Shown here one piece after another: positions 1 through 64,000 of a stretch of 64,000 nucleotides of DNA. Both the position numbers and the translations under genes were made by a program. Position 1 is the first letter of the stretch; every line of letters starts with the position of its first letter. The stretch comes from Branchiostoma floridae (taxonomy: Eukaryota > Chordata > Leptocardii > Amphioxiformes > Branchiostomatidae). The notes beneath the pieces were generated by a model. The model had not been told where the DNA came from and made no database searches. It saw only the letters and a list, made by a program, of their open reading frames with translations. The stretch covers positions 20,576,536 through 20,640,535 of the forward strand of contig NC_049992.1 of NCBI RefSeq assembly GCF_000003815.2, written 5' to 3'.

Positions 1-707
1 ATTTTCTGTAATTTGAGGGAAGATTTTGCTGGTAGACTATACTAAATTTAATGAAATTTCTGTTTAAGAAGATATGTTTGAGGGCGGCAACCCACGCTCC
101 CACATATTTTCACGTTATCGACGTCACTAGGGAGGTCCGATGAAAATTTTGAAATGTTGACCCCCTGAAACGTTATTTACGAAATTGGAGAATATTCTAC
201 TTGTAAATTTGATGGTAAAATTTCTATTAGTTTTAAAGGTTTTTGAGAGCGACGCTCCCGCACCATGTTTTCGCCATGTCCAGCGCATTTTGCCGATGTA
301 CTTGCTAGGTTGAATGAAATATCCATCATTGCAAGAAATACACAATGGTTTTAGCTTGATAGGGGGGTGGGGGTAATGCAACCGAACATTTTTTTTTCGG
401 GGGAGGGCGCGAGTGCCGCCGCCTCTGTCGTGAATTTAAAATACTATTAAACTCTTTGAAACGCAAAAATAGAACAAAATATAATGTGACCTGGTATAGA
501 CGTTACAAAAACATTAACATTGTATATTGATTCCTTTATCTGCTAAACAGGATACGACCTTGTCTAATCCTAACGACAATACGGATGTAAAATATGATAC
601 AGGTCTTTATTATTTATCATGCATTGTTTATTAGTTAGTAATTGAAGATTTTATTGTTTTTGATGACATAACTCTGTAGCATAATTTCTTCTTTTTCGGT
701 AGTCTTG

Positions 708-828
708 GTGCCATCCGTAAAGTAGTTCGCTCCGGATCCGGCTTTTATTATACATTGTATACAGCCACTTCTCAGTTGTTCTTGCAGCAAACATAGGAGC
801 GAACTACTACACGGATGGTACCCAGGAT
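708..828. repeat. Short foldback (inverted repeat) element
   Basis: A 27-bp arm at 708-734 (ggtgccatccgtaaagtagt...) is matched in reverse complement at 802-828 with about three mismatches. A spacer of about 67 bp separates the arms. This is hairpin-forming DNA, probably a miniature foldback element; no coding capacity. Confidence 0.7.
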
Positions 829-2269
829 ACTTTTTGGATGATATATGGCAGAATATCCTTCAGAGACATTGCCACACTACAAGGATTGAGTTCTTGTTAA
901 AACTGGGAAATGAAGGTCACTCTCGCGACTGTCGTCCGATCGCAAAATTTGGACATTTTTGAGATAGTCTTGCACGTGTCGTACACCATTCTGCTTTCTG
1001 GTTATGTCGTATTTTTTCTGTCAGAACCTGGTAGGAAATTCCAAACTGGGTGTATCTATAGCGACTTACTTCTTTGTGTGCCACATTTCTCTGAGTATGC
1101 ACTAAAGCTAAGGTACTGTACTAAGGTACTGGCTCGTACCGTACAGGGGGCGGGGTGTAATCCGCAGCACGATGGCACAGTTTTTCCTGCACGTTAAGTT
1201 CTACGGCGTTTCTGCATGCGTGCAAAATCAGTCGGATTCCATATCGAACGGAGGTGGTGTCTTTGTCAAAGCTGTGAATGTCAAGTCAATTATAAATACC
1301 TTGCAGTACACTTTTTGTACTCGGCGTACCATAGTTCCTGTTACGTACCATGAAGGTATCCTTTCAGAGTACAGATAGAATAACACGTACAACAACAACA
1401 GCACGTAACCCCGGTGACCTTAGAAGGGGCACGACATATCGGGTATCCAATAAAACACTTCTTGCACAGAGCTTACTGTTTACTCACATGGCTAGAAACC
1501 AAGATACCATTTACACGAAAACAATGAGCATAGTCGCCATAGGCTTAAGACTACGGTATGAATACTAGGGTGATTTCAAAGCGAGAGCAAATAAGGACAT
1601 TGGTTAAAACAGTCAGAAGTGGCACGCCTGAACCTGCCTTCACCCTCAAACCAAATCAGCAAGAATCAAGCAAAACCAGCCGGAATGAATATTTCGCAAA
1701 AATTCGTACCACATTTTGGCGGGAATTCCAAGTTGACCTAATAGTAAAGACTCTCTAGAATAAACCAGGAATATACAACGAATCTTTATTGGGACGGCAT
1801 TCCAGCTCATTCAGATTCCCGTGTAAAGGAGCCTCTAATTCCTTTACAAATCAAGACCTGAGCTCGGCCGACGTGTCGGCGAGCTCTAAATGGGCATTTT
1901 CGTCCTTTCGATTGCTAGGTTTTTTTGGTGTTGTAAGCAGCTCGACCGTTGGGACGTAATCCTATACAGACTGGGCTTTTTTGGCATTCCCTGGACTGGG
2001 AGGGGGCGGGTCATTCGTATTTTCAAAACAGCTTACTGTACGATCACCAAATTTGCAGGGGGTGTTATTCTTGTCAAGTTTAATAATTCCTAAAAATTTT
2101 ATGACATTATGACGTAACATGACGTAATTATGACGTAACTAATTGATTTTTTTGGCTGAAACGAGAAATTCCAATAATACCTAAATATTTCACACAAAAA
2201 TTACTAATAAAGGTTTCTGATAAATATCTAAGTGTCAAAAGACTTCTGTTGTGAAATGCCGACGCAACG

Positions 2270-2720
2270 ACGTCAAAATGATGTCATAAAATGGATTAAA
2301 AACGTTTACATGAATGTTTTCTGTAAGAAAATACCAAGTAGTGATGAAATCCAAGTGAAAATAAGCTGGTTACACTATTCATTTTGAAATTGTCGGCCAT
2401 GTTGGATTTCGACTAATTACGTAATCTTATTAGTATAATTTATGAATATTTAATTATGAATGTTCAACTAAGATGTGTTAGATGATACAGATATATGAAA
2501 AGAACATATGTTTAGCAAGAAAATCTGAAAATTCCATTGTTTAAGCCAAAATTTGTGATTTTTGTAAAATTTCAGAAACCCGTTGCAACACGACTAAATT
2601 ACAAACTTCCTTTTCTGTAAATTGTTGCCAATACTATTCTAGGAAAAGTCACCAAGTTTGGTTGTTCTAGCACAAGCCGTTTGGGAGCTATACGGCATCA
2701 AAGTTACGGTCACTTTTAGC
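2270..2720 (+). repeat. Dispersed AT-rich repeat family R2, copy 1
   Basis: Shares an ordered set of landmarks with 3830-4230, 12600-12980, 29770-30130 and 37960-38310: a gacgtcat-like motif, 'tagcataaattatgaatatt', a poly-purine middle, a 'gttgccat' type motif, 'accaagtttggt' and a 'tatacggcatcaaag' end. No protein is encoded. It looks like a decayed non-autonomous element. Confidence 0.65.
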
Positions 2721-3552
2721 CGGCACTTACCACTTACAGACCAAACAAGAAATTCTTTTTAAAAAAGCTGTGCCTTGCCGCGTATTTTATGTTATTTTGG
2801 TAAGTTAGACTAGATTCTACGCTTAAAAAATTCCGAGTTCCACATGTCGCCCCCCTCCCACCCAAGTTCCTACATACGGAAAGCTTTGGTGACTTCTCCA
2901 GGTGCCAATCCAGTCCCAAATCTTCTTTTCACACAATACAAGCTCTATCAAGGACATTCATAGTCACAAATGTCTTTAAAAGGACTAAATGTACTTACCT
3001 CGCTAAGAGCGACACCTAGGGACTTCAGTAGGAAATGCAGCGAAAATCACCGAGTGTTTTACCTCATTATCATAATTTATGTCAGATGAATTATTGGCAC
3101 ATTAAACAGGTTTTGTAAAACTTTTTGACCCACAATGAATATGCATTATTTTTTATTACAAATTAAGTTCCTTCTGATGCAATTTGTGATATATCTTTAT
3201 ATAAACATGGTGAGTTAAAGCGTAGATTTATTACGCTGGACCACATACAGCAACATGCGTCTAGAAGACCGTTTTAATACTCGCCTGGAATGTACCATTG
3301 TTAAACTAAGCCATGAAACTCGGCAAGGAATGAAGGGCCTTTTGGAAGGGGCTTTGGAAGGGCTGGGTTAACAGGTTGAACCATGGATCCATCCAACCAT
3401 GGAAAAAATTGAGCGTAAGGCCTTGCTGGCGCGGCAAGGCAAAAAGATTGCCCAAGTTTTGCATGTAGACAACACGTATATGCACGTACGGCACGTAGCT
3501 TGACGAACGTAAGAAAAGCGCACAGCCTGTCGTCCTCTATTATTTCCTGCAG

Positions 3553-3687
3553 ACTGAATGACCAGGTCGCAGATAGCAGGTGCAATTGTTCTAAAAGGGC
3601 TTTTGTCTTCGCCAACGCTATTTTGAAAGGAGAAAAGGAAGAAATGCTTCAGAGGAAGAAACAAGAACTACGAAAATACAGACTGAG
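3553..3687 (+). CDS. B4GALNT: B4GALNT-like exon a (stem, CNC motif)
   Basis: Acceptor 'tttcctgcag' and donor 'gag|gtaagc'. The frame gives [17 protein letters not shown]... and a basic, charged helix ([18 protein letters not shown]), as seen just before the catalytic domain in this family. It ends two bases into a codon, completed by the exon at 4593. Confidence 0.75.
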
Positions 3688-6600
3688 GTAAGCATTTCAA
3701 AAGAACGTTATTGGAATTTGAACATTACTGTCTTTTATTTAAAAAAAGATGAACAACCAACAACTAAGGTAGGTCATCAGAAGTTTTACAACTCGACACA
3801 GTTTTAATTAGTCTTTTCGAATGCCGAAAGTTTAGTATGAATTATGACGTCATCTAGGTAATATCGGCCGCCATCTTGGATTTTGACTGATGACGTCATC
3901 GAATTAGCATAAATTATGAATATTGAGTCCTGAAATTTATGTTGAATTTTATAAGATGTGATAAACAATTGTTATTTGCCAAGAAAACATTAAAACTTCA
4001 ATGTTTAATACAAAATTAGAAAATTTCGTAATAAATATGTCTGTCAGAATTCCGTTGCCATGGCAACAAAAAAAATGTTGAACATACTTTGTTCACTGAA
4101 AATGTTTGCTATTAACATTTTCTAAAAAGTTACCAAGTTTGGTGGCCCTATTCAGGCGATATATGGCATTGAAGCTGGTACAGACATCAAAAACCTCCTT
4201 CCCGGTCTGAATAGCGTTGGTGCAAAATGTGGTCCTCATAATGTTTCGCATAAATTATGATAATGAGCTAGAAGTTTTCTCACCTAATCATGTCAGACTG
4301 TCCCACATAGATTAATGAAACTATACATGTATACATATCACAAAAAGATTCACACAAAAAACTGTATTTGTACAAAACGTTATGGGGTCAGTTTTGACCC
4401 CATACGGTAATCTACGTCACAAAAAAAGCTACGGTGGTTTGAGGGTTAATGTGAGTTATCATGTTGAGTGCAGTGCCACCTTGTCCTCGTCTGCCCAAAA
4501 GCAAATTTAAAAAAGAATCTGTTACAATGCACTCAGCACATATATGTATGTTTGTTTTGTTTCGTTATTTTTGTTTCCTCAGTACACTTCAGTTATTTGG
4601 ACTATCAGGTGACATTTCCGATTCACATCCGGGTCAGGAAGTCACCTCGCCTGTATGATCCTGAAAAAGGTTTTCTTTCTTTTGCTATTATTTCATTTTA
4701 AAATACATATGTATGGTTTTTACGCCTACATGTATGTTCTATTTGTCACATTTGTGTAAGAGCAGCCTAAACCGCTTCACTGCTATATATGGTAGTGAAA
4801 AGGGGTGGTAAATGGTACAGAAAATTCAGGTCCAGGTGCGGACCAGGTCCAGAGGAAGAAGTCTAGGTCCCGAACCTGGACCTAATTATCTGTGAAAACT
4901 TGTAAATGGGCGATACTCAAAACGATGGTCCATTTCGCTACAAAGGATTTCGTTTATTGGAGTATCCTATCCGAATCGGTCCAACATCCAGTCCACTAAT
5001 TCTTTCAGGTCCAATTTTCTTGACCAGCCCAACAAGAGAAAACGGTTTTGTACCGGTACCCACCTCTAGTAGTGAAGCTTCTCAAAAATCATACAAATTT
5101 CTCTAAATCAGTAATTGGATACAAGATTTGAAGATAAAGTTTAAGTCTAGTAAAAATAAAAGTAAATATTGACATATATGGTATAAATAGTTTTTGAAAT
5201 GTCATTTACAGTTCCGACATTAAAAACTACTTTGTCTCTGTTCTTCCTTAGATAACGACATCAACAATAAGGTTACAATCATCACTAAGACGTCTCTGAG
5301 ATATCCGTCCGTAAGGGCTCTCATCAACAGTACCCGGATGTTCTACCCTAACATCCGGGTAATCATAGCAGACGACAGCCGCCTTCAGGCGGAAAACACT
5401 GATCATTACGTCATGCCGTTTGGAGCGGTGAGCTTGTCTGGTTCGTTTGTGTACTTAACGTCTCATGTGGTAAAATTTACCTAAATGTTGATATTAGAGT
5501 GCAGATTTGATAAATAGCGTAGCGAAAGTTAGCAAGTATTTAGAAAAAGATAAAGCGTTATGCTCCGTCCTCAGTATGAAGTTCGACCTCTTTACCTTTT
5601 AATAAACTAGATCATGTGAATTTACAGACACGTGAAGTCAGCAATTGCGAATAACGTCCATGCATCCCCGTCTATGTTTAACTTAACTAAAGCTTTGTGC
5701 AGATGACCCTCTGAGCTTACATATTGTAAAAAAACACACAAGAATTTTTGACTATGTGTAGCTTGACGTAATTACATATATATCTTCGTCGATGTAGGTT
5801 AGACATCCAGGTAATAAGATACGCCAAAAATAGTTACTCAAGCAACTGGATATGGTTTTGAAACGGTCAGACGTTTCGGAAAGAATCCACTTTCCTTCGT
5901 CAGTGACACTGAAGTGATCTGCAAGAAACAGGTCTTTTATACTCTAACTATGAATGAAGACAATTTCAGATGTCCAATAGGAAAATGTTGTAAGACAATT
6001 CAGACTGAAGACAATTTGGATTCCAAAGAAAACAAAGCTAAGCCAAAGTCAAGCTGAAGAAAATTTGAATTTCAAAGGATATCAAGGCTAAGACACAGTT
6101 AATGCAAATGAGTCAATTAGCTCCTGTTGTTTTAGTTACAGGAGCTAAAAGTTTTGTTGGCGGGGGGGGGGGGGTAGTGCTATGTCCCAAGTGCCGGAAA
6201 GTTCCATACGTAGCCCCCCTTTTCTGTTGAGGGTGGGATTGTATATTCACTCATATATGGCCTCTCTAACTCCCCGTTCAAACCAGCGGGCTTCACGGTC
6301 TAGGATGTCGGTAGATTGGAGGTTGAAGGAATGTCCTTGGTTGTGTTCTAGGTGGTTGAAAATAGCAGAAGAGTTGCCGTTGGCCTTCGGTTTGCAATGT
6401 TCTTGGTATCTTGCTTTTAGTGGACGACTAGTCTCACCAATGTATGTGTTGTTACAGTTTGGTTGCTCGCATTTGAGTCTGTAGATTACATTGGCCTTAG
6501 TACCTTTCTGTGGTTTGTCTTTTGGATGTACCAGTTTGTGTCGGAGGGTTGAGTGAGGTTTGAAGTTAGTGGCGATGTTGAAGTTTTGGAAGATCCGTCT

Positions 6601-9600
6601 TTGTTTTTCCGAAACTCCTTGGACATAGGGGATGGTAATGTTGGCTTTCTTTCTGTCGGTCAATGGTTTGCACTTGGATGTTTTCTTTGAGTGGTCCGAG
6701 GGTTTGAGGGCTTTGTTGAAGGTCCAGTTTTGGTAGCCACATTTGTTCAATGCACTTCGGAGGTGTCTGTGTTCCTCTGTTTTGGCTTTGTCAGAGGAAA
6801 CAATGCTGTCTGCCCGGTGATACAAGGTTTTAATCACTGCCAGTTTGTGTTCCAAAGGGTGGTGAAAGTCAAAGGCCAGATATTGGTCAGTGTGCGTCGG
6901 TTTCCTGTACACTTCGAACTGAAGGCTGCCGTCCTTCTCTATGATAGTTTTGGTATCTAGGAAGGGGAGCATGTTGTCATGACTTGACTCCTGTGTGAAC
7001 TTGATGTTCTTATCTACTTGGTTGATGTGGTCAAAGAACTCATCAGCTACTCTCTGTTTTAGCAGTTGAGTGGGGAGTGTCCTTGAAAGTACTGATAGCC
7101 TTCACTTCAAACTTTTCCATGTAGAGGTTTACAACAATGGGTGACACTGGTGAAAGAAAGCCAACATTACCATCCCCTATGTCCAAGGAGTTTCGGAAAA
7201 ACTCAGACGGATCTTCCAAAACTTCAACATCGCCACTAACTTCAAACCTCACTCAACCCTCCGACACAAACTGGTACATCCAAAAGACAAACCACAGAAA
7301 GGTACAATGTAATCTACAGACTCAAATGCGAGCAACCAAACTGTAACAACACATACATTGGTGAGACTAGTCGTCCACTAAAAGCAAGATACCAAGAACA
7401 TTGCAAACCGAAGGCCAACGGCAACTCTTCTGCTATTTTCAACCACCTAGAACACAACCAAGGACATTCCTTCAACCTCCAATCTACCGACATCCTAGAC
7501 CGTGAAGCCCGCTGGTTTGAACGGGGAGTTAGAGAGGCCATATATGAGAGAATATACAATCCCACCCTCAACAGAAAAGGGGGGCTACGTATGGAACTTT
7601 CCGGCACTTGGGACATAGCACTACCCCCCCCCCCCCCCGCCAACAAAACTTTTAGCTCCTGTAACTAAAACAACAGGAGCTAATTGACTCATTTGCATTA
7701 ACTGTGTCTTAGCCTTGATATCCTTTGAAATTCAAATTTTCTTCAGCTTGACTTTGGCTTAGCTTTGTTTTCTTTGGAATCCAAATTGTCTTCAGTCTGC
7801 ATTGTCTTACAACCTTTTCCTATTGGACATCTGAAATTGTCTTCATTCATAGTTAGAGTATAAAAGACCTGTTTCTTGCAGATCACTTCAGTGTCACTGA
7901 CGAAGGAAAGTGGATTCTTTCCGAAACGTCTGACCGTTTCAAAACCATATCCAGTTGCTTGAGTAACTATTTTTGGCGCATATATATCTTCCTTTGGTAT
8001 GACCCTTGACTGGAGTCAGTCACGTTTGGGACCGCATCCTTAGGAAGCAGATGAACTGGCTGATACAGTTAGTTGCCAACAGTTAAATTCATAATTCAAT
8101 TGCGTTTGTAAATGCAAGCAATGGTTGTGTATAAAAACTACCTTTATTCATTAAAGCCCCGGTCACAAGAATCGTACGACGTCCTTGCGATGGTATGTTC
8201 CGCACATCGCACGATGATCGCAGTGAATCGCAGCTAAAACGTAATCAAAATCAGCCATCGCAGAGCATCGGATGATGTTCAAAATTTTTCCAGCGTCGTA
8301 CGATTTTTCACTTGTGTCTTTTCTGAATAGCCGCCTGACCGCTTTTGTGCTTCTTTAACCAGCCAAATGTGAACCTAGCTGTTGAATACTTTCCTATGAT
8401 GTCTTTTACTGAAAAAAAAATCAAAAGAAACCATAACAAAATGAGTCTTACAAGCATGGATTGAAATCAAGTACTAGTATGGTTATATCGGCCTACTTGC
8501 CGGCTCTACGAGTCAGGCTTTTTCGAAAATCATATTTTGCTTTTTTATGATATGCTATCAAGAACAAATGCCATCAGACAAAAATCATATCATAAACATT
8601 ATATCATAAGTCTGCCTTTCTGTTCAAGTTTCCCCATGGTTACGGTTATGGTAAGCTGACCCGAGACCGACGAGAGCTGAGATCTGATTTAATTATGAAC
8701 CCACGAGTATGTAGCTATCAAAAAATGCATGCATCACCTGTGCGTGATACTGAATCTGCCACGTGGAAAATATTGCCTTGAACACAGGCTCTTTCTATGG
8801 GCGCTTGTTCTTGGGTTGCTACATGGAACAGTTGCAACTGATATAGTTTCTTTTTTCGTCAACAACGACAATATCAGTTGAAACTGAAACCATGACCACA
8901 TGCTAAAAATGTATACATCTTTAACTTCATCAATAGAAAAAAACGGCCGTAATGAAGTCTGCTATGGGGGCAATGATCTATTTCAGCTCTATTTTCGTCA
9001 TAGGAGGCTCACCGATTTACTATGATTCACTTGCAATTGACGCAGGTACGCTCTTATGACCTCATCGTACGATGCACTACGATCCTTATGAGCACGGTTT
9101 AAAATTTATATATTTAAACCATTGCTTGCGATTCTTCCCCGACTTACGACGTGCTGCGCTTATACCAAGCATAAAACCCCCATCGCAGTCAATCGTACGA
9201 TTCTTGTGACCGGGGCTTAACGTACCAAGGTGGTAAAGCAATTCACGGAGGCATCTAAAGAACAGTTTTCGAAGTACATTTACTATATTTTCAGGGTTGG
9301 TTCGGCGGCAGGAATCTTGCCTTGTCACAAGTAACAACTCCGTACTTCCTGTGGGTGGACGACGACTATGTGTTCACCAAAGAGACAAAGTTGGAGAATT
9401 TTGTAGAGGTTCTCGACAACACAAATCTGGATTTGGTAAGAACTCTGTTATATCGATTAAGTCTATTATGCAACTGGATCTTGTATCACCAGGTGCATAT
9501 GTCGTATGGGAACCACAGCAAATCCTACAAATAAAGCAAGGCTTAATAACGTAACCAAATGACGTCACCAAATTGACCTTATTGTATAGTGGTGTAATTA

Positions 9601-11380
9601 ACTCAAACATTAAGGATAAAGACATCAAACATTAATTATGTTCAATAAATATGATAACAGGCAAAAAACATGCTATAGCGACAGGTGGCAATCAGAGCAT
9701 AGCTGATATGAAGATAGATATATGGGGGGATAATTTTTGTTTCCTGTGTGGATAATTTCAATGTCTGATTTTTTTTGTTATACAAAGTATTTTTTATGAA
9801 CATTTATGCCTAACCTCCGATAATCATGTACCTATAAAATAACTTACATAATTTGGCCGTACCATAGCCTGACTAAAATCGCACCCTAGCGACCGGCCCT
9901 ACATTTGCCGCTGTCCTAGGGGAGGGGTCATCAACCCCAGCCAGCGAAAGATTGTGTAAACACAGGATAGGCCGTACCATTGAAGTTTTTTTCTCGGAAA
10001 GTTTATGCTTAATTTTCATTATTTTGCATTTCAATTTATCTAAGTTTAATGTGATTATGATATGTAATTTGTTCTTGCTTATTGTCAGACTAGCAATTTT
10101 TAAATCTTCCTACATATTGTTTCTGACCTTGCTGTAGGTATCTGGAAGTGTCGGTAACAGGAAGCTCATGTACTCTAAACTATCCATCCTACCTGGAGAC
10201 GAACATGGCGACTGTCTGGTGCAAGGCCGTGGACACTACGGCCGCGTTCCCGGCTACCCGCACTGTTATCTGACCCCGAAGGTCACCAACTTCTACCTGG
10301 GAAGAACGGACGCAGTCCGCGCGGTGGGATTTGATCCGACCTACTCTCGCTATGGACATACAGGTTAGGAAACATTTTACGCCGGCCAGTTTTTCTATCT
10401 TCGCTATCCCTTTCTGTCCCTTGTTGAGCCAAACATATGGACATATGGATGGCATCCTCTTGCAACACCACATCAGATGGGAGCGAGCAAAGAAGGAAAC
10501 TTTGTTTATGTATGTGTGTATTTATTTGTGTGTGTGTCTGTGTGTGTGTGTCTTTCTCTCTGTGTGTGTGCGTGTTTGTGTATGTGTGCTTGGGTGTGTT
10601 TTGTGTGGGTGTGTGTTTGTGTGTGTGTGTGTTTGCGTATGTGTGGTTGTGTCCGTGTGTATGNNNNNNNNNNNNNNNNNNNNNNNNNNNNNNNNNNNNN
10701 NNNNNNNNNNNNNNNNNNNNNNNNNNNNNNNNNNNNNNNNNNNNNNNNNNNNNNNNNNNNNNNTATGTATGTATGTGCGCGTGTGTGTATGTGTTTGCGC
10801 GCGCGCGCGCTTGTGTGTGTGTGTGTGTGTGTGAACTATACTAAATGGTTCATTTCGATACAAAGAAATCAGTTTTGCGGAGTATTCGACTCCCACTGGC
10901 GTTTTAAAATCCTACAAGGCTAACTGCCTCTGTAAGATTGACTGTAAAACGTGTTAGAAATGTCTCTATACTCTATTTCGTTCTTGTCATTCTCTTCGAC
11001 CAGTAGACCCCAAAACGCGTTTACAAATACCTGATCATACATGTATATAATCTGTTCATTTTTCAATAGGACCACCATCCGGTCCACCGATTTTTTTCAG
11101 GTTCAGTTTTTCCGGACCGGTCCAATTAGAAAAACCGGTACCCACCCCTAGAAGTAACCATTATATTTTGTCCATGACATCTGTTCCAGAGTTCTTTGTG
11201 GATGCGATGGGAAGACTAAGAATGGCAGCGTGTGATGGGGTGCGTATAGACCACAGACAGACTCGGAACAAGGAATTCAACAAGTTCCGGAGAGGAGGAG
11301 GCGTATCTGGAAGCTACCGGAATATAATCATGAGGCGGCAATACTTTAAGGACAACTTAAAGTGCTGGATCAAATCATAG
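3553..11380 (+). CDS. B4GALNT: Beta-1,4-N-acetylgalactosaminyltransferase (GT12, B4GALNT1/2-like), 3' six exons
   Basis: Spliced model: 3553-3687, 4593-4669, 5252-5427, 9295-9435, 10138-10363, 11190-11380 (tag stop). All junctions are GT-AG and phases match across every intron. The family transfers GalNAc from UDP-GalNAc in beta-1,4 linkage to galactose-containing glycans or glycolipids in the Golgi lumen. Visible hallmarks are the GT-A start with '[18 protein letters not shown]', the nucleotide-sugar/metal DxD within '[10 protein letters not shown]', the conserved '[11 protein letters not shown]' and '[17 protein letters not shown]' segments, and a C-terminal block beginning '[18 protein letters not shown]'. 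About 314 residues are present against roughly 530 in vertebrate B4GALNT1, so the cytosolic tail, signal anchor and stem are missing from the model. Whether it is orthologous to B4GALNT1 or B4GALNT2 cannot be decided here. Confidence 0.92.
3830..4230 (+). repeat. Dispersed AT-rich repeat family R2, copy 2
   Basis: Same ordered landmarks as copy 1: gatgacgtcatcgaattagcataaatt at ~3890, gttgccatgg at ~4053, accaagtttggtggccctat at ~4132, atatatggcattgaagc at ~4160. It lies within the first visible intron of the GalNAc transferase. Confidence 0.7.
4593..4669 (+). CDS. B4GALNT: B4GALNT-like exon b
   Basis: Two AGs compete as acceptor, 4582 and 4592. Only the second keeps frame with the previous exon, giving [18 protein letters not shown] and then PRLYDPEK. 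Donor 'aag|gttttc'. The other open frame over this stretch is a shadow. Confidence 0.75.
5252..5427 (+). CDS. B4GALNT: B4GALNT-like exon c (start of GT-A fold)
   Basis: Acceptor 'ttcttccttag', donor 'gcg|gtgagc'. It encodes the first beta-strand/helix of the transferase, [20 protein letters not shown], followed by [13 protein letters not shown] and a DHYVMPFGA end. Confidence 0.93.
6247..7252 (-). pseudogene. PLE reverse transcriptase C-terminus + GIY-YIG endonuclease, broken
   Basis: Reading the minus strand, 7143-7043 holds the RT block '[16 protein letters not shown]'. After a frame break, 6972-6247 continues with '[20 protein letters not shown]' and '[19 protein letters not shown]', which are typical of PLE RT. 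The endonuclease follows: 'VIYRLKC' (GIY-like), 'NNTYIGET' (YIG), '[11 protein letters not shown]' with the conserved Arg and His. A TGA truncates the frame at 'AIYE', where the plus-strand copy has AGA, so this stop is private to this copy. Upstream RT motifs are absent (5' truncation). Not a functional gene. Confidence 0.88.
7148..7660 (+). pseudogene. Second, inverted PLE endonuclease fragment
   Basis: Plus-strand copy of the linker and GIY-YIG domain of the same element. It starts inside the linker ('...[10 protein letters not shown]' equivalent at ~7160) and is out of frame around 7300 because it lacks about 8 bp that the minus copy has. The codon that is TGA in the other copy is AGA here (~7550), so the C-terminal part reads through '[15 protein letters not shown]'. 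Confidence 0.8.
7897..7940 (+). ncRNA. Hammerhead-ribozyme-like motif in PLE terminal region
   Basis: ctgacga (7897-7903, matching the CUGANGA core) is followed by a stem ggaaag...ctttcc (7905-7910 / 7917-7922), then gaaac (7923-7927) and a short self-complementary acg...cgt. The mirrored copy lies at about 5861-5905 on the minus strand. PLE terminal repeats are known to carry hammerhead ribozymes. One extra A sits between the core and stem II and stem I pairing is weak by eye, so activity is uncertain. Confidence 0.4.
8155..9217. mobile_element. Non-autonomous DNA transposon, 25-bp perfect TIRs, TAA TSD
   Basis: agccccggtcacaagaatcg continues to 8179, and its exact 25-bp reverse complement closes the element at 9193-9217. 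Both ends are flanked by taa (8152-8154, 9218-9220). Subterminal DNA is rich in atcgcac/cgatg/cgtacga words, plausible transposase sites. No transposase ORF is present. A TWA-type TSD suggests PIF/Harbinger mobilisation; a TTAA target is the alternative, since ttaa is also readable at each edge. Confidence 0.85.
9295..9435 (+). CDS. B4GALNT: B4GALNT-like exon d (DxD motif)
   Basis: Acceptor 'tatattttcag', donor 'ttg|gtaaga', 47 codons, phase 0 at both ends. It encodes [15 protein letters not shown] and the metal/UDP-binding 'LWVDDDYVF'. This is the strongest single family signature in the gene. Confidence 0.96.
10138..10363 (+). CDS. B4GALNT: B4GALNT-like exon e
   Basis: Acceptor 'cttgctgtag', donor 'acag|gttagg'. 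It encodes [18 protein letters not shown], a [15 protein letters not shown] block and [17 protein letters not shown], the acceptor-side region of GT12 enzymes. Ends one base into a Glu codon completed by exon f. Confidence 0.95.
10515..10842. repeat. TG-rich microsatellite with assembly gap
   Basis: Interrupted (TG)n with tgtc/tgcg variants on both sides of a 100-bp run of N (10664-10763). A 100-bp gap is a conventional unknown-size gap. All reading frames here are low-complexity artefacts. Confidence 0.95.
11190..11380 (+). CDS. B4GALNT: B4GALNT-like terminal exon
   Basis: Acceptor 'catctgttccag'. Starts [18 protein letters not shown] with 'VRIDH', matching the C-terminal catalytic block of vertebrate enzymes. 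Ends [12 protein letters not shown] followed by tag (11378-11380); the late Cys is typical of the family. Confidence 0.95.
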
Positions 11381-13868
11381 ATATACCTTTAATGTTGATG
11401 TATATTGAAGGTCTTTCTTTAACAAGTTGTGCAACTGTTTTATTCACTCTATCTCTCTCTCTCACTCACTTACTCACTCACTCTGCCTGTCTACAAAAGT
11501 TCTCCACTTCTGATTTCATAACTTAATATGTCATATTCTGCAATGTGGGGCTCACACTAACAAAAATACCGTTCTTGCTAATTCTTAGTAGAAGAAATGT
11601 CATCTTTTAGTATCCAAGAAAATATTAAGAAAATTCAAATATAGTATTATTTTCAGAACAAGTTGCTTCCCCACAGGCATTAGTCTTCATACAAATGTTC
11701 TTATGTTCGAGTAAGATTAGATATTGAGTATCAGAGAAATGTAACATAGGTTTTTAAAACTGTTCTTGAACGAGGGAAAAAATATCTACTTTCTTCATGA
11801 TAATTTTGTTGCTGCTGTGATAATAACCTGCTATAAGAACAATTGTTCCTGTTGATATATTTCCTTTCTATATATTCTCTTTTAGCAAGAAAACCTACTC
11901 GTGGAACTATGTGATGTAAACGTTTTACGTTCAACCGATTTCTGGAAAATGTCAACACGCGAATGGTTAGAAATAACAGAGAATTCAAATCAGATATTTT
12001 TTGTTGCAAAGGACATTTTCTGAGTTCAGGTGTAATTTAGCTAAGAAACAGACACAAAGCAAAATCCTCTAATATATTCAACCTAAACAGTAATAGAATT
12101 TAGAAACTGTGATCAATTTTCGCACCCACTCACTATCCATACTCATTTGTCTCTGTGTATGTACACACACAGTTCGGAACAATAACGCATTGACCCATGG
12201 CCACCAGCTTGGGACTGTTGACAGCAAACAGTTCTTCTAAAGAACAAAGAACGCAAGAATGGAGCCAGACAGGAGTACGCGCATTTTTTACCCTGTCGGC
12301 AAGACAGGGATACATAACTCACCGAAGTAGTCAAATCTTAACACTAAAACACCCAAGTGAGTTCCTTTTGGACCCCAGACGTCAGGTTAAAAGTACGATT
12401 TCAACATTCAATCTGGATATTTTTTTTTCCGTGACTTGTTGTAGTTTAATGAAATATCGTCACAATACTGTGGAAATCGTGGATGAAAAGTCTGTATTGA
12501 GTTTGACTGGGGCATAAATTGATCGTACAAAATCTGATAGCCACACATAAACTATCTATCGTATGAACATAAAATTTTCATAGAATGGCAACCTTAATCG
12601 TCATGACAACTTTTGTGTTATTATTACGTTGTATATTGTATGGCAACGTTATGGCGTCATTTACGGGCGGCCTTACTTGCATTTTGATCGATGACGTCAT
12701 TACATTAGCAGGAATTATGAATATTGAGTTTCACCGATGAAATAAAACAAGTCTACATGTATTTTAAAAATCCTTAAAACCTCCATATGCCTGCCAGAAT
12801 CTGTTGCCATGGGATCACATGAAAATAACTTTAAGTTCAATTGAACTTTTTTTTTTATAAAATCCCAAACGGGCCTCAACCTCACCCCCCCCCCCATCCG
12901 TGGTTTGAATATGCTTACTGCAAAACTTGGTCCTTCAGATTTTTTGCATAGATTATGATAAAGGCTTCAAAGTATTCTCACAATAAAAAAAGCAAAACTT
13001 ATTTGTTTTCTCTAAGGAGTAATTTCTGATGAAAACTTAAGAAAGGTATTCTCTACCGACGTAAAACATAAGATTGCAAAAGTCCGGCTTAAAACACAGA
13101 CATCACCACCGGTCTGTTTTGCTGCGTCACCGTGAAAGACACAGACATGTTTAATGTAAACAGCGAGACGAGGAACAAAATAAGTGGTGAAACTTGTAGA
13201 ACACATCGCGAACACGACGTACAGTGAATCTACATTGTAAGTACAGGTGGTAACTCACTGCACCTGGGGCACCAGTGCGGCACTGCGGGGTTCGAAATAG
13301 TAAACATCGAATTTCAGAGATAAAGAACGATTTTTCTTGCACTTTGTGTATTTTTTTGTCTTCTGAGTCATAATTTTACGTATCACACAATATCTGGATC
13401 ATACAAATTCGGCGTTGATAACACAACAGTGCCGCATGAAGAGAACGAATCCTATCCTACAGCTATGATTTTGACTTGTCCCCCACGGCCAATGTGAGCT
13501 GTCCTGATCAATCATGGGATTATCGATGAAAGGGATTTGCTTTCAAATTTCAAAAGATTTTAATTTCATATGAAGGCATGTATCCCAATTCTTACGCACA
13601 CAATATTTTTGTGGGATGTGTAGTTTTCGTATTTCTGACGGGTTCGAAATGGTCCACTGAAATCTAATTAACTCTCCATGTCCGCCAGGTATGCAAGTGC
13701 ACCGACCAAACATAAACAGTGCAGCCTCCCGTGACCATGCAACAAAGTAGCTTCCTTTACTTCCACGAACCCAGGACAAGAACAGAAAATTGTATCACTC
13801 AAAATCACCCGGTTGTATTTTAGTTAACATCTGTACGTCGAGGGCAGACTTTGGGTGTCGAAATTATT
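11381..13868. other. Intergenic spacer between GalNAc transferase and receptor kinase
   Basis: No exon is supported. Contents are a short ctct/actc low-complexity stretch near 11450-11490 and a copy of repeat family R2 (about 12600-12980). The ~200 bp before 13869 are unremarkable; no TATA box or other clear core promoter was found by eye. Confidence 0.6.
12600..12980 (+). repeat. Dispersed AT-rich repeat family R2, copy 3
   Basis: gatgacgtcattacattagc at ~12690, aattatgaatattgag at ~12713 and gttgccatgg at ~12802 follow the family order. A c-run near 12886-12895 matches the c-run in the copy at 29770-30130. Confidence 0.6.
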
Positions 13869-13959
13869 ATGGAGACTGCCCGGGAAGCCCGGGTGAGCCG
13901 TGAACGCTGCTGGCTGTGGTTTACGTTTGTTCTGGTTTACTCTACACCTGCTATAACAG
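13869..13959 (+). CDS. Candidate signal-peptide first exon of the receptor tyrosine kinase
   Basis: ATG at 13869 opens METAREARVSRERCWLWFTF and continues with a hydrophobic stretch (WLWFTFVLVYS) and a plausible signal-peptidase region (TPAITG). The exon ends with a strong donor, aacag|gtaagtg, at phase 1. That is exactly the phase needed by all downstream ectodomain exons on the same strand. Assignment to the receptor is inference: the next visible exon is 7.5 kb away, so this could belong to another secreted protein. Confidence 0.55.
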
Positions 13960-14305
13960 GTAAGTGTGGATTGGATATTTCTTAGTGAAACGTTGCCAAA
14001 ACATGTGGGCTTTATCAAGGATTGTATAATATCTCCGCCTATTCAAATGCCGTTGCATTGTCCTTGTTACAGCTGTGTGTGCAGATGCGAAGGCATCCCA
14101 TCATTTGCTGAATTGCCCTAATTTTGTTATTCAATGTTCACGCCCCCTCGGCAGACTTGATAGTTAAATTATTCCTGTCTTAGATTAACTAAAACTTTAT
14201 CTGACGTTGCTTTTGTTTTATTCCTGTCATATGTAAACAACACCTACTTAAAACCCAACGTTTCCACAATCATATCTGTATCTCTATAGCCGGTATTACC
14301 AGGAT

Positions 14306-14348
14306 AGGTGAGGTGAGGTGAGGTGAGGTGGGGTGAGGTGAGGTGGGG
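14306..14348. repeat. GAGGTG-type short tandem repeat
   Basis: About eight tandem (a/g)ggtg units. Simple repeat in the first intron of the receptor gene. Confidence 0.9.
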
Positions 14349-14639
14349 GTATTACCGCCCTTCGGTGTAACACACCAGCTATTTACACCAGCGTGACCTA
14401 TGTCAGCTGTTTTTTTTTCTTAATGCGCCGTAATTGAATTGTTCTACACTGTTCCTGTACACCAGTTCTTCCCGTTTTTATATTTTCCATTATTTGTCAT
14501 GTATCATGTTCTGTCCATTGGTGTCGTTAATATTACGCTAAGGGCACAACCCGCAGTTTCCTGTCCGTACGGTTTTGGGGAGGCCACGTCGTGGGGGAAG
14601 ATATCTTTTGCTGCCTGTAAAACCTAGCTCAAACAACAA

Positions 14640-14780
14640 ACCTCATATATCGACAAATGTAATGTTGTTATTGTATATTGTACAGTTACCAGGGCTAGCC
14701 CTTGATAATAGCCTCCGGATAGTTGGGTAGCCCAGGCTGTATTTCTCACTATACAGCCGAATAAATCAAATCAAATCAAA
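14640..14780 (+). repeat. LINE-like 3' tail (…aataaatcaaatcaaatcaaa)
   Basis: 'ttaccagggctagcccttgataatagcctccgg' ends in tandem 'aatcaaatcaaat'. The same tail occurs at 45395-45490 just before the last kinase exon. Short tandem A-rich 3' ends are typical of CR1/L2-clade LINEs and their SINE partners. No ORF is attached. Confidence 0.6.
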
Positions 14781-14891
14781 GGGCAGGGAATGGGCACGTC
14801 TCAACGCACGTCACTCGCACGGTGTAAGGTGTAAGTGAGTGGCTGCGTGCATCGTTCGTTCTGCAAGTGGTGAGTGAGTTGTAAATGCTTA

Positions 14892-16434
14892 AGGTGGGTT
14901 TACACCTGCGTATATTTTCATGCCGCATGAGTTCCGTTTTGACATTTTTCGACATTTTGACTGATTTCTTCAATACGCGGCCGCACGCACAAGTCGCACC
15001 TCAAACGCATCTGAATGGTTTTTAGAAAGTTTCACGAACGCAGGCAAACGAAAGTATACGCCCAGTACACCCGATAGTTTTGGACATGCACAAAACTATC
15101 GTTCGTACGCAGTTTGGTGGCCAAAACGTTATGGATGCGCAATACAGTGGTCCCACGTCGGTCGATTGCGCTTTGAAGACGCTACATGTTTGCGCTTTAT
15201 ACGCAGTAACACGCGGATATCGCGGTATTGCGAGTACATAGCGTTCTTACAGCGCAGACACAACGCACCATGAGCGACCGTATAACGAATGCACACATAG
15301 ATCACGATTTGGTACCGTGCGTTCTGCGATCGCTTTGCGCATACTACGCGTACTGATAGCGTGATCGACGCACACTCCAGATTTGGAATAAATACGAAGG
15401 TGCATCTGAGTCCAGACAAAAAAATCATCTCAAGATGTCAGATCCAGGCCAGGACTGACTAATTTGTACCAGGGGCATGGAGAGATGGTCACAACTTGCA
15501 GGACACCATGAATGCAGGACACTGGTCCCAACAGAGCCTCCAGGGACGGGAAGATGTAGAGGAACCTGCCCAAGCACTGGGTCAACTTGTGTGACACACA
15601 TGCCATTTTGTGTAACAGATATTTGACGTAATTTGCTGGTAATGGCACTTTTTTTGTGTGTAAAACCACATGATATAAAGGTGCAATATAGAGCCATATT
15701 ACAACTTTGAAAGAGGGCGTAAGGTTTCATAATTGTTTAATTTACGTGTTTGATAAAGATCTTGAATACGTTTTGTGGTGTGTATGAGTGTGATTTTTTT
15801 AGTAGTTGAAATACTAAGATGATAGGGAAAATCATTAAGGACAAAGTGAAAACAAACACAATCTTAACAGTGCACATAATTTCTTAAGGTAAATGATGGC
15901 CCACATTACTGTAAAAGCACAGTGTCACTGCTTCACTGCTTCGCAAATGAATAAAAAAACCTCTTCACTGTTTACTTGTCAATGTTCTACTTGCACTGCC
16001 TGTAAACAAAAGCATACGTAGTACAAAGTGTTTCTCGAACAAAAATACTCTATTGGCAATGCTCGCAAACAAAAGTATATGTAACAGAAACTGTTCCTCT
16101 GACACACCTGAAATGCGTTTGTAATGCAGTTAGCACCAGGTGCGTCAGGCATGCGGTCGGTAGACGTTGTGTGCGTCCGGATTACGCCCAACATACGTAC
16201 CCCATACGAATCTATTCGCAGTACTGAAAATTCTGTTGCGCATTTCAGTTGCAATCATACGCATCTCATGCGAAATGAAAACGCTGAAGTCGTAATTCAA
16301 ACGCCAGATGGGCTCGACGTTCAAATTAATTTATTCCAAAAAAATTCCAAATGTTGGGCGTTCGGCCGCGTATTGACAAAATTTCATTCGGAACTCACGC
16401 GCACTTGAAAATATACGCAGGTGTAAACCCACAT
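14892..16434. mobile_element. Non-autonomous DNA transposon, ~28-bp TIRs, TTA TSD
   Basis: Left end aggtgggtttacacctgcgt (from 14892, through tatattttca) is mirrored by tgaaaatatacgcaggtgta...cccacat ending at 16434. TTA flanks both sides (14889-14891, 16435-16437). The right ~600 bp (15830-16434) recurs at about 30125-30716. No transposase is seen; a TWA TSD suggests PIF/Harbinger. Confidence 0.8.
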
Positions 16435-16494
16435 TTACAACGTACGATCTCTATGCGATTGAAACGTTACCGTATGCACGGCGCACTTGTCTCT

Positions 16495-16498
16495 CTCT

Positions 16499-16551
<53 letters not shown>

Positions 16552-16575
16552 TGTGTGTGTGTGTGTATATGTGTC
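16495..16575. repeat. (TG)n microsatellite
   Basis: tctctc followed by about 35 TG units. Reading frames across it are artefacts. Confidence 0.97.
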
Positions 16576-17159
16576 TGTCTGTGAGCAAGATAACTCAAGA
16601 ACGGCAGAATGGATTGGTTTGTTACTTGTAGGTGTAGGTGAAGTTTGATAAAAGCTAGCAATGATTACATTTTGATCCCCCAGTACTTTGTCTAGGTATT
16701 GCAGCGAAACTTGCTGTTTTGATATCGCGTGTTTTGAACAAGCTCTGGTCACGATTTTGGGGTGTTAGAAAGCTCTTGCGCTTGGATAGAGGTGACATGA
16801 GTTCGGGCACCCTAGTGACGTTCCATTTGAATGACCTTAGACTTAGATCAAACATCGAACATGCTTTTGATTTTAAACAAAGGGTCTTGTAACTTCACGG
16901 TCCGTGTTTGATCGGAAACTGACCAAAAAGCTCCAGAAATAAATGATTTAAAAGTGTTGTATATCACTAATGCAAATGGTAACCCATAATGGTTTGACCC
17001 ATTATGCATTGTCTACTGACGTTAGACATGACAAAGGCTGGCCTAAAACACTCAACAAAGAACAAAATAACAAGCAAGACTTCGTGCAGAACGCACAGCA
17101 AACACAGCTGGAAGTGACTAAGATTTACTATCGAAACAATCTTATTAGCCTACAGTAAC

Positions 17160-17290
17160 CCCCGACCGAGACGGGGTTGTAGTAATACCCCCATGGAGCC
17201 AGCTGTCTGGAGGTATTAGTGCAACCCTGCGCCCAACTTTCCTCCTCCGTGGAGCCAGCTCTACGCACTTTGAATGTTTACAATTAATTC
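17160..17290. repeat. Partial copy of the 'CCATGGAGCCAGCTCTACGCAC' repeat family
   Basis: ggggttgtagtaatacccccatgg... and gagccagctctacgcacttt match the centre of the inverted array at 19330-20455 and the end of the copy at 27450-28020. A fragment only. Confidence 0.6.
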
Positions 17291-17299
17291 TACATAAAT

Positions 17300-18800
17300 T
17301 ATTCAAATGAGGTCGTCATTTCTCTCTTTCTTAGCTACATATGTGACACGTTTGTAAGTTCTATCATGGAATGCAGTGGATTTGTAAACTATCCTTATTA
17401 ATTATGAAAATTTGCTGTTAATTTGCATAGAAGGTAATCCACTTTGTAAGTCAATCTACATACCAGAAATCATGATAACCCATCAACATGTTCATGCTTT
17501 GTCATATATTATGTACATGAGGTCGTCATTTGCATAATTGATATATATTGGTCCTCTATTGGACATTTCTCTTTCTCATCTACATATGCGACAAGTTTGT
17601 AAGTCCTATTGTGGAATTCAGTAGATTTATGAACTTTCCTCATTAATTAAACAAATAAGCTGTTGATTTGCATAATTAGTATTACCTTACCTTAGACCTT
17701 AGTTCCTCCCGCAACACTGTTGCATTGGTCGACTCGTCGAGCATATCTTCTCCAAAGCGTGCGGTCTTGCGCTGCTTGATTGCGCTGCATAATTAGTATA
17801 GTATTACATTATTTTAAGTGACCACTTAGGCCATCTACCACTCAAAAATCACGACCACAACATGATAACAAGTCGAGATGTAAAAAGTTGAAGTTTTGCT
17901 GCAGTACCTTAGGAAGCCGCCAGGGGGCCCATTTATCGTACTTGACCCTTGTTTCCCTGACCCCTACCCACCTACTAAATATTATCAGGATCCATTTAAG
18001 GCTTCTTGATTTATGCATCCCACAAACAAAAGGACGCACATACTTGGCCCGCTACCGTCCTGACGAAAAATGGTACCCCAACCATTTTTAACTCGACTAT
18101 CATTTCCTTTTCGCAACCGCTACTTAAATACGAAATATCATGAAAATCCATACACAGCTTCTCGAGTTATACGCTGTTGGCATGGATTTATGAACTTTCC
18201 TCATTAATTATGACAATAAGCTGTTGATTTGCATAAATATAATTACATTATGTAAGTCATCACTCATTCTATCTACATACCAAAAATCATGATGATCCGT
18301 CAACACGTTCTCGAGTTATTCTCGTCCAAAGTTTGAAAGGAAAGTGCCTGCAGTTACTAGGTCACTAGGGGTCCAAACTAACAGCAGTTACTCTCTACCC
18401 CAAGGACTATCTACCACTTAAAAATCATGACCACAGAATGTCCAGAACACGAGATGTCAAAATTGGAAGTTTTGCTGCAGTACCTTAGGGAGCCGCTAGG
18501 GGGACATTATCGTACTTGACCTTCGTTTTCCTGACCCTTACCCGCCTACCAAATGTTTTTAGGATCCATTCAAAGCTTCTCGAGTTATGCTGTTCACAAA
18601 AAAGCGGACGCACACATTCGGCCTGCTACCGTCCTGATGGAAAAAGGCTACGCCAACCATTTTCGAACACGACCTTCCTTTCCATAACCGCTACTCAAAT
18701 ACCAAACATCATTAAAATCCATACACAGCTTCTCGAGTTATATGATGTTGACCTACATATAGGGACAAAATATGAGGCCTTAACCGAAAATATAACCTTC
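17300..18800 (+). repeat. Dispersed repeat family R3 (decayed, AT-rich)
   Basis: Recurring words such as 'cttctcgagttat', 'ctgcagtaccttagg', 'gccgctagggg' and 'atcatgaccaca...gagat' are shared with 34980-36110 (same strand). They are shared in reverse complement with 23150-23960, 31200-31790 and 50110-50600. No protein is recognisable, so the class is unknown. Confidence 0.6.
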
Positions 18801-19329
18801 TTGGCAAAGGTAACAAACAGAAGATTGGAAAATAAGTTTGATTATTGGGATAGGGGCTCCTTCATGGGCGGTGGAGCAACCCCTTTTTATTATTGTGCAA
18901 GTTATCATCCATACATGTTTTTATTGTTTGTTTTTTTCCGGCACTAACATTCTCTGCCCGGACTCCCTCCAGTTATCAGTCAGTGAGCTGCTAGATAATT
19001 GTTACAGGCTGTGGCAAGCCACGGTGGGAGTTGTACGGTAGGCAAGCCGTAAAAACGCTTTGTAACGATTAGCAGGGAGGTGTGGCATTCCTCAGTACAC
19101 GGTCCCGTTAACAATACCCTCCACGAAGAGGTTGGGTTTTGAGTTAAATTTGACGTCTTTTTATGCCTTTTTGTCGGACTTCAATTTTATTGTATATATA
19201 TTATACGTATATATCATTAACAATCATCCTAACTTGGAAACCTGCTATGGGGGGCAATAGTGCTCACAAACCGGTGGTACGAGAAATTCTATTTTTGTTT
19301 AGTGTATTACTTTTGACAAAACGTCCAAA

Positions 19330-20455
19330 GCCAAAGCGCAGATGACGTGAAACATGTATAAAATTCAAAGTACGTAGAGGTGGAGGGATGTTGGCCGTAG
19401 CTGTGCGGGCCTGTTTATTGTTCACAAGAAAACAAACTAAATTTCTCATGACGATGACGTGAAGCATGTACGTGGATTCAAAGTGTGTAGAGGTGAAAGA
19501 ATGCGGGCCATGGCTGTGCGGGCTTGTTTATTGTTCACAAGAAATCGAGCTGTAAATTTCTTTTGATGGTAAAATGAAACATGTCTATGTATTTCAATTG
19601 CGTAGAGGTAAAAGAATGCGTCTCTTGATTGTGACGTGAACCAATTATATGCATTCAAAGCGAACTATAAATTTCTCTTGTAGGTGGCGTGAAACGTGGC
19701 TATGTATTCAAAGTGCGTAGAGCTGGCTCCATGGAGGTGGAAGGTTGGGGTTGTATTAATACCTAATACCATGGAGAGGTATTAGTACTGCGTTGCGTTG
19801 AGCCAGCTCTACGCACTATGAATGCATACAATTGGTTCACGTTACCATAGGAAAAACCTTAGTCGGCTATAGAACCGCCCTGATTAACATAAACAAGCTT
19901 CGTAGAGCCAGTCTCGCGCACATTTAATGCATACAATCGGTTCACGTCAGCAACAGGAAAATCTTAATCGGCTATGGACCCTGTCTGGTTAACACAAACA
20001 GGCTTCGTAGAGGCAGCTCTACACACTTTGAATGCATAAAATTGGTTCACGTCACCATCAGGAAAATCTTAGTCGGCTATAGAGCCGCCCTGGTAAACAC
20101 AAACAAGCTTCGTAGAGCCAACCTCGCGCACTTTGAATGCAAACAATCGGTTCACGTCACCAACAGGAAAATCTTAATCGGCTATGTAGCCTGTATGGTT
20201 AACACAAACAAGCTTCGTAGAGGCAGCTCTACACACTTTGAATGCATACAATTGGTTCACGTCACTATCAGGAAAATCTTTATCGAAAATATGGAGTCGC
20301 CCTGGTAAACACAAACAGCACCGTTGAGCAAGCTCTATGCACTTTGAATGCATACAATTGGTTCATGTCACCATCAGGAAAAATCTTAGTCTGCTATGGA
20401 TCCGCCCTGGTTAACACAAATAGCACCGTAGGGCCAGCTCCATGCACTTTGACTA
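19330..20455. repeat. Inverted tandem array, ~107-bp units, head-to-head
   Basis: From 19795 to 20455 about six plus-oriented ~107-bp units repeat 'gctctac(g/a)cactttgaat', 'ggttcacgtcaccatcagg' and 'cggctatag'. From 19330 to 19740 the same words run in reverse complement. Between them (19725-19795) lies a partly palindromic hinge with two 'ccatggag' words. Similar half-arrays occur at 17160 and 27450-28020. Confidence 0.8.
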
Positions 20456-20459
20456 ATAT

Positions 20460-20782
20460 ACTTACTTACAACAAATATACTTACTCATTTACTTTGGAGC
20501 ATACACAGAGCAGTTTTTTTTTTTTTACTCCGGTGCCGTTTTTATTTACTCCGGAGCAACACGTATAGCTACTCCAAAGCAATGATTCACTGCATGTACA
20601 TATAGATGGTATATGTTCGTACGTACATGACAAATATACTTAGTAACTTACAACGAATATACTTACTCATTTACTCCGGAGCATACTCCGAACAGTTTAA
20701 CTTTAATCCGGAGAAGTTTTTTTTTTACTCCGGAGCAACACGTATAGCTACTCCAAAGCAATGATTCACTGCATGTACATAA
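20460..20782 (+). repeat. Two direct ~140-bp repeats (ACTCCGGAGCA family)
   Basis: 20460-20602 and 20640-20782 are near-identical, both ending ctactccaaagcaatgattc followed by actgcatgtacata. They contain several copies of tactccggagca. The second ends exactly where the RRM2-like fragment begins. Confidence 0.8.
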
Positions 20783-21016
20783 TGCTGATCGGGATGAGTC
20801 AAGACCTTTGTGGCAGATAGGCTGCTGGGAGAACTCATGTGCAGTAAGATTTACAACAGCGAGAACCCCTTCGACTTCAAGGAGAATGTTTCTCTGGAGG
20901 GAAAGACCAACTTCTTTGAGAAGAAGGTGGGAGAGTACCAGAAGATGTGGGTAATGGCCTCCTCCTACCTTGATGGGTCAAAAGGTCGGTTTGACCTCAG
21001 TTTCACCACGACCTGA
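20783..21016 (+). pseudogene. RRM2: Ribonucleotide reductase small subunit (R2) C-terminal fragment
   Basis: 20804-21016 reads [11 protein letters not shown], then '[20 protein letters not shown]' and KVGEYQKM, unmistakably the last ~60 residues of class I R2. Just upstream 'LIGMSQD' (20785-20805) is in another frame, matching the LIGM motif that precedes this block but missing several residues. The extreme C-terminus, which in R2 binds the large subunit (FxxDxDF-type), is degraded to FDLSFTTT. An aataaa lies at about 21090. A truncated, frameshifted copy in a receptor intron, most simply a retropseudogene or transposon-carried fragment. Confidence 0.85.
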
Positions 21017-21496
21017 GCTAAGAAATTGCCTATTTCCCTAGATTTTGCCGTCAGACGATGACCTCTTACAAGCTCCTTATTGCTCCCGAATAAATGAAAT
21101 CAGCGTGTCCCTACCATAATACTGTTACCAGTACAGAAAAGTCTGGTATAGATTCTTTTCAGGTGCAGCGGATCATTTCCAGGTCCGGACTTGAACCTGG
21201 ACCTAATTGTCTGTGGAAACTTGAAAATTGGCAATACTAAAAATAATGGCAATTGGTCAATATTGCTACAAAGGAATCTGTTTGGTAGTTTATCCGACTC
21301 AAACTGGCATTTTAAAATCTCATCTCCATGTAATCAAGACTAAGAAAATACCGTGTACAGCTGTGTCATAAAGTTCCGATCATTATATGCTGTCTACAAC
21401 ACATAAATCCACAAACAGCATTTTCCATGGACATCAATTATCAATCACCCGTTTCGCTTCCACTCACAAATTTACATCTCTATTTGTCTCTGTCAG

Positions 21497-21793
21497 GCTG
21501 TCCAACGGTTGTCCTATACGGCTCCACCACCGTTCAGGTGGCCAGTATGACGTCCTACACCATGACGGGAGACATCCGCGAGGGCCGCCCCGTGTACTAC
21601 AGCAACGCCACCTGCGACTTCCTGTATTACAAGTGTGGCAGCTTTCTGGGGTGGTGTGTGGGGCCGGATTTTGGGCGCCGGGGTATCCAAGTCAAGGACT
21701 ACCACCTCTACGCCGACAAGATCAACGGGGCCTTCTTTCTGTGGAGCAATGGACAGTGGAGAGAGAACTCGGATGTGAAGATCGCCTGCTCTG
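21497..21793 (+). CDS. Receptor ectodomain exon: unnamed GRPVY/VGPxxG domain, copy 1
   Basis: A 99-codon exon, acceptor 'tctctgtcag', donor 'tctg|gttagt', phase 1 at both ends. Order of features: GCPTVVLYG; then 'GRPVYYSNATCDFLYY' with one N-glycosylation sequon; 'GWCVGPDFGRRG'; 'FFLWSNGQWRENSDVKIACS'. It aligns with the next exon at GRPVY-S, FL, W-VGP-G, W, QWR and a terminal Cys. I do not recognise a named family. Being a phase 1-1 exon upstream of the lectin exons on the same strand supports membership of the receptor. Confidence 0.72.
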
Positions 21794-22318
21794 GTTAGTA
21801 AGACTAACACTATTTTTTGTTCTTTGATCACATAAAATGTCGCATTCACTACATTTTATTTTTTAATAGCATAAGGGACATTTTGTTTGCATTGCATACC
21901 CCAAAGCCGCATCAGGGCATAACACAACATGTTTGTATTGAAGAGTACAAATTGTATACCCGGGCAGTTCTTTTTGATCCAATCTCACCGGAAAGGAGCC
22001 CTACTCATTTCGGTAATTGTGGAGGGTTCTCCGAGGTATTCGAGGTGACTCTCCTCCAGCTCAGGACTTCTATTTAGCGTCCTATCCGATGAATGTCTCT
22101 TACCGAAAATAGGTACTCATTTTAACCCGAGCGAAGTGAAGACAGTAGTATAAACTGCCATATTCCAATGGCACATATGGTGAACGGGGCATGTCATATG
22201 ATTCGAACCCAGGATCTGGGCTAAACACCTTTCCATTACGCAACACATGCCGTCGCCACATGCCCTGTTTGCATCATTTTTTGAGCTTTTATAATATAGA
22301 CATCCTTGTTTGTTTTAG

Positions 22319-22672
22319 ATGACGTCCCGCCTGGTTCTTTAATTCCACAACCGGTAAGCTACATTGCAGACTGCACGAGGGTCCGTCTGCAAGGTGACGC
22401 CACCTACCAACGTTCCCGCATGACAACCTACACCAGGACAAGACAGACCAGCGGCGGCAGGCCTGTCTACGTTAGCGACAGGAACAGCAGAGAATTTCTC
22501 TTCTTCTTAGGTGACCGCAATCAGTGGTGGGTTGGGCCCACTGTCGGGCAAGCCCGTGGAGTCGCCCGTGTCCACGACTGTGCCATGACACCGGACCGGA
22601 CAAGGCCATTGTGGCTTCTGTACGACGGGAGCCAATGGCGGTTCGCCCCGTCGGTTCATGTAACATGCGTCG
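22319..22672 (+). CDS. Receptor ectodomain exon: unnamed GRPVY/VGPxxG domain, copy 2
   Basis: A 118-codon exon, acceptor 'ttgttttag', donor 'gtcg|gtatgt', phase 1-1. It carries DDVPPGSLIPQPVSYIADCT, 'GRPVYVSDRNSREFLFFLG', 'NQWWVGPTVGQARG' and 'SQWRFAPSVHVTCV'. It shares the GRPVY, W-VGP-G, QWR and final Cys with copy 1, so this is a tandem-duplicated domain with two conserved cysteines per unit. The function is unknown. Confidence 0.72.
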
Positions 22673-23149
22673 GTATGTACATTGTGTCGTATTAACATTT
22701 TGTTACCTCCAGGAAATGAGGACCACCTCCAGATGGGAGGTTTTGAAATTGTCGGAATTTCGGTTGTTCGAAGCTGTATCTTACGACTCAGTGGATCAGT
22801 ATGTACTTTTGCACATGGTTAGGTAGTACATATGTGGTAATGGAAGTTGTTGCTCTGTGACCCCGGAGGGTAACCTCCGGTCACAGAGCTTCAGTTTCCA
22901 GAGGATTTCATCGATATAATTAATTCAACATGGCTTTAGTAATAACAAAACAGAAGATGGCAAAATAAGGTTGGGATAGATGTAGTTCTCCCACGAGGGG
23001 CTCCTTCATGAGCGGCGGAGTAACCCATTTTATTATTGTGCAAGTTCTTATCAATACGTGTTTTTATTGTTGTTTTTTTCCGACACTAGCATTCTCTACC
23101 CAGGCACCCTACGGTTATCTGAGTCAGTGAGCTACTAGATAATTACCTT

Positions 23150-23960
23150 CGCCAAGAAGGTTATTTTTCGGTTAAGGCGTCATGTTGTGTCCCTATATGT
23201 AGGTCAACAGCATATTAGTAGAGTAGCTGTTGATGGATTTTTATGATATTTGGTATTTGAGTAGCGGTTGCGGAGACGAAGATCATGTTCGAAAATGGTT
23301 AGCGCACCACTTTCCGTCGGAACTGCAGCGGGCTGAGTGTGTGTGTGTCCGCTTTTTTGTGAAATGCATAACTCGAGACGTGGCAGATGGTTTTGTATGA
23401 TATTTGGTGGATAGGCAGGGTTTTGGAAAAGGAAGGTCAAGTTTGATAATGGGCCTCCTAACAGCGAGTTAAGGTATTGCAGTGGAGGTTCGAAGTTGGA
23501 GGTAACGTCTTCCTCATGTGGCAGATTAATGATTTTTGGGTAGGGCATACGTCTTTGGGCCCCCTTCTGGCCTTTTTTTAAACTGCAGGGGCCTATTTTG
23601 TTTTAGACTTTGACAGGGGGCGGATTGTCATGGTAGTCGAGTTATCATATAATCAAGTTACAATTATTTAATCTGTAGCTAATTACACAATTAATGCATA
23701 ATCTTGTCCGATTGTTTGCGGAAAGCATAAGTCGAGACTTTGCGGGTGGTTTTGTATGATATTTGGTGAATAGGTAGGGGTTGGGAAAAGGAAGGTTAAG
23801 TTCGATAATGGGCCTCATAGCGGCGAGTTACGTTATTGCAGCGGAGGTTAAAAGTTGAAAGAAATGTGTTCCTCACTTGCCAGGCTCATGATATTTGGAA
23901 AGTGGATAGGTGTTCGGGCAGGGAGTAAGTTGTGTACGTTTGGTCCCACCTAGCGGCTTG
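23150..23960 (-). repeat. Dispersed repeat family R3, reverse orientation
   Basis: Reverse complement of the words in 17300-18800: gtatttgagtagcggttgcg, gcataactcgagac, ggcctcctaacagcgagtt. It abuts the LINE fragment at 23960. Confidence 0.6.
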
Positions 23961-23962
23961 TT

Positions 23963-24248
23963 TTGATCTGCTACGGGTGTTTTTATGAGGACGCTGATGT
24001 CGTATCCATTCCAAAGGAGATGCCACCGCGACTAGAGAAGTTAAGACCCATATCTCTAACACCTACCTTTGCCAAAGTATGTGAAGGAATCGTCCTTGAC
24101 TGGTGCATGCAGGATATCCTTTCTAACCTGGACCCTCGACAGTTCGATTCTCTCCATGGTTTCTCAACATTACCTGACTCGTCTCGTACACAACATCCTT
24201 GAGGCATCAGACAGACCAGGCTACGTGACAACACTTCTTCTAACTGAC
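23963..24248 (+). pseudogene. LINE reverse-transcriptase fragment, 5' half (interrupted)
   Basis: Encodes LEKLRPISLTPTFAKVCEGI, VLDWCMQDILSNLDPRQF and, after one frame slip, SHYLTRLVHNILEASDRPGY and TTLLLTD. These are typical palm motifs of a non-LTR retrotransposon RT. The frame stops at the edge of the CACTA-like insertion and resumes at 26502. No flanking endonuclease or 3' UTR is seen; a decayed fragment. Confidence 0.85.
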
Positions 24249-26498
24249 CACTACACGAAAACTTGAATATCCGGTCGTTTTTGGGGTTGCATATGTCCCG
24301 TAAAACCTGGTGTATCCGGGGCATGTGCAGTCATATCCTGTTATGACAAGCGCGGGTCCTGCATATTACCGCTTATGCCTGCACATCCGGTAATTAGACA
24401 TGTATGGGGATATGCGGCCCCTGCTCACGTCTCGTGTCTTGAGTAATGCCAAACAAGAGACCATCTTGTGTGTGAATTGATAGACGTAATGATGCTTTGT
24501 CATAAGAATAGGTTTGAGTAAGATTGGTAAAGGACATCCGCTTTACATAAAAGTACTCTCCAAGCGGATGTTTATTGACTTGTCTGGCATTTTCAGTCAA
24601 CAAAACTCACAAACGCCTGATATAAACGAATGCATTGTTTTACAAGAACAAAGAAAGGCCTACGCACAAATGGCGCGTATCATCGTTTTCCAATGAATTG
24701 TTATCTAGAACGAACACTAAAAATAACTTTGAGGGCATCGTATACCAGCGTTTGGTATTATTATATTCTTAAGCTTCGGTTTTACGTTTTTAGCTAATCA
24801 ACTAATTTTACTTTTTTTAAAAACTTTTGACACAAAAGAAAACATGGCTTACCCACGCTCAATTTTAATATTCGTTTTTTTTTTTTTGCTGCGGCAGTTT
24901 GTTGCCTAGATTGAACTACACGAAATGGACATTCTAAGTAAAATCTAACACGTTTGATGATAACATTCTCCACCATTCTATGGTGGGGTAGTCATTTTAC
25001 GCCCTAAGCTTATCAATGAAACGGCCGCTTCAGTCTAAAGACCAATGTTGTGCTTTTGAAACAAAAGAAAACATGGCGTATATGATATACCCATTCATTC
25101 GTTTTTATCCTTGTGGATAATGCTTGTTGCAACAACAATATGTTTGTTACCAGACTGATGTATGAAATCATTAACAATTACAGTAACACATTTTCACCTA
25201 GTTCCTTGTGGGTATTGTTTGCATGACTGTGAACTGGCCAGGTGACAAAAGCTAAATTTAGCTACAGTGGACCTCCCGACCTATTGTGTCTGTCTGTATG
25301 CAAATACTCATCAGAACTAGCCAACTGTATTTCACACAGCATGTAGGTGTTTGAAAATAAGGACCAATCAACACACATGTCAACATTTTCAAATTTTACA
25401 GTTGGCATTTCAGAGCTAGACTTCTTTCTGTGAGGTTGCGCTTTTACGCAACGGATCCCGATAGCTGGATATCTGCATGCAGGGCAGACAACGTCAGTGA
25501 ACACTGAGGGATTTAGAATGATACGACCTCGAGACTAAACAACATCTTGCCGCGTGGAATTTGAACTGCCTATGCTGGAAGGATTGGATTCTGCTTGGAG
25601 TTTTAAACAACAGTTACTGTAATTTTATAGCTAGTATCCAGCCTTACGCGCGGGCAGGCGCTGTAGAGTACGGTGGGGTACGACTGACATGCCCGGTTGT
25701 GATTTTGCGGACGGTTTGAGACTACGTCACACGTCGCCATGTAGGACTGGCTTAAAAGTTGCTGCCGGAGGCCGTGGTTGGCTCGGGTGATTTCTGCTTC
25801 GGCCCCGTGGACAGTGGAGGCTGCCCACCCGTGTCGCGATGGATCAATGGTTACCACAAATCTTCACGTTCACGTTTAGAAATTTTGCCGCAGCTGTGCT
25901 CCTGACTAACAAAAGTCTGTGCAGAAGACGGGTGGACAACAGAATGTATGATAGCGGGAATGCAGAACTTCACAAGACGTAAAAGGAGCGTCATTCCTAG
26001 CACATATGGAGGAAATCGTCAGGACAGTCTACTGTCCAGAAATACTTTGAAAAAATAAAGAAAATTCATTCACCATTCAGAAAGAATAAAAGCAAAATAA
26101 ACACACTACAGGGAGGGGGGGATCCTAGGTAGGGCAGGGTAGTAAAACAAAGCTGCTTTCAATGACAAAGGGTGCTCTAGTCGAGGACTGGGTGAGATAA
26201 TTAGGTGATAATTAGGTGCAAACAAGGGTGCATGTCCCGAATAGGCAGGCATATGCAGGAAATTTGGGTCGGATGAGCGGACATGGGCGGGACATGCACC
26301 GGGATGGCCAGGCACATATGCAGGCATTATCGGCCTCCATATGTCCCGCACACTAATAGTTGTGAATCTCCGGGTCATATGCAGGTCCGTCTATACCAAG
26401 TGTGCGGACGGCATATACCCGTTATCGGCCACATATTTTGAATATCTGGGTTTATATGCAGGAGTATTCGACCCAGATATTCGCTTTTTCGTGTAGTG
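24249..26498. mobile_element. CACTA/EnSpm-type non-autonomous DNA transposon, 3-bp TSD
   Basis: Begins cactacacgaaaa (24249) and ends ttttcgtgtagtg (26498), perfect terminal inverted repeats starting 5'-CACTA. GAC is duplicated on both sides (24246-24248, 26499-26501). Similarity continues inward (gaatatccgg / gaatatctggg). Multiple 'catatgcagg'/'gcatatgtcccg' words fill both subterminal regions, as expected for EnSpm transposase sites. The 2,250 bp contain no transposase. CACTA ends plus a 3-bp TSD define the superfamily. Confidence 0.85.
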
Positions 26499-26501
26499 GA
26501 C

Positions 26502-26650
26502 TTTTCCCGAGCGTTTGATTATGTCCACCACCAGACCGCCATTTTCAAGTTATTTGACCTTGGTGTCCGCCCGCCCATCGTACCCTGGATAATCATGCCT
26601 TGTATAAAGGCATGATTATCTGGCGAATGGATGTGTTCGTGGAACTCTAG
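26502..26650 (+). pseudogene. LINE reverse-transcriptase fragment, 3' half
   Basis: Continues the frame of 24248 with FSRAFDYVHHQTAIFKLFDL and GVRPPIVPWII. The RT is then broken by a perfect 14-bp inverted repeat (gataatcatgcctt...aaggcatgattatc, ~26587-26621). Next comes 'gttacaggctgtggcaagcc', which is also found at 18999-19030. Confidence 0.8.
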
Positions 26651-27449
26651 TTGTTACAGGCTGTGGCAAGCCACGGTGGGCAATCGGACTTTCTATTTTG
26701 TGGTTTTTATGCTGCCGCCAAGAACGCATAAAACGCCCATTGTTGGGACGAAACGTAACCTCTGCTTGGAGGCTGGGTAAACGATGTCAATGTACAATTG
26801 ATATGAGAAATGTCATACACATAGAAACCAGTAACGTATATATATACGTATATATCATTAACAATCAGCCTAACTTAACGTGTTATGTAGACAAACACTC
26901 GTTCTCATTGAAATGTAAAAAACGGCAGGTTTTTGTTCGAAAATATAAATCGGCTTATTTTTGGTAAAACCGACCTGATTGTTTAGGAAAATTCCTCTTT
27001 TGACCATAGCCAAAAATTACAACTTATTTTTCCTACCCATTATTACAGGGCAGGTAACAAACGTTTTTCTTCGAAATGATTAACAGTCTTGGCTACATCA
27101 TTCCGATACCTGCCGAGCAATCATTTTAGGAACTGAATTGTTAACTTTTTGGCTACAATTTGAATTCTTTCTGTCTTCTCAGGCGACAGCCATTTTCAGG
27201 GGGTGAATTCCCATCCGTGGGTATAATAATTTTCCAAGCCATGAACCAATACGAATGTTGTGGTTTATCTTTTGTAAAACATTACAGGGGTTGCGGAAAA
27301 ACAAAGGGACCAGTAAGGCTGTTTAAAATTTGCCCCATATGAAGTCTAAAAGGCAAGCGACTGCATTTTTTTTTACATTTCAATTAGAACGAGCCTAAAG
27401 TGTTCACAAACTGGTACCGGTGGTACGAGAAATTCTATTTTAGTTTAGT

Positions 27450-28020
27450 GTATTACTTTTACATCCAAAGCCAAAGCGCAGATAATATACCGGATAAAAG
27501 AAAAATGTCCACATGCTTGAAGAGTAGCCCTGCGGACTTGTTTATTGTTAACAAGCTTAAGAAATCGAACTATAAATTTCTCATGAAGTTGACGTGAAAC
27601 ATGTATAGTATTCAAAGTGCGTAGAGGTGAAAGAATACGGGCTGTAGATGTGCGGGCTTGCTTATTGTTCACAAGAATAGCGAACTATATTTTTTCTTGA
27701 AGGTGAAATGAAACCTGTCTATGTATTCCAAGTGCGTAAAGGTGAAAAAATGTTGGCCGTTCAATTTCTCTTGAAGGTACCGTGAAACATGTATAAGGAC
27801 TGTGTTACCAGGGTGTCTCCATAGCGGACCATTAATTTCTCTTGAGTGTGACATGAACCAATTGTATGCATTCAAAGCGAACTATAAATTTCTCTTGAAG
27901 GTGTGGCTATGTATTCAAAGTGCGTGGAGCGGGCTCCATGAAGCTGGTAGGTTGGGCGCAGGATTGTACTCCATGGAGCTGGCTTCATAGAGCTGGCACC
28001 ATGGAGGTATTAGTACAACC
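27450..28020. repeat. Second copy of the ~107-bp array family (reverse-oriented units)
   Basis: gtgaaacatgtatagtattc, aaagtgcgtagaggtgaaag and gcgggcttg/ttattgttcacaag recur as in 19330-19740. It ends in 'accatggaggtattagtaca', matching the hinge sequence of the first array. Confidence 0.75.
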
Positions 28021-28162
28021 CCTATTGGTTTTCTCCTGAAAGAATGTGCGCTGAATCATTATTTGTAGCCAAACTATGCTTAAACATTCTAAACCAACAG
28101 TGCAGTGCAGTTTCAATCGAAAAATAATACGTTACATACAAGTGACAGTCGTTGAAGGGCCC

Positions 28163-28745
28163 TGTCAACACTACTGACCAGTACTGGGCACCGGCTCCTG
28201 GCAGCCATTGAGGTCGCCGCTGGTACCGGGCACAGGTTTCAGGACGCCAAGGCCGCCGCTGGTACTGGGCACAGGTTCGTGGACGACGTCATGGCCACTG
28301 TTCGTACTGGGCACAGGTTCCTAGACGCCAAGGCCGCCGCTGGTACTGGGCACAGGTTCCTAGACGCCAAGGCCGCCGCTGGTACTGGGCACAGGTTCGT
28401 GGACGACGTCATGGCCACTGTTCGTACTGGGCACAGGTTCCTAGACGCCAAGGCCGCCGCTGGTACTGGGCACAGGTTCCTAGACGCCAAGGCCAACGCT
28501 GGTACTGGGCACAGGTTCTTGGACACCAAGGCCGCCGCTGGTACTGGGCACAGGTTCCTAGACGCCAAGGCCGCCGCTGGTACTGGGCACAGGTTCTTGG
28601 ACACCAAGGCCGCCGCTGGTACTGGGCACAGGTTCTTGGACACCAAGGCCGCCGCTGGTACAGGGCACAGGTTCCTGGACAACGTCATGGCCACTGCTCG
28701 TACTGGGCACAGGTTCCTAGACGCCAAGGCCGCCGCTGTACAGGG
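28163..28745 (+). repeat. 39-bp minisatellite, open in frame on both strands
   Basis: About 14 tandem 39-bp units of type ggtactgggcacaggttcct + agacgccaaggccgccgct. They translate on the plus strand as 13-residue repeats (GTGHRFLDAKAAA) without stops from about 28158 to a taa at 28756. The minus strand is also open (LCPVPAAALASRN). A variant unit with GACGACGTCATGGCC recurs at regular spacing, indicating a higher-order unit. GC-rich against AT-rich surroundings. Coding status unproven; no splice context ties it to the receptor. Confidence 0.8.
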
Positions 28746-29769
28746 AAAGTTAGACTAATCCATTTGTTACCAAGTGAGTCACAATGAAATAACACAATAT
28801 CGTCATCAATTATGTTTAAAAAATCCTCATTAGCATACATGCAAGTAATTCTGTACATCTTTGCCTAAGCTACATGCATGCCTAAAATGGTGCCAATCTG
28901 TCATTCCTGTCTTTGGTTATCCTCATTGGAATGTATTGACAACTAGAGTTCGGGGACTTCATACCTCCATGAAATATTTATTGCTTTTTTGTGGATGGTA
29001 TGTATATTTATGGTCGGTTGTATTTGAGAGTAATGGTTTTAAATGTTATGGGAAAGAAGTGGTGTATTCATTTAATGACACAGAGAATGTCCATCTGATA
29101 AGTAATTACTAAAATGTGACACTTAATTGTGTAATTTGCGTTTAAGAGGCCGACGGCATATGGTAGCGTGGTGTTCCTGAAGCGTTATGTTTGGCATTTA
29201 AACTGTCTAAGGTTGTCAGCATTATGAGGTTATACTATGTGCCTCAGAGCGGTGTGGTGGGAGGAAGTTGGGAAAGCTAGAAAGAAGAAGGGATTTGGTA
29301 AACTTTAGTCCGAGATCTTTACGTCTTACCTGCAGAAGTCTGCAATTTATAGAAATTAATAGTTGATTAGCATTTATAATGACGATCTCCTACAACAGGA
29401 CCTTGATAAATGTAAAATATGTTATATATGGACGGTGGAACATGTACAGATATCATTCATGCAAATAAGGGCCTAATTCGCATAATTAATGCAAAGTGTG
29501 ATAATTACAATGCATCTTAGTTTTTCATACTGCCACATATCTATGATGTTAATATGGTTAAGGGCAGCTTTACTTATTGACCTGAAGGCACATACAGACA
29601 TAGAATTACAAAATGTAGGTACAGTGAAGTTTTAGTTTGAACTTACTGCTGGCGGGTTATTTTTCGAACCCCCAAAACTAATAGAGGTAGACTAAAAAGC
29701 GTTCAAGTGATAGTTTTTTGAAGAAAAATAGAAGATTTTGACGGAATTTGAGTAAAAATAATAGGAATT

Positions 29770-30130
29770 TACCGTTGATAAAGACATTGGATTTTGACCC
29801 ATGACGTCATCAAATTAGCATAAATTATGAATATTTATTTATGAATGTTATATAAAATTACACAGGATGTTAATGATATAGATAACCGAGTGTGGTCTAG
29901 CAATAAAACCATGAAAATCTCATTTTCAAACTGAAATTAGTAAATTTGGTAAAATATGCCTGCCAGAAACCCGAAACACGAAAAACCACGTTTTTTCGCA
30001 GAATTATTGCCAACGATATTTTAGGAAATGTCATCAAGTTTTGTAGTCCTACCTCACGGCGTTCGGCAGTTATACGACGTCAAAGTTGGCGCGAGCACGT
30101 TTACCCCCCCCCCCCCGTCTAGATAGGGTT
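29770..30130 (+). repeat. Dispersed AT-rich repeat family R2, copy 4
   Basis: catgacgtcatcaaattagc, ataaattatgaatatttatt, catcaagttttgtagtccta and gttatacgacgtcaaagttg occur in family order. It ends in a c-run and 'gtctagatagggttaa', an end also seen at ~38300. Confidence 0.7.
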
Positions 30131-30716
30131 AAGGGCAAAGTGAAAACAAACACAATCTTGACAGTGCATATAAATTTTAATGCAAATGATGGCCCGTATT
30201 ACTGTAAGTAACTGCAATGTGATAAATAAATAAAAAAAACCTCTTCACTGTTTGCTCATCAATGTTCTACTTGCACTGCTCTTAAACAAAAGTATACGTA
30301 GTACAAATTATTCCTCTGACAAAAAATGTTCAAATGGCAATGCTCGCAAAATAAAAGTATAACCAAGAGAAACTGTTTATCTGACACATCTGAAATGCGC
30401 TCGGAATGCAATTAGCACCAGGTGCGTCAGGAGTGCGGTCGGCAGACGTTGTCTGCGTCCGGAATACGCTCAGCATACGTAACGCAAACGGCTATTCGAA
30501 GCAAGGGAAAATAGGTTGCGCAATTCAAATGCAAATTATGCGCACGCCATGCAAATGGGAACGTTGAAGTCATAATTCATACGCCAGATGGGCGTGACAT
30601 ATAATTCAGTTTATTCCAGAAAATTCTAAATTCTGGGCGTACGGCTGCGTATTGACAGAATTACATGCGGAAATCACGCGCACCTGAAAATATACGCAGG
30701 TGCGAAACCACCTTAA
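30125..30716 (+). mobile_element. Partial copy of the TTA-TSD transposon of 14892-16434
   Basis: Collinear with 15833-16434: caaagtgaaaacaaacacaa, tgatggccc, attagcaccaggtgcgtcag and a right end gcaggtgcgaaaccacct followed by taa. The left half and left TIR are missing. Confidence 0.75.
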
Positions 30717-31194
30717 ACAACGTGCATTAGTGCGCAGGTACCACCTAACCATGTACCATAGCACATGATCCACCGAAACAATCGTGAAATACAGCTGCCA
30801 ACACTCAGCCCTCGGACGGACAATTTTCAGACCTCCGTCAGGAGGTGACCCTCCTTTCCCGGAGGTCACACGTCGTTTCGGTTGGACGAAATGGGCCTTA
30901 TGAACGGTGTACACAGTACGCCCGGAAGTTTTGGACATTTCCCCAAAATATAAAGTGCGTACGTTATAACGTTACCATGTTTTTGGTCATTATTATTTGG
31001 TCACCATTTTGCAAATGGAACTATGTATTAATGCCAGAATTTAAAAAAAAAACGAAATTAGAATGATTTTGTAATACATCAACATAGTTGAGGATATATG
31101 TATATATGTACTATTTAATACACGGTACTTTCAATACTCTTGCCGTTTCGCATTTACCGTATTGTTCAGTTATCTTTCTCCTGACATTATTGCC

Positions 31195-31790
31195 ACCTTA
31201 GAAAATGGAGGTATACTTTTTGTGTGTCTGTGTTTATGTCTGTGTGTCTGTTTGTATTTCCGGATATTTGTGGTCAGCATAACTCAAGAAGGTCTTCATG
31301 GATTAAAATGATACATGAGTTGTGGGTAGGGGTTGGAAAGACGAAGGTCAGGGTTGATTTTGGGCCCCCTGGTATCTGACCGTGGTACTGCAGCAGAAAT
31401 TAATTTTTTTTGTATCTTTTGACCTTGACATGCTATGGTCTTAATTGATTTTTTATGGCATGTAGCTTGTTATGTAAGGAAAAATTTGGACTTAATTTGC
31501 ATACTTAATGAGGAGAATCTATATTTATAGTGTTTTACATTATAGGACTCAAATTCTTGTAACATATATAGTTTGTTGTAGGTGGAATATTAGCAGACAT
31601 CAATTATGCAAATAAGTCACTAATTTGCATAATATTGCATTGAAATAATGTGAAAGTGTCCTAATTCATCTAAGTACATGTAGTAAATGATTAGATGGTC
31701 AGCATTGTGACCTGTGTGAGTTGGTTAAAAGTGTACATAATCAATCATAAATTATGCAGATGTGAAAGTCATTTGAATCATCGGAATATT
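31195..31790 (-). repeat. Dispersed repeat family R3 (bounded by atggaggtat words)
   Basis: Starts near 'agaaaatggaggtata' and ends near 'ttcatggaggtatgat'. The interior (ccggatatttgtggtcagca, taactcaagaa) recurs at 50150-50240, and in reverse complement at 35340-36100. Confidence 0.6.
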
Positions 31791-31829
31791 TCATGGAGGT
31801 ATGATGTCTCCAAACTCTTGTATTTGAAG

Positions 31830-32010
31830 CACCCTGTCCGCACGACAACCAAATCGTACTGTCCAGTGGTAAAAAGTACACCGTCCCTGGAGGCAGCTCA
31901 ACGTATGGGGTTGCACAGGAAAGATGCAGACGACAAGGCGGCATCGTTGCGATTCCAAGGGACGAAGAGGAACAACAGAACCTGGTGTTCCTAAAGAACT
32001 GCGTCAGCAG
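31830..32010 (+). CDS. Receptor ectodomain: C-type lectin domain 1, first exon
   Basis: Begins phase 1 with (A)PCPHDNQIVLSSGKKYTV, then 'YGVAQERCRRQGGIVAIPRD' and EEEQQNLVFLKNCVS. The C-R-x-x-G-G-x-x-A-x-P core is the standard first half of a C-type lectin-like domain. Donor 'agcag|gtaagg' leaves two bases, completed by the exon at 32344. The largest open frame over this DNA is a different, spurious frame. Confidence 0.85.
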
Positions 32011-32343
32011 GTAAGGTGACAACTTTATGGGCTTGGGCCTCACTGCTATCCTATCCTCTCCTATGCTCTCAGCAGTTGAATGGAAAATCCTGAACATTTT
32101 TATCAGGTTTGTACGTCACTGAATAAAGAAACTGGTTTTGCACAAAAATTGATTTATTCACAACGACGTTACGGTGACCGTCTGTCACCGGCTTCAAGGC
32201 AATTCTGACTGGTTCACATAGCACTGCAGCACAAGATGTTGCTGCGTCGGAAAGAAGTTGAATGGATATTGCTGTCTGCAAAACTTGCAATAAGAGAGGC
32301 AGTAACAAACTGATGCCATGCACTTCTACATTTAACAATATAG

Positions 32344-32561
32344 GGACGCTCAGTTTTGGCTTGGTATGAGGAAGACAGAGGGTGTATGGAGAGACGACAG
32401 GGGCACTGCACTGGGCAGTTTTACGAAATGGGCGTCCGAGGAGCCACACGGATCCAACTGTGCGCACATCGTCTTCGGGAATAAAGTGGGGGAACGACGA
32501 GACAAGTGGGCAGACTCAAACTGCCTCGCACAATACCGCTACGTCTGCGAAATACAGGATG
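32344..32561 (+). CDS. Receptor ectodomain: C-type lectin domain 1, second exon
   Basis: Acceptor 'taacaatatag' gives (R)DAQFWLGMRKTEGVW, then FTKWASEEPHGSNCAHIVF and DKWADSNCLAQYRYVCEIQD. WLG, W-x-x-x-EP and the CxxxYxYVCE end are canonical. The Ca2+/sugar motif reads EPH rather than EPN or QPD and the WND position is WAD, so sugar binding may be altered. Together the two exons make 133 codons with phase 1 at both outer edges. Confidence 0.88.
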
Positions 32562-32829
32562 GTAAGACATGTTCAACTTCTCTTTTTAATCACCTTTGGC
32601 AGAATCACTCAAAACAAAAGATATGTGGTATGATAGAATTGTCCGATCAAAGACGACATCCGAACGGAAATATCAACTGCGCCGATTGAAGAATCTTTAT
32701 TATAGAAAGTTCATTTGCAAATTCACGCTCGGAGGCTAATTGCAAGTACATGGTAGAAACATAGGTAACATACATGTAACAATGAACAGTGATAAACATA
32801 ATTGTAAAAAAGAGTTCTTTCTATGGCCA

Positions 32830-32965
32830 TATATAATTAAGCACGTTCTGTGATACGATATCTAGATATGGAATGTACATACCAGAACAATACCGTATGA
32901 AAGAGAGTCGCCTGTATTGCGATATCGTATACCTGATGACGATAAGGTCTCATTGATGAGTTTCT
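32830..32965. repeat. 'Atgtacatgcca...gataccgt' foldback repeat family R4, partial
   Basis: gatacgatatctagatatgg, aatgtacataccagaacaat and accgtatgaa recur at 34270-34480, 36940-37200 and 37690-37950. Individual copies are themselves partly palindromic around atgtacat. Confidence 0.6.
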
Positions 32966-33412
32966 TCTTCCCATAGACTTGTATGTTATAATTCATGGTT
33001 TACATGGGTGCGTTCATAATGAAGCTACGTGACATTTTAGCAGATTTTTCATTCAATGTTGAGCACATTTACCCTATATCATGGGGGAAAATTGCCAACT
33101 CAAATAGACACTGGTTCTTTTTTTATAGCAATTACCACAATCCCCACAAAAGTTACTTTTTCGCTTTGAGTGTACAACCGCACCACTCAGAACACAGGAC
33201 TGTGTACCTCCGACCTAGCGCGCGGCTGCAAAATTTTACCTGCAAATTTCTTCAGTTACAAACAAGCTTTCACCAATCTAACTTTTAAGATCAGTTCCGC
33301 TTGCTAAAAGGGGATTTCTCACCGCTAAAACACGCGTTCATGCAGCCGTTCATTTTTTTTGGCTCGGAGTAATACATCAATGAGACAATGAGATAATTTA
33401 AGTTACGTCTTA

Positions 33413-33965
33413 AGCTAAAGGGACAACCCGCCATACGTGCTTTTTGTCCGTACGTGTTTTGGGTGCCGTTTTTTTTTCTGTAAAAGTGGGGAAGGAATGA
33501 CAAGAGCAGGGAGGGTGTACGTCTCAACACAAGTCACTTGCACGGCTACGCAAGGTGTAAGTACGTGGTCGGCACGCCACGCCTGGTGGTGAGCCGGTCG
33601 CATGCATCGTTCGTTGCGCAAGTGGTGAGTTGAACGTGCGATCTCTGCGCGATTACCACGTTACCGTATGCAGGCCCTTCTTTTACGTGCTGCGTACGTA
33701 CGGTGTCCTTACTCTCTTTACGGGGCACGCGCGTCGCCCGTACTGGCTCGCATGGGAGGGGGGTGTCAAATCAGCAGCCCGATGGCAGAGAAAGTTTCAC
33801 ATGCACTTAAATTTGTAGGGCGTGTCTGCGTGCTCCGAATAAGTTGGATTTCGTACGATTTCGTACAGAAGCGGTACTTACCACTTACGGATCCCCAAAA
33901 GATTGCACACGTTTTGGCACGTAGACACCACGCAGTTGCACGTACGGCGGGTTGTGCCCTTAGCT
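33413..33965. mobile_element. Short non-autonomous DNA transposon, ~30-bp TIRs, TTA TSD
   Basis: Left agctaaagggacaacccgcc and right ggcgggttgtgcccttagct are inverted and differ at a few positions. TTA flanks both (33410-33412, 33966-33968). Related ends occur at about 14534 (cgctaagggcacaacccgc) and about 3430-3510. The interior shares 'gtctcaac...cacgtcact' words with 14797-14880. Confidence 0.75.
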
Positions 33966-34979
33966 TTATAACGATATCTTAGCAAAGTGAATTTTGCTGC
34001 GTGGAATATATAATATTCATCATTAATTCAACAATATCCACATCCCCCCCCCCTTGTCCGTCCTTATCCGAGATGGAAAGCCAAAGTCTCGAACGCCTCT
34101 AAGAAAATACTCCTTCATATTCGCTGCCGTGTTCCAATTGGTGACTCCAAGGAGGGTGCATAGACAAGAATACCGTCTATCTCTGCTTAAATGATATCGT
34201 CTCGGAACAGAAATATCGATAAACTCCATTATACTCTGCAAAATGTACTTTTCTAAGGTATCGTTATAAGACATAGCTTAAATTATCGTCATCAGGTATA
34301 CAATATCGCAATTCAGATGATGCTTTATCATCGTTCTAGCATGTACATTCTATGTTGGAATATCGTATCACAAACCGTGCCCGAAAGTAACAAAAGTCGT
34401 CTACTAGATATGTATACGATAGCGTCTTATAAGCGTCTATCGTAAGCGCCATATCGCAAGCTTAGACGATCGGTATGATAAGCCGATACGTCTATCGTAG
34501 CGCACGAGCTGGCCCAATTGGTTGCAGCGTGGTAAAGTATGGTCACAGCCCCGCCCGGACAATGGGAACAACCATTTCAATAAAGCCTTTCGTGCAAAAT
34601 ATCATCACACCCTCGTCCGGCAATGGGAACGATAATGCTGTTCAAATTCACTGTTCAAATTTATTGAATGTGCTGAATAGAGGATGTATGTAGCATAAAG
34701 AAAATTGTTGCTTAAATGGGTCAGTTGGAGTAGACTTCGCTCACTCCGTGGTTTTATCCGGTAGTTATAGCAAAGGACCAGGCGTTATGACACCATATGC
34801 ACCTCGGGGTGGGTCCTTAACCCTTAATCATTTTCGTGTCAAGATTTGTGAACCTTAAGATAAAGGTAAAGTTGTATGAGCGGACGTCTGGACATCGCTA
34901 ATAAATACCCGTTGGTTTTCTTGAAATGACGTTTCTATCGTTTTATCGAAACATTGTAGACGTTTTAGTTTTATTTAAG

Positions 34980-36019
34980 ATAGCTTTTAAACTAGAGTTC
35001 GGCGACTTCATACCTCCATGAAATATCCAAAGCTTTTGTAAGTTTTATGCAAATGACGTAAACATTAACATGATTTATGCACAATGATGTTCATCCTTGA
35101 CTAGCGTACACATGTGACGAGTATAGAATTTCCATCTCAAATCATTAAACGGTTTTGCAATTTTGCATATATTATACAAATCAGCTCCTTATTAGCATAT
35201 TTGGTATCTGCTTATATGTTACATTCATTGATGTCATTATTGAAAACAATGTCATTATTGAAAACAATGGAGTTTTACAGTGTCCTCATTAATTATGCAA
35301 ATTAAGTCCTTAGTTCCATAATAGTATATCATTATGAACCTCTTTGAACAAGCTACCTGTATACTTAAAGTGATGTCAATCTGCAGCTGCCTTTCCTTTC
35401 TGCAGTTATCCTCTTTGGAATGTCTTGACAAAGTACCCCTGCAGTTCCAATTACATGTTAGGGTGCTGAAACTTGCTCCACTCTGTCATGACACTGAAAG
35501 CTATCTACGACCCAAATGTCATGACCATTCCATGTCCAGGACAAGAGATACATTGAAAAAACTGTTATGATAGAATATTATAATTAATTATGTCAATGGC
35601 ACGGAACGATATGATGATGATGATGTCAATGCACTACTAATTTGCATGATTAGTATTTTATTTTGTACAACATTGTCTAAGGTACCCACATAGCAAATAT
35701 TATGAAAATCCGTTGTTCCCTTCTTGAGTTATCCTCTTCAGAAGTTTTTGACAAAAATGCCCCTGCTATCACAAAACTAGCAGCTAGGAGGCCCAAACTC
35801 ATGTCACTTCTTCCCGGGCACAAGAGCTATCTAACACCAAAAAATCGTGACCATATGATGTTCAGAACACGAGATAAAAAAAAACGGAAGTTGCACTGCA
35901 GTACCAACGAAAGCCGCTAGGGGCCCAAAATCTAATCATTTCTAGCTTTCATCACACCTCACGAACACACCAATATGAAACAATTCCGCCCAGCCGTTCA
36001 TGAGTTATATTGTACACAC

Positions 36020-36054
<35 letters not shown>

Positions 36055-36110
36055 TACGCTGGTGAAAATATAACCTCCATGACCCTGACATTTTATGGAG
36101 GTAATAAATA
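34980..36110 (+). repeat. Dispersed repeat family R3, same orientation as 17300-18800, with (CAGA)n
   Basis: Opens 'ggcgacttcatacctccatg' (also at 28950) and ends 'ttttatggaggtaataaa'. It includes a (CAGA)9-like stretch at 36019-36054 and a tandem duplication 'atgtcattattgaaaacaat' at ~35230. No protein is seen. Confidence 0.6.
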
Positions 36111-36506
36111 AAAATAAAAATAAAAACTGCCCCGGAAATGATGCCAGGCACAGGGCTGTGTTGTACACCACCGCTCTATCTGTCTCATTCAGCAAGAGTT
36201 CCAGCTAAGCATCGTTATCATTTCTTAACGCTTTTCCCCATTCAAACATGACAATATCTCACTTAAAATTCAATCCAGCGTTACCCTGAGCGACGCCTGT
36301 CTTTTAAACACACAAAAAGGTGCAAATTGAAGTATTTGGAAACTGAGACAGAGGCGTTTCTCTTTCGCTTGGGCTTTTGCATCTGTCGCCGACTCAATTA
36401 TCTGGCTAAAACGAGTATTGCCCCGTTTTGGTGTCTGCTTGCTTCTTTTATAAATGACAAATGAGTAATCTATGGATAAACATTCATTAAATTCATTTGT
36501 CAACAG

Positions 36507-36890
36507 GTTGTCCAATATCAGACTACGTTCCCTTTAACGGAGTTTGCTACAAGAGCTTTGTGGAAAAGAAAACGCGTGACGAGGCTAAGCAGACGTGTGC
36601 GGCAGACGGAGGGATTTTAGCCATGCCGAAGGACAGTGCCACCAATACTTTTCTCGCTAATCTAGAAGAAGTAGTATGGGGTCGCTGGTTAGGGCTGATT
36701 GACATAAACAGCGATCAACGGTGGGCATTTGAGGACGGCCATGTCCTGACGTCAGCTGACTACTCCAACTGGCTCCCCGGTCAACCAGATAACGGCCAGG
36801 GCGGCTGTGTCGGATTTTGGCTGAATGGATCTTCATGGGATGAAAAAGACTGCAACAAGCTCAAGGGATTCATATGTCAGATAAATAAAA
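36507..36890 (+). CDS. Receptor ectodomain: C-type lectin domain 2 (QPD type)
   Basis: Single 128-codon exon, phase 1-1, acceptor 'tttgtcaacag', donor 'aaaa|gtatgt'. GCPISDYVPFNGVCYKSF opens a long-form CTLD. 'CAADGGILAMPKD', 'WLGLIDINSDQRWAFEDG' and 'YSNWLPGQPDN' follow, closing with DCNKLKGFICQ. The QPD tripeptide is the galactose-type Ca2+ motif in classical C-type lectins. The usual WND is WDE, so one Ca2+ ligand position differs. One sequon (NGS). Confidence 0.95.
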
Positions 36891-36939
36891 GTATGTGTCT
36901 GGACAATTCTTTCTAAGATTCTTACTGCTGATCTACAAT

Positions 36940-37200
36940 ATACGTATTTTCCGGTTAAACTCATATTGTTTGAAGTAAACGATATTACAATTCAAACGAT
37001 GAATTTTCATACGGTATCGTTCTGGCATGTACATCCAGACGTCATTATGCACGTTTCATGAAACGATATTCAGAAAGAGAATGTACATGCCAGAAAAAAT
37101 GCTGGATGAAAAAAAAGATCGTAAGAATTTCCATATCGTATACCTAATTACAATAATTGAAGACACGTCTTATAACAGCATTTTACCAAAGTGAATTTTG
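36940..37200. repeat. Foldback repeat family R4, copy upstream of hevein-like exon
   Basis: atacggtatcgttctggcat, gtacatccagacgtcattat and gatattcagaaagagaatgt are closely matched by 37690-37950, about 748 bp downstream. The two copies bracket the exon at 37419-37592. Confidence 0.75.
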
Positions 37201-37418
37201 CTGAGTACAATGGAGTATAGCGATATTTTATTCCAAGACGATGTTGTATACGTACAGCGATATCCTTTTAAGTGGAAAATACGTATATCGTAGACTTTTT
37301 TTCGCTATTTTAAGGTACGTTTTTAAATAAGATATTTTGACACGAAAATGATGCCATATGGTTGTCTTTTGTGTTCATATATGACTAATCGGTACATGCT
37401 GCATTTTTTTCCTAGTAG

Positions 37419-37592
37419 GACCTAAGAAGTGGCGCAATGACTGGCGTTGCGGGCAGGGCTACCCTGCCGCAGACGGTAACCCTGCTGAATGCAACCCGGC
37501 AGGTAATAGCCCATGCTGCTCCCCGCACAAATGGTGCGGCAAGACTGCGGCCCACTGTGACTGTCGGGACTGTGTCGACTACAGAAACAAAG
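37419..37592 (+). CDS. Receptor ectodomain: 8-cysteine hevein-like (chitin-binding type-1-like) module
   Basis: A 58-codon phase 1-1 exon, acceptor 'cctagtag', donor 'aaag|gtacat'. PKKWRNDWRCGQGYPAADG is followed by 'PAECNP', 'SPCCSPHKWCG' and 'HCDCRDCVDY'. Eight cysteines in a C..C..CC..C..C..C..C order, with the CCS-x-x-WCG core, match the hevein fold, a chitooligosaccharide-binding module. Chitin binding is family-level inference. An alternative is an unrelated disulphide module with convergent spacing. Confidence 0.85.
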
Positions 37593-37689
37593 GTACATTA
37601 CTGGAACATACAAAATAGTATAGCATCATTTCCATGTCAAAATATCGTGGATAAAAACGCACTTTAAAATAGCGAAAATGTATCTATGA

Positions 37690-37950
37690 TATACGTATTT
37701 TCCGGTTTAATCGATATTGTGTTCCGTATACAATATTGCAATTTAGACGATGAATTTCCATACGGTATCGTTCTAGCATGTACATGCAGACGTCATTACG
37801 CACGTTTCGTGATACGATATTCAGAAAAAAAATGTACATGCCAAAGCGATACCGGATGAAAACATATCGTCAAAATTTCTACCTCGTATACCTAATTACG
37901 ATAATTTAAGGTAGGTCTTATAACGATATCTTAGAAAAGTGATCTTTGCT
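37690..37950. repeat. Foldback repeat family R4, copy downstream of hevein-like exon
   Basis: Direct-orientation partner of 36940-37200. Internally, tacggtatcgttctagcatg and atgtacatgccaaagcgata are inverted around its centre, giving a hairpin-forming element. Confidence 0.75.
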
Positions 37951-37959
37951 GCGTACAAA

Positions 37960-38310
37960 TGACGTCATTTTCTGACGTCATAAAGGCGTCAGTTTCGTTG
38001 TAATTGGCAACAAAAGACGGCAGACTTAGACACCAGTAATATAGCCTTCGTAGTCATCGTAAGTATAGCGGACATTTAATATTTAGATGATTTTAGCCCA
38101 AAATATGACAAGATGACGTCATAATTATGTCATTTTACATCATAACGATACAGAAATTACAGAAAATATAAAACTTTACTAGTACATCATCCACTCTAAT
38201 TTAGTGATCGTAACCCAAGCCGTTTTAAAATTACGAAGGGGGGGGGCGTCAAAAGAGCCCCCCAAGGTCCCAAGAATCCCAAAAAAGCAAAAAAGCCCGG
38301 TCTAGATAGG
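37960..38310 (+). repeat. Dispersed AT-rich repeat family R2, copy 5
   Basis: Contains tgacgtcataattatgtcat and ends in a purine/c-rich stretch followed by 'cggtctagatagggttaa', the same end as the copy at 29770-30130. Confidence 0.55.
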
Positions 38311-38739
38311 GTTAAAATACTGAAAAAGAAACACAGTGTTATGACAGTCAAAATGTTTTCAATAAGATTAAATTAGCAATTGTACATACTTTGAATCTTG
38401 TCGGTAGATTTTGCTTCCAAAGACGGTTATTTTCTGTTTTTAGGAAGGCCTTTCTCTTGATAAGATGGGCCGCATGTGTTATCGAAAATTCTCGATTTTT
38501 ATATTTTACGTCATCTTTGATTGAAATAGAACTTTATGTTTGGCAATATACAAAACGACAAATTTTTTTAATAATTCACGGAGGTGATAAGCTAACACTG
38601 CATCAGACGACACAGTGACCAATAACTAACACATGTTGCATTACACAAATTCTCTCCATCTGCTCCCAAAATTGCCCTTACGCTTATACGAAGGTATAAG
38701 ATCCTGGAATTCTTCTTATTATATATTTTTTCACTGCAG

Positions 38740-39147
38740 GATCCGGATGCCCTATTGGCTACTCGTACCTCGCACATACCCGCCTGTGTTACCGTGCCTA
38801 CGTTAGATACAATACCTACGATGAGGCTTTAGCGATCTGCCAAGCCGACGGCGGCACGCTGGCCATGCCACGCGACAACATGACCAACAACTTTCTCGTC
38901 GAGTTGAAGAACGCCGCAAACGAAAAAATATTGTTTTATTTTGGACTTGACCGTAGGGATGGCTTGTGGAGGTACGTAGATGGCGGAGAGCTGAATTACA
39001 CCGACTGGGGTGATGGAGAGCCGAATAATTGGCTTGGAATTGAGGAATGCGCAGAGTACTTCGCTGCAACCTGGAGACTTCCACGCAAGAGAAATAAGTG
39101 GAACGACGGGGATTGTTTATCAAGGAAGGGTTTCATATGTGAAGCTG
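38740..39147 (+). CDS. Receptor ectodomain: C-type lectin domain 3 (EPN/WND type)
   Basis: Single 136-codon phase 1-1 exon, acceptor 'ttttcactgcag', donor 'gctg|gtaggt'. SGCPIGYSYLAHTRLCYRAY, 'ICQADGGTLAMPRDN', 'YTDWGDGEPNNW', 'CAEYF', then 'NKWNDGDC' and GFICEA. EPN plus WND is the complete classical Ca2+ and mannose-type sugar-binding set, so this is the domain most likely to bind carbohydrate. Sequons at NMT and NYT. Confidence 0.96.
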
Positions 39148-39442
39148 GTAGGTCGAAAACATATGGGGGGAGGGACATAAACGTATTCCATGAGGGTAGC
39201 ACGAACATACGGGACAAACCATGACACTAATAGCATCGCACTAAACATTTGATATTTCATGGCAAATCAAACATGCCATATTGTTGTGGCACGTCTAAGC
39301 AATAAACTCTACTATCATTGTAGAATAGTGATATACCCATTTCATTTCGGAAAAAATTATACGTCACATTTCTCCTTTCTAGATTGTTTCTTTTTCTTTC
39401 TTTTTTTATTATTTTTCAATTCAGTTTAAATTACATTTGCAG

Positions 39443-39616
39443 CTATCTGCTGTGACAGCCCCGAATTCATGAACAGCCGGATCACCGCTACCGACGGCTA
39501 CTGTCATGGCGACACCATTCAGTTCTCTTGTAACCCTGGGTACGAGCTCGTCGGCAACTCCTCGGCCACCTGTAGAGAGGACAGAAGTTGGGACCGAGAG
39601 ATTCCGACTTGCCGAC
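39443..39616 (+). CDS. Receptor ectodomain: sushi (CCP) domain
   Basis: A 58-codon phase 1-1 exon, acceptor 'ttacatttgcag', donor 'cgac|gtgagt'. ICCDSPEFMNSRITATDGYC, 'GDTIQFSCNPGYELVGNSSA', 'TCREDRSWDREIPTC'. The FSCNPGYxLxGxxxxxC...W...xPxC pattern is diagnostic. Two additional cysteines (the CC at the start and the C of GYC) could form an extra disulphide. Confidence 0.94.
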
Positions 39617-39659
39617 GTGAGTTATAAAGAACAGGGGTGCCTAAGTATTTGCACGAACC

Positions 39660-39835
39660 CTATGAAATTCGTACGACTATTATGTGATACACACGAATCA
39701 CTATGCGAAAACGCACGAATATTATGAAATTCGCACGAATCACTATGCGAAAACGCACGAATATTATGAAAATCGCACGAATCACTATGTGATACACACG
39801 AACCTTACGAGATTTGCACAAACCTTATGCGAAAT
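39660..39835. repeat. ~43-bp tandem repeat (CACGAATCACTATGCGAAAA)
   Basis: Four imperfect units of cacgaatcactatgcgaaaa + cgcacgaatattatgaaa, starting 45 bp after the sushi exon donor. Non-coding intron repeat. Confidence 0.85.
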
Positions 39836-39859
39836 TTAGGCAGTGGTCACGTCTGTCAC

Positions 39860-41050
39860 GGCGAAAAACTGTACCCTTTCCAAGGCAACCCTAGGTCTTT
39901 TGAAGTCCCAATCACAGAGGACGAAGTCAAGCAGGCCATAAAATCCTTGAGAAATGGGCGCTCACTAGGGCCTAATGGAATCAACGAGTTATTTAAATAT
40001 GGGAGTGATATTACATATCCATCTTTAATTACGCCATCGAACATCACTACCCAATAGATGTTATTAGAAAATGGACACTAATTGCCCTGCCAAAATTTAA
40101 AAAAAAAACTTCTGTTCCCCCTGCAAACCTGCGACCTATTGCTCTTTTGAATAGTATCTGGAATATCATGTCCACTGTTACGCTTTACCGCATCGGTACG
40201 GAGATCTTCTGCAAGACCCAATCCACCTGTCTCTGCACTAGGCATGCTCCTAGAAATGGAGTATACAGATGATGTGGACGTCCTAGATGAGGAAGTAGAT
40301 CAGCTAGTAAGTCTTGAAACGGTTGCTGCAAAAAATCTAAAAGACTTAAACCTGTTTGTTAATGAAGGTAAAACAGAGTTCACACATGTCTACCTGGCAG
40401 ACAAACCACTACGGGGAGAAGAGGAATGGAGGAAAAGTAAAATACTGGGCTCCCTCCTCTGCAGCTCTGCCGATATATAAGCACGCTGCATCATGGGAAA
40501 CATTGCTTTTATATCTGGGTCCGAATAACAAGAATCCCTTTGGCAACGAAGCTACAGCTGTACAACGCGTGTTGTGTGTCCATCATGCTATATAACTGCA
40601 ACAGCTGGGCAGCACCAATGGCAGTCACAGAGAATTTGGACGTCTGCCAACATCTGCGTGCACTCACAGGTCTCCAATGGCCAAAAATCATGGTTACCAA
40701 CGACACTCCAAACAGAACTTGCAACCCCTCACCCATGTCCGCAAAAGTGAACGATTAGTTTTTGCACAATGTCATTTACCAACACAGATGAACTTTCATG
40801 CTAAAGCACAAAAAGCCATTGAATTCTCAATACTATGTTCCAACAGATACAAGGCACGCAAGTGAAGGTATAGTGTCAACCTGCTCAGCTTGCTAAAAGC
40901 AGACCTAAAGCACAAAGTTCGAGCCCTTCCAACAGCAGCAAAGAAAGTCCAATAGCTAAGGAAGGCTGCAGCATGCAAAGCACAGTGGAAAAAAGAGTAA
41001 GAAAGACTGAATGAAGCTTTCTGACTTTCCAAAGACTATAGATGCAGAAT
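39860..41050 (+). pseudogene. Decayed LINE reverse transcriptase with internal deletion
   Basis: Successive frames hold EDEVKQAIKSLRNGRSLGPN (RT N-terminal), 'ALPKFKKKTSVPPANLRPIA' after a frame slip, 'LEMEYTDDVDVLDEE' (the catalytic YxDD box, here YTDD), 'KNLKDLNLFVNEGKTEFTHV' and 'VCQHLRALTGLQWPKI'. Several frameshifts and a missing stretch before YTDD make it dead. It sits in the intron between the sushi and EGF exons. Confidence 0.82.
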
Positions 41051-41143
41051 ACAGTGACTGATGATAAAGAAAAATGAAGACATGATTAGATGTTGCGTGT
41101 ATTTGTTTTTCACAAAAAAAGCTTCCACAATTTCCCGTTTCAG

Positions 41144-41284
41144 CCTGTACGCCCGGAGAGTTCGGACCCGACTGTACCGGCACCTGTCACTGTGCGAGTG
41201 GAGGTTCCGTGTGTGACGTCATGACTGGAGTCTGCTCTAGTGGAAGTTGTGAATCTGGGTGGAAGGGAAGCAACTGCCAGACAG
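41144..41284 (+). CDS. Receptor ectodomain: 8-cysteine EGF-like module 1
   Basis: A 47-codon phase 1-1 exon, acceptor 'cccgtttcag'. CTPGEFGPDCTGTCHCASGG, 'VCDVMTGVCSSGSCESGW', 'KGSNCQT'. Eight cysteines and the CD-x-x-TG-x-C element resemble laminin-type EGF repeats found in Tie- and MEGF-like receptors. Sequence is about 80% identical to the following module, so a recent exon duplication. Confidence 0.92.
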
Positions 41285-41400
41285 GTAATTCAGATATATG
41301 GTGTATGTTTCCACTATGACAACTGGCCATTAGTGTTTCATCCTGAACGTTTTCTGATATAGATACTTCAATGATATGCTTTTTATTGTTTCTTCTGTAG

Positions 41401-41541
41401 TGTGCTCGCCCGTAGAGTTTGGACCCGACTGCAACGGCACCTGTCACTGTGCGAGTGTAGCTTCCGTGTGTGACGTCCGGACTGGAGTATGCTCTAGTGG
41501 AGGGTGTGAGGCTGGGTGGAAGGGAAATAATTGTCAGACAG
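41401..41541 (+). CDS. Receptor ectodomain: 8-cysteine EGF-like module 2
   Basis: Same length and phases as module 1, only 116 bp downstream. CSPVEFGPDCNGTCHCASVA, 'VCDVRTGVCSSGGCEAGW', 'KGNNCQT'. It gains a sequon (NGT). Confidence 0.92.
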
Positions 41542-41940
41542 GTAGTTGAAGCATGTGGTGATGTATTGATATTTCGTATTACTACTCGTGTAATTGCATT
41601 CTTTTTGATGAATAGCAACATGGTAATTTTTTTTCTTAACGCCGATAGCAAAGAAGCAGTAGTACTCAGACTAGCATAGCAGGCACATGTGTGAGCAGTC
41701 ATCACGCCGGGTTTCCAGGCTCTGTCTAAGCTTCTGTGTAACGCCGAAGGACATCGGCTTTATAGAAACAGATACTGTTCAGCAGCGGGAATCACACTGG
41801 CAAGACCGCACAATGTAATCTTTAAAGAAATTTCCATCTTGGCACTCTCCTTCCAAGACTTTCTTCCAACTGAATGTTGACCACAACCTGTTTTTATTAA
41901 CTGCAATTGCACATGTTGATACCCATTTCCACTTATTCAG

Positions 41941-42123
41941 CTGAAACATTAGGACTGTCCACTCCACACTCGGCGTTGATTGCTGTAGTACCGTCTGTAG
42001 CAGTACTAGTGCTGGTTGTGGTAGCAGCGATCCTGGGCTACCGATGGAACCGTCTGAGAAACAGTCAAAACGACGAAGAACTTGAAGAATTGACAGAGAT
42101 TACTTTTCATTCCGATCTGCTAG
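41941..42123 (+). CDS. Receptor transmembrane exon
   Basis: A 61-codon phase 1-1 exon, acceptor 'cacttattcag'. A short stalk (ETLGLSTPHS) precedes a ~22-residue hydrophobic span (ALIAVVPSVAVLVLVVVAAI). A basic stop-transfer RWNRLRN follows, then an acidic juxtamembrane stretch (DEELEELTEITFHSDLL). This orients the lectin/EGF part outside and the kinase inside. Confidence 0.93.
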
Positions 42124-42517
42124 GTATATGATTATATGAATCGAAACCATTCTATTGACTTATGTGCAACAACCACCGTTAACTAACAGAATACTTTTTA
42201 TTTGCAATCTCAATTAGTATTCCCGAAGGTAAAAAAAACACATTGCTGAATTTCTTTTTCTTTAGCCGTTTATGTTTTGCTGTAGCAGAAACATCCCAAA
42301 GTTGTCCACATACTATATGCTTTATCGTTTTCATTGCATGAAGCACTTAAGATTTGGTCGAACTAGGAATAATCATTGATTTATTAGGTTCATTAGTTTG
42401 TTGTACATATAAAATTATACTTGCATTGTTGATTCCCACAATGAGAAGAACGCATGATAATATTTTCGTGAATAAATTATGTTAAGTAAGAGCTACTTTC
42501 ACTACTTTCATTCCAAG

Positions 42518-42724
42518 AATCAGCTACCGATCTGCAGACACTACCACTTGCTCCCCCTGTGCCACCTCGGCCCTCGTTCCTTACGTACGAGGTGAACCGG
42601 GCTGATATACAGCTGAATGAACAAATCGGCAGAGGCGCCTTCGGTACCGCCTTCCTTGCATCTTTCAGGAGAGTTGTTGATGGTCTTCCTACTGAACAAA
42701 CAGTAGTGGTCAAAACTGACCATG
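42518..42724 (+). CDS. Receptor kinase exon 1: juxtamembrane + glycine loop + VVVK
   Basis: Acceptor 'tttcattccaag' (phase 1; the nearby 'ctgcag' would break phase). Proline-rich LPLAPPVPPRPSF, a possible SH3 ligand, is followed by 'QIGRGAFGTAFLASF' (G-x-G-x-x-G-x-A, where most kinases have Val) and 'TVVVKTDH' with the ATP-anchoring Lys. Donor 'catg|gtaggt'. Confidence 0.94.
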
Positions 42725-43120
42725 GTAGGTAGATGTCGATCTGATATCATTAACTTCGGACAATATTTTAAATCTTTTCTTTGTCATTAATGACTATTTC
42801 CCCATATTACGATATTGGCGGATGTATTTTTTCACAGCTAAACGGCTGAAAGTTCTAATTCCAACTGTCGTCAAGCAACATGCTTGCAACTTGTAAAAAG
42901 TCCTGAGGACTGGACACAAAGACATGATCTACTATATTGTGTTTGTCGATAAGAGCTAGGAATATTTCTCAGATACAAATGAACAATAGAATGTAAATTT
43001 GTATTCTCTGTCACCGCCAGTGAAAAAAAAGCTAAACACGATGTTCTTTAAGTCCATTTGAGCGTAACTAATTGGAGTCAATTTCATTTTTAATAACAAA
43101 GGTTTACGTTATATTTGCAG

Positions 43121-43302
43121 AAGACGCTGGGGAAGGGGAGATAAAAGCTTTCATAGCAGAGGTGGATACCACTATCAACTTGAGGCAGCATATTAACCTC
43201 CTTGGTCTAGTGGGCTGTTGTACCCTATCACACCCTCCATACCTAGTGACAGAGTACATGCCCTACGGAGACCTCAAGGGCTTCCTACTGAAGTGCAGAA
43301 AG
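43121..43302 (+). CDS. Receptor kinase exon 2: alpha-C helix and hinge
   Basis: Acceptor 'tatatttgcag', phase 1 in and phase 0 out. 'IKAFIAEVDTTINLRQHINL' supplies the alpha-C Glu and 'LLGLVGCC' the strand-4 motif. 'YLVTEYMPYGDLKGFL' forms the hinge with Thr at the gatekeeper position. Typical of the FGFR/RET/Tie-like RTK branch. Confidence 0.95.
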
Positions 43303-43571
43303 GTATATATGTCAAACATGTATTAGTGACACATAATGGGAACTTTTGGTGGTCTATCATTAGATGTTTGAAACATGTCAAATCCTGTCTGTGAAAACCA
43401 GCCGTCCACATAGAACAGATTTTATTGCAGGTCTTCTTGCGTAGCTCCGACTGTATGTACTACCCTTTAATGATTATTTTAGCATGTAAGTGGTATCCAA
43501 TATTAAAAAATAACTTTCAATAAATTGTGATATTTCCTCTTACACTCATTTCATTTAAATCTACCACACAG

Positions 43572-43655
43572 TTGGAAGAGAGGCTCCGAGATAGCATGTA
43601 TGACTTCAACGAGATGAAAATCTACCAGGTAGCACGACAGATAGCTAATGGAATG
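43572..43655 (+). CDS. Receptor kinase exon 3: alpha-D/E region
   Basis: A 28-codon phase 0-0 exon between 'taccacacag' and 'atg|gtaagc'. LEERLRDSMYDFNEMKIYQV then ARQIANGM, the helix that precedes the catalytic loop. No large kinase insert. Confidence 0.93.
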
Positions 43656-43888
43656 GTAAGCAGAGAACATGCACAATATCACTGACACTATTGCCAAAAT
43701 ATCGATGCAGCACTGTCACCACATATATATATATATGTACACTGTAGATAGACAGCTGTAAACAGAAATGGGATGAAAACTTATTTGTCGATCATTGCTC
43801 AATTGTGTGCAACATTTTATCAATAATCACACGGCTGCAGAATTCACACTTTTGAATTGTAAGGTACCCTACTTAATGCTTCCCCCAG

Positions 43889-44106
43889 ATCTACATTTCC
43901 GAATCCGGATACGTGCATGGTGATCTGGCTGCTCGGAACATCCTGGTGGGTGAGAGACTGGTGGTGAAGATTGCAGATTTCGGCCTGACAACAGATATCT
44001 ACGAGCGAGGCTACCAGCGGCAGGATGCGGAGCAGAAGATTCCCCTGAGGTGGATAGCGCCGGAAAGGTTGCTAAGGGAGGGACGCTACACAAGTAAGAG
44101 TGACGT
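43889..44106 (+). CDS. Receptor kinase exon 4: catalytic and activation loops
   Basis: Acceptor 'cttcccccag', donor 'gacgt|gtgagt'. 'YVHGDLAARNILV' holds the catalytic Asp and Asn, with the HRD Arg replaced by Gly. 'VKIADFGLTTDIYERGYQRQ' gives DFG and two candidate activation-loop tyrosines. 'IPLRWIAPERLL' is the APE region. Catalytic residues K, E, D, N and DFG-D are all present. Confidence 0.96.
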
Positions 44107-44490
44107 GTGAGTACAATTGTTGCTATTTACATTTTTACATTTTTAAAAAGAAGTTATCAAGACCTAGATACCTACTGGAAAAAGCAGTTACCCATCAAGT
44201 AGCTGAATATCATTTTGGATCATATCCATGTGCAGTTGCTTGTGTAAATTCTTTCTTATTAACTGGATGTCTAACCTTCATCGACGTATCTAAGTTCCTA
44301 GTGTATACATAACATATGATATAAATCAAGAAACAAAGCTGTAACACTTTGTGTGGAAGTTTAATGTTACTGTGCAATAATCATGGGGCTTACAACTTTC
44401 TTGTACTTAACTATCAATTGCGAAATATGCTACTTTGTAACAAAAACAATGATCGTTTTTCTTGATATATTGCTTAACAACATCAGATAT

Positions 44491-44491
44491 G

Positions 44492-44582
<91 letters not shown>
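44491..44582. repeat. (AT)n microsatellite in kinase intron
   Basis: About 45 TA units, self-complementary. The reading frames through it are artefacts. Confidence 0.98.
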
Positions 44583-44585
<3 letters not shown>

Positions 44586-44765
44586 GCGCTAAGATCTATA
44601 CCTTGTATGTAGATGCTGTGGTTTTGGCAAACATAACGATATAGCTTACGATTTCGAAGTGGGCATACATATGTCAGGGTGGAGTTTGCAATTTCTGATG
44701 CCAACGTTGTCGCTGTCTAATGTTCACGATGCCTTGTATAATCAAATTACAAACTTCACGCCCAG

Positions 44766-44900
44766 TTGGTCCTTTGGAGTGGTGTTGTACGAGATCGCTA
44801 CGCTGGGGAACGTTCCGTACCCAGGCCTAGGCCGCACCCTCCTGGAGGAACTCCGCACAGGGTACCGGGAACCACGCCCTCCCGGCCTCCAACAAGACTT
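44766..44900 (+). CDS. Receptor kinase exon 5: C-lobe DVWSFG
   Basis: Acceptor 'cttcacgcccag'. The split Val codon of SDV is completed here and followed by WSFGVVLYEIATLGNVPYPG and 'ELRTGYREPRPPGLQQDL'. Donor 'gactt|gtacgt'. The open frame running on past 44900 is intron. Confidence 0.95.
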
Positions 44901-45394
44901 GTACGTGGAAGAGATTTTTTTTCAATTTCATTCACATTTCTTTTACATAGTGTAAATACGATCGCTTGAGGAGAGCCTGTCATTTTAGAATAGTGCAATA
45001 AACAGAAAAGAAAAAAAGTGATAATAATGATGTTAAAAGAAACTTTGGTGATGAATAGTGACATAAACTTGTACGCAGAAAGTGTGAGTGGGATAAGGGA
45101 AATAAACTTAATGTGAATTTCTAACGAGAGAGATAATGACCCGAATGACGATGAATGGCACTTTTTTCCATGCTATCTTTTGGTGATAACGTACCCTGGG
45201 CTGGTTTTAGATACTTCAATAAGCTGGCTCACAGTTTGAATTACGTATGCGCATTATGATACATTGTGGCTTATATGTCAAAGTTAAAAGTCCCTGAGAC
45301 ATAAGACATGTCAGCCATGGTATCAAATAACATCTGGACAAGTCCTGTCGGTAAACGAATTGTGACCTTTTGCATTGTTTATTGTATATTGTGA

Positions 45395-45490
45395 AATTAC
45401 CAGGGCTGACCATTAGTAATAGCCTCCGGCTTGTTGTGTGTCCTAGTTGTATTTCTTTTCATACAGCCAAATAAATCAAATCAATCACAA
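45395..45490 (+). repeat. LINE-like 3' tail copy
   Basis: ttaccagggctgaccattag...agcctccgg and a terminal aataaatcaaatcaatca match 14690-14780. It ends 35 bp before the last kinase exon acceptor. Confidence 0.6.
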
Positions 45491-45525
45491 AGACAAACGG
45501 ACTTCTTTATGTCACCAACCAACAG

Positions 45526-45652
45526 GTATGACATGATGCTGCGGTGCTGGCAGTGGGACGAAGATGATCGCCCGGAGTTTACGGAACTTTACGAGGAGCT
45601 AGACGCTGTTGTAGATTCATTGGCAATTGATTATGCCAAGGCAAAACCCTGA
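45526..45652 (+). CDS. Receptor kinase exon 6, ending at TGA 45650-45652
   Basis: Acceptor 'caaccaacag'. YDMMLRCWQWDEDDRPEF completes the kinase fold (CW...RP-x-F), followed by a helix TELYEELDAVVDSLAIDYAK and AKP, then tga. The stop directly ends the annotated frame, but see the next entry: the frame continues open after this stop. Confidence 0.94.
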
Positions 45653-45925
45653 TGCAGCTACCAGGATCCAGCAGCAGCAGCTCCTGAAAGCTCTTACGAC
45701 ATCCCAAAGTTAGCCTCAATGAGGCTGCAACTCAATGTTACTGCAGACGTAGACAAGATCAAATTGGGAGTGGTAATTAGTGATAAACATGAGTACAGTT
45801 TTACATAGTTTCCTGAGTCAACATATGTGTAGAATAGTGATACCACAACTGTATATGAGGACGGCTCTGTTGATCACAATGATGCTGAAGATGAAAAGCC
45901 TCTTACAACAGAGGAACTTGTGTAA
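45653..45925 (+). CDS. Putative receptor cytoplasmic tail downstream of an in-frame TGA
   Basis: In the same frame, 40 sense codons follow the TGA (CSYQDPAAAAPESSYDIPKL...KLGV, to 45772). A donor gtaatt (45773) and acceptor tgtgtag (45831-45832) then delimit a 60-bp phase-0 intron containing two TAGs. Its removal joins 30 more codons (NSDTTTVYEDGSVDHNDAED... to LTTEELV) and a taa at 45923. YQDP, YDIP and VYED look like SH2-docking sites of an RTK tail. Whether the tail is made (readthrough, sequence error, polymorphism) or is now 3' UTR is open. A CpG transition in CGA would create this TGA. Confidence 0.55.
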
Positions 45926-46080
45926 TGTGGTTAATTAAGTTGTCCTCAAGCCAAAGAGAACCTTCTCTGAGCCCAGCAAAATGCAAATTAGTATGATATG
46001 TCATTATCTATAGTTGAAATATAAATACATCTAAGTATATATCTCTATATGAAGATCTCTCTCCCCCTCTGTCTCTCTCG

Positions 46081-46135
46081 AATGCCAATGTGATTGTCTG
46101 TCAATAAAGCAAATAAGTGTGCTAAATGCTATAAG

Positions 46136-46172
<37 letters not shown>

Positions 46173-46229
46173 AAACTTAGCATTTAGCACACTAATTTGC
46201 TTAATCGAGAGACCATCACATTGGCATTT
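46081..46229. repeat. Foldback element with (AT)n loop downstream of receptor gene
   Basis: aatgccaatgtgattgtctg...agtgtgctaaatgct (46081-46130) is mirrored by agcatttagcacact...catcacattggcatt (46178-46229). They surround a (TA)16 core at 46138-46170. An aataaa at 46103-46108 lies inside the left arm. Confidence 0.8.
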
Positions 46230-47997
46230 GTCAAAATTACCTAGACGTTAGAGATATTATAAAAAATTCACTCATCTCTTCTTGACTTATGGTGTACTTA
46301 GAACTTGTATGTTGAACACTTTATGTTTATTGTGAGTGAAGAATTGCAGATAATACAAGGGAAACTACAAGGCATAGTACCCAGGACCTTAGTGTTACAG
46401 ATTTAAACCACCAGTTTGTTACGTATATAGTTTTCGAAAACATAACATCTTTTTTTGTTTTCTGTTTCTCATTTTTTAAATACAATCCACAATAAGCCGG
46501 GTTTCGTCGTAAAAGGGGCTAAAGAGGTTGCATATATGTATATATATATACATTCGAGCTGACCGGCCAACATTGAACAGAGACGGGGGGCGACATAGGT
46601 TACCTGGCACCTGTAACTCCCTGAAACCTAACTTCCTTACTTTATGATTCAAGGTATCTGATGATCACAAAAGTGAATCTGCTGACTGCTTCAGATGCAA
46701 ACGTAGGCAGACTAGCCAAAGCAGAAGAAATAAGTTATTCATAAGTACATAAACAAGATTTGGTCCAAGTACTGTAAAGGAATGGTCCAGAGGAGTACTC
46801 AGTATGGATCAGCCTGTCGTTACCATGGTTACAGTGGAGTACTCAGACGACTTCGTACTCCGCCTGTGCTGTCATCACCATACTAAAATGGTATGTACAT
46901 ACTAGAAACATTAGAATCCGCCAACACCTGCTTTAATTATTCCCTTTCAAGGTAAAAACAAAACTGTCTACTGCAGTTCAAGACAATCCGCATCTTACAC
47001 TCCTTACTCCCTGTCTTAAGACCTACCGACTGCTAAAACTCATGAACCTGACCACTTGCGGAAAACTTTACCTCCAACTTTGACCCCTGCTGCAATACAG
47101 TAACTCGCCGCTAGGAACCGTTATACAACTTGACTCCAACTCATAAATTAAGTATCATGCCGACATGCCAAACAGACCAGAGCTTCTCGAGTTTCGTTGT
47201 CTGCAATCAAAAACTGGACACACACACACGCTTGCACGTACGTTCGTATGCACACACGCACTTGCACACAGGAAAGCCGCTGTTCGGAGACGGCACACGA
47301 CGTAACCCTATACGCCTGCGCAGTAGAGCTCAACTCTCATGATGACGTCACTGTCAGAACACCAGGTTTACACCTGAATCAATCAACCGATAATCACCTT
47401 CTAATATCGAAGCAGATATTGGTTGGATTGCATTTTCCTGACAGTTCTCTGCCTTAATTCCGTTCATTTTTATTTCAGATACCACCCTTACTTGTTCGGG
47501 CATTCTTTTGTAGACTTGTCCTCGAATGTGCAAGTTGGATATATCTATCCAGCACACTTAAACTTTTGTCATTACTCACAACATTTCTACTTTAAAAATT
47601 CATCTAATGACGACGAACAACTAAAAATACCAGTTCAACGCGTTATTTTTCATACATTCTCATTGTAGAAAAATGATCATACATGTATATCAGATATAAC
47701 AATGACATATGCCAGTATATGAAGTCCTTTACTGCGATTGTCTTGCTTGTACCGAATTTGTGCCTTTCGACTTGTTAGTCTTACAATCTTATGCCCTATA
47801 TTAATAAGCTGAGACACGCAATAAACAGCATAAATCCTGCTAAAAAGATAGAAACTGTATTGACTGAATAAACAAAATGATACTATTTCAGTCAACCGTT
47901 CATGTCTGTCTCAGTATACTTTGAACTAAGGACTTGTAAAAACGGTGAAAACCAGAGTGTGGGTATTTTTTTGTGTTCTTTTGTAATTATTGTGGAT

Positions 47998-48034
<37 letters not shown>

Positions 48035-48449
48035 ATCACTTTTCAGAACAGATTGTGCTAATTACAACATTATCTACAACAACAGGTTTTACATTTCTAT
48101 TATAATGATAGACATGTCTGGATTAAATACGTTGTCACAAATTGAATGCAAATTGATTGAAATTCATGATACTTTTGTTTACAAATCTACAAATATAAAT
48201 CTATCGAGATATTTTTTCCTATTCTTCTTATTTTTAAAAGCAATATATGTTTATGTATGATTGGATTTTTTGTATAAAGGACTTGCTTGCCTAATCAAAT
48301 AGAAAATCAAACTTTTAGTGTTCCAATTTCTGGCATATTATTTTATTTTCTCTTCTTTATTGTCATTTAGTGGGTAAAGTGCAATGTACATTTTGCGTCT
48401 ACTTATTCCATTCAAAGACACCCTAATAAAAATATCGACATAACTGTCA
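46230..48449. other. Spacer between receptor kinase and adhesion GPCR; no gene seen
   Basis: The two genes are convergent. The spacer holds a decayed R3 repeat piece near 47040-47210 (ctcgccgctagg, cttctcgagtt), an aca-rich stretch at 47218-47270 and a (TG)n at 48000-48031. Nothing coding is supported. Confidence 0.6.
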
Positions 48450-48808
48450 CTACAGCAAACCATGGTTACCAGATGGCAAAGTGCTCAGTTCAAATGACGG
48501 CGAAGTTCGTCCAGCCGGAGAAAAAGACGCACTCCCATTGACAGCATCCAGACCCTGTTCCTTCTGTCCACTGCAGCTGAGCTTCTTCCACCACTTCCTT
48601 ATGTCCTCCCTCATCACACAGTGAAACACGAAGATGAAGAGGCCCTGGAGGGTGTTGAAGGTGCAGAACAGATAGGCGAACACAGCGCGTGCGTCGTTGA
48701 TGACGAAGAAGCCGAACACCCATGTGAGACCAAACAGAGCCATGATGCTGAAGGCTCGACGGATCTGGCGCGTTATCCGATTATGGTCTGAGTCGCTGAG
48801 TTTATTAA
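48450..48808 (-). CDS. Adhesion-type GPCR, last exon (TM6-TM7 and C-tail)
   Basis: Minus strand, acceptor 'ttgtgtacag'. NKLSDSDHNRITRQIRRAFS, then 'IMALFGLTWVFGFFVI' (TM6 with the GLTW signature), 'FAYLFCTFNTLQGLFIFVFH' (TM7), 'CVMREDIRKWWKKLSC' and a ~45-residue Ser-rich tail ending GNHGLL-stop. Strongly class B2 (adhesion GPCR). It needs one base from the previous exon, while the next visible upstream exon ends in phase 0, so a small ICL3 exon is missing or a different acceptor is used (an in-phase AG precedes IRRAF). Confidence 0.9.
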
Positions 48809-49199
48809 CTGTACACAAAACAAATTAAGATTTAAACTATTATAATTCTTACCTCAGGACCTAGATACTAAAATGCTCATCCAGACCTTCTGCGGGGCCA
48901 AATAGTAAACAACCAGTAATGTTGATGGCACGACGAATCTGGTGGGTTCATCAACACTTATCTACCTCATTGTAGTCATAAGTCATATTCAATCTTGCCT
49001 ATTGCTGTGATGGTTTTCTTTGTATAGGATCATTTGTATTCTTCTTTTGAAGGAATCACCAATGTTCATATGCTAGGTTAAACATGGAAGAATGGTAAAT
49101 GTATGGTTTTAGATCATTAGTAAATAGAAACGTGTTAAGCAACATATAAACTATTCAATATGCCAATGTCTAAATATATCATTGGTTAGTCTGCCTTTG

Positions 49200-49305
49200 T
49201 ATGTGTGTCCGTGTGTTAATGTGTGTGTGTCTGTATGTATGTATGCATGCGTGTATTTGTGTTTGTGTGTGTGTGTGTGTGTGTGCGTGTGTGTGTGTTT
49301 GTGCC
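49200..49305. repeat. (TG)n-rich microsatellite in GPCR intron
   Basis: Interrupted tgtgtgt with tgta/tgca variants. No coding content. Confidence 0.95.
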
Positions 49306-49356
49306 AAGTAGATTTCTGTTCTATACCCAAAGGCATTCTCCATATTTACTTCTTAC

Positions 49357-49486
49357 CTGTTTCTGCCCCTGTTCGTTCCTGACCAGTTTGCACATGACGA
49401 TGACGAAGACCAGCACGTTGAACAGTATGATGGCACCCGCTGGGATCAAGAATGCATAGAGTAGAGGTCTGTGTGCCAGCCAGCAG
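49357..49486 (-). CDS. Adhesion-type GPCR exon (ECL2-TM5-ICL3)
   Basis: Acceptor 'ttttacag', donor 'cag|gtaaga'. CWLAHRPLLYAFLIPAGAII, then LFNVLVFVIVMCKLVRNEQG. The CW pair after TM4 and the F-x-x-P-A-x-x-I-x-x-x-N pattern are characteristic of adhesion GPCR TM5. Confidence 0.92.
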
Positions 49487-50021
49487 CTGTAAAAAAAATA
49501 GAAAATGAGATCTGTTTTCCTTCAATCGTCTAAAAGACTTGGTACTCATTCACTCGATCATCATTATAACATTACAGTATATCAATCGTTTAATCAATCA
49601 ATCAATCAACGATGTTCTATCTCGTTGTTACTTTTTCAATGAAATAGACAAGGTTGTCAAAAGGGCTATGATTTCGTTGCCGTATTTGGTTGGTTGTGTT
49701 TTTTAGCTTGTTTGTTGATAGTATGATTAGAAAAACTTTGAGTCCATTTAAAGTCGACTTGGACATGCTGATTTGATACTAGTCACTAGTACACTGACCG
49801 GGTTAGTCCCTATAGACAGAGGTAGTAACAAGTGGATGTTTGCCTGTATATCAATGACCTGCTCATCTTAATATACCTACCACTTGTACTTCTGCTCACT
49901 TGTTCAGTCTCAGTTTGAATGTACAAAAGTTGCAACGTGAATTGTCTTGATGGTAACATGTATGACGTTTCCCTGCACAAGATATAAAGCAAGAAAAGAA
50001 AATAACGACAAGTGAACTTAC

Positions 50022-50091
50022 ACTTTCTCCATCCTGTATTGGTAGAAACTTGAGAGCCCCGCAGTCAACACCATGGCAACAACTGTTAAGC
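50022..50091 (-). CDS. Adhesion-type GPCR exon (TM4)
   Basis: A 70-bp exon, acceptor 'ttctccag', donor 'aaagt|gtaagt'. GLTVVAMVLTAGLSSFYQYR + MEKV; the split Val codon joins in phase with CWLAHR of the next exon. Exons for TM1-3, the GAIN domain and the ectodomain are not seen up to the window end. Confidence 0.88.
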
Positions 50092-50109
50092 CTGGAGAAA
50101 TAGGTCAGA

Positions 50110-50600
50110 ACATTCCTCCTGTACTTTTTATCTCCATCAAAAATGGAAATATAGTTTGGGTGTGTCTGTGCGTCTGTTCATGTGTTTGTGTTTCCGGATA
50201 TTTGTGATCAGCATAACTCAAGAACCTGTGGATGGATTGCCATGATATTTGGTATGTAGGTAGGTGCTGGAAAACGAAGGTCAATTTATAGCCCTCTGGT
50301 ATATGACCTTGTTACTGCAGCAGATATTCCGTTTTTTGTATCTTTTGACCTGGATGTGCTATAGTCTTTTTGGTGGCAGATAGCTTGTGACGTAAAGAAT
50401 AAGTGGTATATGTCTGGGCCCCTAGCAGATTGCTCTAGACCTGCAGGGGCGTTTTTCTAGAAATCCTCTAAGGAGGATGACAAGGGCGCGACAAATTTAG
50501 ATGATATTTGGAATGTAGGTAGCTTTGACAGAGATGTACATAATCAAGTGCAAATTATGAAAAATTGCCCTTAATTTGCATAACTAATGAGGGAAGTCTA
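50110..50600 (-). repeat. Dispersed repeat family R3 copy in GPCR region
   Basis: tttccggatatttgtgatca, gcataactcaagaa, tgatatttggtatgtaggta: same words as 31200-31500. Lies directly upstream of the TM4 exon. Confidence 0.6.
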
Positions 50601-50689
50601 TATGTTTAGTGTGTTTGTTTATACTTTATACTTGGTTTATTGTTCACGATTAACAGTACAGTACAATGCAGTGAGTGGATAACAGCTAG

Positions 50690-51735
50690 CAGCCAAGTCT
50701 GAATTGCGTGTTAGCCATTATATAAAAAACACTTGCTCCAACAAATAAGACCTAAGAAAAACGATTCAAAGGGAATTGAAAATATGTACAGTATATATAC
50801 AAAATCATCTATTCATCCACATTTTCATTCAAGAGCTGGGTGAGATATGGGAAATGACTTGTTTTGTAACGCTTGGTGCGTGCTGGCAATTGGTCAAGTT
50901 TATTCTTATTTCTAGTCACCCTGACACTGACTTCACCCCTTGACTGTGGCAGCCAGTGCCTGTAGAGGTCCGAGGTGAGGACAGTCCTGGCGAATTTGAC
51001 ACAGAGCGCGACCCTGCGTTCCTCCAGTGTTTGCAGTTGGATGACTTCACACGCTGACGCGTACGTAGAGAACTCCCTGCCCAGGATTATCTTAGTTGCA
51101 CGCCGCTGGATACGTTCGATCTGATCTCGTTGCTTTGTAGTCAAACCAGGATGCCAGAGTGTCGCGGCGTACTCCAGCACAGGGCGGACGTAACACGTAT
51201 ATACGGTTACGAGATCTTCGGTGGGTAAGTGGAATTGACGCAGTCTGCAGAGGATGTGCAGCCTCTGGTTTCCCTTCTTGGTTGTTTCTGTGATGTGAGT
51301 GTCCCACCTCAAGTCGTCTTGAAATGTGACTCCAAGACACTTGGCTACCCTGACAACTGTTAGCTGGTGGCCGTTGATGTTTGAAACTGGAGGTGGTTTT
51401 GGGATGCAGGAAAACAGACCAAGATGGCTTTGCACTTGCCCGGATTGAGCTTCATTGTGTTGTCTTCGGTCCAACAAAAGATACGATCGAGATCGTCCTG
51501 TACTTTGGGTGGTTGGGACAGAAGACGGGACTCGATAAGGTTGAGATCGTCCACAAAGGCACACGACGGAGAAGCTATAATGCCGGATAGTTTGTTAAAG
51601 TGGGCTATGAAGACAATTGGTCCGAGTTTTGTGCCTTGAGTCAAGCCACACGTAAGACGCTTTGCGTTGGACAACGCCCCCCCCGTATCTTGTTCTCTGG
51701 GTGCGGCCTTCATGGAAACTGGCGATCCACGGGAT
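50690..51735 (-). mobile_element. 5'-truncated non-LTR retrotransposon (LINE, CR1/L2-like RT)
   Basis: Minus strand. 'EIIPWIASF', 'LTCGLTQGTKLGPIVFIAHF' and 'CAFVDDLNLIESRL' (catalytic FVDD at ~51557-51546) are in one frame. After a frame break near 51415 the frame continues 'GHQLTVVRVAKCLGVTFQDD', 'VRPVLEYAATLWHPGLTTKQ' and 'IERIQRRATKIILGREF', ending at a stop at 50809. The 5' RT motifs and endonuclease are lost at the satellite boundary. Confidence 0.9.
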
Positions 51736-51756
51736 GATTTCTGGTTGAAGACAAGT

Positions 51757-54700
51757 AGAGAGCTAAACAGACAAAGAGGAAGCCAAACAGGGTTGCAGAC
51801 AGATGGAGACGCAGACAGACAGGCTAACAGACAGAGACGTAGACAGACAAAGAAGAAGCCAGACAGGGTTGCAGACAGAGAGGCTAGTAGACAGACAGGC
51901 TAGCAAACAGATGAATAGGTAGACAGACAAAGAGGAAGCCAGACAGTGTTGGATACAAACAGCGAGGTAGACAGACAAATCAAAGCCAGACAGGCTTGCA
52001 GACAGAGAGGCTTGTAGACATTTAGATAGCTGGACAAAGAGGAAGGCAGACAGGGTTGCAGACAGAAGGAGACGCAGACAGACAGGCTTGCAGATAGATG
52101 TGGAGGTAGACAGGCAAAGAGGGAGCCAAACAGGCTCTAAGACAGACAGGCTAGCCGACAGACAGACTTGCAGACAGATACATAGGTAAACAAAGAGAAA
52201 GCCAGACAGGCTTGCACATCGAGAGATAGACAGACAAAGACGAAGCCAGACAGGGTTGGAGAAAGACAAATAGTCAGACAGACAAGCTTGCAGACAGACG
52301 AATAGATAGACAGACAAAGAAGAATGCAGACAGGGTTGCAGACAGACAGGATAGCAGACTGACAGGCTTGCAGAGAGATAGAGAAGAAGACAGACAAAGA
52401 GAATGCCAGACAGGGTTGCTGACAGACAGAGAGGCAGACAGACAGGCCTGCAGACAGAGGGAGAGGTAGACAGACAGGGATGCAGACAGAAAGAGTTGCC
52501 TACAGGCAAGCTTGCAAAAAGACAGAGTTGTAGACAGACAGAGAGGCAGACAGACAAAGAGGAAGCCAGACAGGGTTGCAGACAGACGGGCGTGCAGACA
52601 TAGAGGCAGACAGACAAAGAGAATGCCAGACAGGGTTGCTGACAGACAGAGAGGCAGACAGACAGGCCTGCAGACAGAGGGAGAGGTAGACAGACAGGGA
52701 TGCAGACAGAAAGGGTTGCCTACAGGCAAGCTTGCAAAAAGACAGAGTTGTAGACAGACAGAGAGGCAGACAGACAAAGAGGAAGCCAGACAGGGTTGCA
52801 GACAGACGGGCGTGCAGACATAGAGGCAGACAGACAAAGAGAATGCCAGACAGGGTTGCTAACATACAGAGAGGCAGACAGACATGCCTGCAGACAGATT
52901 AAAAGGTAGATAGACAAATCGAAGCCAGACAGGCTTGCAGACAGAGAGGCTTGTAGTCAGACAGGGTTTTAGAGAAATACAGAGGCAGACAGACAGACTT
53001 GTAGACAGATGGAGAGGTAGACCGACAAAGAGGAAGCCAGACAGGGTTGCTTACAGACAGAAAGGCAGAGAGACAGACATGCTTGCAGACAGAGAGAGAG
53101 GAAGCCAGACAGGGTAGCCGACAGGCAGGCTTGCAGAAAGACAGAGTTGTAGACAGACAGAGAGGCAGACAGAAAGGAGGAAAAATATACAGGCAAAGAG
53201 GAAGCCAGACAGGCTTGTAGACAGACAGGCTAGCAGACAGACATGGTTGCAGACGGATACATAGGTAAACAGACAAATTAAAAGCCAGACAGGCTTGCAC
53301 ATAGAGAGGTAGACAGACAAAGACGAAGTCAGACAGGTTGCAGACAGAAAGGCTAGCAGATAGACATGCTTGCAGACAAGTAGAGAGCTAGACAGACAAA
53401 GAGGAAGCCAGACAGGGTTGCAGACAGATGGAGACGCAGGCAGACATGCTTGCAGACAGATAGAGACGTATACGTAGACAGACAAAGGAGAAGCCGGACA
53501 GAGTTGCAAACAGACAGGTTAGCAGGCAGACAAACTTGCAGACGGATAGATTGTGGACAAACAAAGAGGAAGCCGGGCAGGCATGCAGACAGACAGTCTT
53601 GCAGCCAGACAGGCTTGCAGACAGATAGATAGGTAAACAGACAAACCAAAAGGCAGACAGGCTTGCAAATAACAAAGACGAAGCCAGACAGTGTTGCAGA
53701 CAAACAGGCTAGCAGACAGACAGGATAGCAAACAGACAGGCTTGCAGACAATTAGAGAGCTAGACAAAGTGAAAGCCGGACAGGGTTTTAAGGAGATTGA
53801 GAGGCAGCCAGATAGGCTTGCAGACAGATAGAGACGTAGACAGACAACGAGGAAACCAGAAAGGGTTGCAGACATACAGGAAAGCAGAGAGGCTTGCAGA
53901 CAGATGGAGAGGTAGACAGACAAAGAGGAAGCCAGGCAGGGTTACCGACGGGCAAGCTTGTAGAGAGACAGAGTTGTAGACAGACAAAGAGGAAGACAGA
54001 CAGGGTTGCAGACAAAGAGGCAGACAGACAAAGAGATTGCTGGACAGGGTTGCTGACAGACAGACAGGTAGACAGACAGGCTAGCAGACAGACAGGGTTG
54101 CAGACGGATACATAGGTAAACAGACAAATTAAAAGCCAGACAGGCTTGCACATAGAGAGGTAGACAGACAAAGACGAAGCCAGACAGGTTGCAGACAGAA
54201 AGGCTAGCAGATAGACAGGCTTGCAGACAAGTAGAGAGCTAGACAGACAAAGAGGAAGCCAGACAGAGTTGCAAACAGACAGGTTAGCAGGCAGACAAAC
54301 TGCAGACGGATAGATTGTGACAAACAAAGANNNNNNNNNNNNNNNNNNNNNNNNNNNNNNNNNNNNNNNNNNNNNNNNNNNNNNNNNNNNNNNNNNNNNN
54401 NNNNNNNNNNNNNNNNNNNNNNNNNNNNNNNNNNNNNNNNNNNNNNNNNNNNNNNNNNNNNNNNNNNNNNNNNNNNNNNNNNNNNNNNNNNNNNNNNNNN
54501 NNNNNNNNNNNNNNNNNNNNNNNNNNNNNNNNNNNNNNNNNNNNNNNNNNNNNNNNNNNNNNNNNNNNNNNNNNNNNNNNNNNNNNNNNNNNNNNNNNNN
54601 NNNNNNNNNNNNNNNNNNNNNNNNNNNNNNNNNNNNNNNNNNNNNNNNNNNNNNNNNNNNNNNNNNNNNNNNNNNNNNNNNNNNNNNNNNNNNNNNNNNN

Positions 54701-57700
54701 NNNNNNNNNNNNNNNNNNNNNNNNNNNNNNNNNNNNNNNNNNNNNNNNNNNNNNNNNNNNNNNNNNNNNNNNNNNNNNNNNNNNNNNNNNNNNNNNNNNN
54801 NNNNNNNNNNNNNNNNNNNNNNNNNNNNNNNNNNNNNNNNNNNNNNNNNNNNNNNNNNNNNNNNNNNNNNNNNNNNNNNNNNNNNNNNNNNNNNNNNNNN
54901 NNNNNNNNNNNNNNNNNNNNNNNNNNNNNNNNNNNNNNNNNNNNNNNNNNNNNNNNNNNNNNNNNNNNNNNNNNNNNNNTTGTTTGTAGTCAGATGGAGA
55001 GGCAGGCAGTCATGCTTGCATCCGGATAGAGATGTTTAGGTAGTCTGCCATAGGAGAAGCCGGACAGAGTTGCAAACATCCAGGTTAGCAGGCAGACATT
55101 CTTGCAGGCGGATGGATTGTGGGCTTTCAAAGAGGAAGCCGGGCAGGCTTGCAGACAGACAGTCTGGCAGTCAGACAGGCTTGCAGACAGATAGATAGGT
55201 AAACAGACAAATCAAAATGCAGACAGGCTTGCAAATAACAAAGAGGTAAGCCAGTCAGTGTTGCAGACAGTCATGGCTAGCAGACAGACAGGATAGCAAA
55301 CAGACAGGCTTGCAGACAGTTAGAGAGCTAGACAGACAAAGAGAAAGCCAGACAGGGTTTTAAGGAGATTGATAGGCAGACAGATATGTTTGCAGACAGA
55401 TAGAGACGTAGACAGACAATGAGGAAGCCAGAAAGGGTTGCATAAAGATAGTCAAGAAGGCAGACAGGTTTGCAGACCGTTGGAGAGGTAGACAGACAAA
55501 GAGTAAGCCAGACAGTGATACATACAGAGGAAGAGGCAAACGGACAGGCGTGCAGACAGATAGAATGGTAGACAGACAAATCAAAGCCAGACTTGCAGAC
55601 ATAGAGGCTGCAGACAGACAGGGTTGTAGAAAGATAGAGAGGCAGACAGACAAGCTTGCAGACAGATAGAGACGTAGACAGACAAAGACGAAGCCAAACA
55701 GGGTTGCAGACAGACAGGATAGCAGAGAGTCTTGCAGACAGATGGAGAGGTAGACAAAGAGGAAGCGAGGCAGTGTTGCAGACAGACAGGCTAGCAGACA
55801 GACAGGCTTGCTGACAGTAAGAGAGAGCTAGACAGACAAAGAGGAAGCCAGACAGTGTTGCAGACAGACAGGCTAGCAGGCAGACAGGATAGCAAACAGA
55901 CAGGCTTGCAGACATTTAGAGAGCTAGACAGACAAAGAGAAAGCCAGACAGGGTTTTAAGGAGATTGAGAGGCAGACAGACAGGCTTGCAGACAGATAGA
56001 GACGTAGACAGACAATGAGGAAGCCAGAAAGGGTTGCAGACATACAGGAAAGCAGAGAGGCTTGCAGACAGATCATCATCAGATGGAGAGGTAGACAGAC
56101 AAAGAGGAAGCCAGGCAGGGTTACCGACGGGCAAGCTTGTAGAGAGACAGAGTTGTCGACAGACAAAGAGGAAGACAGACAAAGAGGAAGACAGACAGGG
56201 TTGCAGACAAAGAGGCAGACAGACAAAGAGAATGCTGGACAGGGTTGCTGACAGACAGATAGGTAGACAGACAGGCCTGCAGACAAATAGAAAGGTAGAC
56301 AGACGAATAAATGCCAGGCAGGCTTGAAGACAGAGAGGCTTGCAGACAGACAGGGTTGTAGAGAGGTTAAGAGGCAGACAGACAGGCTTGCACACAGATA
56401 GAGACGTAAACAGACATTGAGGAGGCCATACATGGTTGCAGACATACAGGAAAACAGAGAGGCTTGCAGACAGATGGAGAGTTAGACAGACAGGGATGCA
56501 GACAAAAAGGGTTGCCTACAGGCAAGCTTGCAAAAAGACAGAGTTGTAGACGGACAGAGAGGCAGACAGACAAAGAGGAAGCCAGACAGGGTTGCAGACA
56601 GACGGGCGTGCAGACATAGAGGCAGACAGACAAAGAGAATGCCAGACAGGGTTGCTAACAGACAGAGAGGTAGACAGACATGCCTGCAGACAGAGGGAGA
56701 GGTAGACAGACAGGGATGCAGACAGAAAGGGTTGCCTACAGGCAAGCTTGCAAAAAGACAGAGTTGTAGACAGACAGAGAGGCAAACAGACAAAGAGGAA
56801 GCCAGACAGGGTTGAAGACAGACGGGCGTGCAGACATAGAGGCAGACAGACAAAGAGAATGCCAGACAGGGTTGCTAACAGGCAGAGAGGCAGACAGACA
56901 TGCCTGCAGACAGATTAAAAGGTAGATAGACAAATCGAAGCCAGACAGGCTTGCAGACAGAGAGGCTTGTAGTCAGACAGGGTTTTAGAGAAATACAGAG
57001 GCAGACAGACAGACTTGTAGACAGATGGAGAGGTAGACCGACAAAGAGGAAGCCAGACAGGGTTGCTTACAGACAGAAAGGTAGAGAGACAGACATGCTT
57101 GCAGACAGAGAGAGAGGAAGCCAGACAGGGTAGCCGACAGGCAGGCTTGCAGAAAGACAGAGTTGTAGACAGACAGAGATGCAGACAGAAAAGGAGGAAA
57201 AATATACAGGCAAAGAGGAAGCCAGACAGGCTTGTAGACAGACAGGCTAGCAGACAGACNNNNNNNNNNNNNNNNNNNNNNNNNNNNNNNNNNNNNNNNN
57301 NNNNNNNNNNNNNNNNNNNNNNNNNNNNNNNNNNNNNNNNNNNNNNNNNNNNNNNNNNNNNNNNNNNNNNNNNNNNNNNNNNNNNNNNNNNNNNNNNNNN
57401 NNNNNNNNNNNNNNNNNNNNNNNNNNNNNNNNNNNNNNNNNNNNNNNNNNNNNNNNNNNNNNNNNNNNNNNNNNNNNNNNNNNNNNNNNNNNNNNNNNNN
57501 NNNNNNNNNNNNNNNNNNNNNNNNNNNNNNNNNNNNNNNNNNNNNNNNNNNNNNNNNNNNNNNNNNNNNNNNNNNNNNNNNNNNNNNNNNNNNNNNNNNN
57601 NNNNNNNNNNNNNNNNNNNNNNNNNNNNNNNNNNNNNNNNNNNNNNNNNNNNNNNNNNNNNNNNNNNNNNNNNNNNNNNNNNNNNNNNNNNNNNNNNNNN

Positions 57701-59185
57701 NNNNNNNNNNNNNNNNNNNNNNNNNNNNNNNNNNNNNNNNNNNNNNNNNNNNNNNNNNNNNNNNNNNNNNNNNNNNNNNNNNNNNNNNNNNNNNNNNNNN
57801 NNNNNNNNNNNNNNNNNNNNNNNNNNNNNNNNNNNNNNNNNNNNNNNNNNNNNNNNNNNNNNNNNNNNNNNNNNNNNNNNNNNNNNNNNNNNNNNNNNNN
57901 NNNNNNNNNNNNNNNNNNNNNNNNNNNNNNNNNNNNNNNNNNNNNNNNNNNNNNNNNNNNNNNNNNNNNNNNNNNNNNNNNNNNNNNNNNNNNNNNNNNN
58001 NNNNNNNNNNNNNNNNNNNNNNNNNNNNNNNNNNNNNNNNNNNNNNNNNNNNNNNNNCAGGAAAACAGAGAGGCCGGCAGACAGAGGGAGAGGCAGACAG
58101 ACAAAGAAGAAGCCAGACAGGGGTGCAGACAGACAGGCCACCAGACAGACAGGCGTGCAGACAGTTAGAGACGCAGACAGACAGACAGACAAGCAGACGG
58201 AGAAGGACGCAGACAGACAAAGAGGAAGACAGACAGGGTTGTTTTTTTATAAAGACGCAGACAGACAGACATGCCGACGGATAAGGACGTAGACAGACAA
58301 ATAGACAGGATGGCAGAGAGGTTTGCAGACCGTTGGAGAGGTTGACAGACAAAGATGAAGCCAAACAGTGTTGCAGACAAACAGGCTAGCAGATGGACAG
58401 AATTGTAGACAGATAGAGAGCTAGACAGATAAAGAGGAAGCCAGACATGGTTACAGACAGATGGAGACGCAGAAAGACAGGCTTGCAGACAGATGGAGAC
58501 GTAGACAGACAAAGAAGCAGCCAGACAGGGTTGCGGATAGATAGGCTAGCAGACAGACAGACAGGCCTGCAGACAGATAGAAAGGTAGACAGACAACTCG
58601 AAGCCAGACAGGCTTGCAGATAGGGAGGCTTGCAGACAGTTAGAGAGCTAGACAGACAAAGAGGAATCCAGACAGTGTTGCAGACAGATGGAGACGCAGA
58701 CAGACTGGCTTTTAGACGGATGGAGACGTAGACAGACGAGGAAGAAGCCAGACAGGGTTACAGATGGATAGGCTAGCAGACAGACAGGCTTGCAGACAGA
58801 TTGAGAGGTAGACAGGCAAAGAGGAAGCAAGACAGGCTCTAAGACAGACAGGCCAGCAGACAGACAGACTTGCAGACAGATTGAGAGGTAAACAGACAAA
58901 GAAGAAAGCAAGACAGGCTTGCACATCGAGGGATAGACAGACAAAGACGAAACCAGACGGGTTGCAGAGAGACAGGCTAGCAGATAGACAGGCTTGAAGA
59001 CAGGTAGAGAGCTAGATAGATAAATAGGAAGCCAGACAGGGTTGCAGATAGATGGAGACGCAGACATACAGGCTTGCAGACAGATAGAGACGTAGACAGA
59101 CAAAGAAGAAGCCAGAAAGGGTTGCAGATAGATAGGCTAGAGTCAGATGGGCTTGCAGACAGAGAGAGATGGGTAGACAGGGTTT
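51757..59185. repeat. GACA-rich complex satellite array (~7.4 kb with two gaps)
   Basis: Units are permutations of cagacagacaggcttgcaga, cagatagagacgtagacaga and caaagaggaagccagacagg. They are organised in higher-order blocks: ~216-240-bp blocks at 52405-52860 recur at 56480-56890, and 52899-53250 recurs at 56915-57259 with a constant offset of 4016 bp. 53281-53420 recurs near 54129-54280. N runs at 54331-54979 (649 bp) and 57260-58057 (798 bp). Every reading frame here (Cys-Leu-Ser-Val or Asp-Arg-Gln repeats) is a satellite artefact. Confidence 0.95.
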
Positions 59186-59997
59186 TGTTAAAAGCGCGGA
59201 ACGCGTGATCGCTACTGTCTATATGGAGTTCTAGAACACGAGCCTGGTTCAAGGATCAGACGGATTCCTTGGAGCAACCCTTCAGCAGTACATCAGTGAT
59301 AATGGAGGACATCTCGGTAACCTGAGTGTGAGCCAGTTGGAAGTTGTTCTCCCCCTGAATAAGTACAATTTTTTTAAACCTCAAATGCCTAGACATCACT
59401 TCTCCTTACTATTACGAATAATTACGCCCGTACGCGTGGTGTGTTAAAGCGAGTCCGATGCTATTACGTCCTTTTCTTATATTGTACCTGTTAGAACCGG
59501 TTGCTATAACGCAATCTAAATTAATTGCTAAAGGGCAATACATTTTTACGACTTCTTTTTATTTTGTTTTATGACAAAGCGATGCTGATGAAATAGCTCG
59601 ATGTACGTTTGTATTGTAAATTTGCAAAAAATGGAAAACTTGCAATGTAAATGATTGACCCGTTATGTGTATTGATTAACAATGCTATGAAAAGGATGAC
59701 TCGTGGATTCGTTTATAAAAATAATCATGTTACTCATCGTATCAATTATTACCTCAATAAAGGTGCTTATACTATACATCGCCATTGATGGTAGAAAGTG
59801 ATGAAGGTTGAAATACATTTTCCTTTCTTACTCCACACAACAGCCTTATACACTTACTAGCAACGCCCTATACACCCGGCCTTAATAGAAAACTTCGGAG
59901 AATATCTATGAATCATTCTATGAATGTCCAGAAATTACAATAACATCTGATTCACCAAGCTTTGGTTCTGAAAGTTCATTTTCCCTTCCAATGACAG
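59186..59997. other. Unique AT-rich spacer, no gene seen
   Basis: Between the satellite edge and the EGF-like exon. No coding or repeat similarity recognised. Confidence 0.5.
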
Positions 59998-60115
59998 CTT
60001 TGGATCATTGTCAGCCCGATCCTTGTGTCAATGGGACATGTAGAAATGGTGAAGACAGCTTTACATGTGTCTGTGACGAATGGTTTGAAGGAGAAACTCG
60101 TCAACCCCCCCATTG
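59998..60115 (+). CDS. Lone EGF-like exon
   Basis: Acceptor 'ccaatgacag', donor 'attg|gtatgt'. LDHCQPDPCVNGTCRNGEDS, then FTCVCDEWFEGETRQPPHW. Five of six EGF cysteines are in register (C-x-x-x-x-C...C...C-x-C), but the sixth is missing where FEG-x-x-C is expected. Splice phases are 1 in, 2 out, not the usual 1-1. It may be a decayed or partial exon; no neighbouring exon of the same gene was found. Confidence 0.55.
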
Positions 60116-60494
60116 GTATGTAGTGTGTCTTTCCATACCTCCTGAATTTAAAACAATAAATGAATTATTTCCATACCAATACCAGTAAGTATCCTTGACT
60201 GTCATAACAGCTATCAGTCCTACCCTGAGCTGTAATTTACGGTCAGAACGGGGTCTTCATATATTATGTTTTTACATTTGTAACTTATATAAGTTCTAAC
60301 TCAGATATACAAGTTCTATACGTGTGTGTCGATTTTATGGTACACATAGCCATTCTAATTAGGGCTACAGGTATAACGCTAGTGTAACTCACGGAGTTCA
60401 CAACGTCTTTATTAAGAGAGGGTGAGGGTTTACATATTTTGTTTCTGGTACTCCCGATCAAAGAGTTTATAGTCTTCCTCTCCCCTGTTTACAG

Positions 60495-61812
60495 ATACTC
60501 AACACACCTAGGGTGTGGATGCCAGCGGAGAGGTATCCCAATGACTTTACTTTCAAATTCTGTCAGCAGTGCGGGGCGGGTAGGCCCCCGGCCTCGCAGT
60601 TGCAAAAGGAAGCTCGACCTTTCCAAGTAAATGAGGAAATGTTAGATAATAGGTTGCGAGACGTCTTGCATCAAGTCAAAACCACGGCGTACGAGGCACA
60701 GAAAACCTCGCTGGCAACAAACCTGGCTCTCTTCTTGGAATCCCTATCGAACCCTAAATCTTTGCTTACAGCGTCCCCGGAGGATCTAGTGAGGTTCCTT
60801 ATTTGGAAAGACACATCAGGGAAGACTCTCATACATACAGAGTGTTGTCCTAATGTTGTTAGGCAGGAGGAGGGGTGCTGCGAGTGTCAACCAAGGTTAA
60901 CCTTTAAAACAGTGGACTCGTATATAGGAAAGTTAAGGGCTATTTTCGTATCAGAAGGCCGGTCTGGGGAATGGGACAATATCCGTCAACAGGGCAATCC
61001 AGCAGCAAGCCCTTTGCTGAAATTGTATCTATATCTTAAGGTCATTACCCGAAAACAGTTGATGGCTAGCCGTCCACCTCATCAAGCGTTCCCCATTTTC
61101 TTGTCTAAAGTCGGCCAGATAGCTCGCTACATAGATAATAAGTTACGTCAGGAAAGAATCCCTATTAGGGCCTTCATTCTAGCCAGGGACCAAGCGTTCT
61201 TCAAAGTCCTTTTTTTTCTCGGGGGACCGCGCGGGAGATTTGCTTTCGATAAAGGCAAGAGACGTCTTGTGTCTGCCCTCTGGGGGCCTTTTGTTTAATC
61301 AGGTATGGGGAAAGACGCTTCGGGATGGGAGGAGTAATGTCTTCTTATTAGAAAAGGTAAGCGACGAGTCCGTGTGTCCGGTTAAGGGATTAAACTTGTA
61401 CTTAGACGTAGCCAAACAGTTGGGGACCCCAGTTATCGAGGGTTTTTTGTTCCCACCAACGACAAAAGAGGGATGCATAGCAGAGAAGCAAATGGCATCG
61501 TCTACCATGGAAGCAGCGTTAAGAAAATACCTCTCTGCCTTGGGGATTCACGAGGGAGAGACCTTACATAGCTTTCGGGCGGGCTGTGCTACTACGCTGG
61601 CGGTTACGGGGGTCCCAAAGAGGCAAGCTATGGAGCACGTCGGCTGGTTCTCAGAGCAAACGCCGGAATATTATGCCAAACTCGCAAGAGTATTGGAGGT
61701 TGGGGGAGTATCGGCCGCCTTGGCTTCAGATGAAGCGGCGGAGGCTGTCCAAGACTTTGAGAGGAATAGGCCTGAAGAGGGCGTTCCCGCTGGAATGAAA
61801 GGGAGGGGATAA
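60495..61812 (+). CDS. Tyrosine recombinase of a mobile element (one frameshift)
   Basis: Frame 1 (60495-61224): VWMPAERYPNDF, a CQQCG zinc-ribbon-like pair at 'FKFCQQCGAGRPP', a helical core-binding domain ('TSLATNLALFLESLSNPKSL') and 'ARDQAFFKVLFFLG'. After a one-base slip in ggggg (61221-61225), frame 2 starts with the catalytic Arg in 'RAGDLLSIKARDVL'. It continues to 'LHSFRAGCATT' (H-x-x-R, His 61568), 'HVGW' (61636) and 'PEYYAKL' with the nucleophile Tyr near 61669-61674. Stop at 61810. The R..HxxR..H/W..Y set is complete. An AG (60493-60494) precedes the open frame. No RT/RNase H is found upstream, so a Crypton-type element or a 5'-truncated YR retrotransposon are both possible. Confidence 0.85.
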
Positions 61813-62127
61813 AGGAGATAAAAAGACGCAGACAAATAAGAACAGGGAATAAGCTAGGTGCATCTAGGAAAGGGTGTTTGGCACAGAGTACAGTACTTAA
61901 ATAAAATATGCGAGATGAAGTGCAAAGGCTCAGGTGCCATATGTTTTTCTCTACTACCTAAGAGATGGGGGGGGGGGGTAGGTTAAGAGGATTGTATGTT
62001 ATTTGGGATGGGAAGAAGGTGATGTATGTGAGATGGGAAGGAAAAGGGGAGATAAGACAAAAGAGGAGAATAGAGGTTGATAGTAAGAGAAGGTCAGGGC
62101 GTAATATCCAAATAGAGCAATGGCGGA

Positions 62128-62190
62128 AGACGGCGATTTCCGCATCACTCATATCGGAGAACCTATAGCTACGCATGATAAATAGGAAAC
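62128..62190 (+). repeat. 63-bp direct repeat, copy 1 (B1-like)
   Basis: agacggcgatttccgcatca ... aataggaaac, identical to 62408-62470 over all 63 bp. Its end forms, with the following bases, a perfect palindrome: catgataaatag (62174-62185), gaaa, ctatttatcatg (62190-62201). Confidence 0.95.
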
Positions 62191-62407
62191 TATTTATCAT
62201 GTAATGCTATTGGTCGAGAGATATGGGTGACGTCATCACATCCACACTATAAAAGCACAGCTGAGGAATAAACTAGTGTAGTCTACAGGTTCTCCGTACG
62301 CCTTTGGAGCCTAAGCAACCCACCCACCCACCCTGACAGATGGCCATTTTGGTGGGGTACAAGCGCCCGTTCTGGGGCGGGCGCTTTAGCTTGAAGCATT
62401 AGGCTCC
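62191..62407 (+). promoter_or_regulatory. 217-bp segment with CRE, TATA box, aataaa and GC hairpin (A2-like)
   Basis: tgacgtca (62228-62235, CRE/ATF type) stands 12 bp before tataaaag (62248-62255). aataaa is at 62267-62272. A perfect 9-bp hairpin aagcgcccg / cgggcgctt lies at 62361-62386. Such a compact promoter between two direct repeats fits the A unit of split-direct-repeat elements, where A also forms the element's 5' end. Promoter activity is inference from motifs. Confidence 0.6.
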
Positions 62408-62470
62408 AGACGGCGATTTCCGCATCACTCATATCGGAGAACCTATAGCTACGCATGATAAATAGGAAAC
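62408..62470 (+). repeat. 63-bp direct repeat, copy 2 (B2-like), element 3' end
   Basis: Identical to 62128-62190. Sequence after it (aatcaatagagcc) is unrelated to that after copy 1, so 62470 is the probable element boundary. Confidence 0.85.
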
Positions 62471-62584
62471 AATCAATAGAGCCTTTCTTAATATGGGTTG
62501 ATTTACCGTCGATCCTCCTTGATTGCCGTAGAGCACTTGTAGAGCACCTAAGGTGGTCACATGAGAATAGTTTGTGCTGTGTTC

Positions 62585-62684
62585 NNNNNNNNNNNNNNNN
62601 NNNNNNNNNNNNNNNNNNNNNNNNNNNNNNNNNNNNNNNNNNNNNNNNNNNNNNNNNNNNNNNNNNNNNNNNNNNNNNNNNNNN

Positions 62685-62722
<38 letters not shown>
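62585..62722. repeat. Assembly gap (100 N) followed by (TG)n
   Basis: N at 62585-62684, then about 19 TG units. The gap probably reflects a longer TG microsatellite. Confidence 0.97.
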
Positions 62723-62723
<1 letters not shown>

Positions 62724-64000
62724 TTGTGCGCACCTTTAGTCGAGTTGCGAGTTAGCAAAACAAACTTTTCACTTGTCACAAACTGATGGAGAAATTATTC
62801 AACATTTTTGCAAACAGCATTGTTAATCCCATTCTTCCGGTAAAATGTCTCCAAGGTAGAGTTTTAAACTTCTCGACTCATCAACTCCGGAATCAAATTG
62901 CAATTTACGGCCGTTTTAGGATGATAATGAGTTGGACAAGAGTCCTCGGCCTTCTTGTTTATACAGCAATCGCTGGAATGACCGCATAGTGACATGTCAG
63001 CATGTTATTACGTTAAGCTTCCGCCCATTTATTCATGAAAATAGTAATCCAATACGTTCTTGTTCGAGTCGGGAATAACATTAAAAATGGACATTATACA
63101 AGGAACTTACTGCCTTTACTTTATTTCCAAAATCATGCCCGAAGTCCAATTGCACAAGGACTAAGAGAAGTAGATGGTGTGATACTTGCAAAAATAATGT
63201 CTAATCAAGATACAATGAATACTATTGTCGGGTTTGACTTCTTCTTTGAAGGCAGTGGTTAATGAACTGCCCCACGTTCTTCATGATGGTGGGATTTTGT
63301 ACTTTTAGTAGAAATATAGTCTTTTGGTGATCTCCTAGGTACTAAATGCTTGGTGAAAGTGTTTGAAATGATGCGTGTTTCCTACGGTTTCATAGTGGGA
63401 ACACTAACTGATAAAATGTGTTTCATTTTCAACTGCATTCATTAAGAAAATGTACGAAATCTCTCGTGGACATGAGCTTATTATATGGTTCAAATAAATC
63501 TCTATGTAACTAAGGTGGTCCAGGCCATGTTACAGCTATCACTTGGGGTCGGAGTGAAAATGGGTATAAGTCAGCCATACACATTTCAAATTGACTCAAA
63601 TTTGCAGGAGAGTTAGATTGGATGTGTATCATTGCGTCTAAGTAATTTTCGTATTGATATATTGTATTAATTTGTTTGTTTTAGTAAATTAATAAAGTCA
63701 TTTTTGGGGGTAGAAAATGTAGTTTAAAGAACCATTCCGAAAGTTCAATACTTGTGTTTTTTTGTGTATAGCTGCTAATACTTACCTTTGGACAGAAACT
63801 GGGTGATTATAATGATACTATATTTCCTTCTCCTGAAAAAGCATTATTTGTCTATATTATTGATGGATATTTTAGGGTAGTTCTTTCCTTTCTGGCTTAT
63901 ATAAAATCTACGCAATCATTTTCCTAGATTTTTGGCTGTTTTTAGAGTAGACAAGGACATGGCCGATCATCTAACGTTATTTTCGTGTTTCCTGAAAGGT
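62723..64000. other. AT-rich spacer, no gene seen
   Basis: Short open frames here have no recognisable family signature, splice context or coding-like composition. No transposon ends were noticed. Confidence 0.5.

Follow-up and report, generated by a model that had tools for sequence, protein, structure and literature searches.

Does one lancelet gene join a glycan-binding ectodomain to a tyrosine kinase of its own, or have neighbouring genes been read as one? The question is raised by positions 13869-45925 of a 64,000-nt stretch of Branchiostoma floridae DNA (hereafter the window). Animal glycan sensors mostly signal via separate adaptors or co-receptors, and the locus would, if the first reading is true, give an invertebrate chordate a single molecule that turns glycan binding into tyrosine phosphorylation, through which cells could respond to glycans directly. 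Lancelets are known for exon shuffling, and the gene is also a test case for whether such shuffling gives working receptors or mostly annotation artefacts. On this point the literature is divided, as excerpts of it indicate (PMC4284660 versus PMC4967905 and PMC6071037).

Splicing of the genomic sequence joins 18 plus-strand exons (13869-45652), whose boundaries were picked by eye, into one frame of 1,232 codons and a stop. All 17 introns are GT-AG, exon phases agree at every junction, and 13869-45925 is free of N runs. The exons and associated features are:

13869..13959, +: E1, signal-peptide-like exon with the start codon (METAREARVSRERCWLWFTFVLVYSTPAIT) and a phase-1 donor, GTAAGT (spliced frame, donor score)
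21497..21793, +: E2, module U1, phase 1-1 (spliced frame; no Pfam family at E <= 0.1)
22319..22672, +: E3, module U2, homologue of U1, phase 1-1 (spliced frame; no Pfam or credible PDB match)
31830..32010, +: E4, CTLD1, first half, phase 1-2 (spliced frame, Pfam)
32344..32561, +: E5, CTLD1, second half, EPH/WAD, an incomplete sugar site, phase 2-1 (Pfam, motifs)
36507..36890, +: E6, CTLD2, mannose-receptor/LY75-like, QPD/WDE, incomplete, phase 1-1 (Pfam, PDB, motifs)
37419..37592, +: E7, 8-Cys hevein-like, putatively chitin-binding module, phase 1-1 (best PDB match BbtPGRP3)
38740..39147, +: E8, CTLD3, full EPN and WND site, phase 1-1 (Pfam, alignment, motifs)
39443..39616, +: E9, sushi/CCP module, phase 1-1 (Pfam, 1.2e-12 for the single exon)
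41144..41284, +: E10, EGF-like module 1, 8 Cys, phase 1-1 (Pfam)
41401..41541, +: E11, EGF-like module 2, 8 Cys, phase 1-1 (Pfam; 37/47 identical to module 1)
41941..42123, +: E12, predicted transmembrane helix and juxtamembrane stretch, phase 1-1 (hydropathy)
42518..42724, +: E13, juxtamembrane PxxPxR, kinase glycine loop GRGAFG, VVVK lysine, phase 1-1 (motifs, codon usage)
43121..43302, +: E14, kinase alpha-C glutamate region and hinge, phase 1-0 (spliced frame, Pfam)
43572..43655, +: E15, kinase D-E region, phase 0-0 (spliced frame, Pfam)
43889..44106, +: E16, HGDLAARN catalytic loop, DFG, activation-loop tyrosines, APE, phase 0-2 (Pfam, motifs)
44766..44900, +: E17, kinase C-lobe (WSFG...), phase 2-2 (spliced frame, Pfam)
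45526..45652, +: E18, kinase end (YDMMLRCW...RPEF) and stop TGA (spliced frame, Pfam)
45833..45925, +: last exon of the alternative ending (NSDTTTVYEDGSVDHNDAEDEKPLTTEELV, TAA), phase 0, used if E18 splices at 45610
46103..46108, +: AATAAA, 3' of both candidate stops

Every module named by the first-pass annotation is present in the order and at the places it gave (spliced frame, Pfam and hydropathy): signal-like exon, U1, U2, CTLD1, CTLD2, hevein-like module, CTLD3, sushi, two EGF-like modules, helix and tyrosine kinase. Its observation that the outer junctions before the kinase are in phase 1 holds for 11/11 inter-module junctions; the intron inside CTLD1 is in phase 2, and those of the kinase are in phases 1, 0, 0, 2 and 2. 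Shuffled lancelet exons are described as skewed to phase 1-1 in an excerpt of PMC4284660.

Codon usage, scored by leaving one exon out at a time, prefers the model frame in 17 of the 18 exons (E1 is the exception), in a test that gives stops in the other frames -3 and so favours an open frame. A plus-strand scan combining splice and codon scores was trained on the model's own exons and therefore serves as a test for missed exons. Model exons account for 14 of its 16 best non-overlapping internal segments, leaving a minisatellite at 28182-28657 and, upstream of the model, an exon at 10161-10363. E12 was detected as a sub-segment only (18.4) and E15 ranked low (14.1); the scores of E12, E13 (21.9) and E15 were no higher than those of the best minus-strand segments (23.0). 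In exon scans of the large introns, the minisatellite was the only strong exon-like segment besides the model. Four introns longer than 1.5 kb were also scanned, more strictly, for Cys-rich exons of phase 1-1, with none returned, and tblastn of the model's modules against the 64,000-nt window (E <= 1) gave no additional module copies or exons, its six non-model matches (E 0.12-0.99) being taken as chance. A chance estimate for the open exons (log10 P ~ -22 for 16 internal exons at minus-strand rates) ignores exon choice and was set aside as no proof; a bacterial promoter scan upstream of E1 was discarded as uninformative for an animal gene.

The 5' end was examined with two home-made signal-peptide scans (not SignalP), neither of which gave a signal-like first exon on the minus strand. 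In the first, E1 fell below the hydropathy threshold and three weak candidates were returned (one from 31236, two from 37686); the second returned nine, namely E1, five at 10477-10636 that are GT-repeat peptides, a pair at 16453-16546 and a single one at 31508. When E1 is withheld from training its donor scores 11.9, against 4.1-5.8 for the remaining eight signal-like first exons in 10400-46000, where E1 is the sole one with a strong donor. A single gene, joined by compatible exons, is our best reading, though not proven.

Pfam searches of the spliced protein and of single exons gave Lectin_C in three stretches (1.4e-47), Sushi (4.7e-10), a full tyrosine kinase and the EGF-like exons, for which EGF_STAB1-2 scores 37.8 bits with the two exons alone, above its cut-off, but falls below that cut-off, at 17.9, when the whole protein is searched. 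U1 and U2 are identical at 34 of 99 residues, which places both in one family. Neither has a Pfam match at E <= 0.1, and a profile of the two sequences gave no credible match in the PDB (best E 1.2). A pattern derived from them matched 18 times in prokaryote genomes and 34 times in viral contigs, none of these confirmed as a relative. Their AlphaFold model is of low confidence (mean pLDDT 57.9), and Foldseek with this model returned nothing at E <= 0.001 (best 0.30).

The proposal that the ectodomain reads carbohydrates survives in part. Sugar-binding CTLDs carry EPN or QPD, plus WND, at calcium site 2, and one of the three CTLDs here has the full motif: CTLD3, whose EPN, following E and WND all align in its match to surfactant protein D (4.4e-12). 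CTLD1 (EPH/WAD) and CTLD2 (QPD/WDE; best PDB matches LY75 and mannose receptor) both lack the full set, and 'three lectins that read glycans' is therefore overstated. The best PDB match of E7 is the chitin-binding domain of BbtPGRP3 (6e-15, ungapped over 54 residues, 8/8 Cys aligned); against Pfam Chitin_bind_1 it scores 17.9 bits, below the cut-off of 27.8. According to excerpts of PMC4610682, the BbtPGRP3 domain binds chitin, with S, W, W and H as contact residues, and boosts amidase activity on Lys-type peptidoglycan about five-fold. E7 retains three of the four (S, W and H) and has His for Trp53, one of two tryptophans mutated together in BbtPGRP3 in that excerpted account.

A single predicted helix separates ectodomain from kinase. 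By hydropathy, the best 21-mer of the protein (3.07) lies at about residues 866-886, and none elsewhere beyond 850-900 exceeds 1.6. With the signal-like E1 and the ectodomain, this gives the architecture of a receptor by home-made sequence criteria and, with the kinase, supports the proposed layout of a receptor tyrosine kinase (RTK). The kinase domain is full length and of tyrosine type (PK_Tyr_Ser-Thr, 1.4e-75, profile positions 1-258 of 258); among the best 60 of 464 PDB matches, ABL1 (190.1 bits), RET (190) and FGFR3 (188.9) are nearly tied. It carries K981, E998, D1085, N1090, DFG (1103-1105), APE (1130-1132) and activation-loop tyrosines at 1111 and 1115, and a juxtamembrane PxxPxR motif lies at 928-933. 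HRD reads HGD at 1083-1085 (arginine to glycine), the remaining catalytic residues being kept, and by sequence the kinase looks intact. The HGD may be akin to that of human STYK1. The family of the TIE/FGFR/RET group has a characteristic kinase intron code, and we presume that a phase-2 kinase intron here lies near the alpha-H helix. Most human longDE kinases have a phase-2 intron there, as stated in an excerpt of PMC8662651.

There are two candidate 3' ends. The frame may stop at the TGA of 45650-45652, or E18 may be spliced at 45610 to an exon that begins at 45833 and closes with TAA (45923-45925), 45925 being the end given by the first-pass annotation. The codon score of the alternative last exon beats the other two frames, yet is near zero (-0.02). 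The frame also stays open for 51 codons past the TGA, scoring above the other two frames and near zero (-0.04 per codon).

We lean towards one lancelet gene encoding a single-pass, glycan-binding RTK built by phase-1 exon shuffling. Most plausibly its product senses glycans, and perhaps microbes; we infer a role in recognition of microbial or self glycans. CTLD3 would bind mannose/GlcNAc-type glycans in a calcium-dependent manner, and the hevein-like module would take GlcNAc polymers, for instance chitin or peptidoglycan; the targets would be glycans arrayed on the surface of a microbe, a particle or a cell. Such binding, being multivalent, would cluster the receptor, and the clustered kinases could then phosphorylate each other, with tyrosines 1111 and 1115 as candidate sites. 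Adaptors of the SH2/SH3 kind may relay the signal, with PxxPxR at 928-933 available; uptake or a defence response of the epithelium is a plausible outcome. CTLD1, CTLD2, sushi and EGF modules may be spacers or bind other ligands. This explanation predicts binding by CTLD3 and the hevein-like module and none by CTLD1. Against it stand the incomplete CTLD1 and CTLD2, the loss of Trp53 in E7 and of the HRD arginine, and the two candidate 3' ends. Non-RD kinases accompany pattern-recognition receptors in plants and animals. We regard as speculative, and on balance unlikely, the narrower idea of a chordate pattern-recognition receptor whose own ectodomain binds microbial glycans (GlcNAc polymers, mannosides) and whose own non-RD tyrosine kinase (HGD) signals, a layout that would have arisen independently of plant lectin receptor kinases.

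The model could instead fuse two or three neighbours, such as genes for a secreted protein with SP, U1 and U2, for a lectin protein, and for a shorter RTK with the EGF modules. Introns 1 (7,537 nt) and 3 (9,157 nt) around U1/U2 are long and, with the poly(A)-type signals in 22600-31800, make a gene boundary there possible; that interval, which includes intron 3, holds six AATAAA and one ATTAAA, about as expected, by our own estimate, for AT-rich DNA of this length. A weak alternative start exon (31508-31577) lies directly 5' of CTLD1, and there are precedents, as far as excerpts tell: a 'novel' lancelet Lectin_C/fn2 protein was refuted by ESTs (PMC4967905), and the FrLRR transcript is said to read through from one gene into another (PMC10199209). 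However, phases match across all proposed boundaries, and scans of the large introns gave no strong exon-like segment except the minisatellite. A separate kinase gene would also need its own signal or start exon; in the interval from CTLD1 to the helix exon, the first scan gave no more than a pair of weak, mutually overlapping candidates from 37686, and the second gave none. We consider fusion rather unlikely.

The gene could also be real and single yet respond mainly to a protein, as a developmental or adhesion RTK using its lectin-like modules mostly for protein contacts, a reading that we favour less; the sugar sites missing from CTLD1 and CTLD2 fit it, whereas EPN, E and WND in CTLD3 and three of four contact residues in the hevein-like module do not. 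This reading is partly compatible with the glycan-binding RTK, as CTLD3 could still bind sugar. Least probable, in our judgement, is a copy that is in decay, confined to some alleles or weak as a catalyst, its tail shortened by a premature TGA. HGD at 1083-1085 and the 51 open codons past the stop would suit such a copy, as would the enrichment of Lectin_C and protein tyrosine kinase activity among dispensable lancelet genes stated in an excerpt of PMC12373286. Yet the frame is open for 1,232 codons across 18 exons and 17 GT-AG introns, the other catalytic residues are present, and the post-TGA codon signal is near zero.

The glycan-binding RTK that we prefer resembles several known systems in part. 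Lancelets have reportedly expanded RTKs related to TIE, FGFR and RET (the 'EXTK' of D'Aniello et al. 2008), which share with this gene an RTK with a shuffled ectodomain; the C-type lectin, hevein-like and U1/U2 ectodomain and HGD for HRD set it apart. Like the mannose receptor family (LY75, MRC1, MRC2), which CTLD2 matches best, it has several CTLDs in a row, but it shows no Pfam FN2 (E <= 0.1) and adds a kinase, a sushi and two EGF-like modules. In plants, C-type lectin receptor-like kinases likewise place a C-type lectin outside and a kinase inside; plant receptor-like kinases are of Ser/Thr type, whereas here a tyrosine kinase is joined to three lectin domains and other modules. An E7-like module also occurs in BbtPGRP3 (PDB 4Z8I, 4ZXM), a peptidoglycan recognition protein of lancelets, whose N-terminal hevein-like domain has Trp53 where E7 has His; excerpts of PMC4610682 give this protein a signal peptide as well as an amidase domain and mention no kinase. 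FrLRR, another lancelet surface receptor thought to derive from exon shuffling, binds bacteria and drives phagocytosis via the adaptor Grb2; excerpts of PMC10199209 give it a folate-receptor domain, LRRs and a predicted GPI anchor, and mention no kinase of its own. Among the matches listed, a literature search of titles and abstract openings gave no work on such a receptor. Animal C-type-lectin receptor kinases are rare and already on record: in excerpts of a 2017 survey, the lectin-kinase layout is counted seven times among about twelve thousand animal C-type lectin sequences, and 71 of the 83 from plants have it (PMC5485988).

The plus strand at 13869–45925 carries a multi-exon gene. Our model comprises 18 exons, with boundaries picked by eye from splice sites and reading frames, and encodes 1,232 codons and a stop. 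All 17 introns are GT...AG, phases agree at every junction, exons are richer in GC than introns (0.54 versus 0.40), and the gene contains no N gaps. The modules follow one another in this order on the plus strand:

E1: signal-like exon
E2 and E3: U1 and U2, two mutually related modules without a named family
E4 and E5: first C-type lectin domain (CTLD1)
E6: second C-type lectin domain (CTLD2)
E7: hevein-like module
E8: third C-type lectin domain (CTLD3)
E9: sushi
E10 and E11: EGF1 and EGF2
E12: transmembrane/juxtamembrane
E13 to E18: six kinase-bearing exons

The same order, with 5′ coordinates that match ours, had been proposed in the first-pass annotation, which also described the outer junctions as phase 1. 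We find phase 1 at all 11 inter-module junctions; the intron internal to CTLD1 is phase 2, and those within the kinase are phases 1, 0, 0, 2 and 2. The 3′ end has two options: a TGA at 45650–45652, or a splice from 45610 to 45833 leading to a TAA at 45923–45925. Past the TGA, the kinase frame stays open for another 51 codons (45653–45805), with a codon signal near zero, and an AATAAA lies at 46103. This open frame includes SSYDIPK, which resembles an SH2-ligand motif.

The domain assignments come from sequence comparison. Pfam recognises three Lectin_C stretches, a Sushi domain and a tyrosine kinase domain over its full length. Searched apart from the rest of the protein, the pair of EGF-like exons matches the Stabilin EGF family above cut-off; the hevein-like exon matches Chitin_bind_1 only below cut-off, and U1 and U2 have no Pfam match. 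Codon usage, scored with the tested exon withheld from training, prefers the frame of the model in every exon except the short signal exon (17 of 18), in a test that scores stops in other frames at −3 and so gives an advantage to the open frame. Of the 16 top-scoring non-overlapping segments in a plus-strand scan, 14 fall on model exons, and the remainder are a minisatellite (28182–28657) and an upstream-gene exon (10161–10363); because scoring was trained on the model's own exons, this argues against missed exons and not for the model. Among the 16 internal exons, E12 was recovered only in part, by a sub-segment scoring 18.4, and E15 has a low rank (14.1); these two and E13 (21.9) score no better than the best minus-strand segments (23.0, 22.8 and 22.5). 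Two introns hold other coding-like sequence:

28182–28657, within intron 3: coding-like minisatellite of TGHRFLDAKAAAG repeats, with an open frame and weak splice sites
39770–41011 (+), in the intron that separates the sushi exon from EGF1: ORFs resembling, by eye, a reverse-transcriptase fragment

We consider it likely that these exons form a single gene, the odds of the rival explanations not being fully exclusive. The main doubt is that the region may comprise several genes. Introns 1 and 3 are long (7,537 and 9,157 nt); the latter contains six AATAAA and one ATTAAA, which by our estimate is near expectation for such AT-rich DNA; passages of PMC4967905 describe a lancelet Lectin_C/fn2 'fusion' disproved by ESTs. 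Against a split, the E1 donor, itself left out of training, is by far the best of nine signal-like first exons in 10400–46000 (11.9 versus 4.1–5.8). The other candidates are GT-microsatellite peptides at 10477–10636 and 16453–16546 and a weak exon at 31508–31577, directly upstream of CTLD1. An earlier signal-exon scan, run with different settings, did not detect E1 and listed weak candidates at 31236 and 37686. Any kinase gene of its own would therefore need a weak start site, or one invisible to the scans.

The kinase carries GRGAFG, VVVK (K981), alpha-C E998, D1085, N1090, DFG and APE, with two activation-loop tyrosines (1111 and 1115). Its catalytic loop is HGD; HRD occurs in both kinases displayed in the PDB alignments and is usual in most tyrosine kinases. 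No single kinase family is picked out among the best 60 of 464 PDB matches, in which ABL1, RET and FGFR3 are near-equal (190.1, 190 and 188.9 bits) and the top row, EGFR, is a tandem construct scored twice. A PxxPxR motif lies between membrane and kinase (928–933). A phase-2 intron precedes YDMMLRCW, a site that we presume to be alpha-H. This is consistent with the alpha-H intron attributed, in passages of PMC8662651, to most human longDE kinases.

CTLD3 matches surfactant protein D (4.4e-12), and the alignment preserves EPN, the next E and WND, residues that we take to be calcium and sugar ligands; two multi-lectin receptors outrank surfactant protein D in this search by summed domains. CTLD2, similar to LY75 and mannose-receptor domains, has QPD but WDE, and CTLD1 has EPH and WAD. 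In a 54-residue alignment, the hevein-like module matches the N-terminal domain of lancelet PGRP3 (6e-15). Excerpts of PMC4610682 give that domain four disulfides and putative chitin-binding residues Ser51, Trp53, Trp55 and His62, with chitin binding lost in the Trp53/Trp55 double mutant and amidase activity on Lys-type peptidoglycan boosted about five-fold by the domain. These positions are S, H, W and H in E7. The PGRP3 match, like the style of the gene, fits the amphioxus origin assumed in the first-pass annotation. From such motif residues, CTLD3 is predicted to be competent for sugar binding, the hevein-like module probably so, and binding by CTLD1 and CTLD2 is doubtful; the glycan reading proposed earlier, through three lectins and a chitin-binding-like module, is supported only in part.

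We infer glycan binding, clustering and signalling, and with them any immune role: CTLD3 and the hevein-like module would bind arrayed glycans, receptors would then cluster, the clustered kinases would trans-phosphorylate, and adaptors would be recruited. A microbe-facing role is plausible in the lancelet context, because dispensable lancelet genes show enrichment for Lectin_C and for protein tyrosine kinase activity (passages of PMC12373286) and because the lancelet receptor FrLRR binds bacteria and promotes phagocytosis via Grb2 (passages of PMC10199209). The authors of the latter attribute FrLRR to exon shuffling and regard it as a readthrough transcript.

Among the literature matches listed, we found by title or abstract opening no report of a lancelet C-type-lectin receptor tyrosine kinase, which is weak evidence of absence. 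Lancelet tyrosine kinases are reportedly expanded (so D'Aniello et al. 2008 are said to have found). Shuffled 1-1 exons are a lancelet trait on record (parts of PMC4284660), and the rate of new lancelet domain combinations is contested (parts of PMC4967905 and PMC6071037). According to excerpts of PMC5485988, Pfam 31 has about twelve thousand C-type lectin sequences from animals, and only seven of them show the lectin-receptor-kinase layout.

The gene's neighbours in the window are as follows:

6250–7665, both strands: similar ORFs as an inverted pair, probably mobile elements, with a GIY-YIG-like segment by eye; the ORF at 6250–7101 (−) has no Pfam match
9295–10363 (+), possibly from 5252: upstream gene on the same strand, presumably resembling beta-1,4-N-acetylgalactosaminyltransferases, with a Glycos_transf_2 match (1.8e-07) at 9295–9435 and exon-like segments without a Pfam match at 5252–5440 and 10161–10363
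48470–49486 (−), downstream: two exons of a secretin-family (7tm_2) seven-transmembrane receptor
About 50800–59100: long minisatellite-like stretch with two N gaps, its open frames giving repeated Leu-Ser-Cys-rich peptides on the minus strand and some on the plus
59998–60115 (+): isolated EGF-like segment (EGF, 6.7e-05) with good splice-like ends, far from the kinase gene
60426–61809 (+): ALOG domain (4.5e-19) and phage-integrase-type recombinase (1.2e-07) in two overlapping long ORFs that probably belong to a single mobile element
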